DNA of 64,000 nt. Source: Sphaerolaimus hirsutus. Its lineage: Eukaryota > Nematoda > Chromadorea > Monhysterida > Sphaerolaimidae. Location of the stretch: the NCBI GenBank assembly GCA_964036195.1, contig OZ038454.1:8742001-8806000 (forward strand), in the 5' to 3' direction. The position numbers and the translations under genes are program-made. Under the pieces are notes generated by a model. The model was not told the DNA's origin and made no database searches. It saw nothing but the letters and a program-made list of their open reading frames with translations. Shown one piece after another: positions 1-64,000 of this stretch; within the stretch, counting starts at the first letter, position 1, and each line of letters opens with the position of its first letter.

Positions 1-319
1 AATTGTTCCGATCCGCGCCACCGCGCCGCATTTTCGCACAGAAGCTACAACGGTAACAATACTTTCAACCACACAGAAGTGCCAACTTCCCCAGCCAAAG
101 TCACGATGTCTCTCAACAAATTCATGCAAGCTAGCCAACTCAAAAATAGATGCACTTTTCGCAATGAGAATAGCGAGGTGCCGGGCGGCCGATACAAAAA
201 CGGATCAAATAGCGTCGATCTGAATCGTATTTCACAAATTAAACGTGATTATATGATATCCAATTCCTTCCTCAACGTTGTGCGTGAAATCGGGCGGAAA
301 ATCAGCCCAAAAAACCGAC

Positions 320-3300
320 CTTATTTTCAGTTCCTAAGTGTGAAACGATAGAATCTATTTCTTCAGGGTCGGACAGGGTGGACACGCAGTCGTGGTAGCT
401 GATGGGGCCGATGGTCAACGCCTCGTCGCACAGCGGCAATAAGCCGCATTTCATCACTGCCACCTGGAATGTATTTTAAAGCTTGAAATTATTGAAGTTA
501 GGGTTGGATGGGAAAAATGTGTCCCCTGAACCACCCCCACCCCCCCCCCCCCAAATCGCCTGGCTATATAGCTATTTTGCCCCAGTTTTTGCTCAAAATC
601 GCCAATTTACATGAATTTTTCACATTCTCACCGTAAAAACACTAGTTCGTGTGTCTTATTACCTATTTTCAATTAATTTGGTACTACTTGTGCCATGTTT
701 TTAGTTAGCTATTTTTCGCCTATTTTTAACCATTTTCGCACTTTTTGAAAAAGCCATATATTGAACCTCCGCAACCCTCCCCCCTTTTCAGCTATCTAAC
801 CCTCCGGAAACACGATTTACCATCTAGCCAACTCCCCTGAGGGTCAAAATCTGGAACACCCCTAGTCCAACTCTAAGACCCCTCAATCGCCCTTCCACAG
901 GCGCCCGGCCCCCAACCCACCGCGCCCACCACCGGCGTCTGGCAGTGCAGCACGCAGTTCACGTCGTCCCTAGCGCGATAAATGGCCGCGTGCAGCCGGA
1001 GCGCGTGCGGCAGCGCCGCCATGCCCGTCGTTCCCGGGTCCAAAACGTCGCCGCCGTCGACTCCAGCAGACACCAGGGGGCAGTCCCAAATCCTGTAAAA
1101 TGCCCGGTAAAATGTGTAATGTCACGCTTGCCGTACGTTTGCCGTTTTACCGGGCATTTTACATGACTTTTGACACTTTGCGTGACATTTGACATTTTAC
1201 AGGGCATTTTACAAGGTCTGAGACTGGCACCAGCGACCCGGCCGTGATTTCGTGGTACAATAGCGCGGGCGGGTTTAATAGAAGATACTCGGATGGGGGG
1301 CTGGGCGACGCGGCCGGTGAAGATGGGTCGTCTACGGGAGTCGGGCCGGTTTGCTGGCTGCGGCGCACGCGCAGCTGCGATGGGGAGGCGATGTTTTTTG
1401 AGGTTTGAGAAAGGATTGGAGTGAATCGGGTAGCCCGACGCTTTTTTCGGGCAGCCCAATTCAGTGAATGGAATTTCCGACTTGGATTTGGTTCTGTTCT
1501 GATGCTGACTGCCACACATCAAAATTGAGCAGCATGTACATGAAAAAATTGTTTACAGTATCCAATTCTATTCAGATACTATAGAATATAAGATTTGGAT
1601 ACACATGAAACTTTACAGGGTCTTATACATGACATTTGACATTTAACAGGGTCTTTTACACGACACATGATATTTTACAGGGTCTAGAACCGCCCCTGGC
1701 AGGGCCGTATCCAGGGGGGGGGCGGGGGGCTGCAGCCCCCCCCCCCTTCCCGGGGTGAGACCAGAAAGTGAACGGAAAATGTGACTTTTTAGGTGTCAGC
1801 GTAAAAAATTTTGCGCGCGAGCGCGCATATTTCACCCCACTACGGTATTATCATCATATTCGCTCCATGTGGCCGCAAATCATTCTAAATACACTCAATG
1901 TCGTGCTTTTTGCTGTTCTTGTATGTATATTTATATACATATACAGCGTTCCATGGCGCTGGCGCCAACGCCAATGGCGCCATTCCGCCACTGTGTAGCT
2001 AAAATTTTAGGGGGGGGGGGCTGAGCCCCCCCCCCCCTCGCCGGCCTCCGTAAACAAGCAGCCCCCCCCAGGGGTCTCGAATGGGGGGGGGTTGGGGGGG
2101 GTTACCCCCCCCCCCCCAAACCGCCCAGCTATCTATCTATCCCGGAGGCCGCTCAGCTATCTATCTATCCCGGAGGCAAGATTTTGGGCTACTACCCCCT
2201 AAACCCCCCCCCCAAATCGCTCAGCTATCTACCTATCTGGAACGATTTTTCAGAAACTATACCCTATTTTCGCTCAAAATTGCTATTTTTCATACCTATA
2301 TATAGATTTCCACCTTCAAAATCACTGGTTCATGCGTCTAACTGCCTATTTTCAGCTATTTTAAGTACTATATGCTCTTGTATACCCATTTTGAGCTATT
2401 TTACACCTACTTTTAGCGATTTTTCTCCCTTTTCTTCCTTCTATGCCCCGAAAAAGCCTATATATCGAACCACCACAACCCCCCCCCCCAAAACCCCCCC
2501 CCAACCCCCCCCCCCCAGAAAATTTTTCAGCTATCTATCCCTCCGGAGGAGCGATTTGCTATCTATCCAACCACTCGGAGGGTCAAAATTCAAGATACCC
2601 CTGGCCCCCCCCCGCTCAAAAATCCTGGATACGTCCCTGGCCCCTGGTCTAAGTAAAATGAGCGCCACACGGCTCGAAAAGTAAAAACCCTGCCAAAAAC
2701 CCACCGAAGCGTGGTTGTTGAATCCGTGCGCCCACTGGAAGATGTCGACCAATCGGAACAGACTAGCCAATCTATTCCTGGCCATTTTGTCCTGCTTGCT
2801 GTACGTGTTGTTGCCGCGCAAATCCGAGATGGGAATAATTGAGGTCGGCGCGACGCCGTGCAGCTGCGCCGCGGCCAACTGCCCCCTGGGAACAGTCCCA
2901 GACCCTGTAAAATGCCCTGTAAAGTGTGAAATGTCATGCAAAGTGTCAAATGTCATGTAAAACGTACGTTTGCCATTTTCCAGGGCATTTTACATGACTT
3001 TTGACAATTTGCAAGGCATTTGACATTTCGCAGGGCATTTTCCAGGGTCTGAGATAGACACCTGGGCGTGATCGCCTCGGCCAGTCTGTCCAGGTCGCGC
3101 GCGTCCGACGAGCCCACCGCCTTCTCAGACTGCACCAGCTTCTCGAGCTCGCCGCGGAACGGGTTGGCCAGGATCTCGGCCACCCGCTTGCGACGTTCCA
3201 TTTCGCACAGGTCTTCCTGCGATTGAAGGGAAGGGGTGTTGGTTTTCGATGGCTAATGGCGCCACACACGCTGGATGTCAACTGAATGCATGTCAACTAA

Positions 3301-4762
3301 ATTTTGGTTAATTATGTGATTTCAACTTTCCTACGTGACAGAACATAATTAATTTTATATCGTGACTAGGGTGTCAAATTTCCGTTTTCCGTTTCCGTTT
3401 TCCGCAGGCAAATTTTTTCCGTTTTCCGGCTGCTGAAATTTTTTTTCCGTTTTCCGTTCCGTTTTCCGGTCACTATTTTTTCCGTTTCCGTTTTTCCGGC
3501 TCATTTTCCGTTTTCCGGCTAAATTTCAAATTTTTCCGCCTTTTTTCCGTTTTCCGGCTCAATTTCCAGTTTTTTAGCCTTTTTTCTGTTTTCCGCCTCA
3601 ATCATTTCACCTTTTTCTGGCTCAACTTTCTGTTTTCTGTTCCAGCCAAACTGGTAAACATTCATGCAGATTGTCAATTATGTAAATTTTATCTGTTTCC
3701 AGCAAAATTTATGCAATTTTTTCCACTTCCAGCAAAATTTCAGCAAATTTTATCCATTTTCTGGCAAAATTTCAGCAAATTTTTCTGTTTCTATGCAAAT
3801 TTCATTTTTCCGTTTCCGTTTTTCCAGCCCCTTTTTCCGTTTTCCGGCCACTGAAAAAAATTTTCCGTTTCTGTTTCCGTTTTCCGTCAAGTGCAAAAAA
3901 TTTTCCGTTTTCCGTTCCGTTTTCCGGCCGCTGAAATTTTTTTTCCGTTTCCGTTTTCTGTAAAAATTTTGTTTTGACACCCTAATCGTGACACACCCAA
4001 TTTTCACTGTTTCTCTTAAGTGTGATGCTTTTAGAAAAATGTGTTATTTAGTTGACACGAATTTACGATGTCAACTACCGTGTGGAAGCCCAACGTGACT
4101 CAGGACGCATTTATCGTGACATGTCTAGGGTTCAAACGGGATTGACTTTTCGGGATCGGGATCGGGATTGGTTTTTTTAGATTTCGGGATCGGGATCGGG
4201 ATTGGCCGGGATTGGGGTCACGGGATCGGGATCGGGATTGGCATTTTTTCGGGATCGGGATTGGGGTCTTGGGATAGAGATTTTGGCCAATGTTTTGGCA
4301 TCCACAGTTGTTCATAAAGGTCTAAAAACACTGTTGGATGCCAGAAACGTGGCATAAAATGAACGCTGGGGGTTTGCGTTCACATTTTTGCATGCAAAAA
4401 CGTCGTTTTTTCACTTTTGATAATTTCCACTAATTTTTCCGGGATCGGGATCCCGGACTTTGGAGTTTCTCGGGATTGGGATCGGGATTTGAAAAGTTTC
4501 GGGATCGGGACTGCTAAATACCGGAATTTCACGGGATCCGGGATCGGGATCCCGTTTGAACCCTAGACATGTCTGTGATATACGTCTACAAACGCCCCTC
4601 CCCGATGTTGGCGGAGTGCCAAAACATAGGAGGGAATCAAACAAAGCTCACTTTAATTACGGCCGGGCGCTGCAGCTCCTTTATGTACTCCGGGTCATCG
4701 GGATCGAATTTTAGCAGCGTCTCGGCGCCGTGTCCATTCTGATGCACCGTCCGTCCAGGCAT
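320..4762 (-). CDS. adducin, N-terminal and aldolase-like part (3' end outside window)
   Basis: Adducin is an animal membrane-skeleton protein that caps actin and recruits spectrin; its core is a class II aldolase fold. Six exons join into one frame of 283 codons: 4762-4652 (start ATG), 3216-3062, 2885-2701, 1331-1231, 1073-921 and 463-320. Family-typical stretches are FDPDDPEYIKELQ and ERRKRVAEIL (exons 1-2), SDLRG followed by LFRLVDIFQWAH (exon 3), LLYHEITAGSL (exon 4), AAIYRARDDVNCVLH (exon 5) and VMKCGLLPL...SYHD (exon 6). Phases agree at every junction. Exon 4 opens with a Ser/Pro-rich insertion. The intron between exons 2 and 3 and that between exons 4 and 5 are palindromic repeats; the latter seems to end in CTG instead of CAG. 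A donor follows exon 6 (GTCGG), and the next exon must lie left of base 1. The family call is secure; the paralogue is not resolved. Confidence 0.9.
1074..1230 (-). repeat. palindromic repeat (family A) between adducin exons 4 and 5
   Basis: This is a second copy of the same hairpin family, with the arms CCTGTAAAATGCCCGG and CCGGGCATTTTAC visible. It sits exactly between two adducin coding blocks. Flanking CTGGTGCC and CTGGTGTC look like an 8-base target duplication with one mismatch. The expected acceptor AG reads TG. Confidence 0.7.
1609..1692. repeat. partial copy of palindromic family A
   Basis: Three successive blocks of the type TTTACAGGGTCTT.TACA(T/C)GACA match one arm of the family A palindrome. 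The opposite arm is absent. It lies in the adducin intron between exons 4 and 3 blocks. Confidence 0.5.
1700..2660. repeat. C/G-homopolymer and CTATCTATC-rich repeat (family F)
   Basis: Long C and G runs alternate with CAGCTATCTATC and CCGGAGG blocks. Related copies lie at about 530-850 and within the Polinton at 53660-53930. It fills much of an adducin intron. No coding signal is trusted here. Confidence 0.6.
2886..3061 (-). repeat. palindromic repeat (family A) that is the whole adducin intron 2
   Basis: This hairpin repeat has ends related to CAGACCCTG and CAGGGTCTG with inner blocks of the type TTTTACAGGGCATTTTAC and CATGTAAAATG. On the coding strand the adducin exon stops at CCCAG, the repeat begins GTGTC and ends TTCCCAG, and the next exon starts GGGGCAG. 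The repeat therefore supplies the complete 176-base intron. Confidence 0.8.
3368..3983. repeat. small element with AGGGTGTCAAA ends and TTTCCG-rich core (family D)
   Basis: It starts AGGGTGTCAAA and ends GACACCCT as an inverted repeat. The interior is a degenerate array of TTTTCCGTTTCCG units. A second copy lies at 20094-20357. It is inside an adducin intron. Confidence 0.65.
4125..4566. repeat. small inverted-repeat element with GGGATCGGGAT core (family E)
   Basis: Terminal inverted repeats CTAGGGTTCAAACGGGAT and ATCCCGTTTGAACCCTAG enclose GGGATC-rich arrays. The element is bounded by ACATGT on both sides (4119-4124 and 4567-4572), a likely 6-bp target duplication. It lies in an adducin intron. 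Confidence 0.75.
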
Positions 4763-4949
4763 TTTGAGCGCAAATATTTGAAGAATCTGGACGTCGATAA
4801 AATGGGCCGCTTTCAGAACGCCTGAGTTGTTTAAAGCGACCAAGATAGCATGAAGTCGACACGGGCAGCGATGAGTCGCGGCTGAGACAGGTCTTGGTTG
4901 ACTAAAAAGTGGGTTGGAAAGGTGCCAACAACGTATAAAAACTCCCACC

Positions 4950-5840
4950 CAAAAATAGATTCATCATACCGCACGAGTGACTTTTTTTCGCACGCCCCCG
5001 CGACAGAAAAAAGAAAATATTTTTCAGGGAGCAAATCCCAAATCGGGATAAAATATAGCGACAAATGCGGGGATGATTGGTGTAAAACTGAAAAACATAG
5101 ACACGCAAACGAATACACGGCATTGTGTGAAAACGATCGAAATAACATCCTATCCTAATACACTCTTTCACGTTTCGAGAGAGCGATTGAAAATCTCGGC
5201 CGTTCGCGCTTTAACGACATGCCATAAAATCCCAGAGAAGTGCGCGGCGGCAAGGACTATGTACGCGGCACTGGATCGCATTATTATTAAAATCAATATC
5301 TGCACAGCATTCTGAATTGCAAATCGTTCGCAGGGCTGAACAAACAGTTGCCAGAACGAAGGGACTTGAACGGCGCACGTTTTCCCCCGCAGCTGTCGCT
5401 TTTTCCGCGCCGCCGCGGCAGCAGAAAAAGAAAAAGCATTGGTTGGAAGCGCGTAGGAAGGAACTGCAGCCAAAAAGCGCCCGGCGCCCGCACCGGTACG
5501 CACTAAGCCGACACAATACATAAAAATAAATACGTACGCGCACAATATGAGAGTGGCATGACTATCATCTCGAAGAGCGGCGGCCGCGTCTCGCCATTTC
5601 ACGCCCATCATAAAAGCGGCATTTCTGCGCGGGCGGGCGCCCCATGGATGAAATGCGGCCGCGGCGGCAAGGGATCATACGCGGCGACCAGGCGGCGGGC
5701 AGAAAATGCCACACGAAGTGACCCAAGGCGCGCACATAAAGCCGGTGCAGTGCAGTGCGCAGTGTTATGCAAGAGGGGCTGGATTGAGAGACATGTCAAG
5801 GTATTCAGGATGAAATACTGGTGGTGTTGTGAATAATCAA
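4950..5840. other. region upstream of adducin, no supported gene
   Basis: Moderately GC-rich stretch upstream of the adducin start, with small overlapping open frames on both strands and no recognisable domain. It may hold the adducin 5' untranslated region and promoter, but no element could be fixed. Confidence 0.3.
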
Positions 5841-5843
5841 GGG

Positions 5844-5942
5844 CCGTGTTTCCTCGAAATACCCCACCCCCTCGTTTAACCCCCCGCTCAAAATTTGCAC
5901 AATGAAAAAATCACCCCCGGGGGGTATTTCGAGGAAATACGG
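5844..5942. repeat. short inverted repeat with CCGTATTTCCTCGAAATA ends (family H)
   Basis: CCGTGTTTCCTCGAAATACCCC at one end pairs with GGGGTATTTCGAGGAAATACGG at the other. Related pieces occur near 15990-16050, 17690-17750, 49700-50130, 58565-58690 and 62728-63172, so the family is present both outside and inside the Polinton. Confidence 0.65.
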
Positions 5943-6328
5943 TAAGTTACAAGTTGTAACTTCCAACTTGCGCGTCAAATATCAAGCCGTGAAATTGTTT
6001 GATAAGCGATTTGTAGCTCTAGTTGCACTTATTCATCTCGCCACTTGACACGGGTAGAAATCGACCCCAGACGGATGTGCAGCTGAGCGGAAGACACGAC
6101 ATGGACACCAACGATTTCCTTACATGCTTGATGATGCATGAAGAGAGTGGATCGTTCGTGTTTCGCTCGCACCGGAGTTTTCCGTAGACGCTCGTCCATG
6201 AACAGAACGGCGAGATTGAGATCGGCCACGCCGAACGCAACGCCGGACGCCCGCTTTCATTGTTTCCGCCGTCGGTGCGGCAGCGGCCATACTTGTGTAC
6301 AATTGATGGTTGTGTATGGGGCATGCCT

Positions 6329-6467
6329 GATACGCACATCTGCCCGTTACGCACATTTGCCCGTTTTTTCACTGAACTTTTTTCACATCGCTCATATCTG
6401 AAAATCACTTGAAAAAGTGTCAAGTGAAAAAAACGGGCAAATGTGCGTAACGGGCAGATGTGCGTAT
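6329..6467. repeat. 140-bp hairpin element (family B, short copy)
   Basis: GATACGCACATCTGCCCGTT at the left end is mirrored at the right end (CGGGCAGATGTGCGTAT), with TTTTTTCACTTGA blocks inside. A longer relative occupies about 61045-62033. Confidence 0.75.
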
Positions 6468-6879
6468 TAGTGCACCCTCGTTGTGTATTTATGTACGTAC
6501 TTTATCGGCGGTCGTCCGGGCGCCGCTGCTGCATGGAACCGACCGGCCGCGCGGCGCGGGAAAACAACCCGGACCTGCCAGAAACTAAGGGAGGCTGGGC
6601 GACTGCGTGTCCTCAAACGCGAACCCGCCTAAGGTCACACGCGTTATATTTATCATCTGATAGGATAGATATATACACGTGTATATTTGACACGTATTTT
6701 CGTACCAGCGCGCGGAGTTACGTGAATACCTACGCATGTATTTGACGCGTTACACTGGTTAGATGTTGCAATACATATTTGCGTGGCGGGTGCCCCTGTG
6801 TGCAGAAACTACTCCATGTATAGGAAGGGGTGCGTCACTTGCAGCTAGTCGTGGTACAACGCCACACTGGTGAATCTAC

Positions 6880-8140
6880 TCTAACATAATGTGAAACTGA
6901 CACGCCATGCATGGGAATCTGACATAATGTGAAACTGACACACCCTGCGTGAAACTGACATGCCCATGCCTAAATGTGTAATTGACATGCCCATGCCTAA
7001 ATGCGTAACTGACATGCCCATGCCTCAATGTGTAACTGACATGACTGTGTAATGAGTAGAAATAAAAATGGATGTTGACAGAAAAACCCAACATATTATA
7101 CAATCCCATAACTCCACAGCCATTCAATTGCTATGCACAACATCAAAAAGTACTGCCACTTGTTTTGGTATACCAGTATAAATATTTTGATTCATTACTA
7201 TATTTTGGGACCTTTGAAAAAGAACATTTATTAAAAAATTTTTTGTCTGTTTAAAAAAACCAGATCATTGAAATATAAGGACAACTATATAATAATGGGA
7301 TTGGGACCAGGACTGAGTGGTCAGGACCAGGACTGGAGCATTGGGATACAGACCACCTCAGTCCTGGAATTTTGTAGAACCATCTACTGGGACCATGGTC
7401 CCACTAGTTTGAATTGTCCATGTGGCACACACATGGCATGAACATCTTCACAAACAAGGTGATAATGATCAATCAGTAAATTGTTTTACACTGCACATGC
7501 CTTGTACCAGAGTTGTTAAAAGTACTGAACTTTCAAAGTAAATGTAAATGTTAGTATTTTATTTTGACTCACCCCTGAGTACAGAAAATGTAAAGTAAAA
7601 AACTTTTACAGTGCACAAAAGGTGAGTAGATGTATGACACAGTATTGTTACTCAGGGAAAATGTCAAAGCAAGTATTTTTTCATTTTGTATCCAGGAAAA
7701 CATTGTGAGTAAAAGTAAATGTGAGTGTTATCCTTTTCACTACCCATCACAATTTTGATCAATTCTGCTGCCATTTCTGCAGCTGTTTCAATTAGTTTGA
7801 GTTGTTTATGCATTTTATGCACCCCATTGATTTTCTCCAATTACGTTTTCTGTACTCATGTACTTTCAAAAAGTATGCATAAAGGTATTTTTTGCCAGAG
7901 GAAACTTAACATATTTAGTGAGTACTTGAGTATAGATATATTTAAATGTTTTAACAAGTATGGCAAACACATGTGTATGGCATGTTAGTTTCACCTTCAG
8001 GCATGTATGTTTCACCTTCTGGCATGTCAGTTTCACCTTATGCATTTCAGTTTCACATAATGTTAGATTCCCATACTGGCATGTCAGTTTCACATTATGT
8101 CATATTCCCATGTGCAGCATGTCATTTTCACGTTATAACA
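6880..8140. repeat. inverted-repeat unit with tandem ACTGACATG arrays at both ends
   Basis: The left arm (about 6880-7055) repeats GTGAAACTGACATGCCCATGCC-like units. The right arm (about 7970-8140) carries the reverse complement, GGCATGTCAGTTTCAC. A family C element (about 7509-7958) lies between. No coding region is supported. Confidence 0.5.
7509..7958. repeat. GTTGTTAAAA-ended element (family C), copy 1
   Basis: The ends are GAGTTGTTAAAA and TTTTAACAA, with an interior rich in GTAAAAGTAAA and CAGAAAATGTAAA. Other copies: about 14155-14548 and 16272-16813. Confidence 0.5.
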
Positions 8141-9558
8141 GAGTCAATTGTATGTAAGAATGACCACACTCCCACACAAGCATGCACCATCAATAGAGCC
8201 AGGTGCCAATAGCACTAAATGGAGGCATTAAGCACTGGTTATAAATGTACTTGATTCAGTGCTTAAAATTTTTCCAAACTTAACATGTTCAATGTGATTT
8301 TGTTGGGGTTGTGTCTATGTTGTATGTTTTATACGGCGCCAGAGCTGTGGAGTTTTCCCCACGCTATTTTCAGCGCCGCACCGCAGGGGGGTAGCGGAGA
8401 CGTCCAGCCGCCGCCCGCATACTTTTATTTACATGCATCCAGTCGCGCCACTCTGTTAAAATACTTGCGGCGGCGCGGCAGCCCAGTGGGAGGCGGCCAG
8501 CCGACGGGAAGTACAAGTGGAGAAAAATGCATGTATCTCGGCGAAAAGAGGATGGCCGCAGACCGCGGAATGGGGGACTGCGGGGCGGCGCGGACCCGCA
8601 CTTGCCCCCGCTGATCAATAGAATGCAACGAGCTCGGCGACGCCGCGTGTGCACCGCAACATGAATGATGCTTGATAGAGCGGCGGCATGGCGGCGCCCA
8701 TAAATCATGCGTATGCAGCTGCGCGTGCCTAAAAAACTGCTGCACCCAGTCATGAAGCGCGGCTATGAATGCCCAATTTAAAATTCTTCCGCTAGCTGTA
8801 ACAAGCGCAACGGCACAGTGAAGGGTCGGAAAACACTGATACATTCTGAATACAAACTAAAACGCGTATTGCTTTACTTTCAGTGCAGCGACGAAAGCTA
8901 GAATTTCCATGCAGGCCGCATAGCAGACGCTGCATTCGCGATAGCGCAGTACTTAACCTGGTTCTGGAATCGAACCAAAGTTGGGGCCGGTCGTAAAAAG
9001 GGACTGGTTTTCAGCCGTCGCTGCATGCGCTGCACAGTGCGTAGCGGCGCGGCCGGTGCAGCGTAGTGAGTGCGCTGCACTGCGCCTCAATTCGACCGGC
9101 CCATCCAAGTGCATGTGCTCTAATCACCCGCCCGGCTAGCGCCAGACAGGGCATGTGTCGATGGGTACTTTTTACGGTGCGGATCGATGGCGACATAGAA
9201 CCTTGCATGCTTAATCGCTTGACCTGCGTGCGACCTCGTGTTGCCATGTTTCACTTTAAATGCTGCGGGGTATGGCTTCAAAAACACACACAAAGGCTAC
9301 TTATTAAGCAGTGATGGAAGAGGCACCAGTTTATATGACACAACAATGCACCAGCACCGGTGCCAATCCATCAAAAGGAAACCTGGAGACTTCGGGCACC
9401 AGAGAAAAAAACGCCGCATGGCACCGAAACAGGGGCCATTCTGAAAAAATGGCACTTTCAAGCTGTCGGTGCTTGCACTGAAAGGCACGCGGTATGCAGC
9501 ACCAGGCTGGAGTTTCTGAAGTGCATGCCTAAATTTTTTCAAGCGGTATTTTGGTAAT
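8141..9558. other. mixed GC-rich region, no supported gene
   Basis: Open frames overlap on both strands, which is expected in GC-rich DNA. No protein family, splice pattern or RNA gene could be supported. Confidence 0.3.
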
Positions 9559-9566
9559 ATTCTCCC

Positions 9567-10255
9567 TAGGGTTGGCCGATGTTTTTTTTTAAACGTTTTT
9601 TTTTTAACGTTTTTTTTTTAAACGTTTTTTTTTTTTTAAACATGACGTCCGAAATGTTTTTTTTTTAAAAAAACATCAGCCAAAATTTTTAGTACTAAGC
9701 ACTAGGTATTTTGCAAAATTTTTGCGCGCAAGCGCGCAATTTCACACACAAATTGACATTGGCAGTTGTTTTCATTGGTTTTGTTGCATTTTTAGTATCA
9801 AAACATCCATTTTTGTGCTACCATGGGTGAATAAGCCGACATATGTTGCTGTAATATATAATATTGAGGTAATGTGCTTCCATGTACCTCCACAGTGTGT
9901 AACTTCACTCCCAAAGTAACAACCTCCTTTTATAACCTTGTTTGATCACCATTCCGTGCCAAACTTTACCTGAAGTCACGAACATTCGACTATAAGGCGA
10001 TATACGAACGATATGTTGACGAAAAATGGATATTTTTGACACAAATCACCACTTATAATGCTATCCCATGGCTCCACAGCCATTATATGGTCATATTTAA
10101 CATCACAGAGTATTGCCAGTGTCTGATATACCTATATATGTTGACACTAGGTCATATCTGGGAGCTTTTAAAAAAAAACGTTTTTTAAAAAAAAAAAACG
10201 TTTTTTTTTTAAAAAAAACATCGAGTTAAAAAAAAACGTTTTTTTTCCAACCCTA
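9567..10255. mobile_element. hAT-like non-autonomous element with 8-bp duplication
   Basis: The left end TAGGGTTGG pairs with the right end CCAACCCTA. Both are followed inward by T/A homopolymers with AACGTTTTTTTT blocks. The flanks are ATTCTCCC on both sides (9559-9566 and 10256-10263), an 8-bp duplication. There is no transposase frame inside. Confidence 0.7.
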
Positions 10256-10263
10256 ATTCTCCC

Positions 10264-11640
10264 TATAAAATGCGTCATGCGGCCCTTCACTCAATTTATC
10301 GAAAAATACAAAAGCACAGAAATTGAAGCGATAATGGATAAACGTCCCACATGCAGAAAGATGGATCGGCGCGCGATGTGAGGAACGGCGACATTTCGAC
10401 GCCCGCCGCTGCGAACGCATGCATTGAACCGCACATAAATAAGTCGCATGCGAATATGTCTCCGCTATACATTCACAAATGCATGGCTAACGCAATCAGC
10501 TGATAAACAGAAACACGCTCGTAAATAAGCGGCGAGTATAAAACGCGGCACAACAGCTGAACTGGGCGCGAGGCGGAATTCAATTATAACCAAGTGAGCG
10601 GGCGTTTGCGGGATGGGGCGGCGGCACGCGACGCGACTACATACAGTTATTTAGCGCCGCGGCCAGTGGGCGCATGTGAACTGCCGAGACCAAAGTAGAT
10701 ACAGTGGAATACTCGAGTATGCCGTAGCCCAGCTGCAGCTGCGAGTCGGCGCGACTGAGTCAGTGGGCGCGCGTGCGAACGAACGCTGGGGTCGTTGCGA
10801 CGCGGCGCGGGGCAACGCGTGGATTGTATCGTTGAATGAGTTGTCCAGCGGGGCACGTTACATGGGTTAAGATGACCAATGGTTACAATGTATTTAATGA
10901 CAAAGTGATCCCATCGTATGTGTGATGAATGTACAAATATATACTACTGAGTACGATGATAGCAATAAAAGCGACCAGGCAGCAGATACATCAAGTGCTT
11001 GAATAAAACCATGGGGAAGTTTTTATGTTCGCGGGGGGGGGGGGTTTCAAGGGGGGGGGAGCTTTTCAAGGGGGGGCTTATAAAGAAGTGGGGTTATTAT
11101 TTTTTCATCAGAAGATTCAGGACAACTAGGACTTTATTCATTGTACTAATGCCACTGCAGTAGGCCATCGTTCTTTTGTATTTTTCGTTTCACACACTGC
11201 ACTCACTGCATTTGCTTCCATGAATCAGCCTTCAGACGTAGCTTTTTGGTCTGTGTGACTAGATCGATCGTTTTTTAAATATTTGCAGCATGGTTTCCAC
11301 CCATCACAGAGGGGGAGTTATTCAACGGGGCAGTTATTTAGGGGGGTCTTATTCAACGATTTAGTATAATTATTATACGACAAATAAAAACACTGTAACG
11401 CAAGGGAGATAGAGTGAGAGGAGAAGGCAGCAGAAACAACGATGAATAAATATAAACTGCACTAAGGAAGCGACGACTGAAATAGCAGTGCGCCGCACCG
11501 CATCCGAACGCACTGCACTGCACTGGTCCGTTCGGCGCCGTTCGTTCAGCTATGCGCTTCCGTTCGCCGCCCGAACACAAAGCAAATCAATGAAGAGAGG
11601 CCACTTTAGGGAAGATGCTAGTCTGGCTACTGGCCGGGTG
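10264..11640. other. region without supported gene
   Basis: It contains a GC-rich block at 10370-10860 with a TATAAAA at 10537-10543, then a G-run repeat of family H type near 11030-11345. No coding region is recognised. Confidence 0.3.
10537..10543 (+). promoter_or_regulatory. possible TATA box
   Basis: TATAAAA sits in a CpG-rich context (GAGTATAAAACGCGGC). No downstream gene was recognised, so this is only a sequence match. Confidence 0.2.
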
Positions 11641-11647
11641 CTGCTTC

Positions 11648-11802
11648 CAGACACTGTAAAGTGACAAGTGTCATGCAAAGTGTCAAAAGTCATGTAAAAT
11701 GCCCTGGACAATGGCAAACGAGTGTGTTATTTTCCAGAGCATTCTACCTGACTTTTGACACATTACTTGACATTTTACAGGGTTTGAGACCACAGGTCCC
11801 CA
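11648..11802. repeat. palindromic family A copy
   Basis: Blocks GTGTCATGCAAAGTGTCAA and CATGTAAAATGCCCTG are mirrored at the other end (CATTTTACAGGGTTTGAGAC). The right end reads GGTCCCCAG, an acceptor-like end as in the two intron copies. No gene could be assigned here. Confidence 0.55.
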
Positions 11803-12844
11803 GGACAAGCGCCGACCAAGTACAAGCGGCCTTCCGGCCGACAACATCACCGATTTTATACGCGGCGGCGAGCAAAGTGGTTCCATGGGATGAGCGCCGA
11901 GCGGCAATTAAAATCGGCGCTGCGCTCGCGGCACCGTGGAAATGGAATGGCGGAAATAGTGCAGAGGGGTGTTGTCTTCATTTAGCCACTGGTGCCAGCC
12001 CCCAGAGGTTCGGTTGGGTGGGACAAAGTTTATGTAAATACATCGAGTGGCGAGAATCGCGAATTTTTCAGTATGGTAAAATAGACGACGAATTTTTTTC
12101 CAATAAAGGCATCAAAAAGTCGTTTTGTTCCAACGTCAGCTGGGAACGTCAGCATTAATGTTCAGTGAATTCCACGACAGTTGACAAGGTCGTAGCTAAT
12201 TCCAATTTATAGGCATGCAAATGCCATATGACATATTTTAAGTCGAAATATTTACGCAGCTCAAGTTCAACCCAAAAATGTGCAAACGATGTAACTAATT
12301 ATTAACAATAATGGATGCAAAGCTTTGTAATTATTTAATTGTCTACGCCGCTTTGCAGTAAACTAGAATTCCATCAAAAAAACAAATGACATTAATTTCA
12401 AATAGCGAGTAGGTAAACAGAAGTTTGGCATACAATTTTATTAGCAGTGTTTTCGTCTAAAAAAATGGCGTCTGATTGGCTGCGGGAAACAAGTTTTTTA
12501 GTCGGTGATTCGTTATTCAAAAGGCCAGTTTCGAAGGTGGCCCAAAAATGGCCAGTCTGCCTGCAGCGCCACAAACACCAAACCGCAGAGGAGTGCGGGC
12601 GGTGCGCACAAACAAAACTAGCCATCGCAGCGGCAGAACAATTTTTTTTTCGGGCCGAATTTTTCAGTGTTAGTGAATTTTCTGGTAGTTTTTTTAATGA
12701 ATTCTTCTAAACTGTCATTTTCACCACTTCCAACCTCCTCACAAAGTATTGAAAACAGTCAATGTAAGCTGACCCATTTTCAAATACCATCCACTAATAC
12801 AAAAGGTGCATACCTACACCCAAAAGAGGATTTTTGTTAAGGGT
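11803..12844. other. region without supported gene
   Basis: An open frame runs from the family A repeat to about 12158 on the plus strand, but it has no recognisable family and starts inside the repeat. The rest is AT-rich and featureless to me. Confidence 0.25.
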
Positions 12845-13255
12845 CGTTCACACGGTTTCGTGTGCCAACAAAAAAGTTAAGCAAGAAAGTTCCATAATTC
12901 CGGAATTAAGTTCCGTATCTGCGCGAAAAGCCAGTGAAGTATACTCACTAGTTAAGTGTACACACATGCCAATTTGCAGATAATTTGAGCCTATCGTTCA
13001 AGACTTATAAGCATTTGAAGTTGAATTTCAGTTGTCGGTTTGGTTTCAAAACAGAAACCGAACTGACAACTAAAATTCATTTTCAAATGCCTATAATTCT
13101 TGAACGACATGCTCAAATTATCTGCAAATTGGCATGTGTGTACATTCAACTAGTGAGCACACTCCACCGCTTTTTCTTGCAGATATGGAACTTAATTCCA
13201 GAATTATGGAACTTTTTCACCAAACTTTTTGTTGGCACACGAAAGCGTGTGAACG
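12845..13255. repeat. foldback element, about 200-base arms
   Basis: CGTTCACACGGTTTCGTGTGCCAAC at the left is mirrored by GTTGGCACACGAAAGCGTGTGAACG at the right. The two arms stay complementary almost to the centre (about 13045-13060). Confidence 0.8.
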
Positions 13256-13267
13256 CTGCTTTAGACA

Positions 13268-13728
13268 GCGTTTACACTGGGATGACTGTGACGACAAAAA
13301 TGCTATTTTTCAGCCATTTTTGTGTGATACATGAAATATTTTTCATGTGTGAAGCCTCAATTGATCATGACTTGATCAGCCGCACTGCCTAAGACAAACA
13401 TAAAATTATATACATTGCGTGTTCATGCACACTAGATCACACTTTTTTCTTGTTGTCAGAGGTTGTCGCTGATTTGTTGTCTCCAGGCACTTTAACTAGG
13501 CCGTCGACCACACCCCTTTAACAAATACAGTGACAGCCTCCTACAAAAAAATGTGATCTAGTGTGCATGAACACACAATGTATATAATTTGATGTCTGTC
13601 TTAGGCAGTGGGGCTGATCAAGTCATGATCAGTTGAGCCTTCATACATGTAAAATATTTCATATTCATCCAACAAAAATGGCTAAAAAATTGCATTTTTT
13701 GTCATCACAGTCATCACAGTGTAAAAGG
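13268..13728. repeat. second foldback element directly downstream
   Basis: The left arm TTACACTGGGATGACTGTGA pairs with the right arm TCACAGTCATCACAGTGTAA. The inner blocks around TGATCATGACTTGATCAG and the ATGCACACTAGATCACA block are also mirrored. It is unrelated in sequence to its neighbour. Confidence 0.75.
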
Positions 13729-14154
13729 TGCCTTATTGTTTGACAATTACAAACAATAGAAAAAACACTCTTCTTTCAGAGTAAATACAGTATACTCTTG
13801 TGAGTTTACACCTGGCAGGCGTGGTTTGCAGTGGAAGTGTGCCAACAATATTTAAAAGATTCAATTTTTATAAAAAGATGAAAAAATTCAATGCTTATGT
13901 AAAAATTTTTGCAACAATGGTTTTTTTCTTCATATTTTCACAAAAATCGAATGCTGTAATTATCATTGGCATGCTTCCAATGTGAGACAAAAATAACTGC
14001 ACATGCAGAGTGTCATGTCAATGACAAAACAGCCAAGCCTACAAAAGAAAAGGTAATAAAAGAATTTAATTAATAAATTCACTAAATTCACAAAAATACA
14101 TTTTGTTGGGTCACAATTGGATGGGGCCTGCTATCCACACTAGTATCTGAAAAG

Positions 14155-14548
14155 CATAGTTGTTAAAACATGTTTACTTTTACTCACAAAATATATATAC
14201 TCAAGTACTGAGTAAATACATTTACTCTAAATCCAAAAAAAGTAGCAGTGCTTGCTTTCACATATAATTTTTGAAACTACTTGAGTACAGAAAATGTATT
14301 TCAGATAAAACTTAAATACAGTCATCTATATAAACTTTTTAAGGGTAATGAAGGGAAAAAGGAAGCAAATAGGTCAAAAATAGGGTCACATTTACGTTTT
14401 CCTTGGGAAAAGTATGTTTACTCATGTTTACCCATGAGTAAAAGTAAACAAAAAATACTTTACGTTTTCTGTACTCAGGGGGTGAGTAAAAATAAATATT
14501 TTACATTTAAGTATAATTTGAAAAAAGTTCGGTACTGTTTACAACTCT
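14155..14548. repeat. GTTGTTAAAA-ended element (family C), copy 2
   Basis: It begins TAGTTGTTAAAACATG and ends CTGTTTACAACTC, with GAGTAAATACATTTAC and CATGAGTAAAAGTAAAC blocks inside. Confidence 0.5.
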
Positions 14549-14780
14549 GCTGAAAATTACTCAAAGAGCAGTCTCAGTCGCGGCGGCAGCGACATTTCCG
14601 GCAATGTTTGATGTGGAGCCAAATGCGCTGGGGCGCGGGCAACGCGGGCCGCAAATGCGTACAAACAAAGCGTAGCGGTCGATGTGATGCGTTCAGGAAT
14701 GGAATTGGAAAGTGCCCGAATAAACGCTAGGTAGAACTACGACCCGGTAGTGAGCTCAACCCGGCGTACTGGCAGCTCAG

Positions 14781-14800
14781 TATATATATATATATATATA
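14781..14800. repeat. TA dinucleotide microsatellite
   Basis: Ten perfect TA units. Confidence 0.9.
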
Positions 14801-14875
14801 GGTAAGTCTTGCAGGATCAACAGGATGTCCAATGTGAGCCACGTCCTGATTGACATGGCCAATTACGTCACGGGC

Positions 14876-15292
14876 TGCTTTTTTAATACTGTGTTTCTTC
14901 TAATAGAACTGCATACCTCCAATAGAACGGCACCTACGATAGAACGGCAGGTTTCGACACTTTTTCCACTGATGAAAGAAATAGATTGGCAACCTCCAAT
15001 GGAAAGGCAGGTAGAAATTACCTTGGGAGGGTGCCAAAACACAAAAAAAATAAAAAATGGGTGGTGAGAATATCCAAGGTGTTCAGTACTATGATTGAAC
15101 GGTTGTTTTCACATTTGGTTTGGTTTGAGTTGATGCTCTGAAATAAAAATGTTGCTTATGTTTCATAAAAATACTTCGTTCGAATGAAAAATGTGTGAAA
15201 AAACGTGTGAAAAAATAAACAGCAGCCTCCTATAAAATGGCACTTTAAATAGAACGGCGCGCTTCTATTAGAAGAAATATGGTATATAGCTT
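14876..15292. repeat. inverted-repeat element with AATAGAACGGC units (family I)
   Basis: TTTCTTCTAATAGAAC at the left pairs with CTTCTATTAGAAGAAATA at the right. TCCAATAGAACGGCA-type units recur inside. A shorter copy is at 17148-17337 and fragments lie at about 15690-15760. Confidence 0.6.
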
Positions 15293-15299
15293 GGCTTAC

Positions 15300-16260
15300 G
15301 TTTGGGCAAAGTATCAGCACTGATAACACTAGTGATGAACACCCAGTTGAGTTTGCTAGTCTAAATAGTAGTGCGGGTCGAATCTAGCATCAGGCTTTAC
15401 CTAAATAAATTATTCTGAAATTACACCAGTAATTGACATTGAAATATGTGTGAAAGTGTAGAAGCGAAACCGGATCATAGGTCCGTAGGAGAATCCAGCA
15501 AGTGAAAAAATAGTGAACTGAAATATGGTCTGCATGGGAACTTCGGGCACGGTTAGACTTAGGGGTCTGCAAAATTGCATGGTAAAAAAAGTGCTAATCA
15601 AAGAACCTCTACTCTAGTCTGACCCACACTGTGTCTGGATGATCACCATAAATAACTGTAGAGAACAACACTAATCTAAATACCTATTACTTCCGTATTC
15701 CTTCGAATAGATCGGTGGGTCTCCAATAGAAGGGGTCTACCATAGAAGGTACACTGTTTTGACTTTATTTGGATGCCGATAAATAGAAATAGAAATAGAA
15801 ATTATATCTGTACATATCAACCTACATTGCTACACAAACTAGTCTATCTTATAGCTGTTATGCAAATTGGACGTAATAAATACATAGCATAAATCCGGCA
15901 GACATTTTGGAAGTCAATAATCTACGGCATTTTCGTACGAGTGCGCGTACATGAACGAGACGAGTTTACATGATGTACCTCATTCCAGACGGGGGGTATT
16001 TCGAGGGGGGGGGGGGTTAATTCAAGGAGATAATTCGAGGAAATACGGTAATATAGTATATTAAGCAACCAAAGGCTACTAAATTCAAAAACAGCGCACT
16101 AGTGTCCATACGCGGCTCAACCCATCGCATCAGAAATAGGTCGACCTAAACACGAAAGTGCGAGGCAATTGAAATAAGTTGCAGCGAGAAGATTGGCGCC
16201 GGGCCGCCCCCGGGGCCGGGCCGGGTGGGCGCCTCCCGCAAACACAACATAAAAGTGAGT
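15300..16260. other. AT-rich region without supported gene
   Basis: It holds repeat fragments (family I near 15690-15760, family H near 15990-16050) and no recognisable coding or RNA gene. Confidence 0.3.
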
Positions 16261-16271
16261 GAACGGACTGC

Positions 16272-16813
16272 AGAGTTGTTAAAAGCACTGAACTTTTTTC
16301 AAAGTAAACGTAAACGTAAAGTATTTTTATTTCACTCACAGCTGACTACAGAAAACGTAAAGTAATTTTTTATACTTTTACACTGCGTAAAACGTGAGTT
16401 AAATACTTTTTTTCCTGGGAAAACGTAAAAGTGTGTATTTTTCTCACAGAAAATGTAAAAGTGAGTATTTTTCTCAAAGAAAACGTAAAAGAGGGTCATT
16501 ATCCTGACAGAAAATGTATAACTGACTATTTTCTCACACAGAAAACGTAAAAGCCAGTATATTTTTCATTTTTTTTGTCGGGAATACGTCAAACGTGTGG
16601 TTTTTTCTCCTGATACGTATTTCTTGGGGAAATATCCACTGTTTGGCACTTTCTATGCCCCCTGAAAACACGTTTTCGGTACTTTCGTACTGTCAAAAAA
16701 GTACGCGAGTAAGTGAGTACCGGTATTTTTTTGCGGGAGGAAACGTAAACGTATTTACGCAGTACTCGAGTATACGTATTTATCGAGTAAAGGTAAATAC
16801 GTTTTAACAACTA
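16272..16813. repeat. GTTGTTAAAA-ended element (family C), copy 3
   Basis: AGAGTTGTTAAAAGCACTG at the left and CGTTTTAACAACT at the right. The interior is built from GAAAACGTAAAAGTG units about 40 bases apart. Confidence 0.65.
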
Positions 16814-17147
16814 TGGAACGGAGCACCGCTGCGCATTGAAACAGCGCGCTGGCCGAATAAGGTAGGTAAGTTGTGCACGACCGAAAGCACCGTTGAATCT
16901 GCTCACGCGGGGATAGTATAGTACAAGTTTAAGAGTCTTATGCACTGCCTGTTTACATAAATACATTTGAATGGCGTGGCCGGCGGCGGGGGGGGGGGGG
17001 GACTTCCCGAAAAATTTATCGTTTTTTTTCTCAACTGAAAATGCGCAGTTCACTACAACAGTACAGGATCGCGTCGCCAAAAAAAAGTAATGTGACAAGT
17101 GCGGATGGATGGGGGCGCTGCTGAGAAAGTTGAGTAGGCACCGTATT

Positions 17148-17337
17148 TCTTCTGATAGAACGGCATACCTCCAATAGAACGGCACCTCCAATAGAACGAC
17201 AGGTTTTGATAGGTTCTTGTGCGCAACAAGTCAATAGAACGGCACTCTCCAATTGAAAGGTCCCTCCAATAGAACGGCAGGTAAAAAAGTTGACGAAAAA
17301 AATAGAACGGCGATTTTCTATTAGAAAAAATACGGTA
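17148..17337. repeat. family I element, short copy
   Basis: CCGTATTTCTTCTGATAGAAC is mirrored by TTCTATTAGAAAAAATACGG. CCAATAGAACGGCA units lie inside. Confidence 0.7.
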
Positions 17338-18481
17338 GTTAGCTATGTTGATGTCAATAAAGTCGCAGCGTTGCAGGTGCACCCTGCTTGCACTACAGTT
17401 CAACACTGTTAAAATATTACATACAAGGCTTAGCGGCTGGGACACTGTTTTTTAAGTGTTTTTTTTCTGTTGCCGCAGTGTACTGAAACAACACTTGTGC
17501 AACACACCAAGTTTGCAGATGATCGTGTCGTGTGCATTCGAGTTCTTTTTTCACTTTGTATTTATTAATAGCGTAGGTTTCATTTGTAGGTAACTCCACC
17601 TTTTTTAAGTTTGTTCTGCATTACACAGATCACAAACTGCAGTTTTTACAGCAGATCACAAACATTGACTTTACACTCATTTTGGGTGGGGTATTTCAAG
17701 GGCGGTGGTACCGTATTTCGAGGGTGTAGTTCGAGAAAAGACTGTAATCACACATAGCATTGAAAAAAACAACCAATTTTGAGAAAATATAATTAAATAT
17801 TATCTCAGAAAATCTCTCAAGAAAAAAATATAATTAAATCTCTTGGGTCATTTTTGAAAATATAATTAAATCTCTGAGAAAATCTCTTGCAGTTCAAAAA
17901 AATTTCACAAAATCTCTCAACTTTAAGTATGATTTAATCGATATTTCAATGTGTTTGAACCATTAAGAGTAGATATTAAGCACATTATGTGTTGTTTTAC
18001 CTTTTCATTCACAATTCATATGATAACAGCATATTGTCTACTGATGGCATACTTTGTACTACCATGTATTTAGTATCTGAATGATGAACAAAAATATGGT
18101 TTAGGCATTTTTCCTCATAGTAGAATACATTACTTTCACGTGTGATGATCCCCACAGAATTTATCAGATGAGTTTTTCACCAAAATTTGGTAAACTAACT
18201 ATATTTCCAAAGCATGCTGTCAAAACAGCTAGAACCCAGTGCATAAGTTTACCCGTTGCACAAGTAGCAACATCCAGTGCCAATGTAGACCTGGTGCTTA
18301 GCAATACAGCTATACTGCAGGGGTTCAGTATGGTTCAGGGGTACAGTATTTATGTTGTTGCGCTCGGCAGGCGCGTGTGCACGCGAGTGTCGCCCCGGTC
18401 GCCCGTCGCACTGCGCGCCGCTGGCGCGCAGTGAGGCGGGCCGCCGCGGCGGCACCCGCAAAGCACATGCGCCGGCCGGCA

Positions 18482-18516
18482 TTTATAAGGTGCGCAAGTC
18501 CGAGCATGTTCAGTTC
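18482..18516 (+). promoter_or_regulatory. possible TATA/initiator core promoter
   Basis: TTTATAAGG follows a strongly CpG-rich block and is followed about 28 bases later by TCAGTTCAGTT, which resembles an initiator. No coding gene follows, and the whole block lies inside the hAT-like element. Confidence 0.35.
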
Positions 18517-18768
18517 AGTTCCTTTTCCTATTTTCTCCCTTTTCCGTGCCCCAGTGAGTGTGTGCATAAAAGTGGAGTGTTGAGTTGAGTGGACTTGTCG
18601 CGCGGCGACGTTTCCCCATAAACGCACAATTACACCTAAAGCGAACGGTCCTCGATTTTTCGGTCGCCAGCATTTCAGGGAACGGCACTCGCTAGCCCTC
18701 GTGGTTCCCATCGCTGGTCGTCGCCATTTTCTCGATTTTCGCATGCTGAGTCGCTCATGCATGCAACA

Positions 18769-18819
18769 TGGTGACCACACTGGGAGTTGAACCCAGAATC
18801 TCCTGATTCGCAGTCAGGG
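18769..18819 (-). ncRNA. 3' half of a tRNA-Arg-like sequence (fragment)
   Basis: On the minus strand a 5-bp anticodon stem CCTGA/TCAGG closes a 7-base loop CTGCGAA (anticodon GCG). It is followed by a T arm CTGGG/CCCAG around TTCAACT and a 3' strand ending TGTGGTCACC. Arg tRNAs have this anticodon-arm pattern. The D arm and matching 5' acceptor strand are missing, so this is a fragment or a SINE-like piece, not a working tRNA gene. Confidence 0.5.
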
Positions 18820-19494
18820 TCGATATAGTTGAAAATAGATGAAAATTGGAAAAAAAGCACATGAACTACTGAATTTGAAGGTGAAAATGGGCAAATATAG
18901 AGAGATTTTCTCGAGAGATTTTCTCAATCAGGAGAAAATATAATTAAATCTCTCTAGAAAATCATGGAAAAAATATAAATCTCAGAAAATCGTATATTTT
19001 CTGAGATTTTCTGAGATTTTTTAAATATAAATCTCCCAGAGATTTTTTCAATGCTAATCACACACAATTTTCACTGCATTTTGTAAAAAATTCTGGCAAT
19101 ACTTATTTTTAAAAATTTCATTGTCTGCTGGACTTGGTGAAATGACAAAAATCACAAAAATAGTAATGTATACAAATGCCTATACACAGGTGGGTCGCCG
19201 GCCCTGCACAACCAACCAGTGCAAAGGGCACCAGAGAAAATGGCGCCACACGCAGCGTTAGCAAAATCTCAGAAAAAAATAAAAATAAAATAAAAATAAA
19301 ATGGAAAATTAAAGAATAAAATAAAATGGAAAATTTCAAAATAAAACTAAAAATTGTATAAAAATTCAACTTTTTGTTAACATATTGTAAAATTGAATTA
19401 AAATTCATATTTTTGTAAAATTGTATAAAAATTCATATTTTTGTTAAAAAATCATCTTGTTGCTTGAGCTTCTACCTGTTTATTTGTGGAACTG

Positions 19495-19930
19495 GGGGCA
19501 GTCCCAAGTAAAGTGTTAAATGTCATGTAAAATGTCATGCAAAGTGTCAATTGTCATGATGAATTTAAAGTAAAGTGTCAATTGTCATGACAAATATAAA
19601 TTAAAGTGTCAATTGTCAAGCAAACTGTATCCAAATCTTATGTTTTGTATCCAAATATTATGTTCTGTATCCAGATCTGGTTGTTTGATAATTCAAATCT
19701 TATGTGAACATTTGGATACAAATAATAAGATTTGAATACAAAACATAAGCTTTAGATACAAAACCATAAGATTTGGATACACAATTTACACTTTGCATGA
19801 CACTTGTCCTGACTATTGCCACTTTACTTGACATTTGACATGTCACTTGACATTTTGCATGACAATTGACACTACTTTACATTTGTCAGGACAATTGACA
19901 CTTTGCATGACATTTTACAAATTCACCCAG
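19495..19930. repeat. long palindromic repeat related to family A
   Basis: It begins GGCAGTCCCAAGTAAAGTG. Blocks AAAGTGTCAATTGTCATGAC and TTGGATACAAA are mirrored in the second half, giving a large foldback with arms of roughly 200 bases. Confidence 0.55.
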
Positions 19931-20093
19931 CACACTCCAGTAGTCCTTCTACTGGAAGTGCAAACCATTGTTATCAATAATTGTAAGTTTACACTTGCAG
20001 CTACATAGCTAACAATGCCTATTTACTGCATGCAGCTTTGGTAAAGTAATGGAAAAAATTGTCACATGTTTTTCATGAAAAGGTATAATGATT

Positions 20094-20357
20094 AGGGTGT
20101 CAAATTTCCGTTTTCTCTTTTTCCGTTTCTGCTTTCCGCGGGCAATTTTTTTCCGTTTTCCATTCCGTTTTCCGGCAAGTGCAAAATTTTTTCCATTTCT
20201 GCTTTTCCGCAGGCAAAATTCTTTCCATTTTCCGTTTTCCGTTCCGTTTTCCGACAAGTGCAAATATTTTTCCGTTTCCATTTCCGTTTTCCGGCAAGTG
20301 CAAATTTTTTTCCGTTTCCGTTTCCATTTTCTGTAAAACAAATTTTGCTGACACCCT
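20094..20357. repeat. family D element, copy 2
   Basis: It has the same AGGGTGTCAAA and GACACCCT ends and TTTCCGTTTTCCG core as the copy at 3368-3983. It ends 120 bases left of the Polinton. Confidence 0.65.
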
Positions 20358-20481
20358 AATAATGATAATATTTTTCTGGCCTTGCATGTACGATTCCGAT
20401 TTTTTGTAAAAGTTTTGTAAAATTTCTGTAAAATGTTCTTAAAATGGTGTCATTTTATTTTATTAATGACTTTTGGGAATA

Positions 20482-20947
20482 AGCAGTATAACAGGTCTTT
20501 TTGACCTATGGGGGAAAGGGTGTGCGCTACACTCGTTCCAAGTAAAGAAAATGGGGGGAATATGGTAGGAATTTTTCCGGAAAGTGTCCGGATTATTGAA
20601 ACTTATGTCCCCAAAGTGGTACTTATGTTTCTATGACGTCATAGTTGTTGACGCAAGATGGGTTACGGTAGCGACGCGAGAATTGTGGGTTGACGCAAGA
20701 TTATATGGGGGGGGTTGACGCAAAATAAAGCGACGCAAGATTATTGCGTCGCCGTATCCAAATCTTATGGTAGTGTTGGGGGGGTGAGGTGTTTTGCGTC
20801 GCTAGCTACCGTAACCTAATTTTGCGTCAAGTGACTACCATAACCTAATTTTGTGTTGCCATGTGGTTTAGCATAGAAATTTTGTTTTTGACTTGTGTTG
20901 GAATGAGTGTAGTGCACACCTTATTTCCTCATAGGTTCAAAGGCCCT
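20482..20947 (+). repeat. left terminal inverted repeat of the Polinton
   Basis: The outer part to about 20829 matches the right repeat almost base for base. The inner part is diverged but both arms end again in a shared block, CATAGGTTCAAAGGCCCT. The inner end (GGAATGAGTGTAGTGCACACC) is itself an inverted copy of the outer end (GGTGTGCGCTACACTCGTTCC), so each repeat can fold on itself. Confidence 0.95.
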
Positions 20948-21511
20948 GATGATAGTGAATGTGTGTTATTTATTTTAATGTTTTAGCTTGTCCTAATTTG
21001 ATGGTTGATAAAAAGATTATATGCAGTGAATGTTGATACAGAAAAGAAAGAGAGAATGTCTACACTGAATTGGAAGAAGCAAAGGTTTGAAAAAAGTGTA
21101 CTGTGGGGTGAATGCATACATGGTTTGAAATTGTGATGACCTTGAAAGTGTTTTGGGTTTGAAATTGTGATGACCTTGAAAGAGTTTTGAACGGTGTTCC
21201 ACTGCATAGGGAATGCATGTAAATTTTGAATTTGTGATGGCCTTGTAAATTATGTTTGAACGTGCCACTGTGTGTAAGTGTCCTTGAATTGATTGGATTA
21301 AGAGAAACCTTTGATGTTGCCATGCCTCAATATGCACCTGTTGTGAATTATGTGACACCTTTGATGTTGCCATTCTGCAGCTGTTGTGTTTTTATGGGCT
21401 TTGGTTGGTATAAATACTGTTGTGTGAAGTGAGTAATTTCATATTCATCTTTTCACACTAAGAATAGTAACAATAGTAATAATAACAGAAACAATATCAG
21501 TATGAGTGAAA
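20948..21511. repeat. leader between left terminal repeat and first gene
   Basis: It contains three imperfect copies of a unit like TTTGAAATTGTGATGACCTTG (about 21120-21250). No gene is supported. It may hold the 3' region of the leftward gene. Confidence 0.45.
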
Positions 21512-22507
21512 TCATGTAGTACACTTAAGTGAAGTATGTTCTTCAGCTATTTTATGGCAAAAGTGAAACTTTTCTTTCAATTCATTCTTACTGCTTAACA
21601 TGACACAATACTTGAATTCATAGTGAAAAGTATCTAAATATTGATCTGGTATTTTCTGTTTGATGTGCCAAATCATATTTTTCCACATTGCAAGAGGTGA
21701 AGCATTCATGTCATGTTGATGGATGAGTTTTGTAATTTGTACTGTAATTGTACATGCCTTACATTTTGATAGTATTTGATCAAGTTGACTTGTATCTAAA
21801 AATAATTGTAGCATTTGTCCTGTAAGTATGTCGTTTGTACATACAAATGACAAAACTAATTGGGATGGTTTTAAGTTGGTAACAATTGAATGTAAATAAG
21901 CAAATGTGTGTCTAAAGGCAATTTGTGTGTTGTTACCGATTACAAATAAAGCTAGTTGACACATTTTTTCCTTTTTGGCAAAAATTGGCCACAGTTGATA
22001 TAGGTAATGTGTGCAATTATTATTCATCTCATCTCTTACAACAAAGCATACTCGCTTAATATTCATACACCAGCGAATCATATTGGTAACATGTATGGGT
22101 ATTTTTTCACCATATGGGATGGATAGTGAGAAACCATCATTTTTTCCAGATCCAAAGTAGTTGATAACAAGTTGCATTGTACCATCGGATGTGATTGTCC
22201 TAGCTTGGAATTCAATTAGTGTTATAAGTTTGCCTCGCATAATTGTCATAACGTGATTGCTGTTTAGCAAGTGAATCAGGGTCCTACGTATATTAAATTC
22301 ATCACTGTTTTCATGACTTCGCTTCTTTGTGCCAACACATTTGATAAGCATTAGGATGTGTCCGATTGGAATGTAGGACAGCAAAAGAGCACCTATTTCA
22401 AGTGGTACATCTTTTCTGAAGTATGCCATTATGTTTTCCACATAATCATTATCGTCCTGGAATTGAGGGATTTTGTTTGTGGTATAAAGATATTGAATTT
22501 TTGACAT
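21512..22507 (-). CDS. unknown 331-residue protein, divergent from the polymerase
   Basis: A single uninterrupted frame starts at ATG 22507, only 88 bases from the start of the DNA polymerase gene on the other strand, so the two probably share a promoter. I do not recognise the family. The protein has Cys, His and Lys-rich stretches and several hydrophobic helices (for example GALLLSYIPIGHILMLI near residue 40) but no clear signal peptide or membrane anchor. A short block with DGTMQLVIN resembles a piece of the polymerase N-terminal region, perhaps by chance. It is the only long gene of the element without an intron. Function is unknown. Confidence 0.6.
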   Translation of the reverse strand: MSKIQYLYTTNKIPQFQDDNDYVENIMAYFRKDVPLEIGALLLSYIPIGHILMLIKCVGTKKRSHENSDEFNIRRTLIHLLNSNHVMTIMRGKLITLIEFQARTITSDGTMQLVINYFGSGKNDGFSLSIPYGEKIPIHVTNMIRWCMNIKRVCFVVRDEMNNNCTHYLYQLWPIFAKKEKMCQLALFVIGNNTQIAFRHTFAYLHSIVTNLKPSQLVLSFVCTNDILTGQMLQLFLDTSQLDQILSKCKACTITVQITKLIHQHDMNASPLAMWKNMIWHIKQKIPDQYLDTFHYEFKYCVMLSSKNELKEKFHFCHKIAEEHTSLKCTT

Positions 22508-22595
22508 TGTTCACCAACCTTTGAAATGTAGACCTGTTTGCCTTTTATCACATTTTGAACTGCTGCAGATCTTATAGTGCTCATTTTAATAAATT

Positions 22596-25500
22596 ATGGA
22601 TGACGATGATGTAGCTGGTTCATCTAATAGCGATAATCAGGTTTTGGCGAATATTCTGAAAAGTAGATCAGGGAGTGGTATTTTGTTTGGGCGGAAACAT
22701 TTCACAATTTTTAAGCCACAAAGACAATATACTGAAAGGTTCAAGCTAAATTTGAATGCATACAGGGTTTCGTTCCATGATTTGAATGAACACTCAAACA
22801 TTGATGCTGTTTTGAGTGAAGCAATAGACTGTGTATTCAGGTATTTTTGGTTTATGTCATAAACTGTTTTGGTTTTGATGCCATGCTTTTTTTTTTAGAC
22901 ACACTGTTGGGGACCGTCATCCGTCTAGTGTATATGTTGGTGTTTCACTACAGCATCCAAATTTGCCAGAATGTATGTTCCCCTTCTATGTTTACTTTAA
23001 ACATGGTTCCTGTTTGTAAAGAGTGTGTGTTACATTCACACAGCATATTTGGAGCACTTTCGTCTGGGAACTCGATTTAGCTCGGTTGCTTCAGCTCAAG
23101 ATATTGGAAATCTACTAAACTCTCATCAAACTATAAATCTGACTGACGGTTCTATGACACTGGTTGTTAATGTAATTGGTTTGTTAATGTTTCATTATCA
23201 TATAATGTTATGATGTAAGAGTGATAATTGTACTTTTTGATCACACCCAGAACGATAATGGATCCGGTCGATCAACCATCCTGTTCATATGTGGTTCCAG
23301 CCTCTGGTTCATTCAATTTAACCAGATGTTTTAATGATGATGATGATGGGAACGATTCTGATGTGTCGGATATTACAATACCTGAGGATTTGACTGACTT
23401 GAAGAACTATGGCACAGTTGGGAGATTGTGTGGTGGTCGCAGAAGATCCGCATATCAGGATGTGACAACTGCAAGATTACGACAATCAATGATGACAAAC
23501 AAACGTCGAAAACATTGTGAATATGTCGTTGCATCTGAACAAACTTTGATTTATGCCATATGCTTAGCATTAGGTAAAATACGTGCTTATAATCCGGATA
23601 AGGGTAAGGAATCTCGCAACTATTGGCGTCGTGTTAGACGTAATTGTCAAAAAAGTCCATCGGCGGAGCTTGAAAAGTTGGCATCTCAATTGCGTACTGA
23701 AGCCGGTTTGCCACCTGCAAATGTTTTTGTCGGCCTGGATGTTTTAGATATGATTCAAAATGTTCCCATGTTACGTGGTGTTGCAATTAGGGTTTTTCAA
23801 GAGGGTACTAAAGAGCAGGTTTGGCCACCATCTGACTCACACTTGCATACAATGTTAAGCCAACATGTAATCAATTTGTGTTTGTATCACCATGGCGGAA
23901 ACATATTTTTTGCTGTAATATGGGGTTTAGTGACCTTTTTAAGTGCATATGGATATTGTGAGGCATGTAAGGAGGTACAGTTTGGACAGAAAAGGTTTGT
24001 TTGTTTGCTAAGTTTTATTTATTGTTTTCAAGTGACTAATTTAGCATTTCATTTTTAGGCATATATGTCCATTTCGATGTGCCTATTGTGGGATTGTTGC
24101 TCTGACATCAACAAGGAAAATTACAAGTCTACTATGTGATTGTGAGAAAGTCAAAGGGGAAGAGAGGACATGTCCGGATTGTCTAAGAAAGTTTTTCTCC
24201 AACTTTTGCTTTCGGTACGTTTTGGACTGGTTTTTTTGTTGTAAATGATATGATGATATATATGTGACTTTTGGATATAGGCAGCATTTACATACACAAG
24301 GGAGAGGTCGATGGTCTATACCTCGATGCTATGCACAACGATTATGCGCTGGATGTGGACATTATTTTAGTCTCAAAAAGCTAGAGGATGGATCTTTTGT
24401 TAACACTCATCGGTGTTCTGAGGAAAGAACTTTTGGGTGTGGTTACTGTAAAAAGCAGGTGTCTATGAGTGAACCACATCCTGCATGTCATTTGCCTGTT
24501 TTGAAAGCACGCCAAACCGAAAGGTCCAAGAAAATTGTGTTTTTGGACTTGGAAACCAGAATATGTAGCAGTACAAATGTACACAAAGCGAACCTGCTGA
24601 CAACTATAGTGTGAGTTTTTGTTTTTGCTATTGTTTTCTATAATGCTTTAATTTTTCATCGTTGCCGCCACAGTTCATGTTCTCGTTGTTGGAAAAAGGA
24701 CATGTATGCGCCATGTGCCAAATGTGGTGTGGCAAGGGTCTGTGTTTGGGCAGGAGAGAATTGTGTATATGACTTTGTCGAAAGTTTTTTTTGCATTGGT
24801 GAGTTTTTTATAATTTCAGTTTTTCCATGATTCTTAATTTATCACTTGTCGTTTTCAGATAATGCCAATGCAACAATTGTTAGCCACTTTGGTAGCAGGT
24901 TTGACTTTCACTTTCTACTATCTGCGTTGATAGAACAAAACAAAACCCCAGAGACAACCTTTTCACGTGGCAATCGGTTACTATATGTCAAGTTCAAGGG
25001 TGGAATCAAACTGATATGCTGGGCAAACTATATACCTACATCATTGGAAAACCTGTGCAAATCATTCGAGGTTCCAGTGGCAAAATCGTTTTTCTGCTAC
25101 GATATGAATGAGGAATATGTGACAGATGCATACTGTCACTTACGACCCAAGTGGGAGTTTACGGTTTCTGGCAGAGATACAAACGCTTTTGATCTGTACC
25201 ATGCTGAACACTATGACAAAGCCTTTTGTGTTTTTGAAGAGATGTCAGTCTATTGTCAAAGAGATAGCTATGCACTATCATATGCAGCGATGCGTTTTCG
25301 AGAAGAACTAATAAACTTGTTGAAGGTTGATCTTTTTGCAGAAAAAGGTACTTTTACAATATCAGGATTGGCACTACGTGTATTCCAAAGTATGTTTGTT
25401 TGAATTGTTTTTGTCATGACTTTTTCCAGCATATTGTTATTTCACTTTTTAGTTCGATTCTTACAAGAGAATACATTGGCAATTTATCGAGGTGAAGCTC

Positions 25501-27999
25501 TGATGGATCGAAATAGTAGATTTTCAATGGCGTTTTTGACCGCATATAGTAGATATTTTGGTGTTAGTTATTTCATATTTGTTGTTGGTGTTGTTACATG
25601 TATTAATTATAGACCTTTAGGTTCACGTACAACATGCTGGCAACAATCGTGAATATGTTGTTCGTTGTGCCCGGAATCGACAATACAAAGTGGATGGTGC
25701 AGAGTTTGAAGGAGGCTCTAACACGCCATCACGGCTAATTGACATTCATGGATGTTTTTTTCATGCATGTCCAATGTGTACAAATCACTTGAGTGCTGTC
25801 AGGTATGTTGTTTGGTAAAGAAACGGTTGGTTTCATGCCTATATATACTACACATGTTGTTATTCATGCAGACCACTCACATTGCTCGGTGGTAAAACGC
25901 CGTTGCAGGTTCGAGAATATGACTTTTTTCGAGCTAATAACATTGCGAAGGCCGTTCGCCCTTTGCATTACGATGTATATTGGGAACATGAGTGTCGGAA
26001 TGTTTTAAGTTCAAATCGTGTAATGAAACAGTTTTTCACAGAAGCGTTATCAGATAAACCTTTGAGCATCTATGATGCTAACTTTGGTTAGTGTAGAAGT
26101 GGCATTTTTTTGTTGTTTTTTGTTTTGCTCTACTACTGTGTATCATATTGCAGGTGGCAGAATTGACACATTCCAAATTGGCACATATGACAATATGAAT
26201 GTTCAAAAGCCAAATGCAGACTTTTTGGACTTTTGCAGTTTGTATCCTGCAATGTGTTTAACAAAACCAATGGCACAAGGTCCTGGAGAAATTGTTACAG
26301 AAGGGGGGATTTCTGGAGACTTGAATGAATGGGTTCTGGTACGTTTTTCATGTTTTTCTGTTTTCATCATGTTGTTATGTTTTCAATATATCGCAGAGTC
26401 ATTTTGGTGTTGTCAAAGCATGGGTGCATTATACAAAGGCGGATATATTTGTTCCACCATTACCTTTCCGAGCCAAACTACCAGGAGGTGATGAGAAGAT
26501 TTTCTACAGTACATGTGCAGCATGCTGCATTGAGCAGAATGTAAATGTGTGCACACATACATTTCAAGAACAGATTTTTCGTGGAACATGGACAACGGTT
26601 TGTTGTTGTTGTTGCATACAGGTTTTTTCAGGAATTTGAAGTTTGCCCTTTTCAGGTTGAATTGTGTGCGGCAATCAGGAATACAGGACTGAAGATTGTG
26701 CGGATTGTTTCAGCTCATGTTTATGAGTCGCGTGTATGGTCAAGAGATGCTGGGGTTTATTCAGGGCTAATAAGCGCGTTCATGTTGGCATTCTATAAGA
26801 TAAAATGCCAAGCAAGCGGTTCGTTTTTTATTTTTATTCATGTAGGAATGATAAATAAATGTATTTGCTTTAGATTTACCGCCGGACAAGAGTGCAGAAG
26901 AATATTCAGCAGAAATTTTCGAGAGATTTGGCATTTACATTGCACCAACATCGTTTGCTCCAAATCCAGTGAAACGTTCTGTTGCCAAATTGATGATCAA
27001 TTCACTCATTGGAAAGTTTGCCCAGAAGAAATCCGGTTCACAGACAGAGTTTTTCAAAGATCATGGAAGCTTGTTAAAGGTTCTTGAAAATCCAAACTTG
27101 AATGTGCACTGGTTACAGGTTTACACTTGTGTTTATATATAGCACCATGTAAATTGTTGTACATTTCCCGCCCTCTCTTTCAGCACTTTGGTTCAGCGGA
27201 TGCATCAAAACTAGGACTAGAGTCTTCTGTAATGGTGCAGCATTCTATATCACAGGACTCAAGTTTGGCACATGTAGGTCCAAACAATGCGTTTAGTGTT
27301 CCAATAATCACTACAATGGTGACTGGCTATGCAAGAGTGGAGTTATATGAGGCTATGATTAGAATTCCAGAAGAATCATTGTTGTATACAGACACGTTTG
27401 TTATTATCCTTTTACCATGTGTTTATTTACATTAATATTGTACCATTGTTCTTGGTGTCGCAGGGATTCAATAATGGCTTTGGATGGGTCGAATTTGCAG
27501 TCGTTATGTGGGCATCATCTTGGACAGTTGACACCAGTGCTGAAGGATCGATTCAAATTGGAGCATATTTGCATTGTGGGGGTTTGTTTATATATGTGTA
27601 TAATTGATGAAAATTGTGTTTAATGTTATAACCTCATTGCAGCCTAAACAATATGCCTACACTGCAAAAAACCCTGACACTGGAGAAACATATAAGACTG
27701 TACGACTGCGAGGCTTTGCAACTGCTGCGGAAACCGATCAACAAGGACAGAGTGATAGAAAACCAACTGTCTCCTATGATAATATGTGTGATGCTGTCCG
27801 ATCTCTTTTAGAGCAAACCGAGTTGAAAAAATTAGGATTGAATGAACTCAACTTTTTGTTGAGTAAAGATTTTCGTATATCTGTTGATGGGCGGAAAAAG
27901 TATTATAAGCCTGTTTCAAATAAGCGTTTTTTTGTCCCGCCTGGTGTTGGAGGTGCTACGGCTATTCGAACTTTTCCATATGGATACAATCGCATTTAG
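22596..27999 (+). CDS. protein-primed family B DNA polymerase, 18 exons
   Basis: This replicates the element from a protein bound to each end. The exon model is 22596-22840, 22899-23005, 23044-23178, 23301-23994, 24059-24214, 24281-24610, 24674-24798, 24859-25389, 25453-25562, 25621-25802, 25872-26086, 26154-26338, 26397-26597, 26656-26818, 26874-27118, 27184-27395, 27464-27581, 27643-27999, about 1,436 codons; the 23179-23300 intron is the least certain. The middle has the Cys/His-rich region of Polinton polymerases (24059-24500). Proofreading motifs follow: FLDLET, HFGSRFDFHF and YCQRDSY. Polymerase motifs are DFCSLYP (motif A), KLMINSLIGKF (motif B) and the YTD and DSI halves of motif C, which an intron (27396-27463) splits. 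The C terminus ends in the usual TFPYGY-type tail. A poly(A) signal lies at 28046. All catalytic residues are present. Confidence 0.95.
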
Positions 28000-28073
28000 A
28001 CTATTGCTGTTATTATTATTATTATATTGTGTTATTAATGTGAAAAATAAAATCGCAGACTCTAATACTAAAT

Positions 28074-28074
<1 letters not shown>

Positions 28075-28106
<32 letters not shown>
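28075..28106. repeat. ACT trinucleotide microsatellite
   Basis: About ten ACT units lie between the polymerase poly(A) signal and the next start codon. Confidence 0.85.
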
Positions 28107-28129
28107 GGTAATATTCATGGTGCAGTAAC

Positions 28130-30521
28130 ATGATAATTGATTCACTGCGGTCGTCGTCGTCGGTCATCAATTTCGAACTGGATTCTGTTCGTGTGATTGC
28201 TGAAACAGAATATCAGTGTCTAACAGACAGTCAGAGACTATTGGAACGATTGAAAAGTGAGTTTTATTTACATTTCGTTTTGATTATGCTTCTTGTCCAA
28301 TGTCATTTTTCCCCCTTGCAGAATGTCCGATAATATCCCAAACACTGGCAACAATGTCAGTGGCAGAATGTCAGGCCAGACAGATAAGCATGGCAGAGAG
28401 TTCCATGTTTTATCAGCCACAAATGTTGCAGCAGCAGACTCAAGCACAGCCCATGGGAGAGATGATGGTGTTTCCAAACCCGCCACCAGCATTGCCACCA
28501 AGCCATATGGCGTTTCAGCAGCCGCAGCCACAAAGAGAAGTGCCACAGATACAAAGGTCAAACCCCCTGCCAGAGGTGGAAAATCTGGAGGCGGTATTGG
28601 AAGAGTGCAGCAAAACAGCAGTGGACCCAGTACAGATGGCCCTCCAGGTCGGACATGCTGTTTTTTGTTTTTATAACTTTGTAAAAATAATCATAATGTA
28701 CAAACGCAGAGTACCTCAACAGAAACGAGGCCGATGCCATTCGCAACAGAAACGTTGTCAGAGGGTTGGGAGGAGATGGTGTCGCGCATGCAAACGTCGT
28801 CGCCGCCGCCCCCCCCCGCCCAAGTCATTGGACCAAATGTCATCAGCACACAGTCACAATCCACACACAGCACACACGCAAAGCGAGCTCTCTTCCCCAG
28901 TAGTGTCAACAGTGACGACTATTGTGCAGACGAAAATACGAGATCTCAAGTGCCTGAAAGGATACCCCCAACAACACTGCAAATGGATACAGGATCCGCA
29001 AGGGGCAGACGTCGAAGGGTCTCTGGAAAAGTGCTCCCTGGACAACCAACAGAAACCGCCGCCGCCGCCGAAGAAATCGACAACGAGGAAAAAGACAAAT
29101 CATGTGAAATCATCCACGACAGCGGGGGGGATGACACCAGTGAGCATGAATTTGAGTATATTGGGAGTGATTTGCAAATGTTAAAGAGAGCAAAACCACG
29201 CCGCCTTGAAGCAGACATCGCTGGGCTATCACATGGTGTTACGCGATCCGACCAGCAGCAGCAACAACAACAGGAAGAAAAAAACCCAAAAGGACGAGAT
29301 GGTGGCTCCAGAAAGCGTCCAAGTGGAGAAGGTGGTGGAAACATGAGCAAAAAGAGTGCCAAAAGTTGGCGATTTGTTGAGAATTCCTTTTTTGCAGAGT
29401 GTCAGAAAATTGTACATCTTACAGACGAGGATGATATGGACGAGAATGATGAAAACGAGGACGACGACGACATGTTTCTCGAGGCTCTGGAAAGGTCTAC
29501 AATGGAGCAGCAGCAGAAGAAAAGAAACAGTGCAGACAAAGGGGTAGAAGAAGTGAAAAAAACGGCTGATGGAAGAAAGTACATTGGATTGACCGAGTTT
29601 GAACGTGGCATTCAACATGTGGATCAACATGGACGCAGCTCAATCCTTTCCCGTTTGTTGTCATTGTGCTATGTTTTTATTATTATATGTTGTGGTGGGG
29701 TATTATATTACAACACAGGTGGCAATCCCGCACTGTTTGATCAACCGTTTGTGAAGAAGGATGTACTCGATGCACCGCCGTTCCCCTTTCGCCCTCCAAA
29801 CACTGTGGTGTTTTGGATGTGCAGAACCTGCCGGGATATTTCACAACGTGCACGCGGGAAACGGTTTGCGAACGACCGCACAACCTTCATAATCGACATG
29901 TGCAAGGTTGTGTTTTGTTTTTTTGTTTGTCAACAACAGTGTTCAATATCATAGTAATGTGTGTGTACACAGCCATGCCGGACATTGAACTGCGAGGCAT
30001 ATGATCTGTTTCAAGGGGACAGTACAGAACGGGAGTTTGACACCTTGGACAAGTCGGAGATTGATGAGCGACACAAAAAGTACCCATATCCGATGCAGTA
30101 TACTCAACTGGTGGGGCCGCCGTTCTGTCTGACACGTACAGAGGCAATTGTTCTGCTAATGTGTGAATATTGCAGGTGTGTTTTTCATGTTGTTGTTATT
30201 CAAACGACACTTGCACATTTGTTTTTGTTTCAGGGCGGTGACATCTTTCCGAGAGTGCATGCGCGATGTGAATGGGAGATGTCGGGTATGTTTCTTGTTT
30301 TTCATGTTTTTCTTTTTGTTCACATGTGCTGCTCATTTTTTCAGCTGACCATTGACATGTGCCAAAAGTGTGTCACTGCCAATTACGAAATGTCAATGTC
30401 GACCTATCCAACCCAAGCTGAACTCGATCGTCAAAAGGGCCGCAGGGACTATTTTGCAGGAATGTATGATGGACATGGTAGCAAGGTCGTGCGTACCGCC
30501 GGAAAATGCATTCGCGATTAA
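28130..30521 (+). CDS. unknown 671-residue Cys-rich protein, 7 exons
   Basis: Exons 28130-28256, 28322-28647, 28710-29652, 29719-29906, 29973-30175, 30234-30285 and 30345-30521 join in frame. The N-terminal two thirds is low-complexity: Gln/Pro-rich, then acidic (about residues 330-390). The C-terminal third holds at least four CxxC knuckles (MCRTC, MCKPC, MCEYC, MCQKC), three of them at or near exon joins, suggesting a zinc-binding module. The intron 29653-29718 is a multiple of three; if retained it would add a hydrophobic stretch resembling a membrane segment. A poly(A) signal lies at 30609. The family was not recognised. Position right after the polymerase and the zinc knuckles suggest a nucleic-acid or regulatory role, but that is inference. 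Confidence 0.7.
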
Positions 30522-30804
30522 TGATCATGTCACTTTTGTATTTTAGGCTTTTTCTGTTTTTGTTGTGGACCGTAAACTTTTTGTAATTGTTTGATTGTGG
30601 TGTGATCAAATAAAGGTTAACGCTTGACTTTTAGTATACTACTATTACTATAAGAAGAAGAAGAAGAGGTAAAGATGCAGAGACTTCACAGTTCCTATCC
30701 AATGTTAATTTTTGGAAGCTCAGATGCCTTTGAAATTAATACAAATAATTGCCATTTTAATGCACAAAACATATATACATGGTATATATGGATTATGTCA
30801 TTAA

Positions 30805-32013
30805 AAAGTATGTGTTTATTTGTATAAATTTCCCCCATGCTCTGGAAAAACAACACTGTTGATTGAACTAATTAAAAATAGACAACACATTTATGACCAT
30901 CCACCCGATCATTGTCTATTCTTGTTCAGCTATTGGCAGGAAAAGTATTTAGCACTAAAAACATATGCCGAGTTTGGCAGAACAGAAGATTTTTGTGACT
31001 CGTGGCGAACAATTGTGAAATATAAAGAGGAACTCGACGAGCGTTCAAACACAAAGGATTCACACTTGCTACTGGTTTTTGATGATTTATCAGCCAGTGT
31101 TTCATCGGCTATTGTTGATGTTGACGATAAAAGTGGAGAAGGTGTGAGCAAAAACAGTCGTTCAACAATAGGTGCTAATCCCACACGATTACTTCGAGAT
31201 CTCGCACAGGGAGCGGCCAGACATCATAACATTACGCTTGTAGCAACACTACAAAGTCTATTTGACACACAGGTATTATATGTTTTGAAAGTTTCTTCAT
31301 ATATGCATACATGTATGTATTCAAGCTTCACACCACCACCACCATTGCAGAATCTGAAACAAACACGCAGTTCGAGCGTTTATTTTGTACTATTCAGTTT
31401 CCCATCGGATGCATTAACTACAAAATCGTTTGCTCAACGTTGGCAAGACCCTGCACTATTTATTGGTGCATATAAACAAGCGATTGCAGACAAGAACTTT
31501 GGACATTTGTTTGCAAATTCTGATCCCTCAATTCCCGATGAACTAAGACTATCAAATTCAGTTTTCCCCTGGGACAAAGATCGTGTTTTTTATCAGTGGG
31601 AAAAGTTATCTAGTGATATTGATCATCAAGGTATTGACAATCGTAAAGTAGCAGCAACAACAGATAAGGCGTCATCAGGAGAAAAAGGCACCTTGAGGTT
31701 TGCGCCACTGTCACGACACGCACAACGACTGGGTCGAAAAGTTGTTGCTGTGCCAGCTGATATAGCAATAGAGCGTGTATGTGATTCAGACGAATCATTT
31801 CGAAAAGAGCTTTGTGCAGCTGGAGGTCCACTAAAAGCAAAGTGGTCAAGCTTGAATCGCCGTCACACTAGTGGTAGTAGCAGTAATAAAAAACAGACTG
31901 CAGAGAAGGAAAATCAACAGAATGACAGATGGACCTTCCAATCCCAACCGCCATATACAACAACAGCTTTCGGAGCTGCAAAGCAAGCCGCCGCAGGTAT
32001 CTCAACAACATAA
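30805..32013 (+). CDS. FtsK/HerA-type genome-packaging ATPase
   Basis: This would pump the element's DNA into capsids. Walker A is FPPCSGKTT at about 30829-30858, lacking the usual leading Gly/Ala. Walker B is LLLVFDDL at about 31066-31090. The sensor/arginine-finger region (LQSLFDTQ joined to LKQTRSS) is brought together by removal of the intron 31273-31350 (78 bases), and matches the QNLF...R pattern of Polinton ATPases. The tail after about 31620 is Ser/Gln-rich. The start is unresolved: a stop precedes 30805 and there is no ATG before Walker A. An upstream ATG frame at 30675 is out of phase, so a 5' exon or a frameshift is possible. Its end overlaps the next gene by 92 bases. Confidence 0.85.
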   Translation, partial: KVCVYLYKFPPCSGKTTLLIELIKNRQHIYDHPPDHCLFLFSYWQEKYLALKTYAEFGRTEDFCDSWRTIVKYKEELDERSNTKDSHLLLVFDDLSASVSSAIVDVDDKSGEGVSKNSRSTIGANPTRLLRDLAQGAARHHNITLVATLQSLFDTQVLYVLKVSSYMHTCMYSSFTPPPPLQNLKQTRSSSVYFVLFSFPSDALTTKSFAQRWQDPALFIGAYKQAIADKNFGHLFANSDPSIPDELRLSNSVFPWDKDRVFYQWEKLSSDIDHQGIDNRKVAATTDKASSGEKGTLRFAPLSRHAQRLGRKVVAVPADIAIERVCDSDESFRKELCAAGGPLKAKWSSLNRRHTSGSSSNKKQTAEKENQQNDRWTFQSQPPYTTTAFGAAKQAAAGISTT

Positions 32014-32413
32014 AGCACCGCCACAACAAGCAACAACTGGTGGTGCTGTTAAACGTCGAAAAAGTACAAGTCGACTTGTGCGCAATTGGCTAATTTTGGA
32101 AAGGCTGGCAAAAGTATCTTCAGTGAAGGAACGTCGCAACATTATAAACTCTGTTTCCGAGGACACGCTACGATGTCTACAGGATGTCATTGCAAACCTA
32201 ATGTCTGGTGTGATATATGTGAATAAAAAACGTAAACGTGTGTTAAAGCGATACAAGCATAAGTTTATGTCTGTTTTGTCTGGTAACATGCAAGAGAATT
32301 CTCTTCGACGTGCCCTTTTATCATTGTGTAATGGTCAGGCACTTAACATTCTTTTAAGCTTTTTCATGTCGAATTATTCTCCCCCAAATTCTGGTGGTGG
32401 CATTAAAAAGTGA
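31922..32413 (+). CDS. small basic protein of the type common in Polintons
   Basis: 163 residues from ATG 31922. The N-terminal 45 residues are Gln/Pro-rich. The rest has the look of a short helical, Lys/Arg-rich protein found beside the ATPase or capsid genes in many Polinton and adintovirus-like elements: a run like NWLILERLAKVSS, then a conserved core around NLMSGVIYVNKKRKRVLKRY, then a hydrophobic C terminus. Its role is not established; a DNA-condensing core or virion protein is plausible. It overlaps the ATPase end by 92 bases in another frame. A poly(A) signal lies at 32442. Confidence 0.65.
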   Translation: MTDGPSNPNRHIQQQLSELQSKPPQVSQQHKAPPQQATTGGAVKRRKSTSRLVRNWLILERLAKVSSVKERRNIINSVSEDTLRCLQDVIANLMSGVIYVNKKRKRVLKRYKHKFMSVLSGNMQENSLRRALLSLCNGQALNILLSFFMSNYSPPNSGGGIKK

Positions 32414-32524
32414 TTTTCTTTTCAGTTTTCTATACTTATTGAATAAATACTATATACTTGTTGTTGTTGTTGTTTTTGTATTCACTTGCTGCTAATAATA
32501 ATAATAATAATAATAAAGAGGATT

Positions 32525-33727
32525 ATGGCTTGGCTCGAATTTAAACAGAAAGGACATAGACATGGTGTTGCTGAAGATCCTATAAAGAAAGCACGAATTG
32601 TAGGAGCAAACGACTCTAATCTATATGCACAGACAGTGGACGATAATGAACGACTAGCTAATTTTTTACATGGTGCTGCACGTAAAGTACGAGGACAACA
32701 TTTGAAAGAGCTGCGACGTGGCAACAATGTGGTTGATCCAAAAATCCCTGCAATACCTCCAGAAGCTGTTCTAGAAGAAGCACATAAACTACAACAGAAT
32801 ATAACACATAAAAGTAAAGGTGCACCTGTACCATACTCTAAAAACGCTGTCCCATTACCATATTCGGCTTCTCTTATACGTGCAAGTTTTGCACCAGAGC
32901 ATAGAGCAAAAGTGGATAAGGTTCTTAATGCATTGGAGCCTATTGCATCCGATGTTTTGGATCCATTGGGGCATTTGAAAATACCCGGAGAAGAGCAACC
33001 TGGAGCTGATGTGTTTGATTATTTACATCATGGAATTGTTGGACCTGAACCTGGTACAAGTTCTGCCCCACCAGAAGGTTCAAGCTATTTCTACAACAAA
33101 GTTATGGATAGCTATGAGAAACAGCAACAACAACAAAAAGTACAGGGGCAGAAAAGTGGAGATGTAAGTGCTAAAATACAAACAGAGGTTCAACAAATGC
33201 CACAGACTGGAGGAGTGACAACAAAACAAGAAACCGATCGAGTCGAATCTAGTGATGGTGAAGGCTATGATCGAAACTTGGAGGCAGAAAAGGCCGATTC
33301 AGATGTTGTTGAAGACGACAGTGTTATAATTGAAGACGATACTGATCAGGACGAGCAACAAGAGGATTTTAAAAGTGCTCCTACAGAGTTTGGAACCCCA
33401 TTAGAAGAGATTCCAAAAAGAGGCGGCGGCGAATCAACCCGACAAAGTATAACACCGAAACCACCTAGAGAAATTCTCAAGCGTGGTCGTGGCCGACCTC
33501 GTGGTGCTGTCAGTTCTCGTGGGGGGGCCAGTAGTACACAGCCCGAAGTACCTAAGAGAGAGGTTGCGAAACGATCTGCTGCGATTGTAGCTAGTACAGC
33601 ATTACGGGAACAAACAACCTCTGAAGACGACGAGGACGAACCTCACCATCGTGTGCCTAGAGGTAGAAAGGTACCTCGACAACAGGTGCCTAAACACTAT
33701 AGTGAAATAACAAAAAAATCACATTAA
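32525..33727 (+). CDS. unknown 400-residue AT-hook protein
   Basis: It starts at ATG 32525 just after a TAA microsatellite and has no intron. The first 180 residues are a folded-looking basic/neutral domain I do not recognise. This is followed by a Gln- and acidic-rich linker, then a Lys/Arg/Pro tail with a canonical AT-hook core (GRGRPRG, about 33487-33507). AT-hooks bind the minor groove of AT-rich DNA, so a chromatin-like or packaging role in the virion or at the terminal repeats is likely but unproven. Confidence 0.65.
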   Translation: MAWLEFKQKGHRHGVAEDPIKKARIVGANDSNLYAQTVDDNERLANFLHGAARKVRGQHLKELRRGNNVVDPKIPAIPPEAVLEEAHKLQQNITHKSKGAPVPYSKNAVPLPYSASLIRASFAPEHRAKVDKVLNALEPIASDVLDPLGHLKIPGEEQPGADVFDYLHHGIVGPEPGTSSAPPEGSSYFYNKVMDSYEKQQQQQKVQGQKSGDVSAKIQTEVQQMPQTGGVTTKQETDRVESSDGEGYDRNLEAEKADSDVVEDDSVIIEDDTDQDEQQEDFKSAPTEFGTPLEEIPKRGGGESTRQSITPKPPREILKRGRGRPRGAVSSRGGASSTQPEVPKREVAKRSAAIVASTALREQTTSEDDEDEPHHRVPRGRKVPRQQVPKHYSEITKKSH

Positions 33728-33738
33728 TCTCTATCGTG

Positions 33739-35902
33739 ATGATGCATAAACAATATACTCAAAATCTTGGTGGTTCTAAATGGTTACGTACACAATATAA
33801 TCTACCTAGTGATGAGTGGCGAAAACATGCTCTATTAAATGAACCGGCGTATTATTTAAAAGGACATCCATCCTGGAGACGTGGTTTTGAGCGATTACCT
33901 ATTCTTGTACGTTTTTCCTGTGAATTGTGATGATATTTTATAATTAACCATGTGTCTTTATCATTACTTAGGTAAGCGGCCCAGATCGGTTTTGGTCTGT
34001 TGATTTAATGGTGATGCCAGAACGTGATATGCATTCCAATGACAATTATCGTTATATTTTGGTATGCTGTGATGATTTTACAAATGAAGTTTGGATGGAA
34101 CCATTGAAACAAAAGACAGGTTTAGAAGTGACAAGTGCTTTCAAGCACATTATGAAACGTAATAATGGACGTGCCCCCATGCGTTTGCGTTCCGACTTTG
34201 ATCGTTGTTTCATGTCTATACACTTTCAAAAGATGCTATATGGTGTTAGTTTTTTATGTTCAACTGTAAGAACAACAACAACAATAGGTATTGCACCATA
34301 CAGATAAAGTGCACGTTTGCTCCAGCTGCTGAGGATGTAACACGCCTACCAAAACTGGACTCATTTATTCGAAACATTCGCAAACGCATCGAAATGTATT
34401 TTATGACTCTTGGGGAGCAGCAAAATCCAGAGGGTAAACACCGTCGATGGTTACACATTTTGCCGGCAATTGAAACACAAATGAATACAACACAAACACG
34501 TGCTTTGTTTGGAGCAGCTCCTGTTGACACATCAGAGCCACAAAGTGCAAATGCACATGCATTATTGGTTGCACGCCAATTGCGACATAGACGGAGGCGT
34601 GCACAGCCAAATACTGTATACAGTGCAACCAGTCGTGAGGCAGCGGACGCTGCACATGAAAAACTATCGTTGCTGACTGGCTGGGTCCGCCTTTCAAGGC
34701 CACCGCCAGCACATGGAAATCCTATAAAACTGGTTGCGCGTGAAAAATATACACGCGAGGTTTTCCCACTTGGCCGAAGATTTGTGCAGCCCGATAAACC
34801 AGATACTTATTTCGTCTTGGATCCACAGGATGAAAAACTAGCACCTTTAAAAGGACGATTCTATCGACAAGAATTGATTGCAGCTAATCAACCTGACAAT
34901 ACTAAACCGCCCGCTGTTGCACTTGATAATCTTACTAGAGCAGGTGAATCCAGTAGGATCGGCAGTGATACGACAGCGACCAAGACCACCAATATTGGAA
35001 ACGGTGGAGGAAAAAATGACAGCAATGACAACGCCGGTACTCCTAGTGGCCGTGCTGATAATAACAAGCGTGGTGCTAATAACGGCGGTGTCGGCTCTAG
35101 TTCTAATGTTAATGGTTCAAAAGTGGCTGATTACAACAATAGTGGATTTTCAACATTGCAATCAGTGGAGGAAATCAGCCAGAGACAGCAACGCTCACTC
35201 GAATCACAACAACAATCATCGAAACAACAACATAGAGCACCACTATTACCCGTACGAGTTTCAACCACCACCACAACCACCAATGTTGCCAAACCTCGCA
35301 ATACCGATGCAACTACCAATGGAGTCGTCAATCTTGGGGAGACGTCGTCGACGTCACATGCAGCAGCAGCTGCAGCAGCAAAACAAAGCCGCCGCCGCCA
35401 CCGACACAAAGAGATGGGAGAGGCACCTTTACGAAAGAGTAAGCGACAGGAGGAAAGACGACAACGACAACAACAACAACAAGAGCGTGTGAGTTTCTAT
35501 TTCTATTATGCATTATGATGAGTCATTATTATTATTATGATTATGTTGCAGGATCATTCTCACACAACCAATACTACCATTGGTGGAAGGCAACCAAAAG
35601 ACAGATCACAGTCAAAAACATATGAGCGCGCGCCCCCCCGTCGCGGTGCCTTCGGCGCCGCCGCCCCCCGTAAAGAAAAAGGTGGTGCAAGACGGCGGCG
35701 CAAGCGTGGTGTCGGTCCGTCCGCTCCCAGCGCCGAGGAAAACAGGGGGGGCGGGAGGCGGTCGCCACAACAGACGCAGCAGCAACATGGTAATGGGCAA
35801 CGCCGCATGATCGGTGGTCATCATGGCCGGAAAACCAGAAGGAAATCAGAAAACACTGGCCGCCGACAAAGTGCAGCGCGTCTTCAGGAAAAGAAACAGT
35901 GA
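33739..35902 (+). CDS. retroviral-type (rve) integrase with long basic tail, 4 exons
   Basis: It inserts element DNA, making the 6-bp duplication. Exons are 33739-33906, 33972-34265, 34304-35488 and 35552-35902 (665 residues). The first catalytic Asp is in SVDLMVM; the second region is YRYILVCCDDFT...LRSDFDRCF. The third acidic residue normally sits in a VERFNRT-like helix; here the matching helix reads LDSFIRNIRKRI, with Asp, and a nearby Glu (AAEDV) is the other candidate. The intron 34266-34303 is only 38 bases. A C-terminal module (REVFPLGRRF...GRFYRQEL) matches the Polinton integrase end domain. After about 34900 the protein turns Asn/Gln/Ser-rich and then very basic, an unusual tail of about 300 residues. 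A poly(A) signal lies at 35993. Confidence 0.9.
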
Positions 35903-36006
35903 TTTTGTATTGTAGTAGTACTATTTAAGACTGTGCCGTTTACGTTTTTCGCCAATCATTCTCTTATTGTGCTACTAGTAAAGTATAGTGTTAATAAACA
36001 AACAAA

Positions 36007-38447
36007 ATGCGACAAGTTGTATATCTAAGTTCGGACAGACAATGGAATGAGAAAACCAGCTCACATAACTTTTTCTCCAACAATTTTTCCTCACACAATG
36101 CGGCGGTGGCTGATGGTGCAATCACTAACGGTTTGTTGTTTTTTATTGTTGTTACTCCTATAAAAGGAGGGAGACCATGACGACGACAACATTACATTAT
36201 AGGCAACACTACAGCCATTTCGTCATCGCCACTATGCCCAATTGATGATGGAAGCGTTGTTGTTTTAGAAGAGACATTCTCGCGCTGTGCAGACCTACAG
36301 AACCGTGCGGACCACATTAGTTTGATGCATTTGGAGCTTTGGGGCTGCCCAGTATTTGAGGGAAAGGACACAATACCGGCGTTTATTGCGGTTGACTGTG
36401 GGGGTACATTGCACTGGTGTCAAATCGACATTACCAGTGCATTGACGTTTCCAGCCAATACGTTTGAAGATTGGGGCAAAATTGTTGAACGAGAGCTAAA
36501 CTCAATTCTGAGTGCCGACAATCCACAAAGAGGCGCCGGCAAAATTGGGGGTGGAAGACTAAGGGAATTGGACGAGTCGACAGCTGCACTACTATCAAGA
36601 TTGGAGCCTGGTTTTTTCCAGTGGCTTCAAGATGGGGCGAACAAAAAAGCAGCAGCCGACCAAGAGCTCCTCAAAGAACAGCAGAAAAGGTCAACGGCTG
36701 GGGGGGATGAAGGCAATACGAAAAAACCTGGGCGCAATGGAGCTCCACCACACCAAGGTCACACATCGCCCTCCGTTTTTACCAAAGATGAGTCAAAGTC
36801 TGGACGTTTCCAACCCCAACCTGTTGACCCACCCAACCCCAATGACCATATCGGCGGCAACGGCAACGGCGACAATGAAAAAGAGAAGGGGCCCACAAAA
36901 GATGACAACAGCAGAGCAATCGAAAAAGAAACCAGCACTGACAGCGGGGGCGGGACGATTGAATCGTCGAATATGTCCACTGAGAAACGAAGCTCTAGGA
37001 AGCTCTTCGAAACTAGCTCACTTCACGACATGGAAATATCCCCGAATAAGGAGCGGTCAACTGGTAGCCAAACCAAAACCACAAATGTCCACCACACAAA
37101 AAACGGCAGGGGCGACAGCACCAGTAACACAACACATACCATCAACGTCAAAAGGAGAAACAACCGCCTAGATGCAAAGGACAACGACAATGACGATGAC
37201 GATGAAGATGACGTTTTGTGGCGAGATGGCATGTCAGAATCTGAAGATGAGCACATGCAGGATATTGTTGTTGACAATGACGACGAGAACATGTTTGCCA
37301 CAGTAGAAAGTGATAGTGATAGTGTGGAGGTTGTTTGTTTAATAGTGTATTTTTTGATTACTATATCTTTTGCAATTACGAACCTACCCACAACACACAG
37401 CCACTGACAAAGGATGAAATTGCCGCTGTGAACAACCATACACAATTGCGATTGAAAAGACAAGCTGCTCAAAAGTCACCTCCACAATCGACAACAGCGA
37501 CAAAAAAGGACGACCATGTTGTCGATGCCAACGACAGCGACAAAATAAACAAGGGTGTTTTCATGGTCAAAGAAATCCTTGTTGACAATGGATACAAAAT
37601 GCCAAGTTTCTGGGCATCCAACATGGCCACATCCACGTTGGACTATTGGATAGCCAAAAAATTGAAGGAGACTCTGACAGTGTTTGATCACATGTCTTTA
37701 GAGGATGCAACGACTTATGTGGCCTCAGTGCTACTTGACGATGACAATGCTCTGTTACATGGAGATTCTCTACGATCGAACACATTGTCTTTTGAGGCAA
37801 ATGCAGAAACACCCTCACATATTGGAATACGTCGCTTTGCGATTCGAAACCCTGATAACAATCTTGTCACAAGAATGTACATTAGTGAGCACTTGGCATG
37901 GGAACTAGGCTTTGTCAGTGTGTCACATATACGTGCAAATCAAATTGATTGGCAAGATGTCAACAATAGGCAACGCGGATATATGATCAGTAGAATGCGA
38001 ACATATGCCACAGTTCCCCATCAGCTGGATTTACGTCGACAAGTACAAGTTCGATGTGATAGCGTGGACCCAACATGTACCGTATTTCAATCTGAGGAAA
38101 AGCCAATATTGGCTGTGTTTACATGGAAAGCGGCACTACACTCGCCCGACAGCGGTTCAGCTGCGTGGCAGTTTTCACGGCGCAATTATGTATATGAACC
38201 AACGTCGCCGCACTTTGTACCACTGAAACAGGTAATATATACTTGTGTAGCCACATGTACACATGTACACACATACTATATATAAACAACACCACCACAG
38301 ACACCGACAAGTGGATGCGAAAAAGGGCTGAAAATAGCTCTTTTCAACCATTGGGGCAAACCGATGCGTGCGAATGGAATTGTGTTTGCAAAATGTGCAT
38401 TGACGAATTCAAATGCAGAAGGCGGAGTCGATGCTGATTGGATTTGA
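36007..38447 (+). CDS. minor capsid (penton-like) protein with low-complexity insertion, 4 exons
   Basis: Exons 36007-36130, 36203-37329, 37401-38231 and 38301-38447 give 742 codons. Polinton pentons are single jelly-roll proteins at capsid vertices. The support is the C-terminal half: ISEHLAWELGF (about 37880-37912), then a block with ILAVFTWKAAL, a YEPTSPHFVPL stretch and, after the last intron, LKIALFNHWGKPMRANG, which follow the order seen in Polinton minor capsid proteins. Between a short N-terminal region and this half lies an insertion of roughly 300 residues, Asn/Asp/Lys/Ser-rich and ending in an acidic run (37180-37330). Position just before the major capsid gene fits. A poly(A) signal lies at 38496. 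Confidence 0.7.
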
Positions 38448-38559
38448 TCTATGACGATTCATTCATCTCTTTATTACTTTATCGGTTGTTGCATGAATAA
38501 ACAAAAACAAAACTTTTGCAGTGATTATTTGACTATTCTATTGTTGTGGGCGACTCAAA

Positions 38560-39114
38560 ATGGCTAATCGGCAATCTCGTCGCTCAAAGCCACTATATCA
38601 GTCATCAGCAAATTTTCTATCTTCAGCTCGAAATCAAACAACCAGCTGCAATTCATATTTACAGTTTGCACCACGTGGTACACACTGGTATGATACTATG
38701 GCCAATGTGCCAGATGAAATATTTACACGGCAATACTGGGCACAACAACTTGATCAAAATGCTGGTGTTTTGGAAGCCACAAACCGTGACAAATGGTCGT
38801 CTGCTATGTTATCGGAGCTGTCTTCACAAAAACTAATAACGCCAAATGTGCAAGATACGTCTGATGTGAACATGCAACAACAGCAGGAACAGTTTACGCA
38901 CACAACAGGCGAACCCGCAGCGCCACAGGGAGAATTGCACTCACAAAAACCACCATTAGAAAGCAACATTGGTACTGTGCCAGCAGCAGCAAAGGGAGGA
39001 AAGAAAAAGAAATCACAAGAGAGTATACAGTTTGTTCAACCACCAAGCAATGCTGCGAACGCAAAATCAAACAGTTCCACGGCTGGAATTGCTGTTTCTT
39101 CCGAGTGGCTATAG
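38560..39114 (+). CDS. unknown 184-residue protein between penton and major capsid genes
   Basis: It starts ATGGCTAATCGG at 38560 and is intronless. The first 95 residues are mixed and may fold (TRQYWAQQLDQNAGVLEAT). The rest is Gln/Pro/Ser-rich with a KKKK patch. The family is not recognised. Its place in the capsid block suggests a small virion or assembly protein. A poly(A) signal lies at 39150. Confidence 0.6.
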   Translation: MANRQSRRSKPLYQSSANFLSSARNQTTSCNSYLQFAPRGTHWYDTMANVPDEIFTRQYWAQQLDQNAGVLEATNRDKWSSAMLSELSSQKLITPNVQDTSDVNMQQQQEQFTHTTGEPAAPQGELHSQKPPLESNIGTVPAAAKGGKKKKSQESIQFVQPPSNAANAKSNSSTAGIAVSSEWL

Positions 39115-39295
39115 TGATTGTTGTGGTGTCTTTGCTATTGTGTTAATTCAATAAAATCAATTTCTTGATACTGTCCAATGCGTACTTGTTTGTGTGTAGT
39201 ACAATACACATGCATATGTTTCGATATATGCAATATTGTGTCGCTTTTACATACCGTGTCATTATACATATGGTTCATCAGCACTAGCTTACATC

Positions 39296-41237
39296 ATGTC
39301 TTCCAATCATCCTGCACGTATATTGAGTCCAAGAAAGAAACTTTTGGACAGTGGATCGCACCTACTACCATGTCCACCAGAATTCCGACCAGGTAAGATA
39401 TGCATGTGTAATTGAAGTCATATATACAAAAGGCACACCCTATTTAGATGCATTACCCCCGACACAAGCATATGTGAGCCACTGTGATCGTGAACAACTG
39501 CTTCTAATAAGCGATGGCAATGAAACATCACCATGTAAGATTATTATTGTTTTTTGTTTTAATTTATGCATGATTACTATTGCTCCACACCATACAAAGA
39601 CGTGTTCACAACTGTTGCGGCCAGTACGGGTCTATTGGACTTCTCATCACTACATTTACATTTGGTGATGCGCGTTGTTACAATCGATGGGCATGAGATA
39701 AAAAAAGAATATCCCGTGGGAAACATCTTTAATGCTGCAGCTCCTGTGTCGCTTAAGGATCAAGTTGCATATGTGCCAAACCCACTAGAAAGCATTTGGG
39801 ACGGAATAGAGATATTCCACAATTCATTGTTGCTGTGTCGAGAGTCAAATTACAGCAAAAAAGCATATATAAAGAAGGTACTACAAACAAGTGGCGTATA
39901 TAGACGAACACAACTAGCAGCCAGCGGCTGGGTGGAGCTCAAGGATGAGGAAGCACCAGACATTCAAAGCGGTGCAACCGAATACTTTAAAAAAAGATCT
40001 GAACCGGTCTTTCTCACTCAAGAGTTCTATGGAAGATTGGCTCTGGACTTTGGCGAACAGTCCAAGCCTTGGCATTCGTCAATGCAATTGACAATTGTAC
40101 TTAGACGAGTACCTGACAGTCTCATGTTTGAATCGTTTAGCCTACCAAAGGAATACGTTGGAAAGCTGAAAATAAAATTTGACAATATTGAGTTGTCTGT
40201 ACGTAAAATACACCCGGTATGTGATTTAAACACACTACATGTGATTTTAACACACTACATGTGATTTTAACACCCTATACATAGGTGACATCACTATCTG
40301 TCGCATTGGCTGATCGTGTTAAGACACATGGAATTTACCACTCCTTCAGGCAGTACAATGTGGGCCAGGTGTCTATTTCACAATTGTTGTTTGAAGATTA
40401 AAACAGAAATAGAAAAAATGACCATTGGCTACTCATTTTTCTGTTTGTGTTTTATCACATACAACACTTGTGAAAATGACATACAGATATTTTTAACTGA
40501 AGGAGCTCGCGCTGCGCCTCCCATTGCCCTAGGAACCCAGGCTAGTTTTTAAAAAAAATTTTAAAAAAAAATTTAAAAAATTTTTTTTAAATTTTTTATT
40601 TTTGTAGGTGGGGAAGCTACCTCGAGGATTAATAATTGCAATGACTAAAACCGATGCAGCTAATCCCCAGTCGACAGATGAACCTAGGCATAACTACATA
40701 CCAATGTATGTGTCTGATTTATCTGTCCAAATAGGCTCACGACTATGTCCAAACAGGCCATTGCGATTCAATTGGAATATGGCAAACAGCTCAGACATTT
40801 TCAGAGAATGTTATTCTTTAATTGAAAACTGGACAGCCGTACAAAATGAGTTGACAATGATAAAGTTTACAACATGTCAATTCTTTGTATGTATAAGCTT
40901 GTGCAATGATAAGGTCACCAGGTATGTTATATGTAGCTAAACGAGTCAAAAAATGCCATTTTCAATGTAATTTTTCCATTTTCAGCAATACTTGGGAGGC
41001 TCTGAATACTGGTGATGCTTTTCTCAATTTGACATTTGCCAAGCCCATACCCCGGGGTGGTGTGATATTATATACATTATTAATAAACGACGCGTTCTTG
41101 AGAATCGGTATGTCATTTTCACTATGTGTCATTTTCACAGCGTGTTATATTCACACTTGTATGTTATTTTCACAAACGTCTATTTCACTATTTCAGACCC
41201 TACCAACACCATTTACACTCAACAAGTCCATGCATAG
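39296..41237 (+). CDS. major capsid protein (double jelly-roll, hexon-like), 7 exons
   Basis: It forms the icosahedral shell. Exons 39296-39392, 39433-39534, 39600-40216, 40285-40368, 40608-40921, 40986-41107 and 41197-41237 give 458 codons. The first jelly roll shows the Polinton pattern: a YLDA/DFSSLHL stretch, an N-P-L-S-W-type turn (NPLESIWDGIEIFHN) and KKAYIKKVLQ. The second begins LPRGLIIAMTKTDA with NPxx...YVSDLSVQIGS and PLRFNWN...RECYSLI, matching the P-R-x-I-I...N-P...L-Y-V pattern, and ends with LTFAKPIPRGG. The intron 40369-40607 is 239 bases with long A and T runs; the others are 40-89 bases. A poly(A) signal lies at 41282. Length is at the short end for the family. Confidence 0.87.
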
Positions 41238-42008
41238 TGATAAACTGTGATTGTGTTTCAATGTGATTTTTAATTTGTATCAATAAAGCAGCAGCAGCAA
41301 CAAACAGATAACAATTTTTATTTTTTCTCCTCCCATTATCACAACAACAATAATAACGACACCTAGAGTAACAACACCTAAGTCAACAACTAACTAATCT
41401 AATTTTTTTGGTGTGAGCTCAATGTGCTTTTTTTTTGTCTGTGCACATTATGAGCTCACTTTTACATTCACTCACTCACTCACTCAGCGAGAATAAAAAA
41501 TTAGACAATATTTTTTTGTATTTTTTTATTTTTGCGAAAAATAAATAAATGTGCCATTGGTTTTTTGGTTTTTTGTATTTTTTGTGAAAAATAAATAAAA
41601 GGTGCTATTGTTTTTTTGGTATTTTTGTATTTTTTGTGAAAAATAAATAAAGGTGCCAATATTTTTTGTATTTTTGTATTTTTTGTGAAAAAATATATTT
41701 GATGAATTTGTTTTTTGTATTTTCTATTTTTTATATATATTTTCTCTTTACATTCTTTGAAACATACCTCACTCAAAACACCATCTCATGAGGTATGCTG
41801 TTTTGTCAAGGCACATTGAAAGAATAAGTGTAGCGATAAGTTACATGTGCCACATGTTAAAAGTGAACTTGACTTTCATATTTACAGATAAATCAGTTGA
41901 CACACTTTTTGTACAGATAACCCAAGGGGGGACATTTTTTTACAGATACACATTTTTTACAGATACCTTGTCACATAGCTGTGCACAATTTTGGTATATA
42001 GCTGTACA
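41238..42008. other. non-coding gap with tandem AT-rich repeat
   Basis: Holds the major capsid poly(A) region, then about three copies (41510-41700) of a roughly 65-base unit containing TTTTTGTGAAAAATAAATAAA. No gene is supported. Confidence 0.6.
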
Positions 42009-44033
42009 TCAAATAAGCTCATATTCTATGGTACATTTCACATGGTCCTGCACAGCTCCATGCAGGTCTCTGGGGATACAGTCAGGTGACCCTCGCACTC
42101 GCAGTGCGCGCAGCGTAGGAACAAGTGGTGTGTGGCCTCGGTGGTGTTGCAGAACCTTCAAGCAAAAAGTATCGTTTCCAAAATAGGCAAAAACAGATTT
42201 CAGATTATGAATTTGGAATTTTTTTGTCAGATCCCACAATTTTGAAAGTTTTTTCATCGAACCCCACAAAAGTTTTTTTGTCTCCAAACAATTAAACGTT
42301 TTCCATAAAACCCCATCACAAAAGTACCTGCAATTTTTCCAAAATTCATAGCCATTTGTGGCCTTTGGTCTTTCCCCCCCCTCTACATATGTCCCACTGC
42401 TACAGCCCTGTTCGCATGGGGGGGGTACATAGCCCTTTGTGTTTGGACTGCCCGAGTTGGCACCCCTGCGATAGGCAGGATTCAGGGGCACCTGCGGCAC
42501 CTGGGTGGGGTTGACCGTCATGCAGAGCACGCGGGCAATCAACTTTTCCACCTTTCTCCACTTCAGCAGTTTGGCCATCACCATTTCGTCCACGTTCGAC
42601 GGCGGTGCCACTGTGCCATCCGCCTGCAACTTTTCCATGAAGGCGTACTGCAACTCGGTCACGGACTTGTTCCGGGGGATCTACAAGGGGGGTTATGAAT
42701 TTGAGTAGTGAGTAAACCCATCAGCCATATTTATTGTATGCATATATAGATAACCAACATAGCCATCCACTTTGATGCGCATTTGTCCAGTCTTTGGATC
42801 GGGCACCCATTGGACCGTTGGCAATGTGTCCAAGGGTTTTGGGGGGTTGCCAAAACCCCTGCGCGCGCGTGCATATAGCGTTGTGTACATTAAGGCCGAT
42901 GGCCCATGCCCCTCGCGCCCTAGGTAGTCCTTTGTCAAAAATGTGCCCGACATGTCAGCCCCATTCAAATCCACATTTTGCCTGAACACAACATGGATTT
43001 CGCTCATGGATTGTATTCTGTTTCTGCCCCTTGACATGATGCGCTGTAGTCTAACTGGGAAGCCACTGTTCAAGTGGGTGCACATTGCGGTGGAAACAAC
43101 CTGGGGGTCGGTTGTGTGTCTCGTTTGAGTGCGCACGAGGTTGCCGTTTAGTTCAAACATCAGAATGTACTTTTGTGGCTCTGGATCCACACCCTCATAC
43201 TCCCGGAACAGTGCATCGAACGGCAAAGCATTCCGCTCAATGTCAATGGCGCGCAGCATGCCGCCATAGGCTGTCAAAGCCAAGGCTGTGGCCAGCATTT
43301 GTCTGTCTGCTTCGAGCACACACTCGCGCACAACCTCCTTGGCCCTAGCAAGGTTCACATTTTCGATTATGTTTATGCGCTGCGCTATTTGTTGTTGAAC
43401 GGTGGGCTCTTGCCCTGGCTCTACCCTCAGCCTTTCCACCCCCTCTTGTGCTGTTTCAGGGATGGAGGAAACGGAAACCCCCAACTCAGCTCTGCCATGG
43501 GGTGGTGGAGTGATCAGCTCGTACATCGGTCTGCCCGTTGGATCCTTTGGCACATCTGGCACCCCTGACAGAGGCTCCAGAAGGGCTGCCATTCCTTGTG
43601 TAGGTCCAGTTGAGCAGCCGGCCCCAGGCTCAGTCACAGGTTCTGCCCTGGTGGTGGCAGCACAGCTACTGGACCTGCTGCTGCTGCTGGTCATCGTGGC
43701 ATAGTTTCTCGTGCTGGTGGTGGTGTTTTCTGGCAAAGAGTGGGCAGATGGATCAACGGGCACATGTGGCTCTGGCAGGTGTGGCAACTGGCAACTTGGC
43801 AACATTGGTGGTGTCACTGGCAAAGTTGGTCGTGCCATTGGCAACCTTGGTGGTGATGGCATTGGGAACCTTGGTGGTCCCATTGACACGAATGGGTGTG
43901 GCACGAATACTGGAGTAGGTGGAATTGACTGTCCACCACCCAATGCCACAAGATGGGCAGCTTGAGCCATCGACATTGGAGGCATTGTTGCCATATATCC
44001 CTTCTCACAGCACCATCTTATAAAAGTGGACAT
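42009..44033 (-). CDS. unknown protein, 2 exons, downstream of the Pro-rich gene
   Basis: Exon 44033-42759 (from the first ATG, MSTFIRWCC) joins exon 42680-42009 in phase, about 648 codons; the true end may be earlier because the last third looks poorly protein-like. The N-terminal 110 residues are Pro/Met-rich. A Ser/Thr stretch follows, then a folded-looking domain (LARAKEVVRECVLEADRQM onward, with YILMFELNGN and GRNRIQSMSEIHVVF). The family is not recognised. The frame stays open upstream to 44116, where it overlaps the end of the neighbouring gene in another phase, so a frameshift fusion cannot be excluded. Confidence 0.55.
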
Positions 44034-44062
44034 ACGGTCGTGGTATTCTTGATTGCTTTCCC

Positions 44063-46423
44063 TCACTGGTCGGCAGCTGGCACTGCGCCAACCATTTCCA
44101 GCTTGCGCCGTGCCACCTGCAAAGTGAATAAAAAGAATTGACCATGACAGCTTAACATTGATTTTACATTGACTATTTGGTTTCTGACATGCATTGACAA
44201 AAACATTGTTTGTGATATCACACCCCCCACTTCACCCCACTTCACCCCACTTCAAATACAAACCCCACCATCAAACCCACCTGACGCAGTGGACTGGTCA
44301 TAACTGGCAAATCGTCTGTGAGCTGGTTCAGACCCAGCAGCTGCCAGATTACATCTTCCTCTATTGACGTTATCACACTGTCTAGATCGCCCCCTGGACA
44401 CTTGTTGGGAACTGGCACCGTTGTATCCATGTCCGGCATTTGCTTTGCCTCTTCCACCAGCATCTCCTCCAGCTTCTTTAGAGGAGGTAGCTGGAGGTGC
44501 TCTCGTGCTATCTGTCGCATGCGTGGACACATCTCCAACTGGACCGTCTCGTTCACCTGTAGCAGCTCCCTGATCTTCTCCATCTCCATTGGCAGGCTGT
44601 CCAGATCCAACTGTTGTTCTGCGCTTCTTGACGACGTGGCCACTGTCACCTGTTGGTCCTGACCTTTCGCTGGAGAGCACTGTGCTGACCCTGTCTGTTC
44701 CTTGTCCATCACCATGTTTGCTGCCTTTTTTTCCAACTGCCTTAGTTCCAGCTTTGAGTTGACATGCTTCAGCAAGCGCGTTTGTGGTGATGGGGAGCTG
44801 TTGCGACTGCTCTTGGTGCTGCTGGCTGTTGCTTTGCACTTCTTGCACCTGCGCTTCTTTCTGGCCGTCTGCGACTGTGGCGAACTGTTGCTTTTGCTGC
44901 TTGAGCTGCTGTCGCTGGATGTCCAGCCCCATTTGCCACGCCACTGATGCTTCTTCATATGCTTTGCCACGGGCTGACCCCCCTTCTGCGGTGAGCTGAA
45001 CAGCCTTTTCCTGACGCATATCACTGCGTTGTCTGCATTTGTGACCCTTTTCAGTTGTCTCTGCTCCATTTTTGGGGCATTCAACAGGCCACTGGTGCTG
45101 GTGCTGGTGCTGCCGTATGCTTGGGTCATTGCGTTCAACCCCCTCACTCTCCATGTTTGCATAACCGTCATTCCTGGTAGACACTTTGGTGGTGGAGACC
45201 CCACAATCACCACCTCCAGTTCTGACCTCCTTTTCTTTGCTACCGGTCCATGTGGTGTCTGTGGTGCCCGCTGTGCCCGTCCTACCTGTGGTACCCGTGG
45301 TTTCTGTGGTTTCTGTGGTTTCTGTGGTGCACCCGGCGGCTGTGGTCTCTGTGGTCCCTCTGGTGCACCCGGTGCCTGTGGTGTCTGTGGTGCAGCTGGT
45401 GCCTCTGGTACAGCCGGTGCCTCTGGTACAGCCGGTGCCTGTGGTACAGCCGGTGCCTGTGGTACAGCCGGTGCCTGTGGTGCAGCCAGTGCCTGTGGTG
45501 CAGCCGGTGCCTCTGGTGGAGTCGGTGCCACTGGCACCACTGCCTTTGATGTGCTGGCTGGCCAGTCTGCCACTATTGGCCTTTGTTGGGGAGTGCCTGG
45601 TGGTAGTGGAATGGCCTCTACTGGGAGCTGCTTTTCCACCTCCATGGGTGCCTATAAGGGGGTGGGAGGTGAGATTATTTTACAGTCATCGTTTAATATG
45701 TGATATGTGTGCCCCCCCTAAAACGCCAAAAGCACGACAACATGTGATATGTATGATCCCATGGTATGTAAAACGGTACCACACAAACATAAAAACAATC
45801 CTCTTATCAACATACCTTTGTCTTTGAGTCCACCTCCATCTGTGTAGCTTGACCTTCTGTCTCCTGGGACGTTGTGTCCATTGGGGTTTCTACCTGGGCC
45901 TGTGGGACTACAGCTGGGGTCACTGATGACATCTGCACAGGGGGTGTGGGGGGGTTTGAATCAAAGTACAATAAACATAGCACATTTCCATCTTCACAAC
46001 CATCTTCATGACAAAACAAGAATGTCAACAAAAAACATCAACAAACCAAGGTGCAGCCACTGTCCTTCTGTTTCTGGTGGCTGTCTGCTGTTGCTGTGTC
46101 CATCTGGGTGGCTGGGTTGCTGTCGACCGATGTGTCGTCGCTGCTGACCGGTGTGTTCCTCTGCAAAATGAAAGCACAATCACTAAAAATGTATTGGTAG
46201 ATTCAACATTGAACATATAAAGAAAAAGTGATGAAAAAACAAACCTGCTCCACTACATCTGCCCTCCTTTCTTCTTCCAGCACTCTCTCTTGAACCCGCA
46301 CTAGTCTTTCTCTTGTGAGATTTGGCCTTGATGTTGTCACCACAACCGTTGAACTGGTCTCCCTCAATCGTTGCTGTGTGTGGGGGGGAATGGGAATGGA
46401 CAATGGAGAAAATGACCGTTTCG

Positions 46424-46457
<34 letters not shown>

Positions 46458-48232
46458 TCACAATAAAAACATGAAAAAACCACAAACCTGGGGGGGTGGG
46501 GGCTGTCCATCTTGCCATCTCCTCAGCCGTTCCGGATCGGTGTCCTGTCTTTGTGTCCTTTTTGTTCTGACCATTGTGTCCTTGTCTGGTGATTGTGGCC
46601 TGCTGGAAGGAGGGGGTCTGCTGCCAGGAGGGCACCTGAATCTGAGTGGTCTGAGTTGCTGATTGTCCACGTGTCGATCCACTATCTCTGTAATTACTGT
46701 CACTGATGTGGTCACCACTTCTGTCTGACTGCCCAGATTTTGCTCCACATTCAACCTGGTGGCATTCGGTGGTGCTGTTCTGGCCAGCACAGCTGCAGAT
46801 TCCGGGCACAGATGTCCCACTTGTAAGGATTGGCTGTTGGCTGTAGGTAGTGATATGGCCACCTTGGTTGTGTCTGTGTGAAAGGGGGGGGGGATAAGAG
46901 ATAAAAAACATATTGGCATTCGCTGGCGGACCATAGCAAATCCACAAAAAATGTGACATTCAACAGCAACATTAGCAAACATAAACAAAAATGACCAACC
47001 CTGGCTTCTGTCCACCAGTGCTACTTGACCGTGTCGTGGGTGGCAGAACATTGGGAACAGGCCTGAAATCCCTGACCCTTTCGATTGCTGGTGATGGCGG
47101 TACGCGTTGAACGTCAGCAACAAGCACCCTGTGTTTGTACAAGAATGTTTACACTTTTATTTGCCACATTTACTTCAATAATTCCCCTGACTAATTCCCC
47201 TGAAAAGTAATGAAATAAATCCCCGGGGGGTCTTACACTTTACATATTGTGGCATGTGGTTGAGTAAAAATAACCCCCTGGGGTCTTATTTGTGAAGCCA
47301 CCCCCACCAACCTTGCTATGGGTATGTCCACAGTTGACACACGCCCCCGTCCACGTCCGCGTCCGCGACCACACAGGGCAGCAGACCCGTCCACCTGCTT
47401 CACTTGCTCCAGCTCGGTCTGTGCCAGGAGCTCTGGCCTTCTTGGTGGCTGCTCGTCAGCACAGGGGGGGGTGTAGATCCCAGCTTTGACCACCGGCTTG
47501 ACAGCTGTCGGGCCTGTACAAAAAAGGTGACTAATGAATTTGTGTCACCAAAACATCAAACATTCACACAGGCCAAAACACTCCAAAAGTCCCATATTCC
47601 AACCCACCTGGCTTCCAGAAAGTGGACAGCGGTCCACCTGTAGATGCTTTAGCAGTGTGATTAGCTGCAACAACAGCAGCATACGTTCGCGCCGGTGCGT
47701 GTTGGGTGTTGGGGGTGGTGCTGACAGGTTTGGTGCTGACAGGTTTGGTGCTGGTGGATCCAGCAGAATCGATGATGTCTGGTGCCTGCAATATTTTGCA
47801 CAATGTTATACACCACAAATTCACAAATAATACCCCAGGGGTTTATTTTTTGCTCATCACATGTCACATGAAAAAAGTCTCTAAGAATCCAACTTCACTT
47901 TACATCACAGTTTTGAGGGGGAATTATTCAAGAGGGGGAATTTTTTCAATTGAAAACAAATATTCAAGAGAAAAGGAACCTTCTCACAACTACACAAAAG
48001 CTAAAATGAAAAACTAGCCTTGCTTTTGCTCTGAACCTCACTTTTCTTGCTGCCACACTGCTCCACTTTTGAGGTGCCAAACAGCAAGTGTAGCTCCTTG
48101 AATGCCTCCTTGAAAACCTCCACCAACTCCTGGGAGGTTTGACTGCCTTTGACAGTTACAAGCTCAAATAAGAGCTTCTGCCTGCTGCCAGTGCTGTCTT
48201 CCAGATTGTATGACAACACTCCACCGATTGTC
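44063..48232 (-). CDS. unknown Pro-rich multi-exon protein (5' exon not found)
   Basis: Exons on the minus strand: 48232-48037, 47785-47608, 47513-47312, 47128 to about 47000, about 46868-46488, 46373-46245, 46160-46047, 45932-45816, 45651-44281 and 44116-44063. Phases agree at all but the fourth/fifth junction, which has two possible models. The protein has an Arg/Gly run (RGRGRGRGR), an array of APAVPQ-type repeats (about 45540-45400), a KKRRCKKCK patch and a helical C-terminal region ending at a stop at 44063. The upstream phase shows that a further 5' exon exists to the right. No family is recognised. The order of modules suggests a scaffold or nucleic-acid-binding protein, an inference only. 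Confidence 0.55.
46430..46455. repeat. AC dinucleotide microsatellite
   Basis: About 12 AC units in an intron of the minus-strand Pro-rich gene. Confidence 0.85.
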
Positions 48233-48391
48233 CTGAGTGTGCAAAAAACATAAATATTAAATATAAAATCGTATAAAAGATGGTTATTGTTGCATTTTTC
48301 ATGTTTCTTTCTCTAAAAGTGTTCATTGGAACACCACATTGCTGTTTACACCTGTCAAATCGCCAGATCCAACGTAAACATATTATACTCG

Positions 48392-48577
48392 GATGACATT
48401 ACGCCATATATTTTTTCTGGAGGAAACACTCCATCATGACGTCATCACTTTCGTCCCGATCATCACACTTCGCCATCATGTCGTCTTCACCACGTCTTCC
48501 ATAAGTTCTCGGCTGGCCGTCTGCCAGCCGAAGACATAACCCCTATCTGTTTGTAGGGTATCGTATCTGCCGAGTAT
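48392..48577. repeat. TATACTCGG-ended element (family G) inside the Polinton
   Basis: TATACTCGG at the left pairs with CCGAGTATA at the right. The interior contains GGAAACACTCCATCATGACG, also present in the copy at about 63378-63645 outside the Polinton. Confidence 0.55.
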
Positions 48578-48620
48578 ACCAAGAAAACGTACAAACACTT
48601 TAATAATGGTGGAGTACTGT

Positions 48621-49430
48621 ATTACCCCTGTCGAATTGGCGGGGGCACTGGCAAAACGTACAAGTGCTTTGACATGTCGCCAAGGTGTAGCCTATGTTTT
48701 TTAAGTTTCGAAACTTTTATGGGAAGAATGCCAAAAAGTGAAAAAACGTATTGAATAGGGTCAAAACGCCAAAAATAAAAGGATTTTTGACCATGTAAAC
48801 TAAACACCAGGGGTAATTTGACAAAATATGGTAGAAAATAAAAAACACAATGTCGTATAATCACTTTTCAATCAAAGCAACCCCATCGACATAATAAAAA
48901 ACATCGATGTAAAAAACATCTGTAAACACATAGAAAAAGTCAAATGTGCTCTCCCCCCTCAAAATGTAGAAAAACGAAACCAGATAACATAATGCCAATG
49001 AATATGTAGGAATGTTTTCGCTCAAAAGGAATGTAACATACCTCAGACAAATGTATTATGTAATGTCGTGTATCCTAAATACACCTTCGCTTTCGCTGCA
49101 ACGAAAAGAAAAACAATTTTCAAATACCGGTTTTATCGTGTGTTAAGAAACACCACAAATAATTTTTCTGGAATACAAAACTAAACATCTAAAATACAAT
49201 AAAAACATCTAAAAAATGTACCGGCTGATATTTTTTGTCGTTTTCACCCTATTTGGTACGTTTTTTCATTTTTTGGCATTCTTCCCATAAAAGTTTCGAA
49301 ACCTTTAAAAAACAGGCTACACCTTGGCGACATGTCAAAGCATTTGCACATTTTACAGGCTACACCTTGGCGGCGTATCAAAGCATTTGCACCTTTTGCC
49401 AGTGTCCCACCAATTCGACAGGGGTAATTG
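48621..49430. repeat. inverted repeat flanking the promoter and first exon of the membrane-protein gene
   Basis: The left arm (48621 to about 48775) contains ATTACCCCTGTCGAATTGG and CATGTCGCCAAGGTGTAGCC. The right arm (about 49236-49430) carries their reverse complements, with one block (GGCTACACCTTGGCG) duplicated. About 450 bases lie between the arms. The signal-peptide exon overlaps the right arm. Confidence 0.7.
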
Positions 49431-52400
49431 AATGCTCCAGCGAAAGCTTCACACATGGAGATTTCAGAGTTGACCGAATTAAGAGCGAGTGGGGTGTGGC
49501 CGGCAAGCTACTATTGCCTGCAGAATTTTGTGATCTACATGTGCAGTTGAAGCCACGGTAGGTGTCTTACATGTACATTGTGTGGCTTTTTCGATGTTCA
49601 ACAACCTATCGTAAATTCTTGAAATAAGTTCCAGGGATTTTTTTCAGTCACCTACCGCAAACCCTTGAAAAAGTACAAAAGTGTTTATTTTCAATATCGT
49701 AAATCATCTAAATAAGACCCAGGGAATTTATTTTTCAACTAGCTACCGTAATTCCTCGAAATAAGCCCCAGCGAATTTATTATTTCCACAATCTACCGCA
49801 TTTGCTCGAAAAACGCCAACGTATTTATTTTCTCAATCTTTCAACAACCTACCATAATTGCTCGAAATAAGACCCAGGGAATTTATTTTTGCAACAATCT
49901 ACCGTAATACCTCGAAATAAACCCCAGGGAATTTATTTCTCAACCATCTACCATAATACCTCGAAATAAACCCCAGGGAATTAATTTTTTCAGCAATCTA
50001 CCGTAATACCTCGAAATAAGTCCCAGGGAATTTATTCTTTCAACAATTTGCTCGAAAAGCGACAACATATTTATTTTCAACAACCTACCATATTTCCTAG
50101 AATTAATCATTATCCTACCATATTTTCTCAAATTAAGCCAAGGGAATTTATTTTTCAAAGTAGAAACATTCAAAATTAGTATTTCAAGTGGGGGGATTTT
50201 AAGTAGAATTAATCCAAGTGAGTATAATTCGACGAAAAATAGCATACTTATCACATATCATGAAAACCACAACCTTTCAGCATTGGACCGAACACTCTGA
50301 TAGAATGCAAAAGTGGCAAACTCGAAATACCCTCCACGCACCTGCCCCTCAAATCGGACGATTGGCCAACATCCACATCCACTAGCACAGCAGCACCACC
50401 TGGCAGCACAACCACCCCACCGAGAAGAACCACAACTACAACAAGCCAATATGACATTGACTACTATGTTACAATGCCAGGGGACACAGTCACAATGTCC
50501 AAGGCGGTTGGTTTTTCAAACCTTTTAGTTTTATAGATGGGTTTTCACTGAAAAAGGTATGTATTTTGGTCACTCGTAGGTACACACATGTGAAGGCATG
50601 GAAAAAATAAAAAGTGACATTTCAATGCAACAAAAATTACTTGTCACTCAACATGTTGAACAAATGAAAACATTGCATGAGCTCAAGGATAATGGGTTGC
50701 ATATTCTGAAAAAAGCAGATAAGTGTGACGTTGATGGCAACCGTGTAGAGATGAATGAAAAATTAGAGCACTTTGAAAGCAGCCTTTTGTTGAAAATGGC
50801 GGAAACCAACAGCCACCTTTTGGAAAACGTTTCACACTGTGTTGGCTTGTATGAAAACAATGTCAATTCCATGGAAGAACTTTTGGGCAAAGTTGAACAG
50901 GTGTCACTTTCACATGTGTAAAATGATCTTTGAAGTGGTAAAAATAATGTAAAATAACATATAAACTACCAAATATTTTACCTCTATTTGATAGTTTACA
51001 TGTTATTTTACATTATTTTTACCACTTCAAAGATCATTTTACACATGTGAAAGTGACCCCAGGTGTCAAAGCACTGTGCCAATGATAAAAGATGTAATAC
51101 CGTGGAAATGAGCAACCATCTATTGGAAAACATTTCACATTGTGCTGGCTCATATCAAAACAATACAAATTCCATGGAGCAACTTTTGGTCAAAATTGAA
51201 CAGGTGTCACTTTCACATGTGTAAAACGATCTTTGAAGTGGTAAAAATAATGTAAAATAACATGTAAACTACCAAATATTTTACCTCTGTTTGGTAGTTT
51301 ACATGTTATTTTACACTATTTTTACCACTTCAAAGATCATTTTACACATGTGAAAGTGACCCCAGGTGTCAAAGTACTGTGCCAGTGATAAAAGATGTAA
51401 TATAGTGGAAATGAGCAACCATCTATTGGAAAACATTTCACATTGTGCTGGCTCACATCAAAACAATACAAATTCCATGGTGCAACTTTTGGGCAAAATT
51501 GAGCAGGTGTCACTTTCACATGTGTAAAATGATCTTTGAAGTGGTAAAAAATAATGTAAAATAACATGTAAACTACCAAATAGAAGCAGTAAAACCTTAC
51601 ATCTATTTAATAGTTAACATGCTATTTTACATTATTTTTACCACTTCAAACATCATTTTACACATGTGCAAGTGACCCCAGGTGTCAAAGCAATGTGCCA
51701 GTGATAAAACTACAGTGGAAATGAACAACCATCTATTGGAAAAGGTCTCACATTGTGCTGGCTTACATCGAAACAATACAAATTCCATGGAACAACTTTT
51801 GGCCAAAATTGAGCAAGTGTCACTTTCACTACATCAAAACAACACAAATTCAGTGGAACAACTGTTGGGCAAAATTGAGCAGGTGTCACTTTCACATGTG
51901 TAAAATGATTTTTGAAGTGGTAAAAGTGATGTAAAGTAAGATGTAAACTACCAAATAGAAGTACAAAAACCTTATCTCTACTTGATACTTTACATCTTAC
52001 TTTACATCACTTTTATTACTTCAAACATCATTTTACACATGTGAAAGTGACCCTAGGCGTCAAAGCAATACATCAATAATAGCAAAGAAAACATGGCACA
52101 TTTGATAAACAATGACCTAAACATTCTGAAAAACCTCAATAGCATGGAAACCAGCATTGAGAGCACCCTTTCAACCATGATGGAAAAATACAGTGCACAC
52201 ATTGTGGAAAAACTGGCAGTACAAAACAACATTATCACTGCTCCAACAGTGGCTGCAGCAATGGTATGTACATAAGGTTTTTTCTATAAAAGCTTTTCAA
52301 CATTCAAAACCTTGTTTTAGGACAATGACATCCATCATGAGAAACTGGAAAGCAGAACGCAAGCATTTTTGGATAAGGTTGAAAGGATGCTTCAAAAACA

Positions 52401-54112
52401 CTTAAATCCAATCACTTCACACTTGAGCCAGAATCATAGAGATGTCCAAAACAGTCTGGTAAAAATTATTTACATTTCTTTATTTATATTTCTTATGCAA
52501 AATTTAAAAATGTTCTACATATGCAGATTTCCATGAATAAAAACATTCTACATGTGAATCACACTGTACAATGCATGTTTACATCAATGTGCAATAGCTT
52601 TTTGGAAATAAATGCCACAATGCATAAGGCAGAGGTGTGTACATGACATGCTTCTTTATTTTTCACACAAAAAAGTTTTCAACACAAAAAAAGCTTTCAA
52701 AGTGCAGTTGCAACATTCATGCGAATGTGACACATTGTGGGCAAACGAATTTGAAGAAATCAAAAACAAAATGGATACCATTCTACAGTATATCGAGCAC
52801 AAAACCACCCTGACAACCATGTCAGAAAAACATTCAACAGAATCTATACCTTCTACTGTGAAACCTCCAACAGAATCTATGCCTTCTACTGTGAAGCCTT
52901 CAACAGAATCTATGCCTTCCACTGTGAAACCAGACGTGGTGACCAAAAGACAGCACCAAACAGAACCCATCAAAAAATCTACTTTTAATATGTTGAATGA
53001 CATGGGCATGGCAGAATCTTTTCAGAAGACAGTCGACATGTCAAGTATCATTCAAAAAACATCTGAAAACATGTATGATGAAACAGCCAGAAAAATCATG
53101 ATGGAGAAAATGGCCACTTTTGAAAAAAATCTTTACATGGAGCTGGATGATAAATTCCAAAAACTTTATCATGTAATCTTTGAATATAAAAAATTATCAT
53201 GAAAACCCCTTTTATTTTATATTCAAATCTCAGACGCAAATGATCCAGCTTGGCTTCATTGTGCTATTTGGCTGTCTCACATTGGTGTTTGCCATTGCCA
53301 TTTTTTTTGGATACAGAATATATGTGAAAAACGATAGGAATGTGGTCAATGACCCGGAACGAGCACAATTGTGAGTTCTGGGATCTTGGATTGATTGGAA
53401 TTGGGATTGGGATAGGATCTCTGATCGGAATTGGGATCAACATGTTTTGATATGGCACATTGGAATCTATTGGAGTTTACGTTTTGGCAGTCGGAATTTT
53501 TTACGGCTTTGGAATTGATATGTAGCACACAAAAACCAAAACGTAGGCACACCACGACAACGGCAACAACGACAACGGAAAGAACAAATGATGCCTTTGA
53601 CAGCACCTTTCAGATACCAACAACAAGCATGGCCGTTAGTTTACATATTTTAGATGCTATATGGTAAAAGTTTGGGTTACCAACCCCTAAACCCCCCCCC
53701 CAAACCGCCCCACTATCTATCTATACCGGAGGCCACTCAGCCATCTATCAATCCCGAAGGCCACTCAGCCATCTATCGACCCCCCCGAGACAAAAGTTTG
53801 GGTTACCAACCCCTAAACCCCCCCCCCCCAAACCGCCCCACTATCTATCTATACCGGAGGCCACTCAGTCATCTATCAATCCTGGAGACAAAGTTTTCAG
53901 CTACCTCTCTCTAAACCCACAAACCGACAAATAAAACCTCATACAATTATAACGAACCTTTTCAACATAAAAAAAACATTCAGGAATCTCCATCCTACCA
54001 GGCGGCACAAAAACAAAGAAATGACATAAGGGCTGCTGTCGTAATGAATATGAATCGCATGTACGTGGAGGCAATGAATGAAGAGGATTTAGAAACGTCA
54101 AATGGTCTGTGA
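49216..54112 (+). CDS. type I membrane protein with duplicated coiled-coil exons, 14 exons
   Basis: Exons: 49216-49255, 49422-49557, 50281-50506, 50580-50900, 51063-51203, 51366-51506, 51682-51882, 52057-52263, 52321-52458, 52527-52634, 52708-53172, 53234-53370, 53526-53634, 53984-54112 (832 codons, all phases agree). Exon 1 encodes a hydrophobic signal peptide (MYRLIFFVVFTLF). Next come a small Cys-containing domain, a Thr/Pro-rich mucin-like stretch, then four homologous units of about 47 residues with paired Cys, an N-glycosylation sequon (NNT) and heptad-like spacing. Further helical segments and a TVKPxTESMPS repeat precede one membrane span (LGFIVLFGCLTLVFAIAIFF) and a cytoplasmic tail of about 100 residues. 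This architecture suits a virion envelope, attachment or fibre protein, but no fusion-protein family is recognised. Confidence 0.75.
50901..52056 (+). repeat. tandem exon-intron duplication with hairpin introns
   Basis: Introns 50901-51062, 51204-51365, 51507-51681 and 51883-52056 each begin GTGTCACTTTCACATGTG and end CACATGTG(A/C)AAGTGACCC(C/T)AG. In each, the two halves are reverse complements over about 70 bases per arm, with a loop of about 10 bases or more. The flanks are AGGTGTCA on both sides of the first two (last acceptor copy AGGCGTCA). The intervening exons are 141, 141 and 201 bases, all phase 0. Confidence 0.92.
53635..53983 (+). repeat. family F repeat filling an intron of the membrane-protein gene
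   Basis: Two near-identical blocks of AAAGTTTGGGTTACCAACCC followed by C runs and CTATCTATACCGGAGGCCAC, about 120 bases apart. They are related to the repeats at 1700-2660. Confidence 0.65.
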
Positions 54113-56180
54113 AAAAACACTTGCATACGATTCTTAACCGATACAAGAAATATGAGTGTATAATTCGTTGAAAAATTACGATTCTTTTCTAACCATTGAC
54201 TCCGCACATGTTAGTTGACATTGGCACCAACGTCAACCGATTCCGGTCCCAAAACCAAGCATGTTGACAAACAAACGATTGACCTTCATATACAAGCTTG
54301 GAATCGGGACCAGAATCAGTTGACATTTGTGCCAATGTCAACTAACATGTGTGGGGCCATTGCTACACATTATTTCTTCAACAATTTTCCATATTGACAC
54401 TCATATTTCTTGTCCATAATCATGGCAACCTTTGCTTATTATACTTCAGAAATGTGTGAGATTCCGCTCGGCCAACCGTCCAAAGTCGCTCTGTGCCGCT
54501 TGCCAGCGTCAAGCCGCTCTTAAATACCCCCAGAGCAGACTGTTTACTAATTTTTTCTATCTTTTAGGGGGGGGACATAGAAAACCGGATTTTAACAAAA
54601 TTAGAAAAATCCAAAAATTCGTTTTGTCAGTAGTGGCCGATTTTCAATATCCATATTTTTGATAAACCCCCAGTGTTGGCAAATCAAAACGTCTATAAAC
54701 GTTTCAAAGACAACAAGAAAAAATGAGTTTTTCAATTAAAAAGTTTGAACGAAAACATTAAAAACTTCGCATAAAAACGTTTTTGACATGACGATTTGCC
54801 TCAGTATTTTCTGTATTCCGAGCTGAAAACGTTCCGTTTTTTATTTATTTCAATACCTTTTATTCACTTAACTTTTCAATGTGTTTTATGCATTTTATTT
54901 TTATTCAGTTTCTATGTTTTATCAATATTTGTATCGTCTATTTATTTACTAAGCATTTCCAGCCTTTATTTAAAACAGTTTTAAATGAAACAATCTGCAT
55001 CACATTGAAATGCATTCTAAAACACGCTCCATTGAAAAAATATTTACCAGCATCAGGAGCAAAATCTTGACACTTGAACATCGTATATACCATTGCGAGA
55101 CAAAGCACCCATGGGGCTTAATTTGATCGCAATGCAGAAACGTTCACATGAGTCAATATTCATGTAAAATCAAGGTGAATTGTTTCGAAGATGTTGTAAT
55201 AGTCACGACCTTCGAAACAATTCACCTTGATTTTACATGAATATTGACCCATGTGAACGTTTCTGCATTCCGATCAAATTAAGTCCCATGGGTGTTTTCT
55301 GATCAAATAAAACCCCATGGGTGCTTTATGTGACGACGATATACAAGACTCAACATCGACCATCCCAAAATCAACATGTGTAGATGGAAACACACCGTAT
55401 CAAAAAATGATACACCCAAGGCCATAATAGCGACTTAACATACATAATGTTATTACTTTGGGGGAGGGCGGGCAGTCCCAAAAATTATCGGATCTGTCAG
55501 ATTAGGACATCATGTAATTTGTCCAAAGTAGGTAGTGTCGCACCGACGCGCTCATGTCAAACGGCCGCCGCCCCGCCGTCAAGGCCACACAATCAAACTT
55601 TTAAACTTATGCCTATCTTAAATGCCCCACAAAAATGGAAAGTTGTTTCCTTTTTTATACAATTTTTAGAATTTTACAATAGTCTATATACAAAAAACCT
55701 TCTCATTTTGAATATAAAAAAACGACTTTTATATACATTATTTTTCACCCCCCCAAAAGTATTTCAACAAAAAAGTTGTGAATACTATATATGTAAACAT
55801 ATAGAACACTCATTGCCCTTTGAATAGGAAAAAATACAAACGGCTCCTGTTTACACTGAACAAAACGCTGCATCGCTCTCTAAAACAAACTTTAATTAAA
55901 ACTGCACATGTAGTGTACCGGTGCGACCAGCACAGTCTGGCCCTAGGCATTTAGAACCAGTTTTTCGTGACGGCGAAATTTTGCCGCAGCGCAGCGGACG
56001 GACGGACAGAACGTAACTTTTTATAAATCCCCCCTCCACAAAACAACCGCCATCTTTAAAAATTGTAAAAAATGGAGCAGCGATTGCCGGTAAAAACCAT
56101 TTACCCATTCACTTGCAGTTTCACTCCTAGAATCAATTACTAAATAGGTAAAGACAAAGTCTGGGTGTCCCATTTAAAAA
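54113..56180. other. gap with foldbacks, no supported gene
   Basis: Contains a foldback at about 54210-54350 (AGTTGACATTGGCACCAACG with its reverse complement), another with about 90-base arms at 55104-55296 (GAAACGTTCACATGAGTCAA and mirror), and AT-rich DNA. Short frames here look like chance. Confidence 0.45.
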
Positions 56181-57823
56181 ATGACATCACTGAAGTTGAA
56201 CATAAATAGAAAGTCTAAATCTCAACTACACAAAAATCAGAGTTTACAAGCTCTAACTTTCCATGAAATGTCTCTGAAAACAGCTGTCTATAGTCTGGTC
56301 ACAGTCCCAGATCCTGTAAAATGTGGAACAAAGTGTCAAACATCATGTAAAATGTCATGTAAAATGCAACTTTTCATGAAGTTTACCATGCTAACATGTA
56401 CAACTCCATGAAACAGTGACACTTTACATGACACTTTACATCACATTTGGCAGTTGGCACTACATTTCATAGAATTTGGGACAGACCCCAGGCCACAATC
56501 CAATCAACCATTCTTCCCGACACGGGCAAAATACAGTTGGAACATAATGGCATGGCTGTGCAGATAGAGGTTTGTTCGTTCTTCATCACATCAGTTGGTC
56601 GTCCTTGTGAATTCATCTGCGGTATGTGGTGTGTTTTTCAGATTTTCAAAACGGTGGTTGTAGAGAATGTACAACAGACAGAAGTAAACATTTATGTTCC
56701 AAAAAGATTCATGGAACACCTAGCAGTGACACTTACACCATCGCAAATTGACACACTTATTTCCACCTGTGTGAAAAAGTTATTGCACGATCAAGATCGT
56801 AAGTTACATTGTTTCTCGACTGGCCCCCATGTTACACTTTTTTTATTTCACATTCACTCAAACAGATTTATATTTGCTGGGTCGCCGCCGCCCCAGCCCC
56901 CTTAGAGATGGCAAAACCATGCCCAAATTTAGGATAAAAATACCGGAAAACATGGATTTTGCATTCACACACCCTGTATATAGAGACGACCCTGCAAAAT
57001 CAAGAGAAACAGTCATTGATTTTGCACAAAGGTGTCGACACTATATCGATGCAGAATATCTTACAAGTTTGTTCTTTTTTAACATCACCAAGGTTACACC
57101 CGCGGCAAAATAAAAACCGTGTAAACGTTGCATGTGCAGGAGACATGCCCGACAACATTGTCGGCTGGTCTTGCAAAGTTTTGAAAATCTTGGACCGCAA
57201 TGAATTGGCAGAAAATTTGGAAAATAGGCGGTCCATGGACAATTTCATGAATTTCACACTCAAAAATCAATGTGTGATTACGGAAAATGGTGAAATTATC
57301 CACACGTCAGTTGATAATCCCACTTATTTATGAATCATTTTCATTATAAAAAACACATTTTCACCCCCCCATTTTCCAGGTGCAAGTATTGTGAGGGCAC
57401 CAAGAAAAATCGGCCCATGCTACATGTCCCATATCTCATTTGCACAGGGTGCTTTTCGCATGAGCCCCTGAAAATACCGAGGGAATTGCTTCCCTTTGTG
57501 CAATTTAATTGGCGCCATGTTGACAAACTTGTAGAAAAAGGCAATTCTGCCCAAAAAAGAAAAATAACCACCCCTCTTGTCGAGCACCATAGGCATGACA
57601 AAATTCAAAAAAGGTCGGGGCTCATGCATAACGTACTACCTTTATAAAATACCGTATTTAAAAATTCAAATACGCTCCGCCCACCCCACGCAGAATGCAT
57701 GAGGCCGCATTCAAACGTACGGTGCAGAAATTTGCAGTTTCAAAATCCACCCAGACAAAGTCCAAATATTTGGAGAATGTGTCTAGTGATTTTCAGAAAA
57801 AACCTGTGAAAAAATGCATGTAA
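56181..57823 (+). CDS. unknown 360-residue zinc-ribbon protein, 7 exons
   Basis: Exons 56181-56297, 56492-56569, 56642-56798, 56866-57066, 57140-57305, 57380-57613 and 57694-57823 join in frame. The last junction uses a weak donor (AGGTCGGG). Two CxxC pairs (CKYC and CTGC, about 18 residues apart) brought together in exon 6 make a zinc-ribbon candidate. The C terminus is Lys-rich. The N-terminal two thirds has regular helix and strand patterning (VTLTPSQIDTLISTCVKKLL) but no family I know. Intron 1 (56298-56491) is a family A palindromic repeat. It is the last gene before the right terminal repeat; a poly(A) signal is at 57866. A transcription-factor-like role is possible but only inferred. 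Confidence 0.65.
56298..56491 (+). repeat. palindromic family A repeat that is intron 1 of the zinc-ribbon gene
   Basis: It starts GTCACAGTCCCAGATCCTGTAAAATG and finishes CATAGAATTTGGGACAGACCCCAG. The inner blocks GTAAAATGTCATGTAAAATG and GACACTTTACATGACACTTTACAT are mirrored. The same family forms adducin introns at 2886-3061 and 1074-1230. Confidence 0.75.
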
Positions 57824-57921
57824 TGCCATTGTCTGGCCTGTATTTTTTTCGTCTATCAATATTTCAATAAAAAATGCCTCTTCTATCATTCCATAAAAAA
57901 AAGCCACAAAAATTACCTATA

Positions 57922-58366
57922 AGGGCCTTTGAACCTATGAGAGAGAGGGTGTGCACTACACTCGTTCCAAAAGTCCCCACCCAAACACAAAATTGTCTAT
58001 TTTCAATCACTTAACCATGACGCAAAATTAGGTTATGGTAGCTAGCGACGCAAAACACCTCACCCCCCCAACACTACCATAAGATTTGGATACGGCGACG
58101 CAATAATCTTGCGTCGCTTTATTTTGCGTCAACCCCCCCCCATATAATCTTGCGTCAACCCACAATTCTCGCGTCGCTACCGTAACCCATCTTGCGTCAA
58201 CAACTATGACGTCATAGAAACATAAGTACCACTTTGGGGACATAAGTTTCAATAATCCGGACACTTTCCGGAAAAATTCCTACCATATTCCCCCCATTTT
58301 CTTTACTTGGAACGAGTGTAGCGCACACCCTTTCCCCCATAGGTCAAAAAGACCTGTTATACTGCT
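57922..58366 (-). repeat. right terminal inverted repeat of the Polinton
   Basis: Reverse complement of the left repeat. The outer 349 bases (58018-58366) are nearly identical to the left copy; the inner 95 bases differ in length and sequence except for the terminal AGGGCCTTTGAACCTATGAG block. Confidence 0.95.
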
Positions 58367-58564
58367 GGAATAAAATAAAATAAAATGAAACAAGAATAAA
58401 ATTAAAATAAAATACAATTTGTATGCAATTTTTATACAATTTGTATACAAATAATTTTTATAAAACCAACCCTGGCCACAGGTCCTTAAAATTAGCACAA
58501 AAATGTGCCAGGTGCAAAATAGGTGCCAAAAAGTACCGTCAGTACTACACAATGACTGTAATCT

Positions 58565-58690
58565 ACTGTATATCCTCGAATAAGACCCCAGGGGAGTTAT
58601 TATTTCGTCAAAGTTTTGGAGGGGGAGTTATTCAAGGGGGGATGTTTTTCAAGGGGAGGAGTTATTTGTTCCTCGGAACTTTCACTTTAT
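58565..58690. repeat. family H fragment next to the Polinton
   Basis: ATCCTCGAATAAGACCCCAGGGGAGTTATTATTTCG followed by G-rich TTATTCAAGGGGGG blocks, as in the other family H copies. Confidence 0.5.
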
Positions 58691-58799
58691 TCATTGTATC
58701 AATGCATTGCATCACCTCATGTAATCTAGGTATTTAACAGTTACACAACAACCAAAATAAGGTCTTATGCTAGAATTTGTGTTCATCGAGAAGTAGTAT

Positions 58800-60657
58800 T
58801 GTTGTAGTCACACTACATCACACACTATTCTATACTTCATACTCTATACTACATTCTAAGTAGGTTTTGAGTGATTGGTCTGAACCGTTAACTTTTATAT
58901 TTCAACCAATCTTGAGTGGTGACTACTTGGGTGTTCAGGTCAGTTGATGTTCATTAGCTCATTTTCCATCATCATTCATGTCCCCTTTGGGGGTTGCCCA
59001 TCTATGAATATGAGATGTTAACCTTTGAGACCCATGTTGCTGAGCGACGTTCCACCTAAACACACAACCACACCACATTGCAAATGCAAATCTCCTCTGG
59101 TTGTTGGCTTAGTGGACTTGGCTTCGCTTCTTGTCCAAGGTCCACATGCCAATCCAGCTAAACCTCACTGCACGTTCTCATCTGTGCGCCACGGACTCAG
59201 TTCGCTGTGAGCCCTGTTTCCTGTGCACACAACATGGTGATTGTACTGGCTTGAAACTTCTCAAGCCCATGTGAACCCTCCTGCCCCTGACTGTTCCACG
59301 ATGACGTCGGTGGCACCCCAATCAAACCTGCAACAGCACTGCCGGCAAGAGCAGCCCCTGCAGCGCGCCACAAGAGCACATACATGACACAAAAGATGTC
59401 AACTGACAAACTCACCCTGGCTGTCAAAGCAGCAACTGGGAACAGAGGCGAACAGGTCAGCGGTCCCAACAGAGATACTGACAGCCTAACTCCGGCCATC
59501 AAGCAGCGACACCAGGAACAGAGGCAAAAAAATCAGCCATCAAGCAACGACACTGACAGCCCAAATACCCTGATCAGCAAGCAGCGACACCGGCAATAGA
59601 GGCAAACAGGTCAGCTGTTCAGCAGAGACACTGACAGCCTAAACCCCCGGTTGTCATGCACCAGGAACTGAGGCAAACAGGTCAGCTGTCAAGCAGTGAC
59701 AATAGCTTAACCATCCCAGCTGTCAAACAGCAACACTGGAAACCTGAACCATCATGCCGGCTGTCAATCAGTGACACTGGTAAATAAAAACACTACTCTG
59801 GCCAATAACCAGCAATGCCAGGAACCCAAACATATCCTGGCTATCAATCAGCAACACTGGCAAAACCCACACACCCAACCATCAAACAGAGAACCAACAC
59901 CACCAAGTAAAACCCTGCCAACATCTCCCTTAACATCCCCAACCAGTTTATTAAACCACCAAATACTATGCCATCTGGATAAGTAACATCACCCATACAA
60001 CATAGCGTCCAAGCAGCAACCAGCCAGTGTACCAGATATGCCATTCAATGGACAGAGGAACCACAAGAAGAAATGCGAGAAACACTCCAGGGCTAAGTGA
60101 TAATGCACAATGATGTCATTTTTGTCATATTGGTTTGGTTGTTTATATAATTGGTTTTGTTTGTTGTGATTTTGATTATTGGGTTTTCTGTCAGTTCCTC
60201 CTGTAGGATGAACTTGGGGGGGACTGTTGTAGTCACACTACATCACACACTATTCTATACTACATACTCTATACTACATTCTAAGAAGGTTTTGAGTGAT
60301 TGGTCTGAACCGTTAACTTTTATGTTTCAACCAATCTTGAGTAGTGACTACTTGGGTGTTCAGGTCAGTTGATGTTCATTAACTCATTTTCCTCATCATT
60401 CATGTCCACTTCAGGGGTTGCCCATCTATGAATATGTGATGTTAACCTTTGACACCCATGTTGCTGAGTGACGTTCCACCCAAACACACAACCACACCAC
60501 ATCACAAATGCAAATATCCTCTGGTTGTTGGCTTAGTGGACTTGGCTTTGCCTCTTGCCCAAGGTCCACATGCCAATCCAGCTAAACCTCACTGCACATT
60601 CTCATCTGTGCGCCAGGACACAGTTCGCTGTGAGCCCTGTTTCCCGTGCACACAACA
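58800..60657 (+). mobile_element. short non-autonomous LTR element (TRIM-like)
   Basis: Two direct repeats, 58800-59234 and 60225-60657, about 434 bases and roughly 95% alike, start TGTTGTAGTCACAC and end GCACACAACA (TG...CA). The first is followed by TGGTGATTGTACTGG, placed where a primer-binding site should be. The second is preceded by the purine-rich TTGGGGGGGAC. The flanks are GTAT on both sides (58796-58799 and 60658-60661). The 990-base interior has CAGCAACACTGGCAA-like repeats and no reverse transcriptase, so it depends on another element. Confidence 0.8.
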
Positions 60658-62190
60658 GTATACCAAAAGAATGAGTTCAATATCTCTTTCCAATCAAAAG
60701 TTATAGCACTTCAAACTTTTCCCTCCCATCCACATAAATCATTGCATGAAGAACGATGCTTGCAAATTCAAAAGTTCATATCTCAACCATTTCTTGGACG
60801 ATTCGTGTCAATGATCACTTAAAGTGATCAGATTAACCTGAAGATTTCATTGTCAATTCCATTATATATTTTTTCACCATGATAGTTACACACAAGAATT
60901 CGCATTATTTTATTGTATGAGAAATCTCATTGAATACATTGATAAATTGACAATGAAAAAAATCTTCAGGTTATTCTGATCATTTTAAGTATTCATTGAC
61001 GAAAATCGGTCAAGAAATGGTCCAGATATGGACAGGGGTGCACTGATACGCACATCTGCCCGTTACGCACATTTGCCCGTTTTTTTCACTTGACACTTTT
61101 TTAAAGTGCTTTTCAAAAATGAGTGAATCAAATCAAATCAAATAGGTTTACTTGACTTGGACCACAAAAGCCAAATGCAAGTAAAATACACACTGCATAC
61201 CCAACGACTACTCCTAGTTGCGGTCCTAATAGGTGAGTTTTGTCGCGCATTTAAACACAGTTGGTGATGGGAAATAAAGAGAAAACACCTAAACTACTTA
61301 CAACCCTACAGCAGAGTGAGCGGCAGACAACATTGCCAATAACACCGAAGAATAAAACACTCTAGCACCCCACAACCCGGGTTTGACTGCTCTGAAAAGA
61401 TTGAACCGTAGATTAAATAGAAAGAAAAACAGTGAGATATAACTTGATGTTAAGTGAAAATCAAAGTTTCATCAGAAGTCACTTTTGTCACAGGAAAAAT
61501 GTCCAGTTTCGTTGCAGAATTTTCATCCTGTTATTCCAAAGTATTTCCAAATATTTTGAGATCTGGTTTGACAGAGATTGTTTCCGAGTTTTGATTTGTT
61601 TTTGATTGTAAAACATTGGTTCTTCCAAATCTTGAACGCCTCCTACTTCATTTTATGTCACCATAGAAATTTCCTAGAGTCACATTTATCACCATTTTTT
61701 CACCTTTTCACTTGCCATCACTGACATCATTACCAAAAAGCATCATTTACACCGCGCGTTGTTGTGTCGCTCGATTAGTGAACTTTTTTCACTTCACTCA
61801 TATCTGAAAATCACTTGAAAATGTGTCAAGTGAAAAACAGTGAAAAATGATTATTTTTCACTGTTTTTTTTCACTTGACACATTTTCAAGTGATTTTCAG
61901 ATATGAGTGAAGTGAAAAAAGTTCACTAATGACATTGCGCAACTTTTTTTCACTTTACTCATATCTGGAAATCACTTGAAAAAGTGTCAAGTGAAAAAAA
62001 CGGGCAAATGTGCGTAATGGGCAGATGTGCGTATCAAGCCTGCCCCATATGGACCTTTGAATTTGCGTGTATCGTTCTTCATGCAGTGATTTATGTGGAT
62101 GGGAGGGAAAGTGCTTTGTGAGAGTTTGAAGTACTATAACTTTTGATTGGAAAGAGATAATGAACTCATTCTTTTGGTATACTATATCTC
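60658..62190. repeat. large foldback, with family B element inserted
   Basis: GTATACCAAAAGAATGAGTTC near 60658 is mirrored by GAACTCATTCTTTTGGTATAC near 62162-62182. The arms stay complementary through CATCCACATAAATCA and TGATTTATGTGGATG. A family B relative (about 61045-62033) sits near the centre. Confidence 0.7.
61045..62033. repeat. family B element, long copy
   Basis: The ends match the 140-bp copy at 6329-6467 (GATACGCACATCTGCCCGTT and its mirror). Inside is a nearly perfect hairpin, about 61776-61930, built from TTTTTTCACTTCACTCATATC and its complement. Confidence 0.75.
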
Positions 62191-62727
62191 GTGGTCTAAG
62201 GTATACGATAGCATGTTCAGAAACATTTATTTTTCGCGTTCAAAAACCGGGTCAAATCGGCATAAGGAATTTAGACATCACTAATCCACCATCAAAAATG
62301 GAATCTACAGGTCGTTCCGATCATTTTAAGTGCTGAACGGTCAAAATCGGCACGGAAATGGCCGAGTTATTAACCTTCATTTCGATCGACAGGATTGGCC
62401 ACGTAAATTGACCATGTTTTTATAGACCCCCATTATCTCGGCAGTGGGGGGTTTTTCGAGGCAAAAAAACTTTTTTAGTCATAGCCCCGACCCCAAACCC
62501 CGACATACTCGAATGGCATCAAAATCGGCCAATGTACGATGGAATGGGAGGAGACGAAAGTCTGGAGACCCCTCCCCCCTAAAATGCCACCCTCGATTTA
62601 TTCTATGGCTGAGGGACCCCACAAAACAATTCCCTTAACTGTATACTTGTCATAAAATATACCTAAGTACCTTTTGGATACTTGCCATTAAATTTGGTAA
62701 CCTAATGTATGCATCAAATTATTGATA

Positions 62728-63172
62728 CCGTATTACCTCGAAATACCCCCATGGGGGTTTATTATTTCGCCAGCAAAATTTGAGGGGGGGTTTATTCGAG
62801 GGGGGGTTTATTCGAGGGGGGGTCTTATTATTTCGTCAGAAATTTTCGTAAGGATCGTGGTAAAAAGTAGGCATTTGCATGCCCAAAACAGGTGATAAAT
62901 GTGTCCAAACAAGATATATTTGGACATAAAAACGTAGATTAGCTACACAAACATGTCCATGTGTAGCTGCAATACAATTAAGCAGTAATATACATCATGT
63001 ACATTGCATACATGCCGTATTTATTATGTACATGACGTACATCATTCCGTAGGGGGGGGGGTATTTCGAGGGGGGGTTTATTATTTCCCCAGCCCATTTT
63101 GAGGGGGGGTTAATTCGAGGGGGGGGGGTTAATTCAAGGGGGGGGATAATTCGAGGTAATACGGTATGTAAA
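62728..63172. repeat. family H element, long copy
   Basis: CCGTATTACCTCGAAATACCCC at the left pairs with TTCGAGGTAATACGG at the right. The interior is a series of G-run blocks joined by TTTATTCGAG. Confidence 0.65.
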
Positions 63173-63377
63173 TATGCATGCACAGACCCCAGGTATTTGG
63201 TCAGTTTTATTTTTGTTCAACACAGCATGCACACACATTAGCAACAAGTACGCATTGAATCTGATGAAAAAGCTCAAAAACACAGTTTTTATTCATGTGT
63301 TTTGTGTTACCGTGTTCTCCAATAGAAAAATCATTTGGGTTTTGAATTTTTCAAATTCTTGGAGTTTCCGCGTTTCT

Positions 63378-63645
63378 GTGTATACTCGGCGGACCGCATG
63401 CTATGCATTTTTATGAAGGAAACACTCCATCATGACGTCATCATTAATAAAATAAAAATAATTCCAGCAAAAAAAGAAAAAACATTTTGGGAAAAAACAT
63501 TCCTCATTTGTACGCGACTCCGCCTTTTTCTTTTTAAAATATTTTCTTTTTTGTGAAAGTGCACACATAAGTATCCAGCTCGCGCGTTATCGACCGAGAC
63601 ATAAATGCTTTTTGGCGCATACTTTGCGGTCCGCCGAGTATACAT
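63378..63645. repeat. family G element, outside copy
   Basis: TATACTCGGCGGACCGCA pairs with GCGGTCCGCCGAGTATA. The interior shares GGAAACACTCCATCATGACG with the copy at 48392-48577. Confidence 0.7.
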
Positions 63646-64000
63646 ATAACAAAAACCCAGAAACTCAATGAGTTTCCATACAATGTGAAAAAAACATCGT
63701 TTCCCATGATACAGTTCAAGGTGCTTGAACACAAAAAAAAAAAATTTTCCTCATGGTATCGTGGTTAGGCAAACAATTTCTCAGTGTCCGTTTACTAATT
63801 GGCTTAGGTCCAAGTGACACTTGTAACTCCGTCCAGAGAATGAGCGCGTCACCAAAACACTTTGACCTAAGCCTAAGCCTAAGCAGAGCCTAAAATATCA
63901 TGACAATATTACAAATTTGTATGTAAAGCATATCCAAACCAAATAAATAAAGTACAAACCGCATCCAAATCAATAATCTCAATCGAATTTTTGGCACATT

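What the first reader, a model, noticed from the sequence alone, without database searches (positions are those of the whole stretch)
22596..57823. Virus-like element whose core genes are densely spliced
Polymerase, ATPase, integrase, penton, major capsid and accessory genes are interrupted by about 65 short GT-AG introns (mostly 38-90 bases) that restore the family motifs exactly; the polymerase motif C is itself split by one. Polintons are usually intron-poor. If spliced in the nucleus, this element must be expressed through host splicing.
Basis: partly seen in the sequence, partly recalled or inferred. Interest (0 to 1): 0.92.

Follow-up and report, generated by a model that had tools for sequence, protein, structure and literature searches.

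The report
Densely spliced Polinton provirus family
A eukaryotic genome (likely an animal's) carries a virus-like element, with about a hundred related copies of its DNA-copying gene, whose DNA-copying, integrating and likely shell genes are cut up by some thirty predicted tiny introns, so it would need the cell's own splicing machinery to be read, although intron-free relatives sit in the same genome.

Summary
The element is a 37,885-bp Polinton-type provirus (20482-58366): ~348-bp inverted repeats, 6-bp target duplication, family B polymerase, retroviral-type integrase, MCP-type gene. On its + strand I predict 31 (strict) to 39 (loose) introns, median 64 bp. The proof, for the polymerase gene, is comparative. 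The same genome holds at least 105 places matching one polymerase exon at 63-100%. Against 29 copies (edges trimmed), 24 show no exon gap; introns hold 199 gaps, 156 not multiples of three. GT-AG is kept at 363 of 380 introns measured in 50 copies. One intron is seamlessly missing in seven copies of one clade; another is present only in a larger clade that includes them. Intron-free Polintons (polymerase frames of 914-1605 aa) live in the same genome, so dense splicing belongs to this lineage. Host actin introns are longer (236-1020 bp) with other donor sites. Not established: 'about 65 introns', the penton name, accessory-gene introns, and splicing itself (no RNA). Controls using only GT-AG do not single it out. 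Closest precedent: intron-rich mirusviruses; the Polinton papers I saw describe intron-free genes.

The parts
20476..20481 (.). left copy of 6-bp target-site duplication GGAATA
20482..20829 (+). left terminal inverted repeat, begins AGCAGTATAACAG
21512..22507 (-). unspliced 331-aa open frame inside the element, no Pfam match
22596..27999 (+). family B DNA polymerase gene (protein-primed type is recalled for Polintons), 18 exons in the strict model
   Evidence: PF03175 in three pieces; spliced alignment 329 vs null max 77; model
22841..22898 (+). intron, 58 bp
   Evidence: model only
22973..23043 (+). intron, 71 bp
   Evidence: model only
23183..23250 (+). intron, 68 bp
   Evidence: model only
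23995..24058 (+). intron, 64 bp; GT-AG in 46 and GC-AG in 3 of 49 measured copies
24215..24280 (+). intron, 66 bp (strict model put the donor at 24191; with that donor GT-AG in 41 of 49 measured copies)
24611..24673 (+). intron, 63 bp (boundaries of the next small exon uncertain)
   Evidence: model only
24784..24858 (+). intron, 56-75 bp (donor uncertain)
25390..25452 (+). intron, 63 bp; GT-AG in 49 of 49 measured copies
25563..25620 (+). intron, 58 bp; GT-AG in 47 of 48 measured copies
25803..25871 (+). intron, 69 bp; GT-AG in 47 of 48 measured copies
26087..26153 (+). intron, 67 bp; GT-AG in 47 of 48 measured copies
26339..26396 (+). intron, 58 bp; GT-AG in 45 and GC-AG in 2 of 48 measured copies
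26598..26655 (+). intron B, 58 bp; GT-AG in 41 of 41 copies where it was measured as present, seamlessly absent in 7 copies
26819..26873 (+). intron, 55 bp
   Evidence: model only
27131..27183 (+). intron, 53 bp
   Evidence: model only
27396..27463 (+). intron, 68 bp, splits polymerase motif C
27582..27642 (+). intron, 61 bp
28130..30521 (+). spliced gene model of unknown function; introns 28257-28321, 28660-28709, 29653-29718, 29910-29972, 30176-30233, 30286-30344
   Evidence: model only
30805..32013 (+). likely packaging ATPase (CSGKTT, later part resembles the ATPase of intron-free copies); predicted intron 30812-30881 is doubtful
   Evidence: (56 vs null max 49)
32525..33727 (+). open frame of unknown function
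33739..35902 (+). integrase gene model; introns 33907-33971, 34245-34303, 35489-35551
   Evidence: rve E 6.7e-8; spliced alignment 91 vs null max 48
39287..41237 (+). MCP-type capsid gene; introns at about 39535-39599, 40217-40284, 40545-40607, 40922-40985, 41108-41196 (models differ: the strict one breaks this gene up)
   Evidence: homology E 1.5e-14 to L012:5333-6760; spliced alignment 168 vs null max 55; models; copy L075
42009..48399 (-). accessory genes with proline/alanine-rich repeats; candidate introns 46374-46487, 46161-46244, 45933-46046, 45652-45815 with GTTTGT/GTATGT donors
   Evidence: not checked in copies
50793..52084 (+). tandem ~303-bp units, with near-perfect inverted repeats of about 76 bp
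56268..57823 (+). possible accessory gene with candidate introns
   Evidence: weak
58018..58366 (-). right terminal inverted repeat, ends CTGTTATACTGCT
58367..58372 (.). right copy of target-site duplication GGAATA

Best explanation
This is a likely recently inserted 37.9-kb Polinton (Maverick)-type provirus of a multicopy lineage whose polymerase, integrase and likely capsid genes are interrupted by some thirty predicted GT-AG introns of about 64 bp, which the host's nuclear spliceosome would have to remove before the proteins can be made. Shown: repeat ends and target duplication; homologous core genes; eight polymerase introns kept at the same places in nearly all of 50 copies, drifting freely between exons under protein constraint; presence or absence of single introns by clade; intron-free Polintons in the same genome. 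Inferred: the DNA is transcribed in the nucleus by the host, the transcripts are spliced, and the element spreads as DNA through its own polymerase and integrase, which preserves the introns because there is no RNA stage. The exact absence of intron B in one clade likely came from recombination with a spliced, reverse-transcribed copy, or from a precise deletion. The introns would then act as a ratchet that ties this lineage to a nuclear life cycle.
For: Ends and duplication. Core genes. 29 copies against 2331 exon and 522 intron sites (150 reference columns trimmed at each end): 24 of 29 have no exon gap; totals 33 exon gaps (30 of them in L037 and L041, which look disrupted and were kept in the count) against 199 intron gaps, 156 not multiples of three; e.g. 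L039: codon positions 1/2/3 diverge 0.098/0.062/0.311, introns 0.407. 50 copies (the window's own included) x 8 junctions: 380 introns measured, 363 GT-AG, 5 GC-AG, 12 other; 328 of 52-78 bp. Intron B absent without a scar in 7 copies; intron A present at one exact site in 15 of 20 divergent copies that I fetched mostly because their exon looked split. Tree of 28 rows: A-carriers on one side of a 100/99 branch, B-lacking copies nested inside that group on a 100/99 branch. Intron-free polymerase frames of 914-1605 aa in the same genome. Length peak first of 125 pairs.
Against: No RNA: splicing itself is not observed. Tests that rest on the GT-AG dinucleotides or on learned splice-site motifs are uninformative or unfavourable: GT-AG outside the first 15 of 256, ranks 52-140 of 256 in four settings, 3 of 256 by score, 17 of 125 by donor information and 56 of 125 by acceptor information; with homology 2 and 1 of 256 for polymerase but 56 for MCP and 9 for integrase. 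Of three motif pairings only the two stricter exceed their shuffles; the loose GTNNGT/YAG pairing (45 against 33.2 +/- 5.5, maximum 47) does not, and one of the stricter also gives 7 in the left flank (shuffles 2.5 +/- 1.6, maximum 9). No branch-point consensus found. Protease and penton not found by homology, ATPase weak. Copies were compared for polymerase and one capsid stretch only; the capsid stretch shows less contrast: exon class 14 gaps (3 not x3), intron class 8 gaps (4 not x3), divergence 0.244 vs 0.387.
Confidence: 0.93

Rival explanations
1. An intron-free Polinton integrated and its copies then picked up introns as host sequence while decaying (domestication or decay after endogenisation).
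For: Introns in endogenous nucleocytoviruses are considered a sign of decay (PMC12768974, passages); intron-free Polintons exist in this genome.
Against: Near-identical copies at many places share the same introns; TIR and target duplication are fresh here; exons are under purifying selection among the best 30 copies, apart from L037 and L041, and intron places are kept in divergent copies of about 63-83% identity. The introns travel with the element.
Confidence: 0.04
2. There are no introns: the segments are indels in a broken, frame-shifted element.
For: GT-AG alone does not beat other dinucleotide pairs in a gene-finder.
Against: Length peak, strand-specific motif pairing with GT[AT]TGT donors (12 vs 2 on the other strand, shuffles 2.5 +/- 1.5, maximum 9), conservation over 50 copies, seamless absence in seven copies.
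Confidence: 0.01
3. The introns are a regulatory gate: splicing is efficient only in some tissue or state (as for the P element's third intron, recalled), so the element is silent elsewhere. This adds to, rather than replaces, the main explanation.
For: Element introns differ from the host actin introns in length (64 vs 236-1020 bp), T content (0.47 vs 0.31) and donor (GTATGT/GTTTGT/GTTAGT vs GTGGGT/GTGAGT/GTCGGT), so they may not be spliced equally well everywhere.
Against: No expression data; only actin genes of the host were measured.
Confidence: 0.15
4. The introns reflect a former host with short introns, from which this lineage moved into the present host.
For: Same intron-style mismatch as above; no close relatives found in the protein collection, viral contigs or prokaryote genomes with the single exons I tried.
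Against: Viral contigs and prokaryote genomes are poor places to find such relatives; the mismatch could equally come from selection for small introns in a packaged genome; more host genes might show a short-intron class.
Confidence: 0.25

Closest known systems
Intron-free Polintons of the same genome (L001/L010, L002/L012 and others)
   Same: Homologous polymerase (22-37% identity in pieces), integrase and MCP-type gene; order polymerase - ATPase - integrase - MCP
   Different: Their polymerase lies in open frames of 914-1605 aa; in the two neighbourhoods I read, the other genes are single open frames too; identity to the spliced lineage only 24-27% over the test exon
Vertebrate Mavericks / Polintons
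   Same: Terminal inverted repeats, 6-bp target duplication; polymerase, integrase and capsid genes (recalled)
   Different: 134 intact elements described as having intronless frames, 'No introns were observed' (PMC8097293, passages); endogenous protist viruses of this kind said to 'not contain introns' (PMC10120064, passage)
Intron-rich mirusviruses (Okeanovirales, Styxvirales)
   Same: DNA viruses whose core genes carry short GT-AG introns (length peak ~80 bp) and are predicted to depend on the host nucleus (PMC12768974, abstract and passages)
   Different: An unrelated phylum linked to tailed phages and herpesviruses, predicted mainly in protists; highest genome-wide density in the passages I saw 0.65 introns per kb, morphogenesis genes 14 times denser than the rest; here 31 strict introns over 37.9 kb are 0.8 per kb for the whole element and 1.7-2.1 per kb for the core, so not a like-for-like comparison; most lack a DNA polymerase
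Adintoviruses in Amoebidium
   Same: Polinton-related insertions of ~30 kb in an animal relative (PMC11244446, passages)
   Different: The passages say few to no introns for the gene-rich giant-virus regions; they do not state the intron content of the adintoviruses

Membership tests
Polinton/Maverick | Terminal inverted repeats of a few hundred bp | tested here: met
   348 bp, one mismatch and one 1-bp indel
Polinton/Maverick | 6-bp target-site duplication | tested here: met
   GGAATA on both sides
Polinton/Maverick | Protein-primed-type family B DNA polymerase | tested here: met
   PF03175 in three collinear pieces; 329 vs null 77 against an intron-free Polinton polymerase; priming mode itself not tested
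Polinton/Maverick | Retroviral-type integrase | tested here: met
   rve E 6.7e-8, above the curated cut-off; spliced alignment 91 vs 48
Polinton/Maverick | Major capsid protein gene | tested here: met
   homologous to the MCP-type frame of intron-free copies; that frame is named by size, place and recall, no Pfam match
Polinton/Maverick | Packaging ATPase | tested here: inconclusive
   CSGKTT stretch and a similar later part; score 56 vs null max 49, hhalign E 0.029, probability 1.7%
Polinton/Maverick | Minor capsid (penton) protein | tested here: inconclusive
   no similarity to the candidate of intron-free copies
Polinton/Maverick | Cysteine protease | tested here: inconclusive
   query from an intron-free copy scored 40 vs null max 41 over 28-42 kb
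Polinton/Maverick | Intron-free genes (usual, not defining) | tested here: not met
Spliceosomal introns | GT-AG ends kept across copies | tested here: met
   363 of 380, polymerase only
Spliceosomal introns | Neutral-like evolution with free indels, exons in frame | tested here: met
   polymerase; weaker in the capsid stretch
Spliceosomal introns | Removal from RNA | not testable with these tools
   no RNA data held
Introners (recently transposed introns) | Introns similar to each other in sequence | tested here: not met
   only short matches of 12-22 bp among 31 introns
Mirusviricota | HK97-type capsid and other mirusvirus hallmarks | not tested
   considered only for what it works like

The most novel reading that the evidence does not exclude
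A Polinton lineage has become bound to the nucleus by its own set of minimal introns, unlike the host's in length, base make-up and donor site, and keeps gaining and losing them while it multiplies; about a hundred copies in one genome then form a natural record of intron turnover in a DNA virus, next to intron-free cousins in the same host.
Probability: 0.55. Interest if true: 0.9.

Novelty: new variant of a known kind. Interest (0 to 1): 0.82.

Why it matters
Polintons sit near the root of many eukaryotic DNA viruses (recalled) and are treated as intron-free; at least one large survey used a prokaryotic gene finder for that reason (PMC10120064, passage). A spliced lineage would be missed by such surveys. 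It gives Polintons a counterpart of intron-rich mirusviruses, makes the idea of introns as a nuclear ratchet testable in a small element, and offers a series of copies of graded similarity in which the gain and loss of individual introns can be dated.

Tried and rejected
Dinucleotide-only controls could not separate GT-AG from other pairs; I read rivals such as TT-CA as the same sites shifted by three bases (inference). Structure prediction of two single exons without an alignment was useless (pLDDT 35 and 28), so no fold search was made. Protein and locus searches for relatives outside the genome found nothing at their thresholds; a PDB search with the integrase exon also found nothing. The first host actin comparison used a wrong reference frame and was replaced. 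The first copy comparison showed exon insertions of 65-103 bp in about a dozen copies; with 150 reference columns trimmed at each end and another alignment mode they vanished, so I take them as edge effects. One search failed on group labels and was replaced, where L056 is labelled as having intron B; one search shows that it lacks it. (loose model, 115 introns) was overfitted and dropped. A myosin search to widen the host intron sample, and a search for copies of the terminal repeat, did not complete.
Full report
What is there. The window holds a complete Polinton-type insertion, 20482-58366, 37,885 bp. Its ends are inverted repeats of about 348 bp with one mismatch and one 1-bp indel, starting AG and ending CT, and the six bases GGAATA stand directly outside both ends. 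The near-identity of the repeats suggests that the insertion is recent. The window lies at G000:C6:8742001-8806000 of a 348-Mb assembly in 762 contigs.

Genes. On the plus strand, polymerase pieces in three frames match PF03175 in order: 24846-25403 (E 1.7e-9, profile 7-190), 26066-26488 (E 0.018, 225-266) and 26855-27139 (E 6.5e-7, 368-403). An exon at 33972-34304 matches the integrase core (E 6.7e-8). The piece 39563-40261 matches the MCP-type frame of intron-free Polintons in the same genome (E 1.5e-14 and 5e-14). Spliced alignment against proteins of those copies scored 329 (best of 8 shuffled queries 77) for polymerase, 91 (48) for integrase, 168 (55) for MCP, 56 (49) for ATPase, and did not find the penton (41 against 47) or the protease (40 against 41, 4 shuffles). 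Profile comparison did not rescue the penton and gave the ATPase only E 0.029 at 1.7% probability, though the aligned stretch lies where it should.

Introns in this copy. A semi-Markov gene model trained on open stretches gives 39 introns on the plus strand with a loose length range and 31 with a strict one: median 64 bp, 27 of 31 at 52-72 bp, 30 of 31 impossible to read through; phases 0/1/2 number 12/9/10. Introns hold 46.7% T, exons 24.7%. One model intron, 30812-30881, would remove the P-loop-like stretch of the ATPase and is probably wrong. The polymerase motif C is split exactly as claimed. With the same codon table the model found two introns on the minus strand at 41.3-49 kb and none in the flanks or the other stretches tried; with that region's own codon table it proposes 14 on the minus strand, and 2 to 9 on the plus strand at 49.5-58 kb depending on the stretch given. 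Those I could not check, so the total of about 65 stays open.

Chance. GT-AG alone proves little: it was not among the first 15 of 256 dinucleotide pairs in one scoring, ranked 52-140 of 256 in another and 3 of 256 in a third, where its learned donor and acceptor information ranked 17 and 56 of 125. But the length peak is specific: 82% of GT-AG introns lie within 8 bp of the median, first of the 125 pairs with at least 15 introns. The motif pair GT[AT]TGT ... [TC]NCAG at 52-72 bp occurs 12 times on the coding strand of the core, twice on the other strand, and 2.5 +/- 1.5 times (maximum 9) in 100 shuffles; GT[AT]NGT ... [TC][TC]NCAG gives 9 against 4 (shuffles 2.6 +/- 1.6, maximum 8), but also 7 in the left flank (shuffles maximum 9); the loose pair GTNNGT ... 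YAG gives 45 against 27 and does not exceed its shuffles (33.2 +/- 5.5, maximum 47). Guided by homology, GT-AG ranks second or first of 256 for polymerase (two penalties), 9 for integrase and 56 for MCP.

Copies decide it, for the polymerase. The exon 24831-25400 has 158 matches (150 of 272 candidates scored, so a lower bound; the list is cut). By my hand count of the list 105 places, the window's own included and small contigs counted as they come, match at 63-100% identity; then the identity drops to 24-27%, where 13 of the 15 rows listed lie in open frames of 805-1557 aa. I compared 29 of the best 30 copies (the thirtieth is the window itself) over 2331 exon and 522 intron sites, with 150 reference columns trimmed at each end because an untrimmed run had shown insertions of 65-103 bp that I take as edge effects. 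Twenty-four have no exon gap at all. There are 33 exon gaps in total, 18 in L037 and 12 in L041, which look disrupted and were kept in the totals, against 199 intron gaps, 156 of them not multiples of three. In the copies with 3.5-16% exon divergence (L026-L036, L038-L040, L042) introns diverge 1.8-2.6 times as fast as exons. In L039 the three codon positions differ by 0.098, 0.062 and 0.311 and the introns by 0.407. This is what functional exons and freely drifting introns look like. In 50 copies (the best 30 with the window itself, and 20 divergent ones chosen by me) and 8 junctions each, 380 introns could be measured: 363 GT-AG, 5 GC-AG, 12 other; 328 are 52-78 bp long; of the remaining 20 sites 6 lack the intron, 2 have odd lengths and 12 were not measured. 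Eight of the 12 others fall on one junction whose donor my model had probably put 24 bases too early (compare). In the capsid stretch one other copy was compared: exon class 3702 sites, divergence 0.244, 14 gaps, 3 not multiples of three; intron class 310 sites, 0.387, 8 gaps, 4 not, which agrees but is weaker.

Introns differ within the family. The intron 26598-26655 is missing without a scar in seven copies (L055, L056, L060, L062, L064, L073, L074), with the local reading frame intact. Another intron of 58-68 bp sits at one exact place in the exon 24859-25389 in 15 of 20 divergent copies, which I had fetched mostly because the exon looked split, and is absent from the window's clade. On a tree of 28 copies from another exon (197 residues) the carriers of the second intron lie on one side of a 100/99 branch, and the six copies without the first that are in this tree lie inside them on a 100/99 branch (L056 is mislabelled there). 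A second tree from 98 columns, with intron-free rows, gives the same two groups with support 88/96 and 99/96. The first is therefore most simply one loss. Whether the second is a gain or a loss is open, because the intron-free outgroup is too distant to root the tree.

The control in the same genome. The polymerase family search gave 142 matches from 70 scored of 391 candidates, in open frames of 914-1605 aa; one listed match holds a stop. Around L001 and L002 the order is polymerase, ATPase, a frame of unknown function, integrase (rve E 2.8e-5 in L010, below the curated cut-off), a 339-357-aa frame, a basic protein, the MCP-type frame and a protease-like frame (names other than integrase partly recalled). 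Dense splicing is thus a trait of one Polinton lineage, not of Polintons in this host at large.

Host introns. Fifteen introns were found in actin genes of the genome; one (717 bp, alignment score 34) is not credible. The other 14 are 236-1020 bp long, with donors such as GTGGGT, GTGAGT and GTCGGT; T makes up 31% over the fifteen. The element's introns are about five times shorter at the median, T-rich, with GTATGT, GTTTGT and GTTAGT donors. Actin is a small sample, and the wider search did not complete.

How it likely works. The integrated DNA would be transcribed in the nucleus and spliced by the host. Because the element spreads as DNA, introns persist. Frames and splice sites are kept in copies as different as about 65%, so spliced products were likely needed for spread. 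That is inference from selection, not from RNA. The exact loss of intron B would fit recombination with a reverse-transcribed spliced message, or a precise deletion.

What is known. Vertebrate Mavericks: 134 intact elements with intronless frames and 'No introns were observed' (PMC8097293, passages). A protist survey used a prokaryotic gene finder because such viruses 'do not contain introns' (PMC10120064, passage). Some protist Polinton-like viruses, those of one cryptophyte among them, carry group I introns (PMC12220804, passages). In Amoebidium the giant-virus regions are described as having few to no introns (PMC11244446, passages). The closest parallel is in mirusviruses, with numerous GT-AG introns of about 80 bp, genome-wide densities up to 0.65 per kb in the passages I saw (morphogenesis genes 14 times denser than the rest), and a ratchet model (PMC12768974); here the strict set gives 0.8 per kb over the element and the core 1.7-2.1 per kb. 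Searches for introns in Polintons, Mavericks or related viruses (listings; passages of PMC6431247 and PMC3671162) showed me no spliced Polinton, but I opened only some of the listed papers. Papers outside the open library, such as work on nematode Mavericks that I recall only dimly, could hold one.

Noticed in passing
L009:902-2530: Open frame with a viral fusion glycoprotein match (Monjiviricetes_fusion E 7.8e-17, weak Glycoprotein_B) close to an intron-free Polinton.
   Followed up: no
window 50793-52084: Tandem ~303-bp units in the element with near-perfect inverted repeats of about 76 bp; partly open on the plus strand.
   Followed up: no
window 45245-45550 (-): 9- to 18-bp tandem repeat coding for proline/alanine-rich protein in the minus-strand accessory gene.
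   Followed up: no
window 53692-53887 and 2121-2177: A similar repeat (CTATCTATC..CGGAGGCC) occurs inside the element and in the flank, so a host repeat may have entered the element.
   Followed up: no
G000:C637:307-1423: A compact actin gene on a small contig, unlike the long-intron actins of the chromosomes; possibly a contaminant.
   Followed up: no
window 18772-18830 (-): Weak tRNA match in the left flank (Rfam 32.5 bits; ARAGORN finds none).
   Followed up: no
window 58800-62183: Repeated and inverted blocks of about 60-230 bp in the right flank, another repeat element.
   Followed up: no
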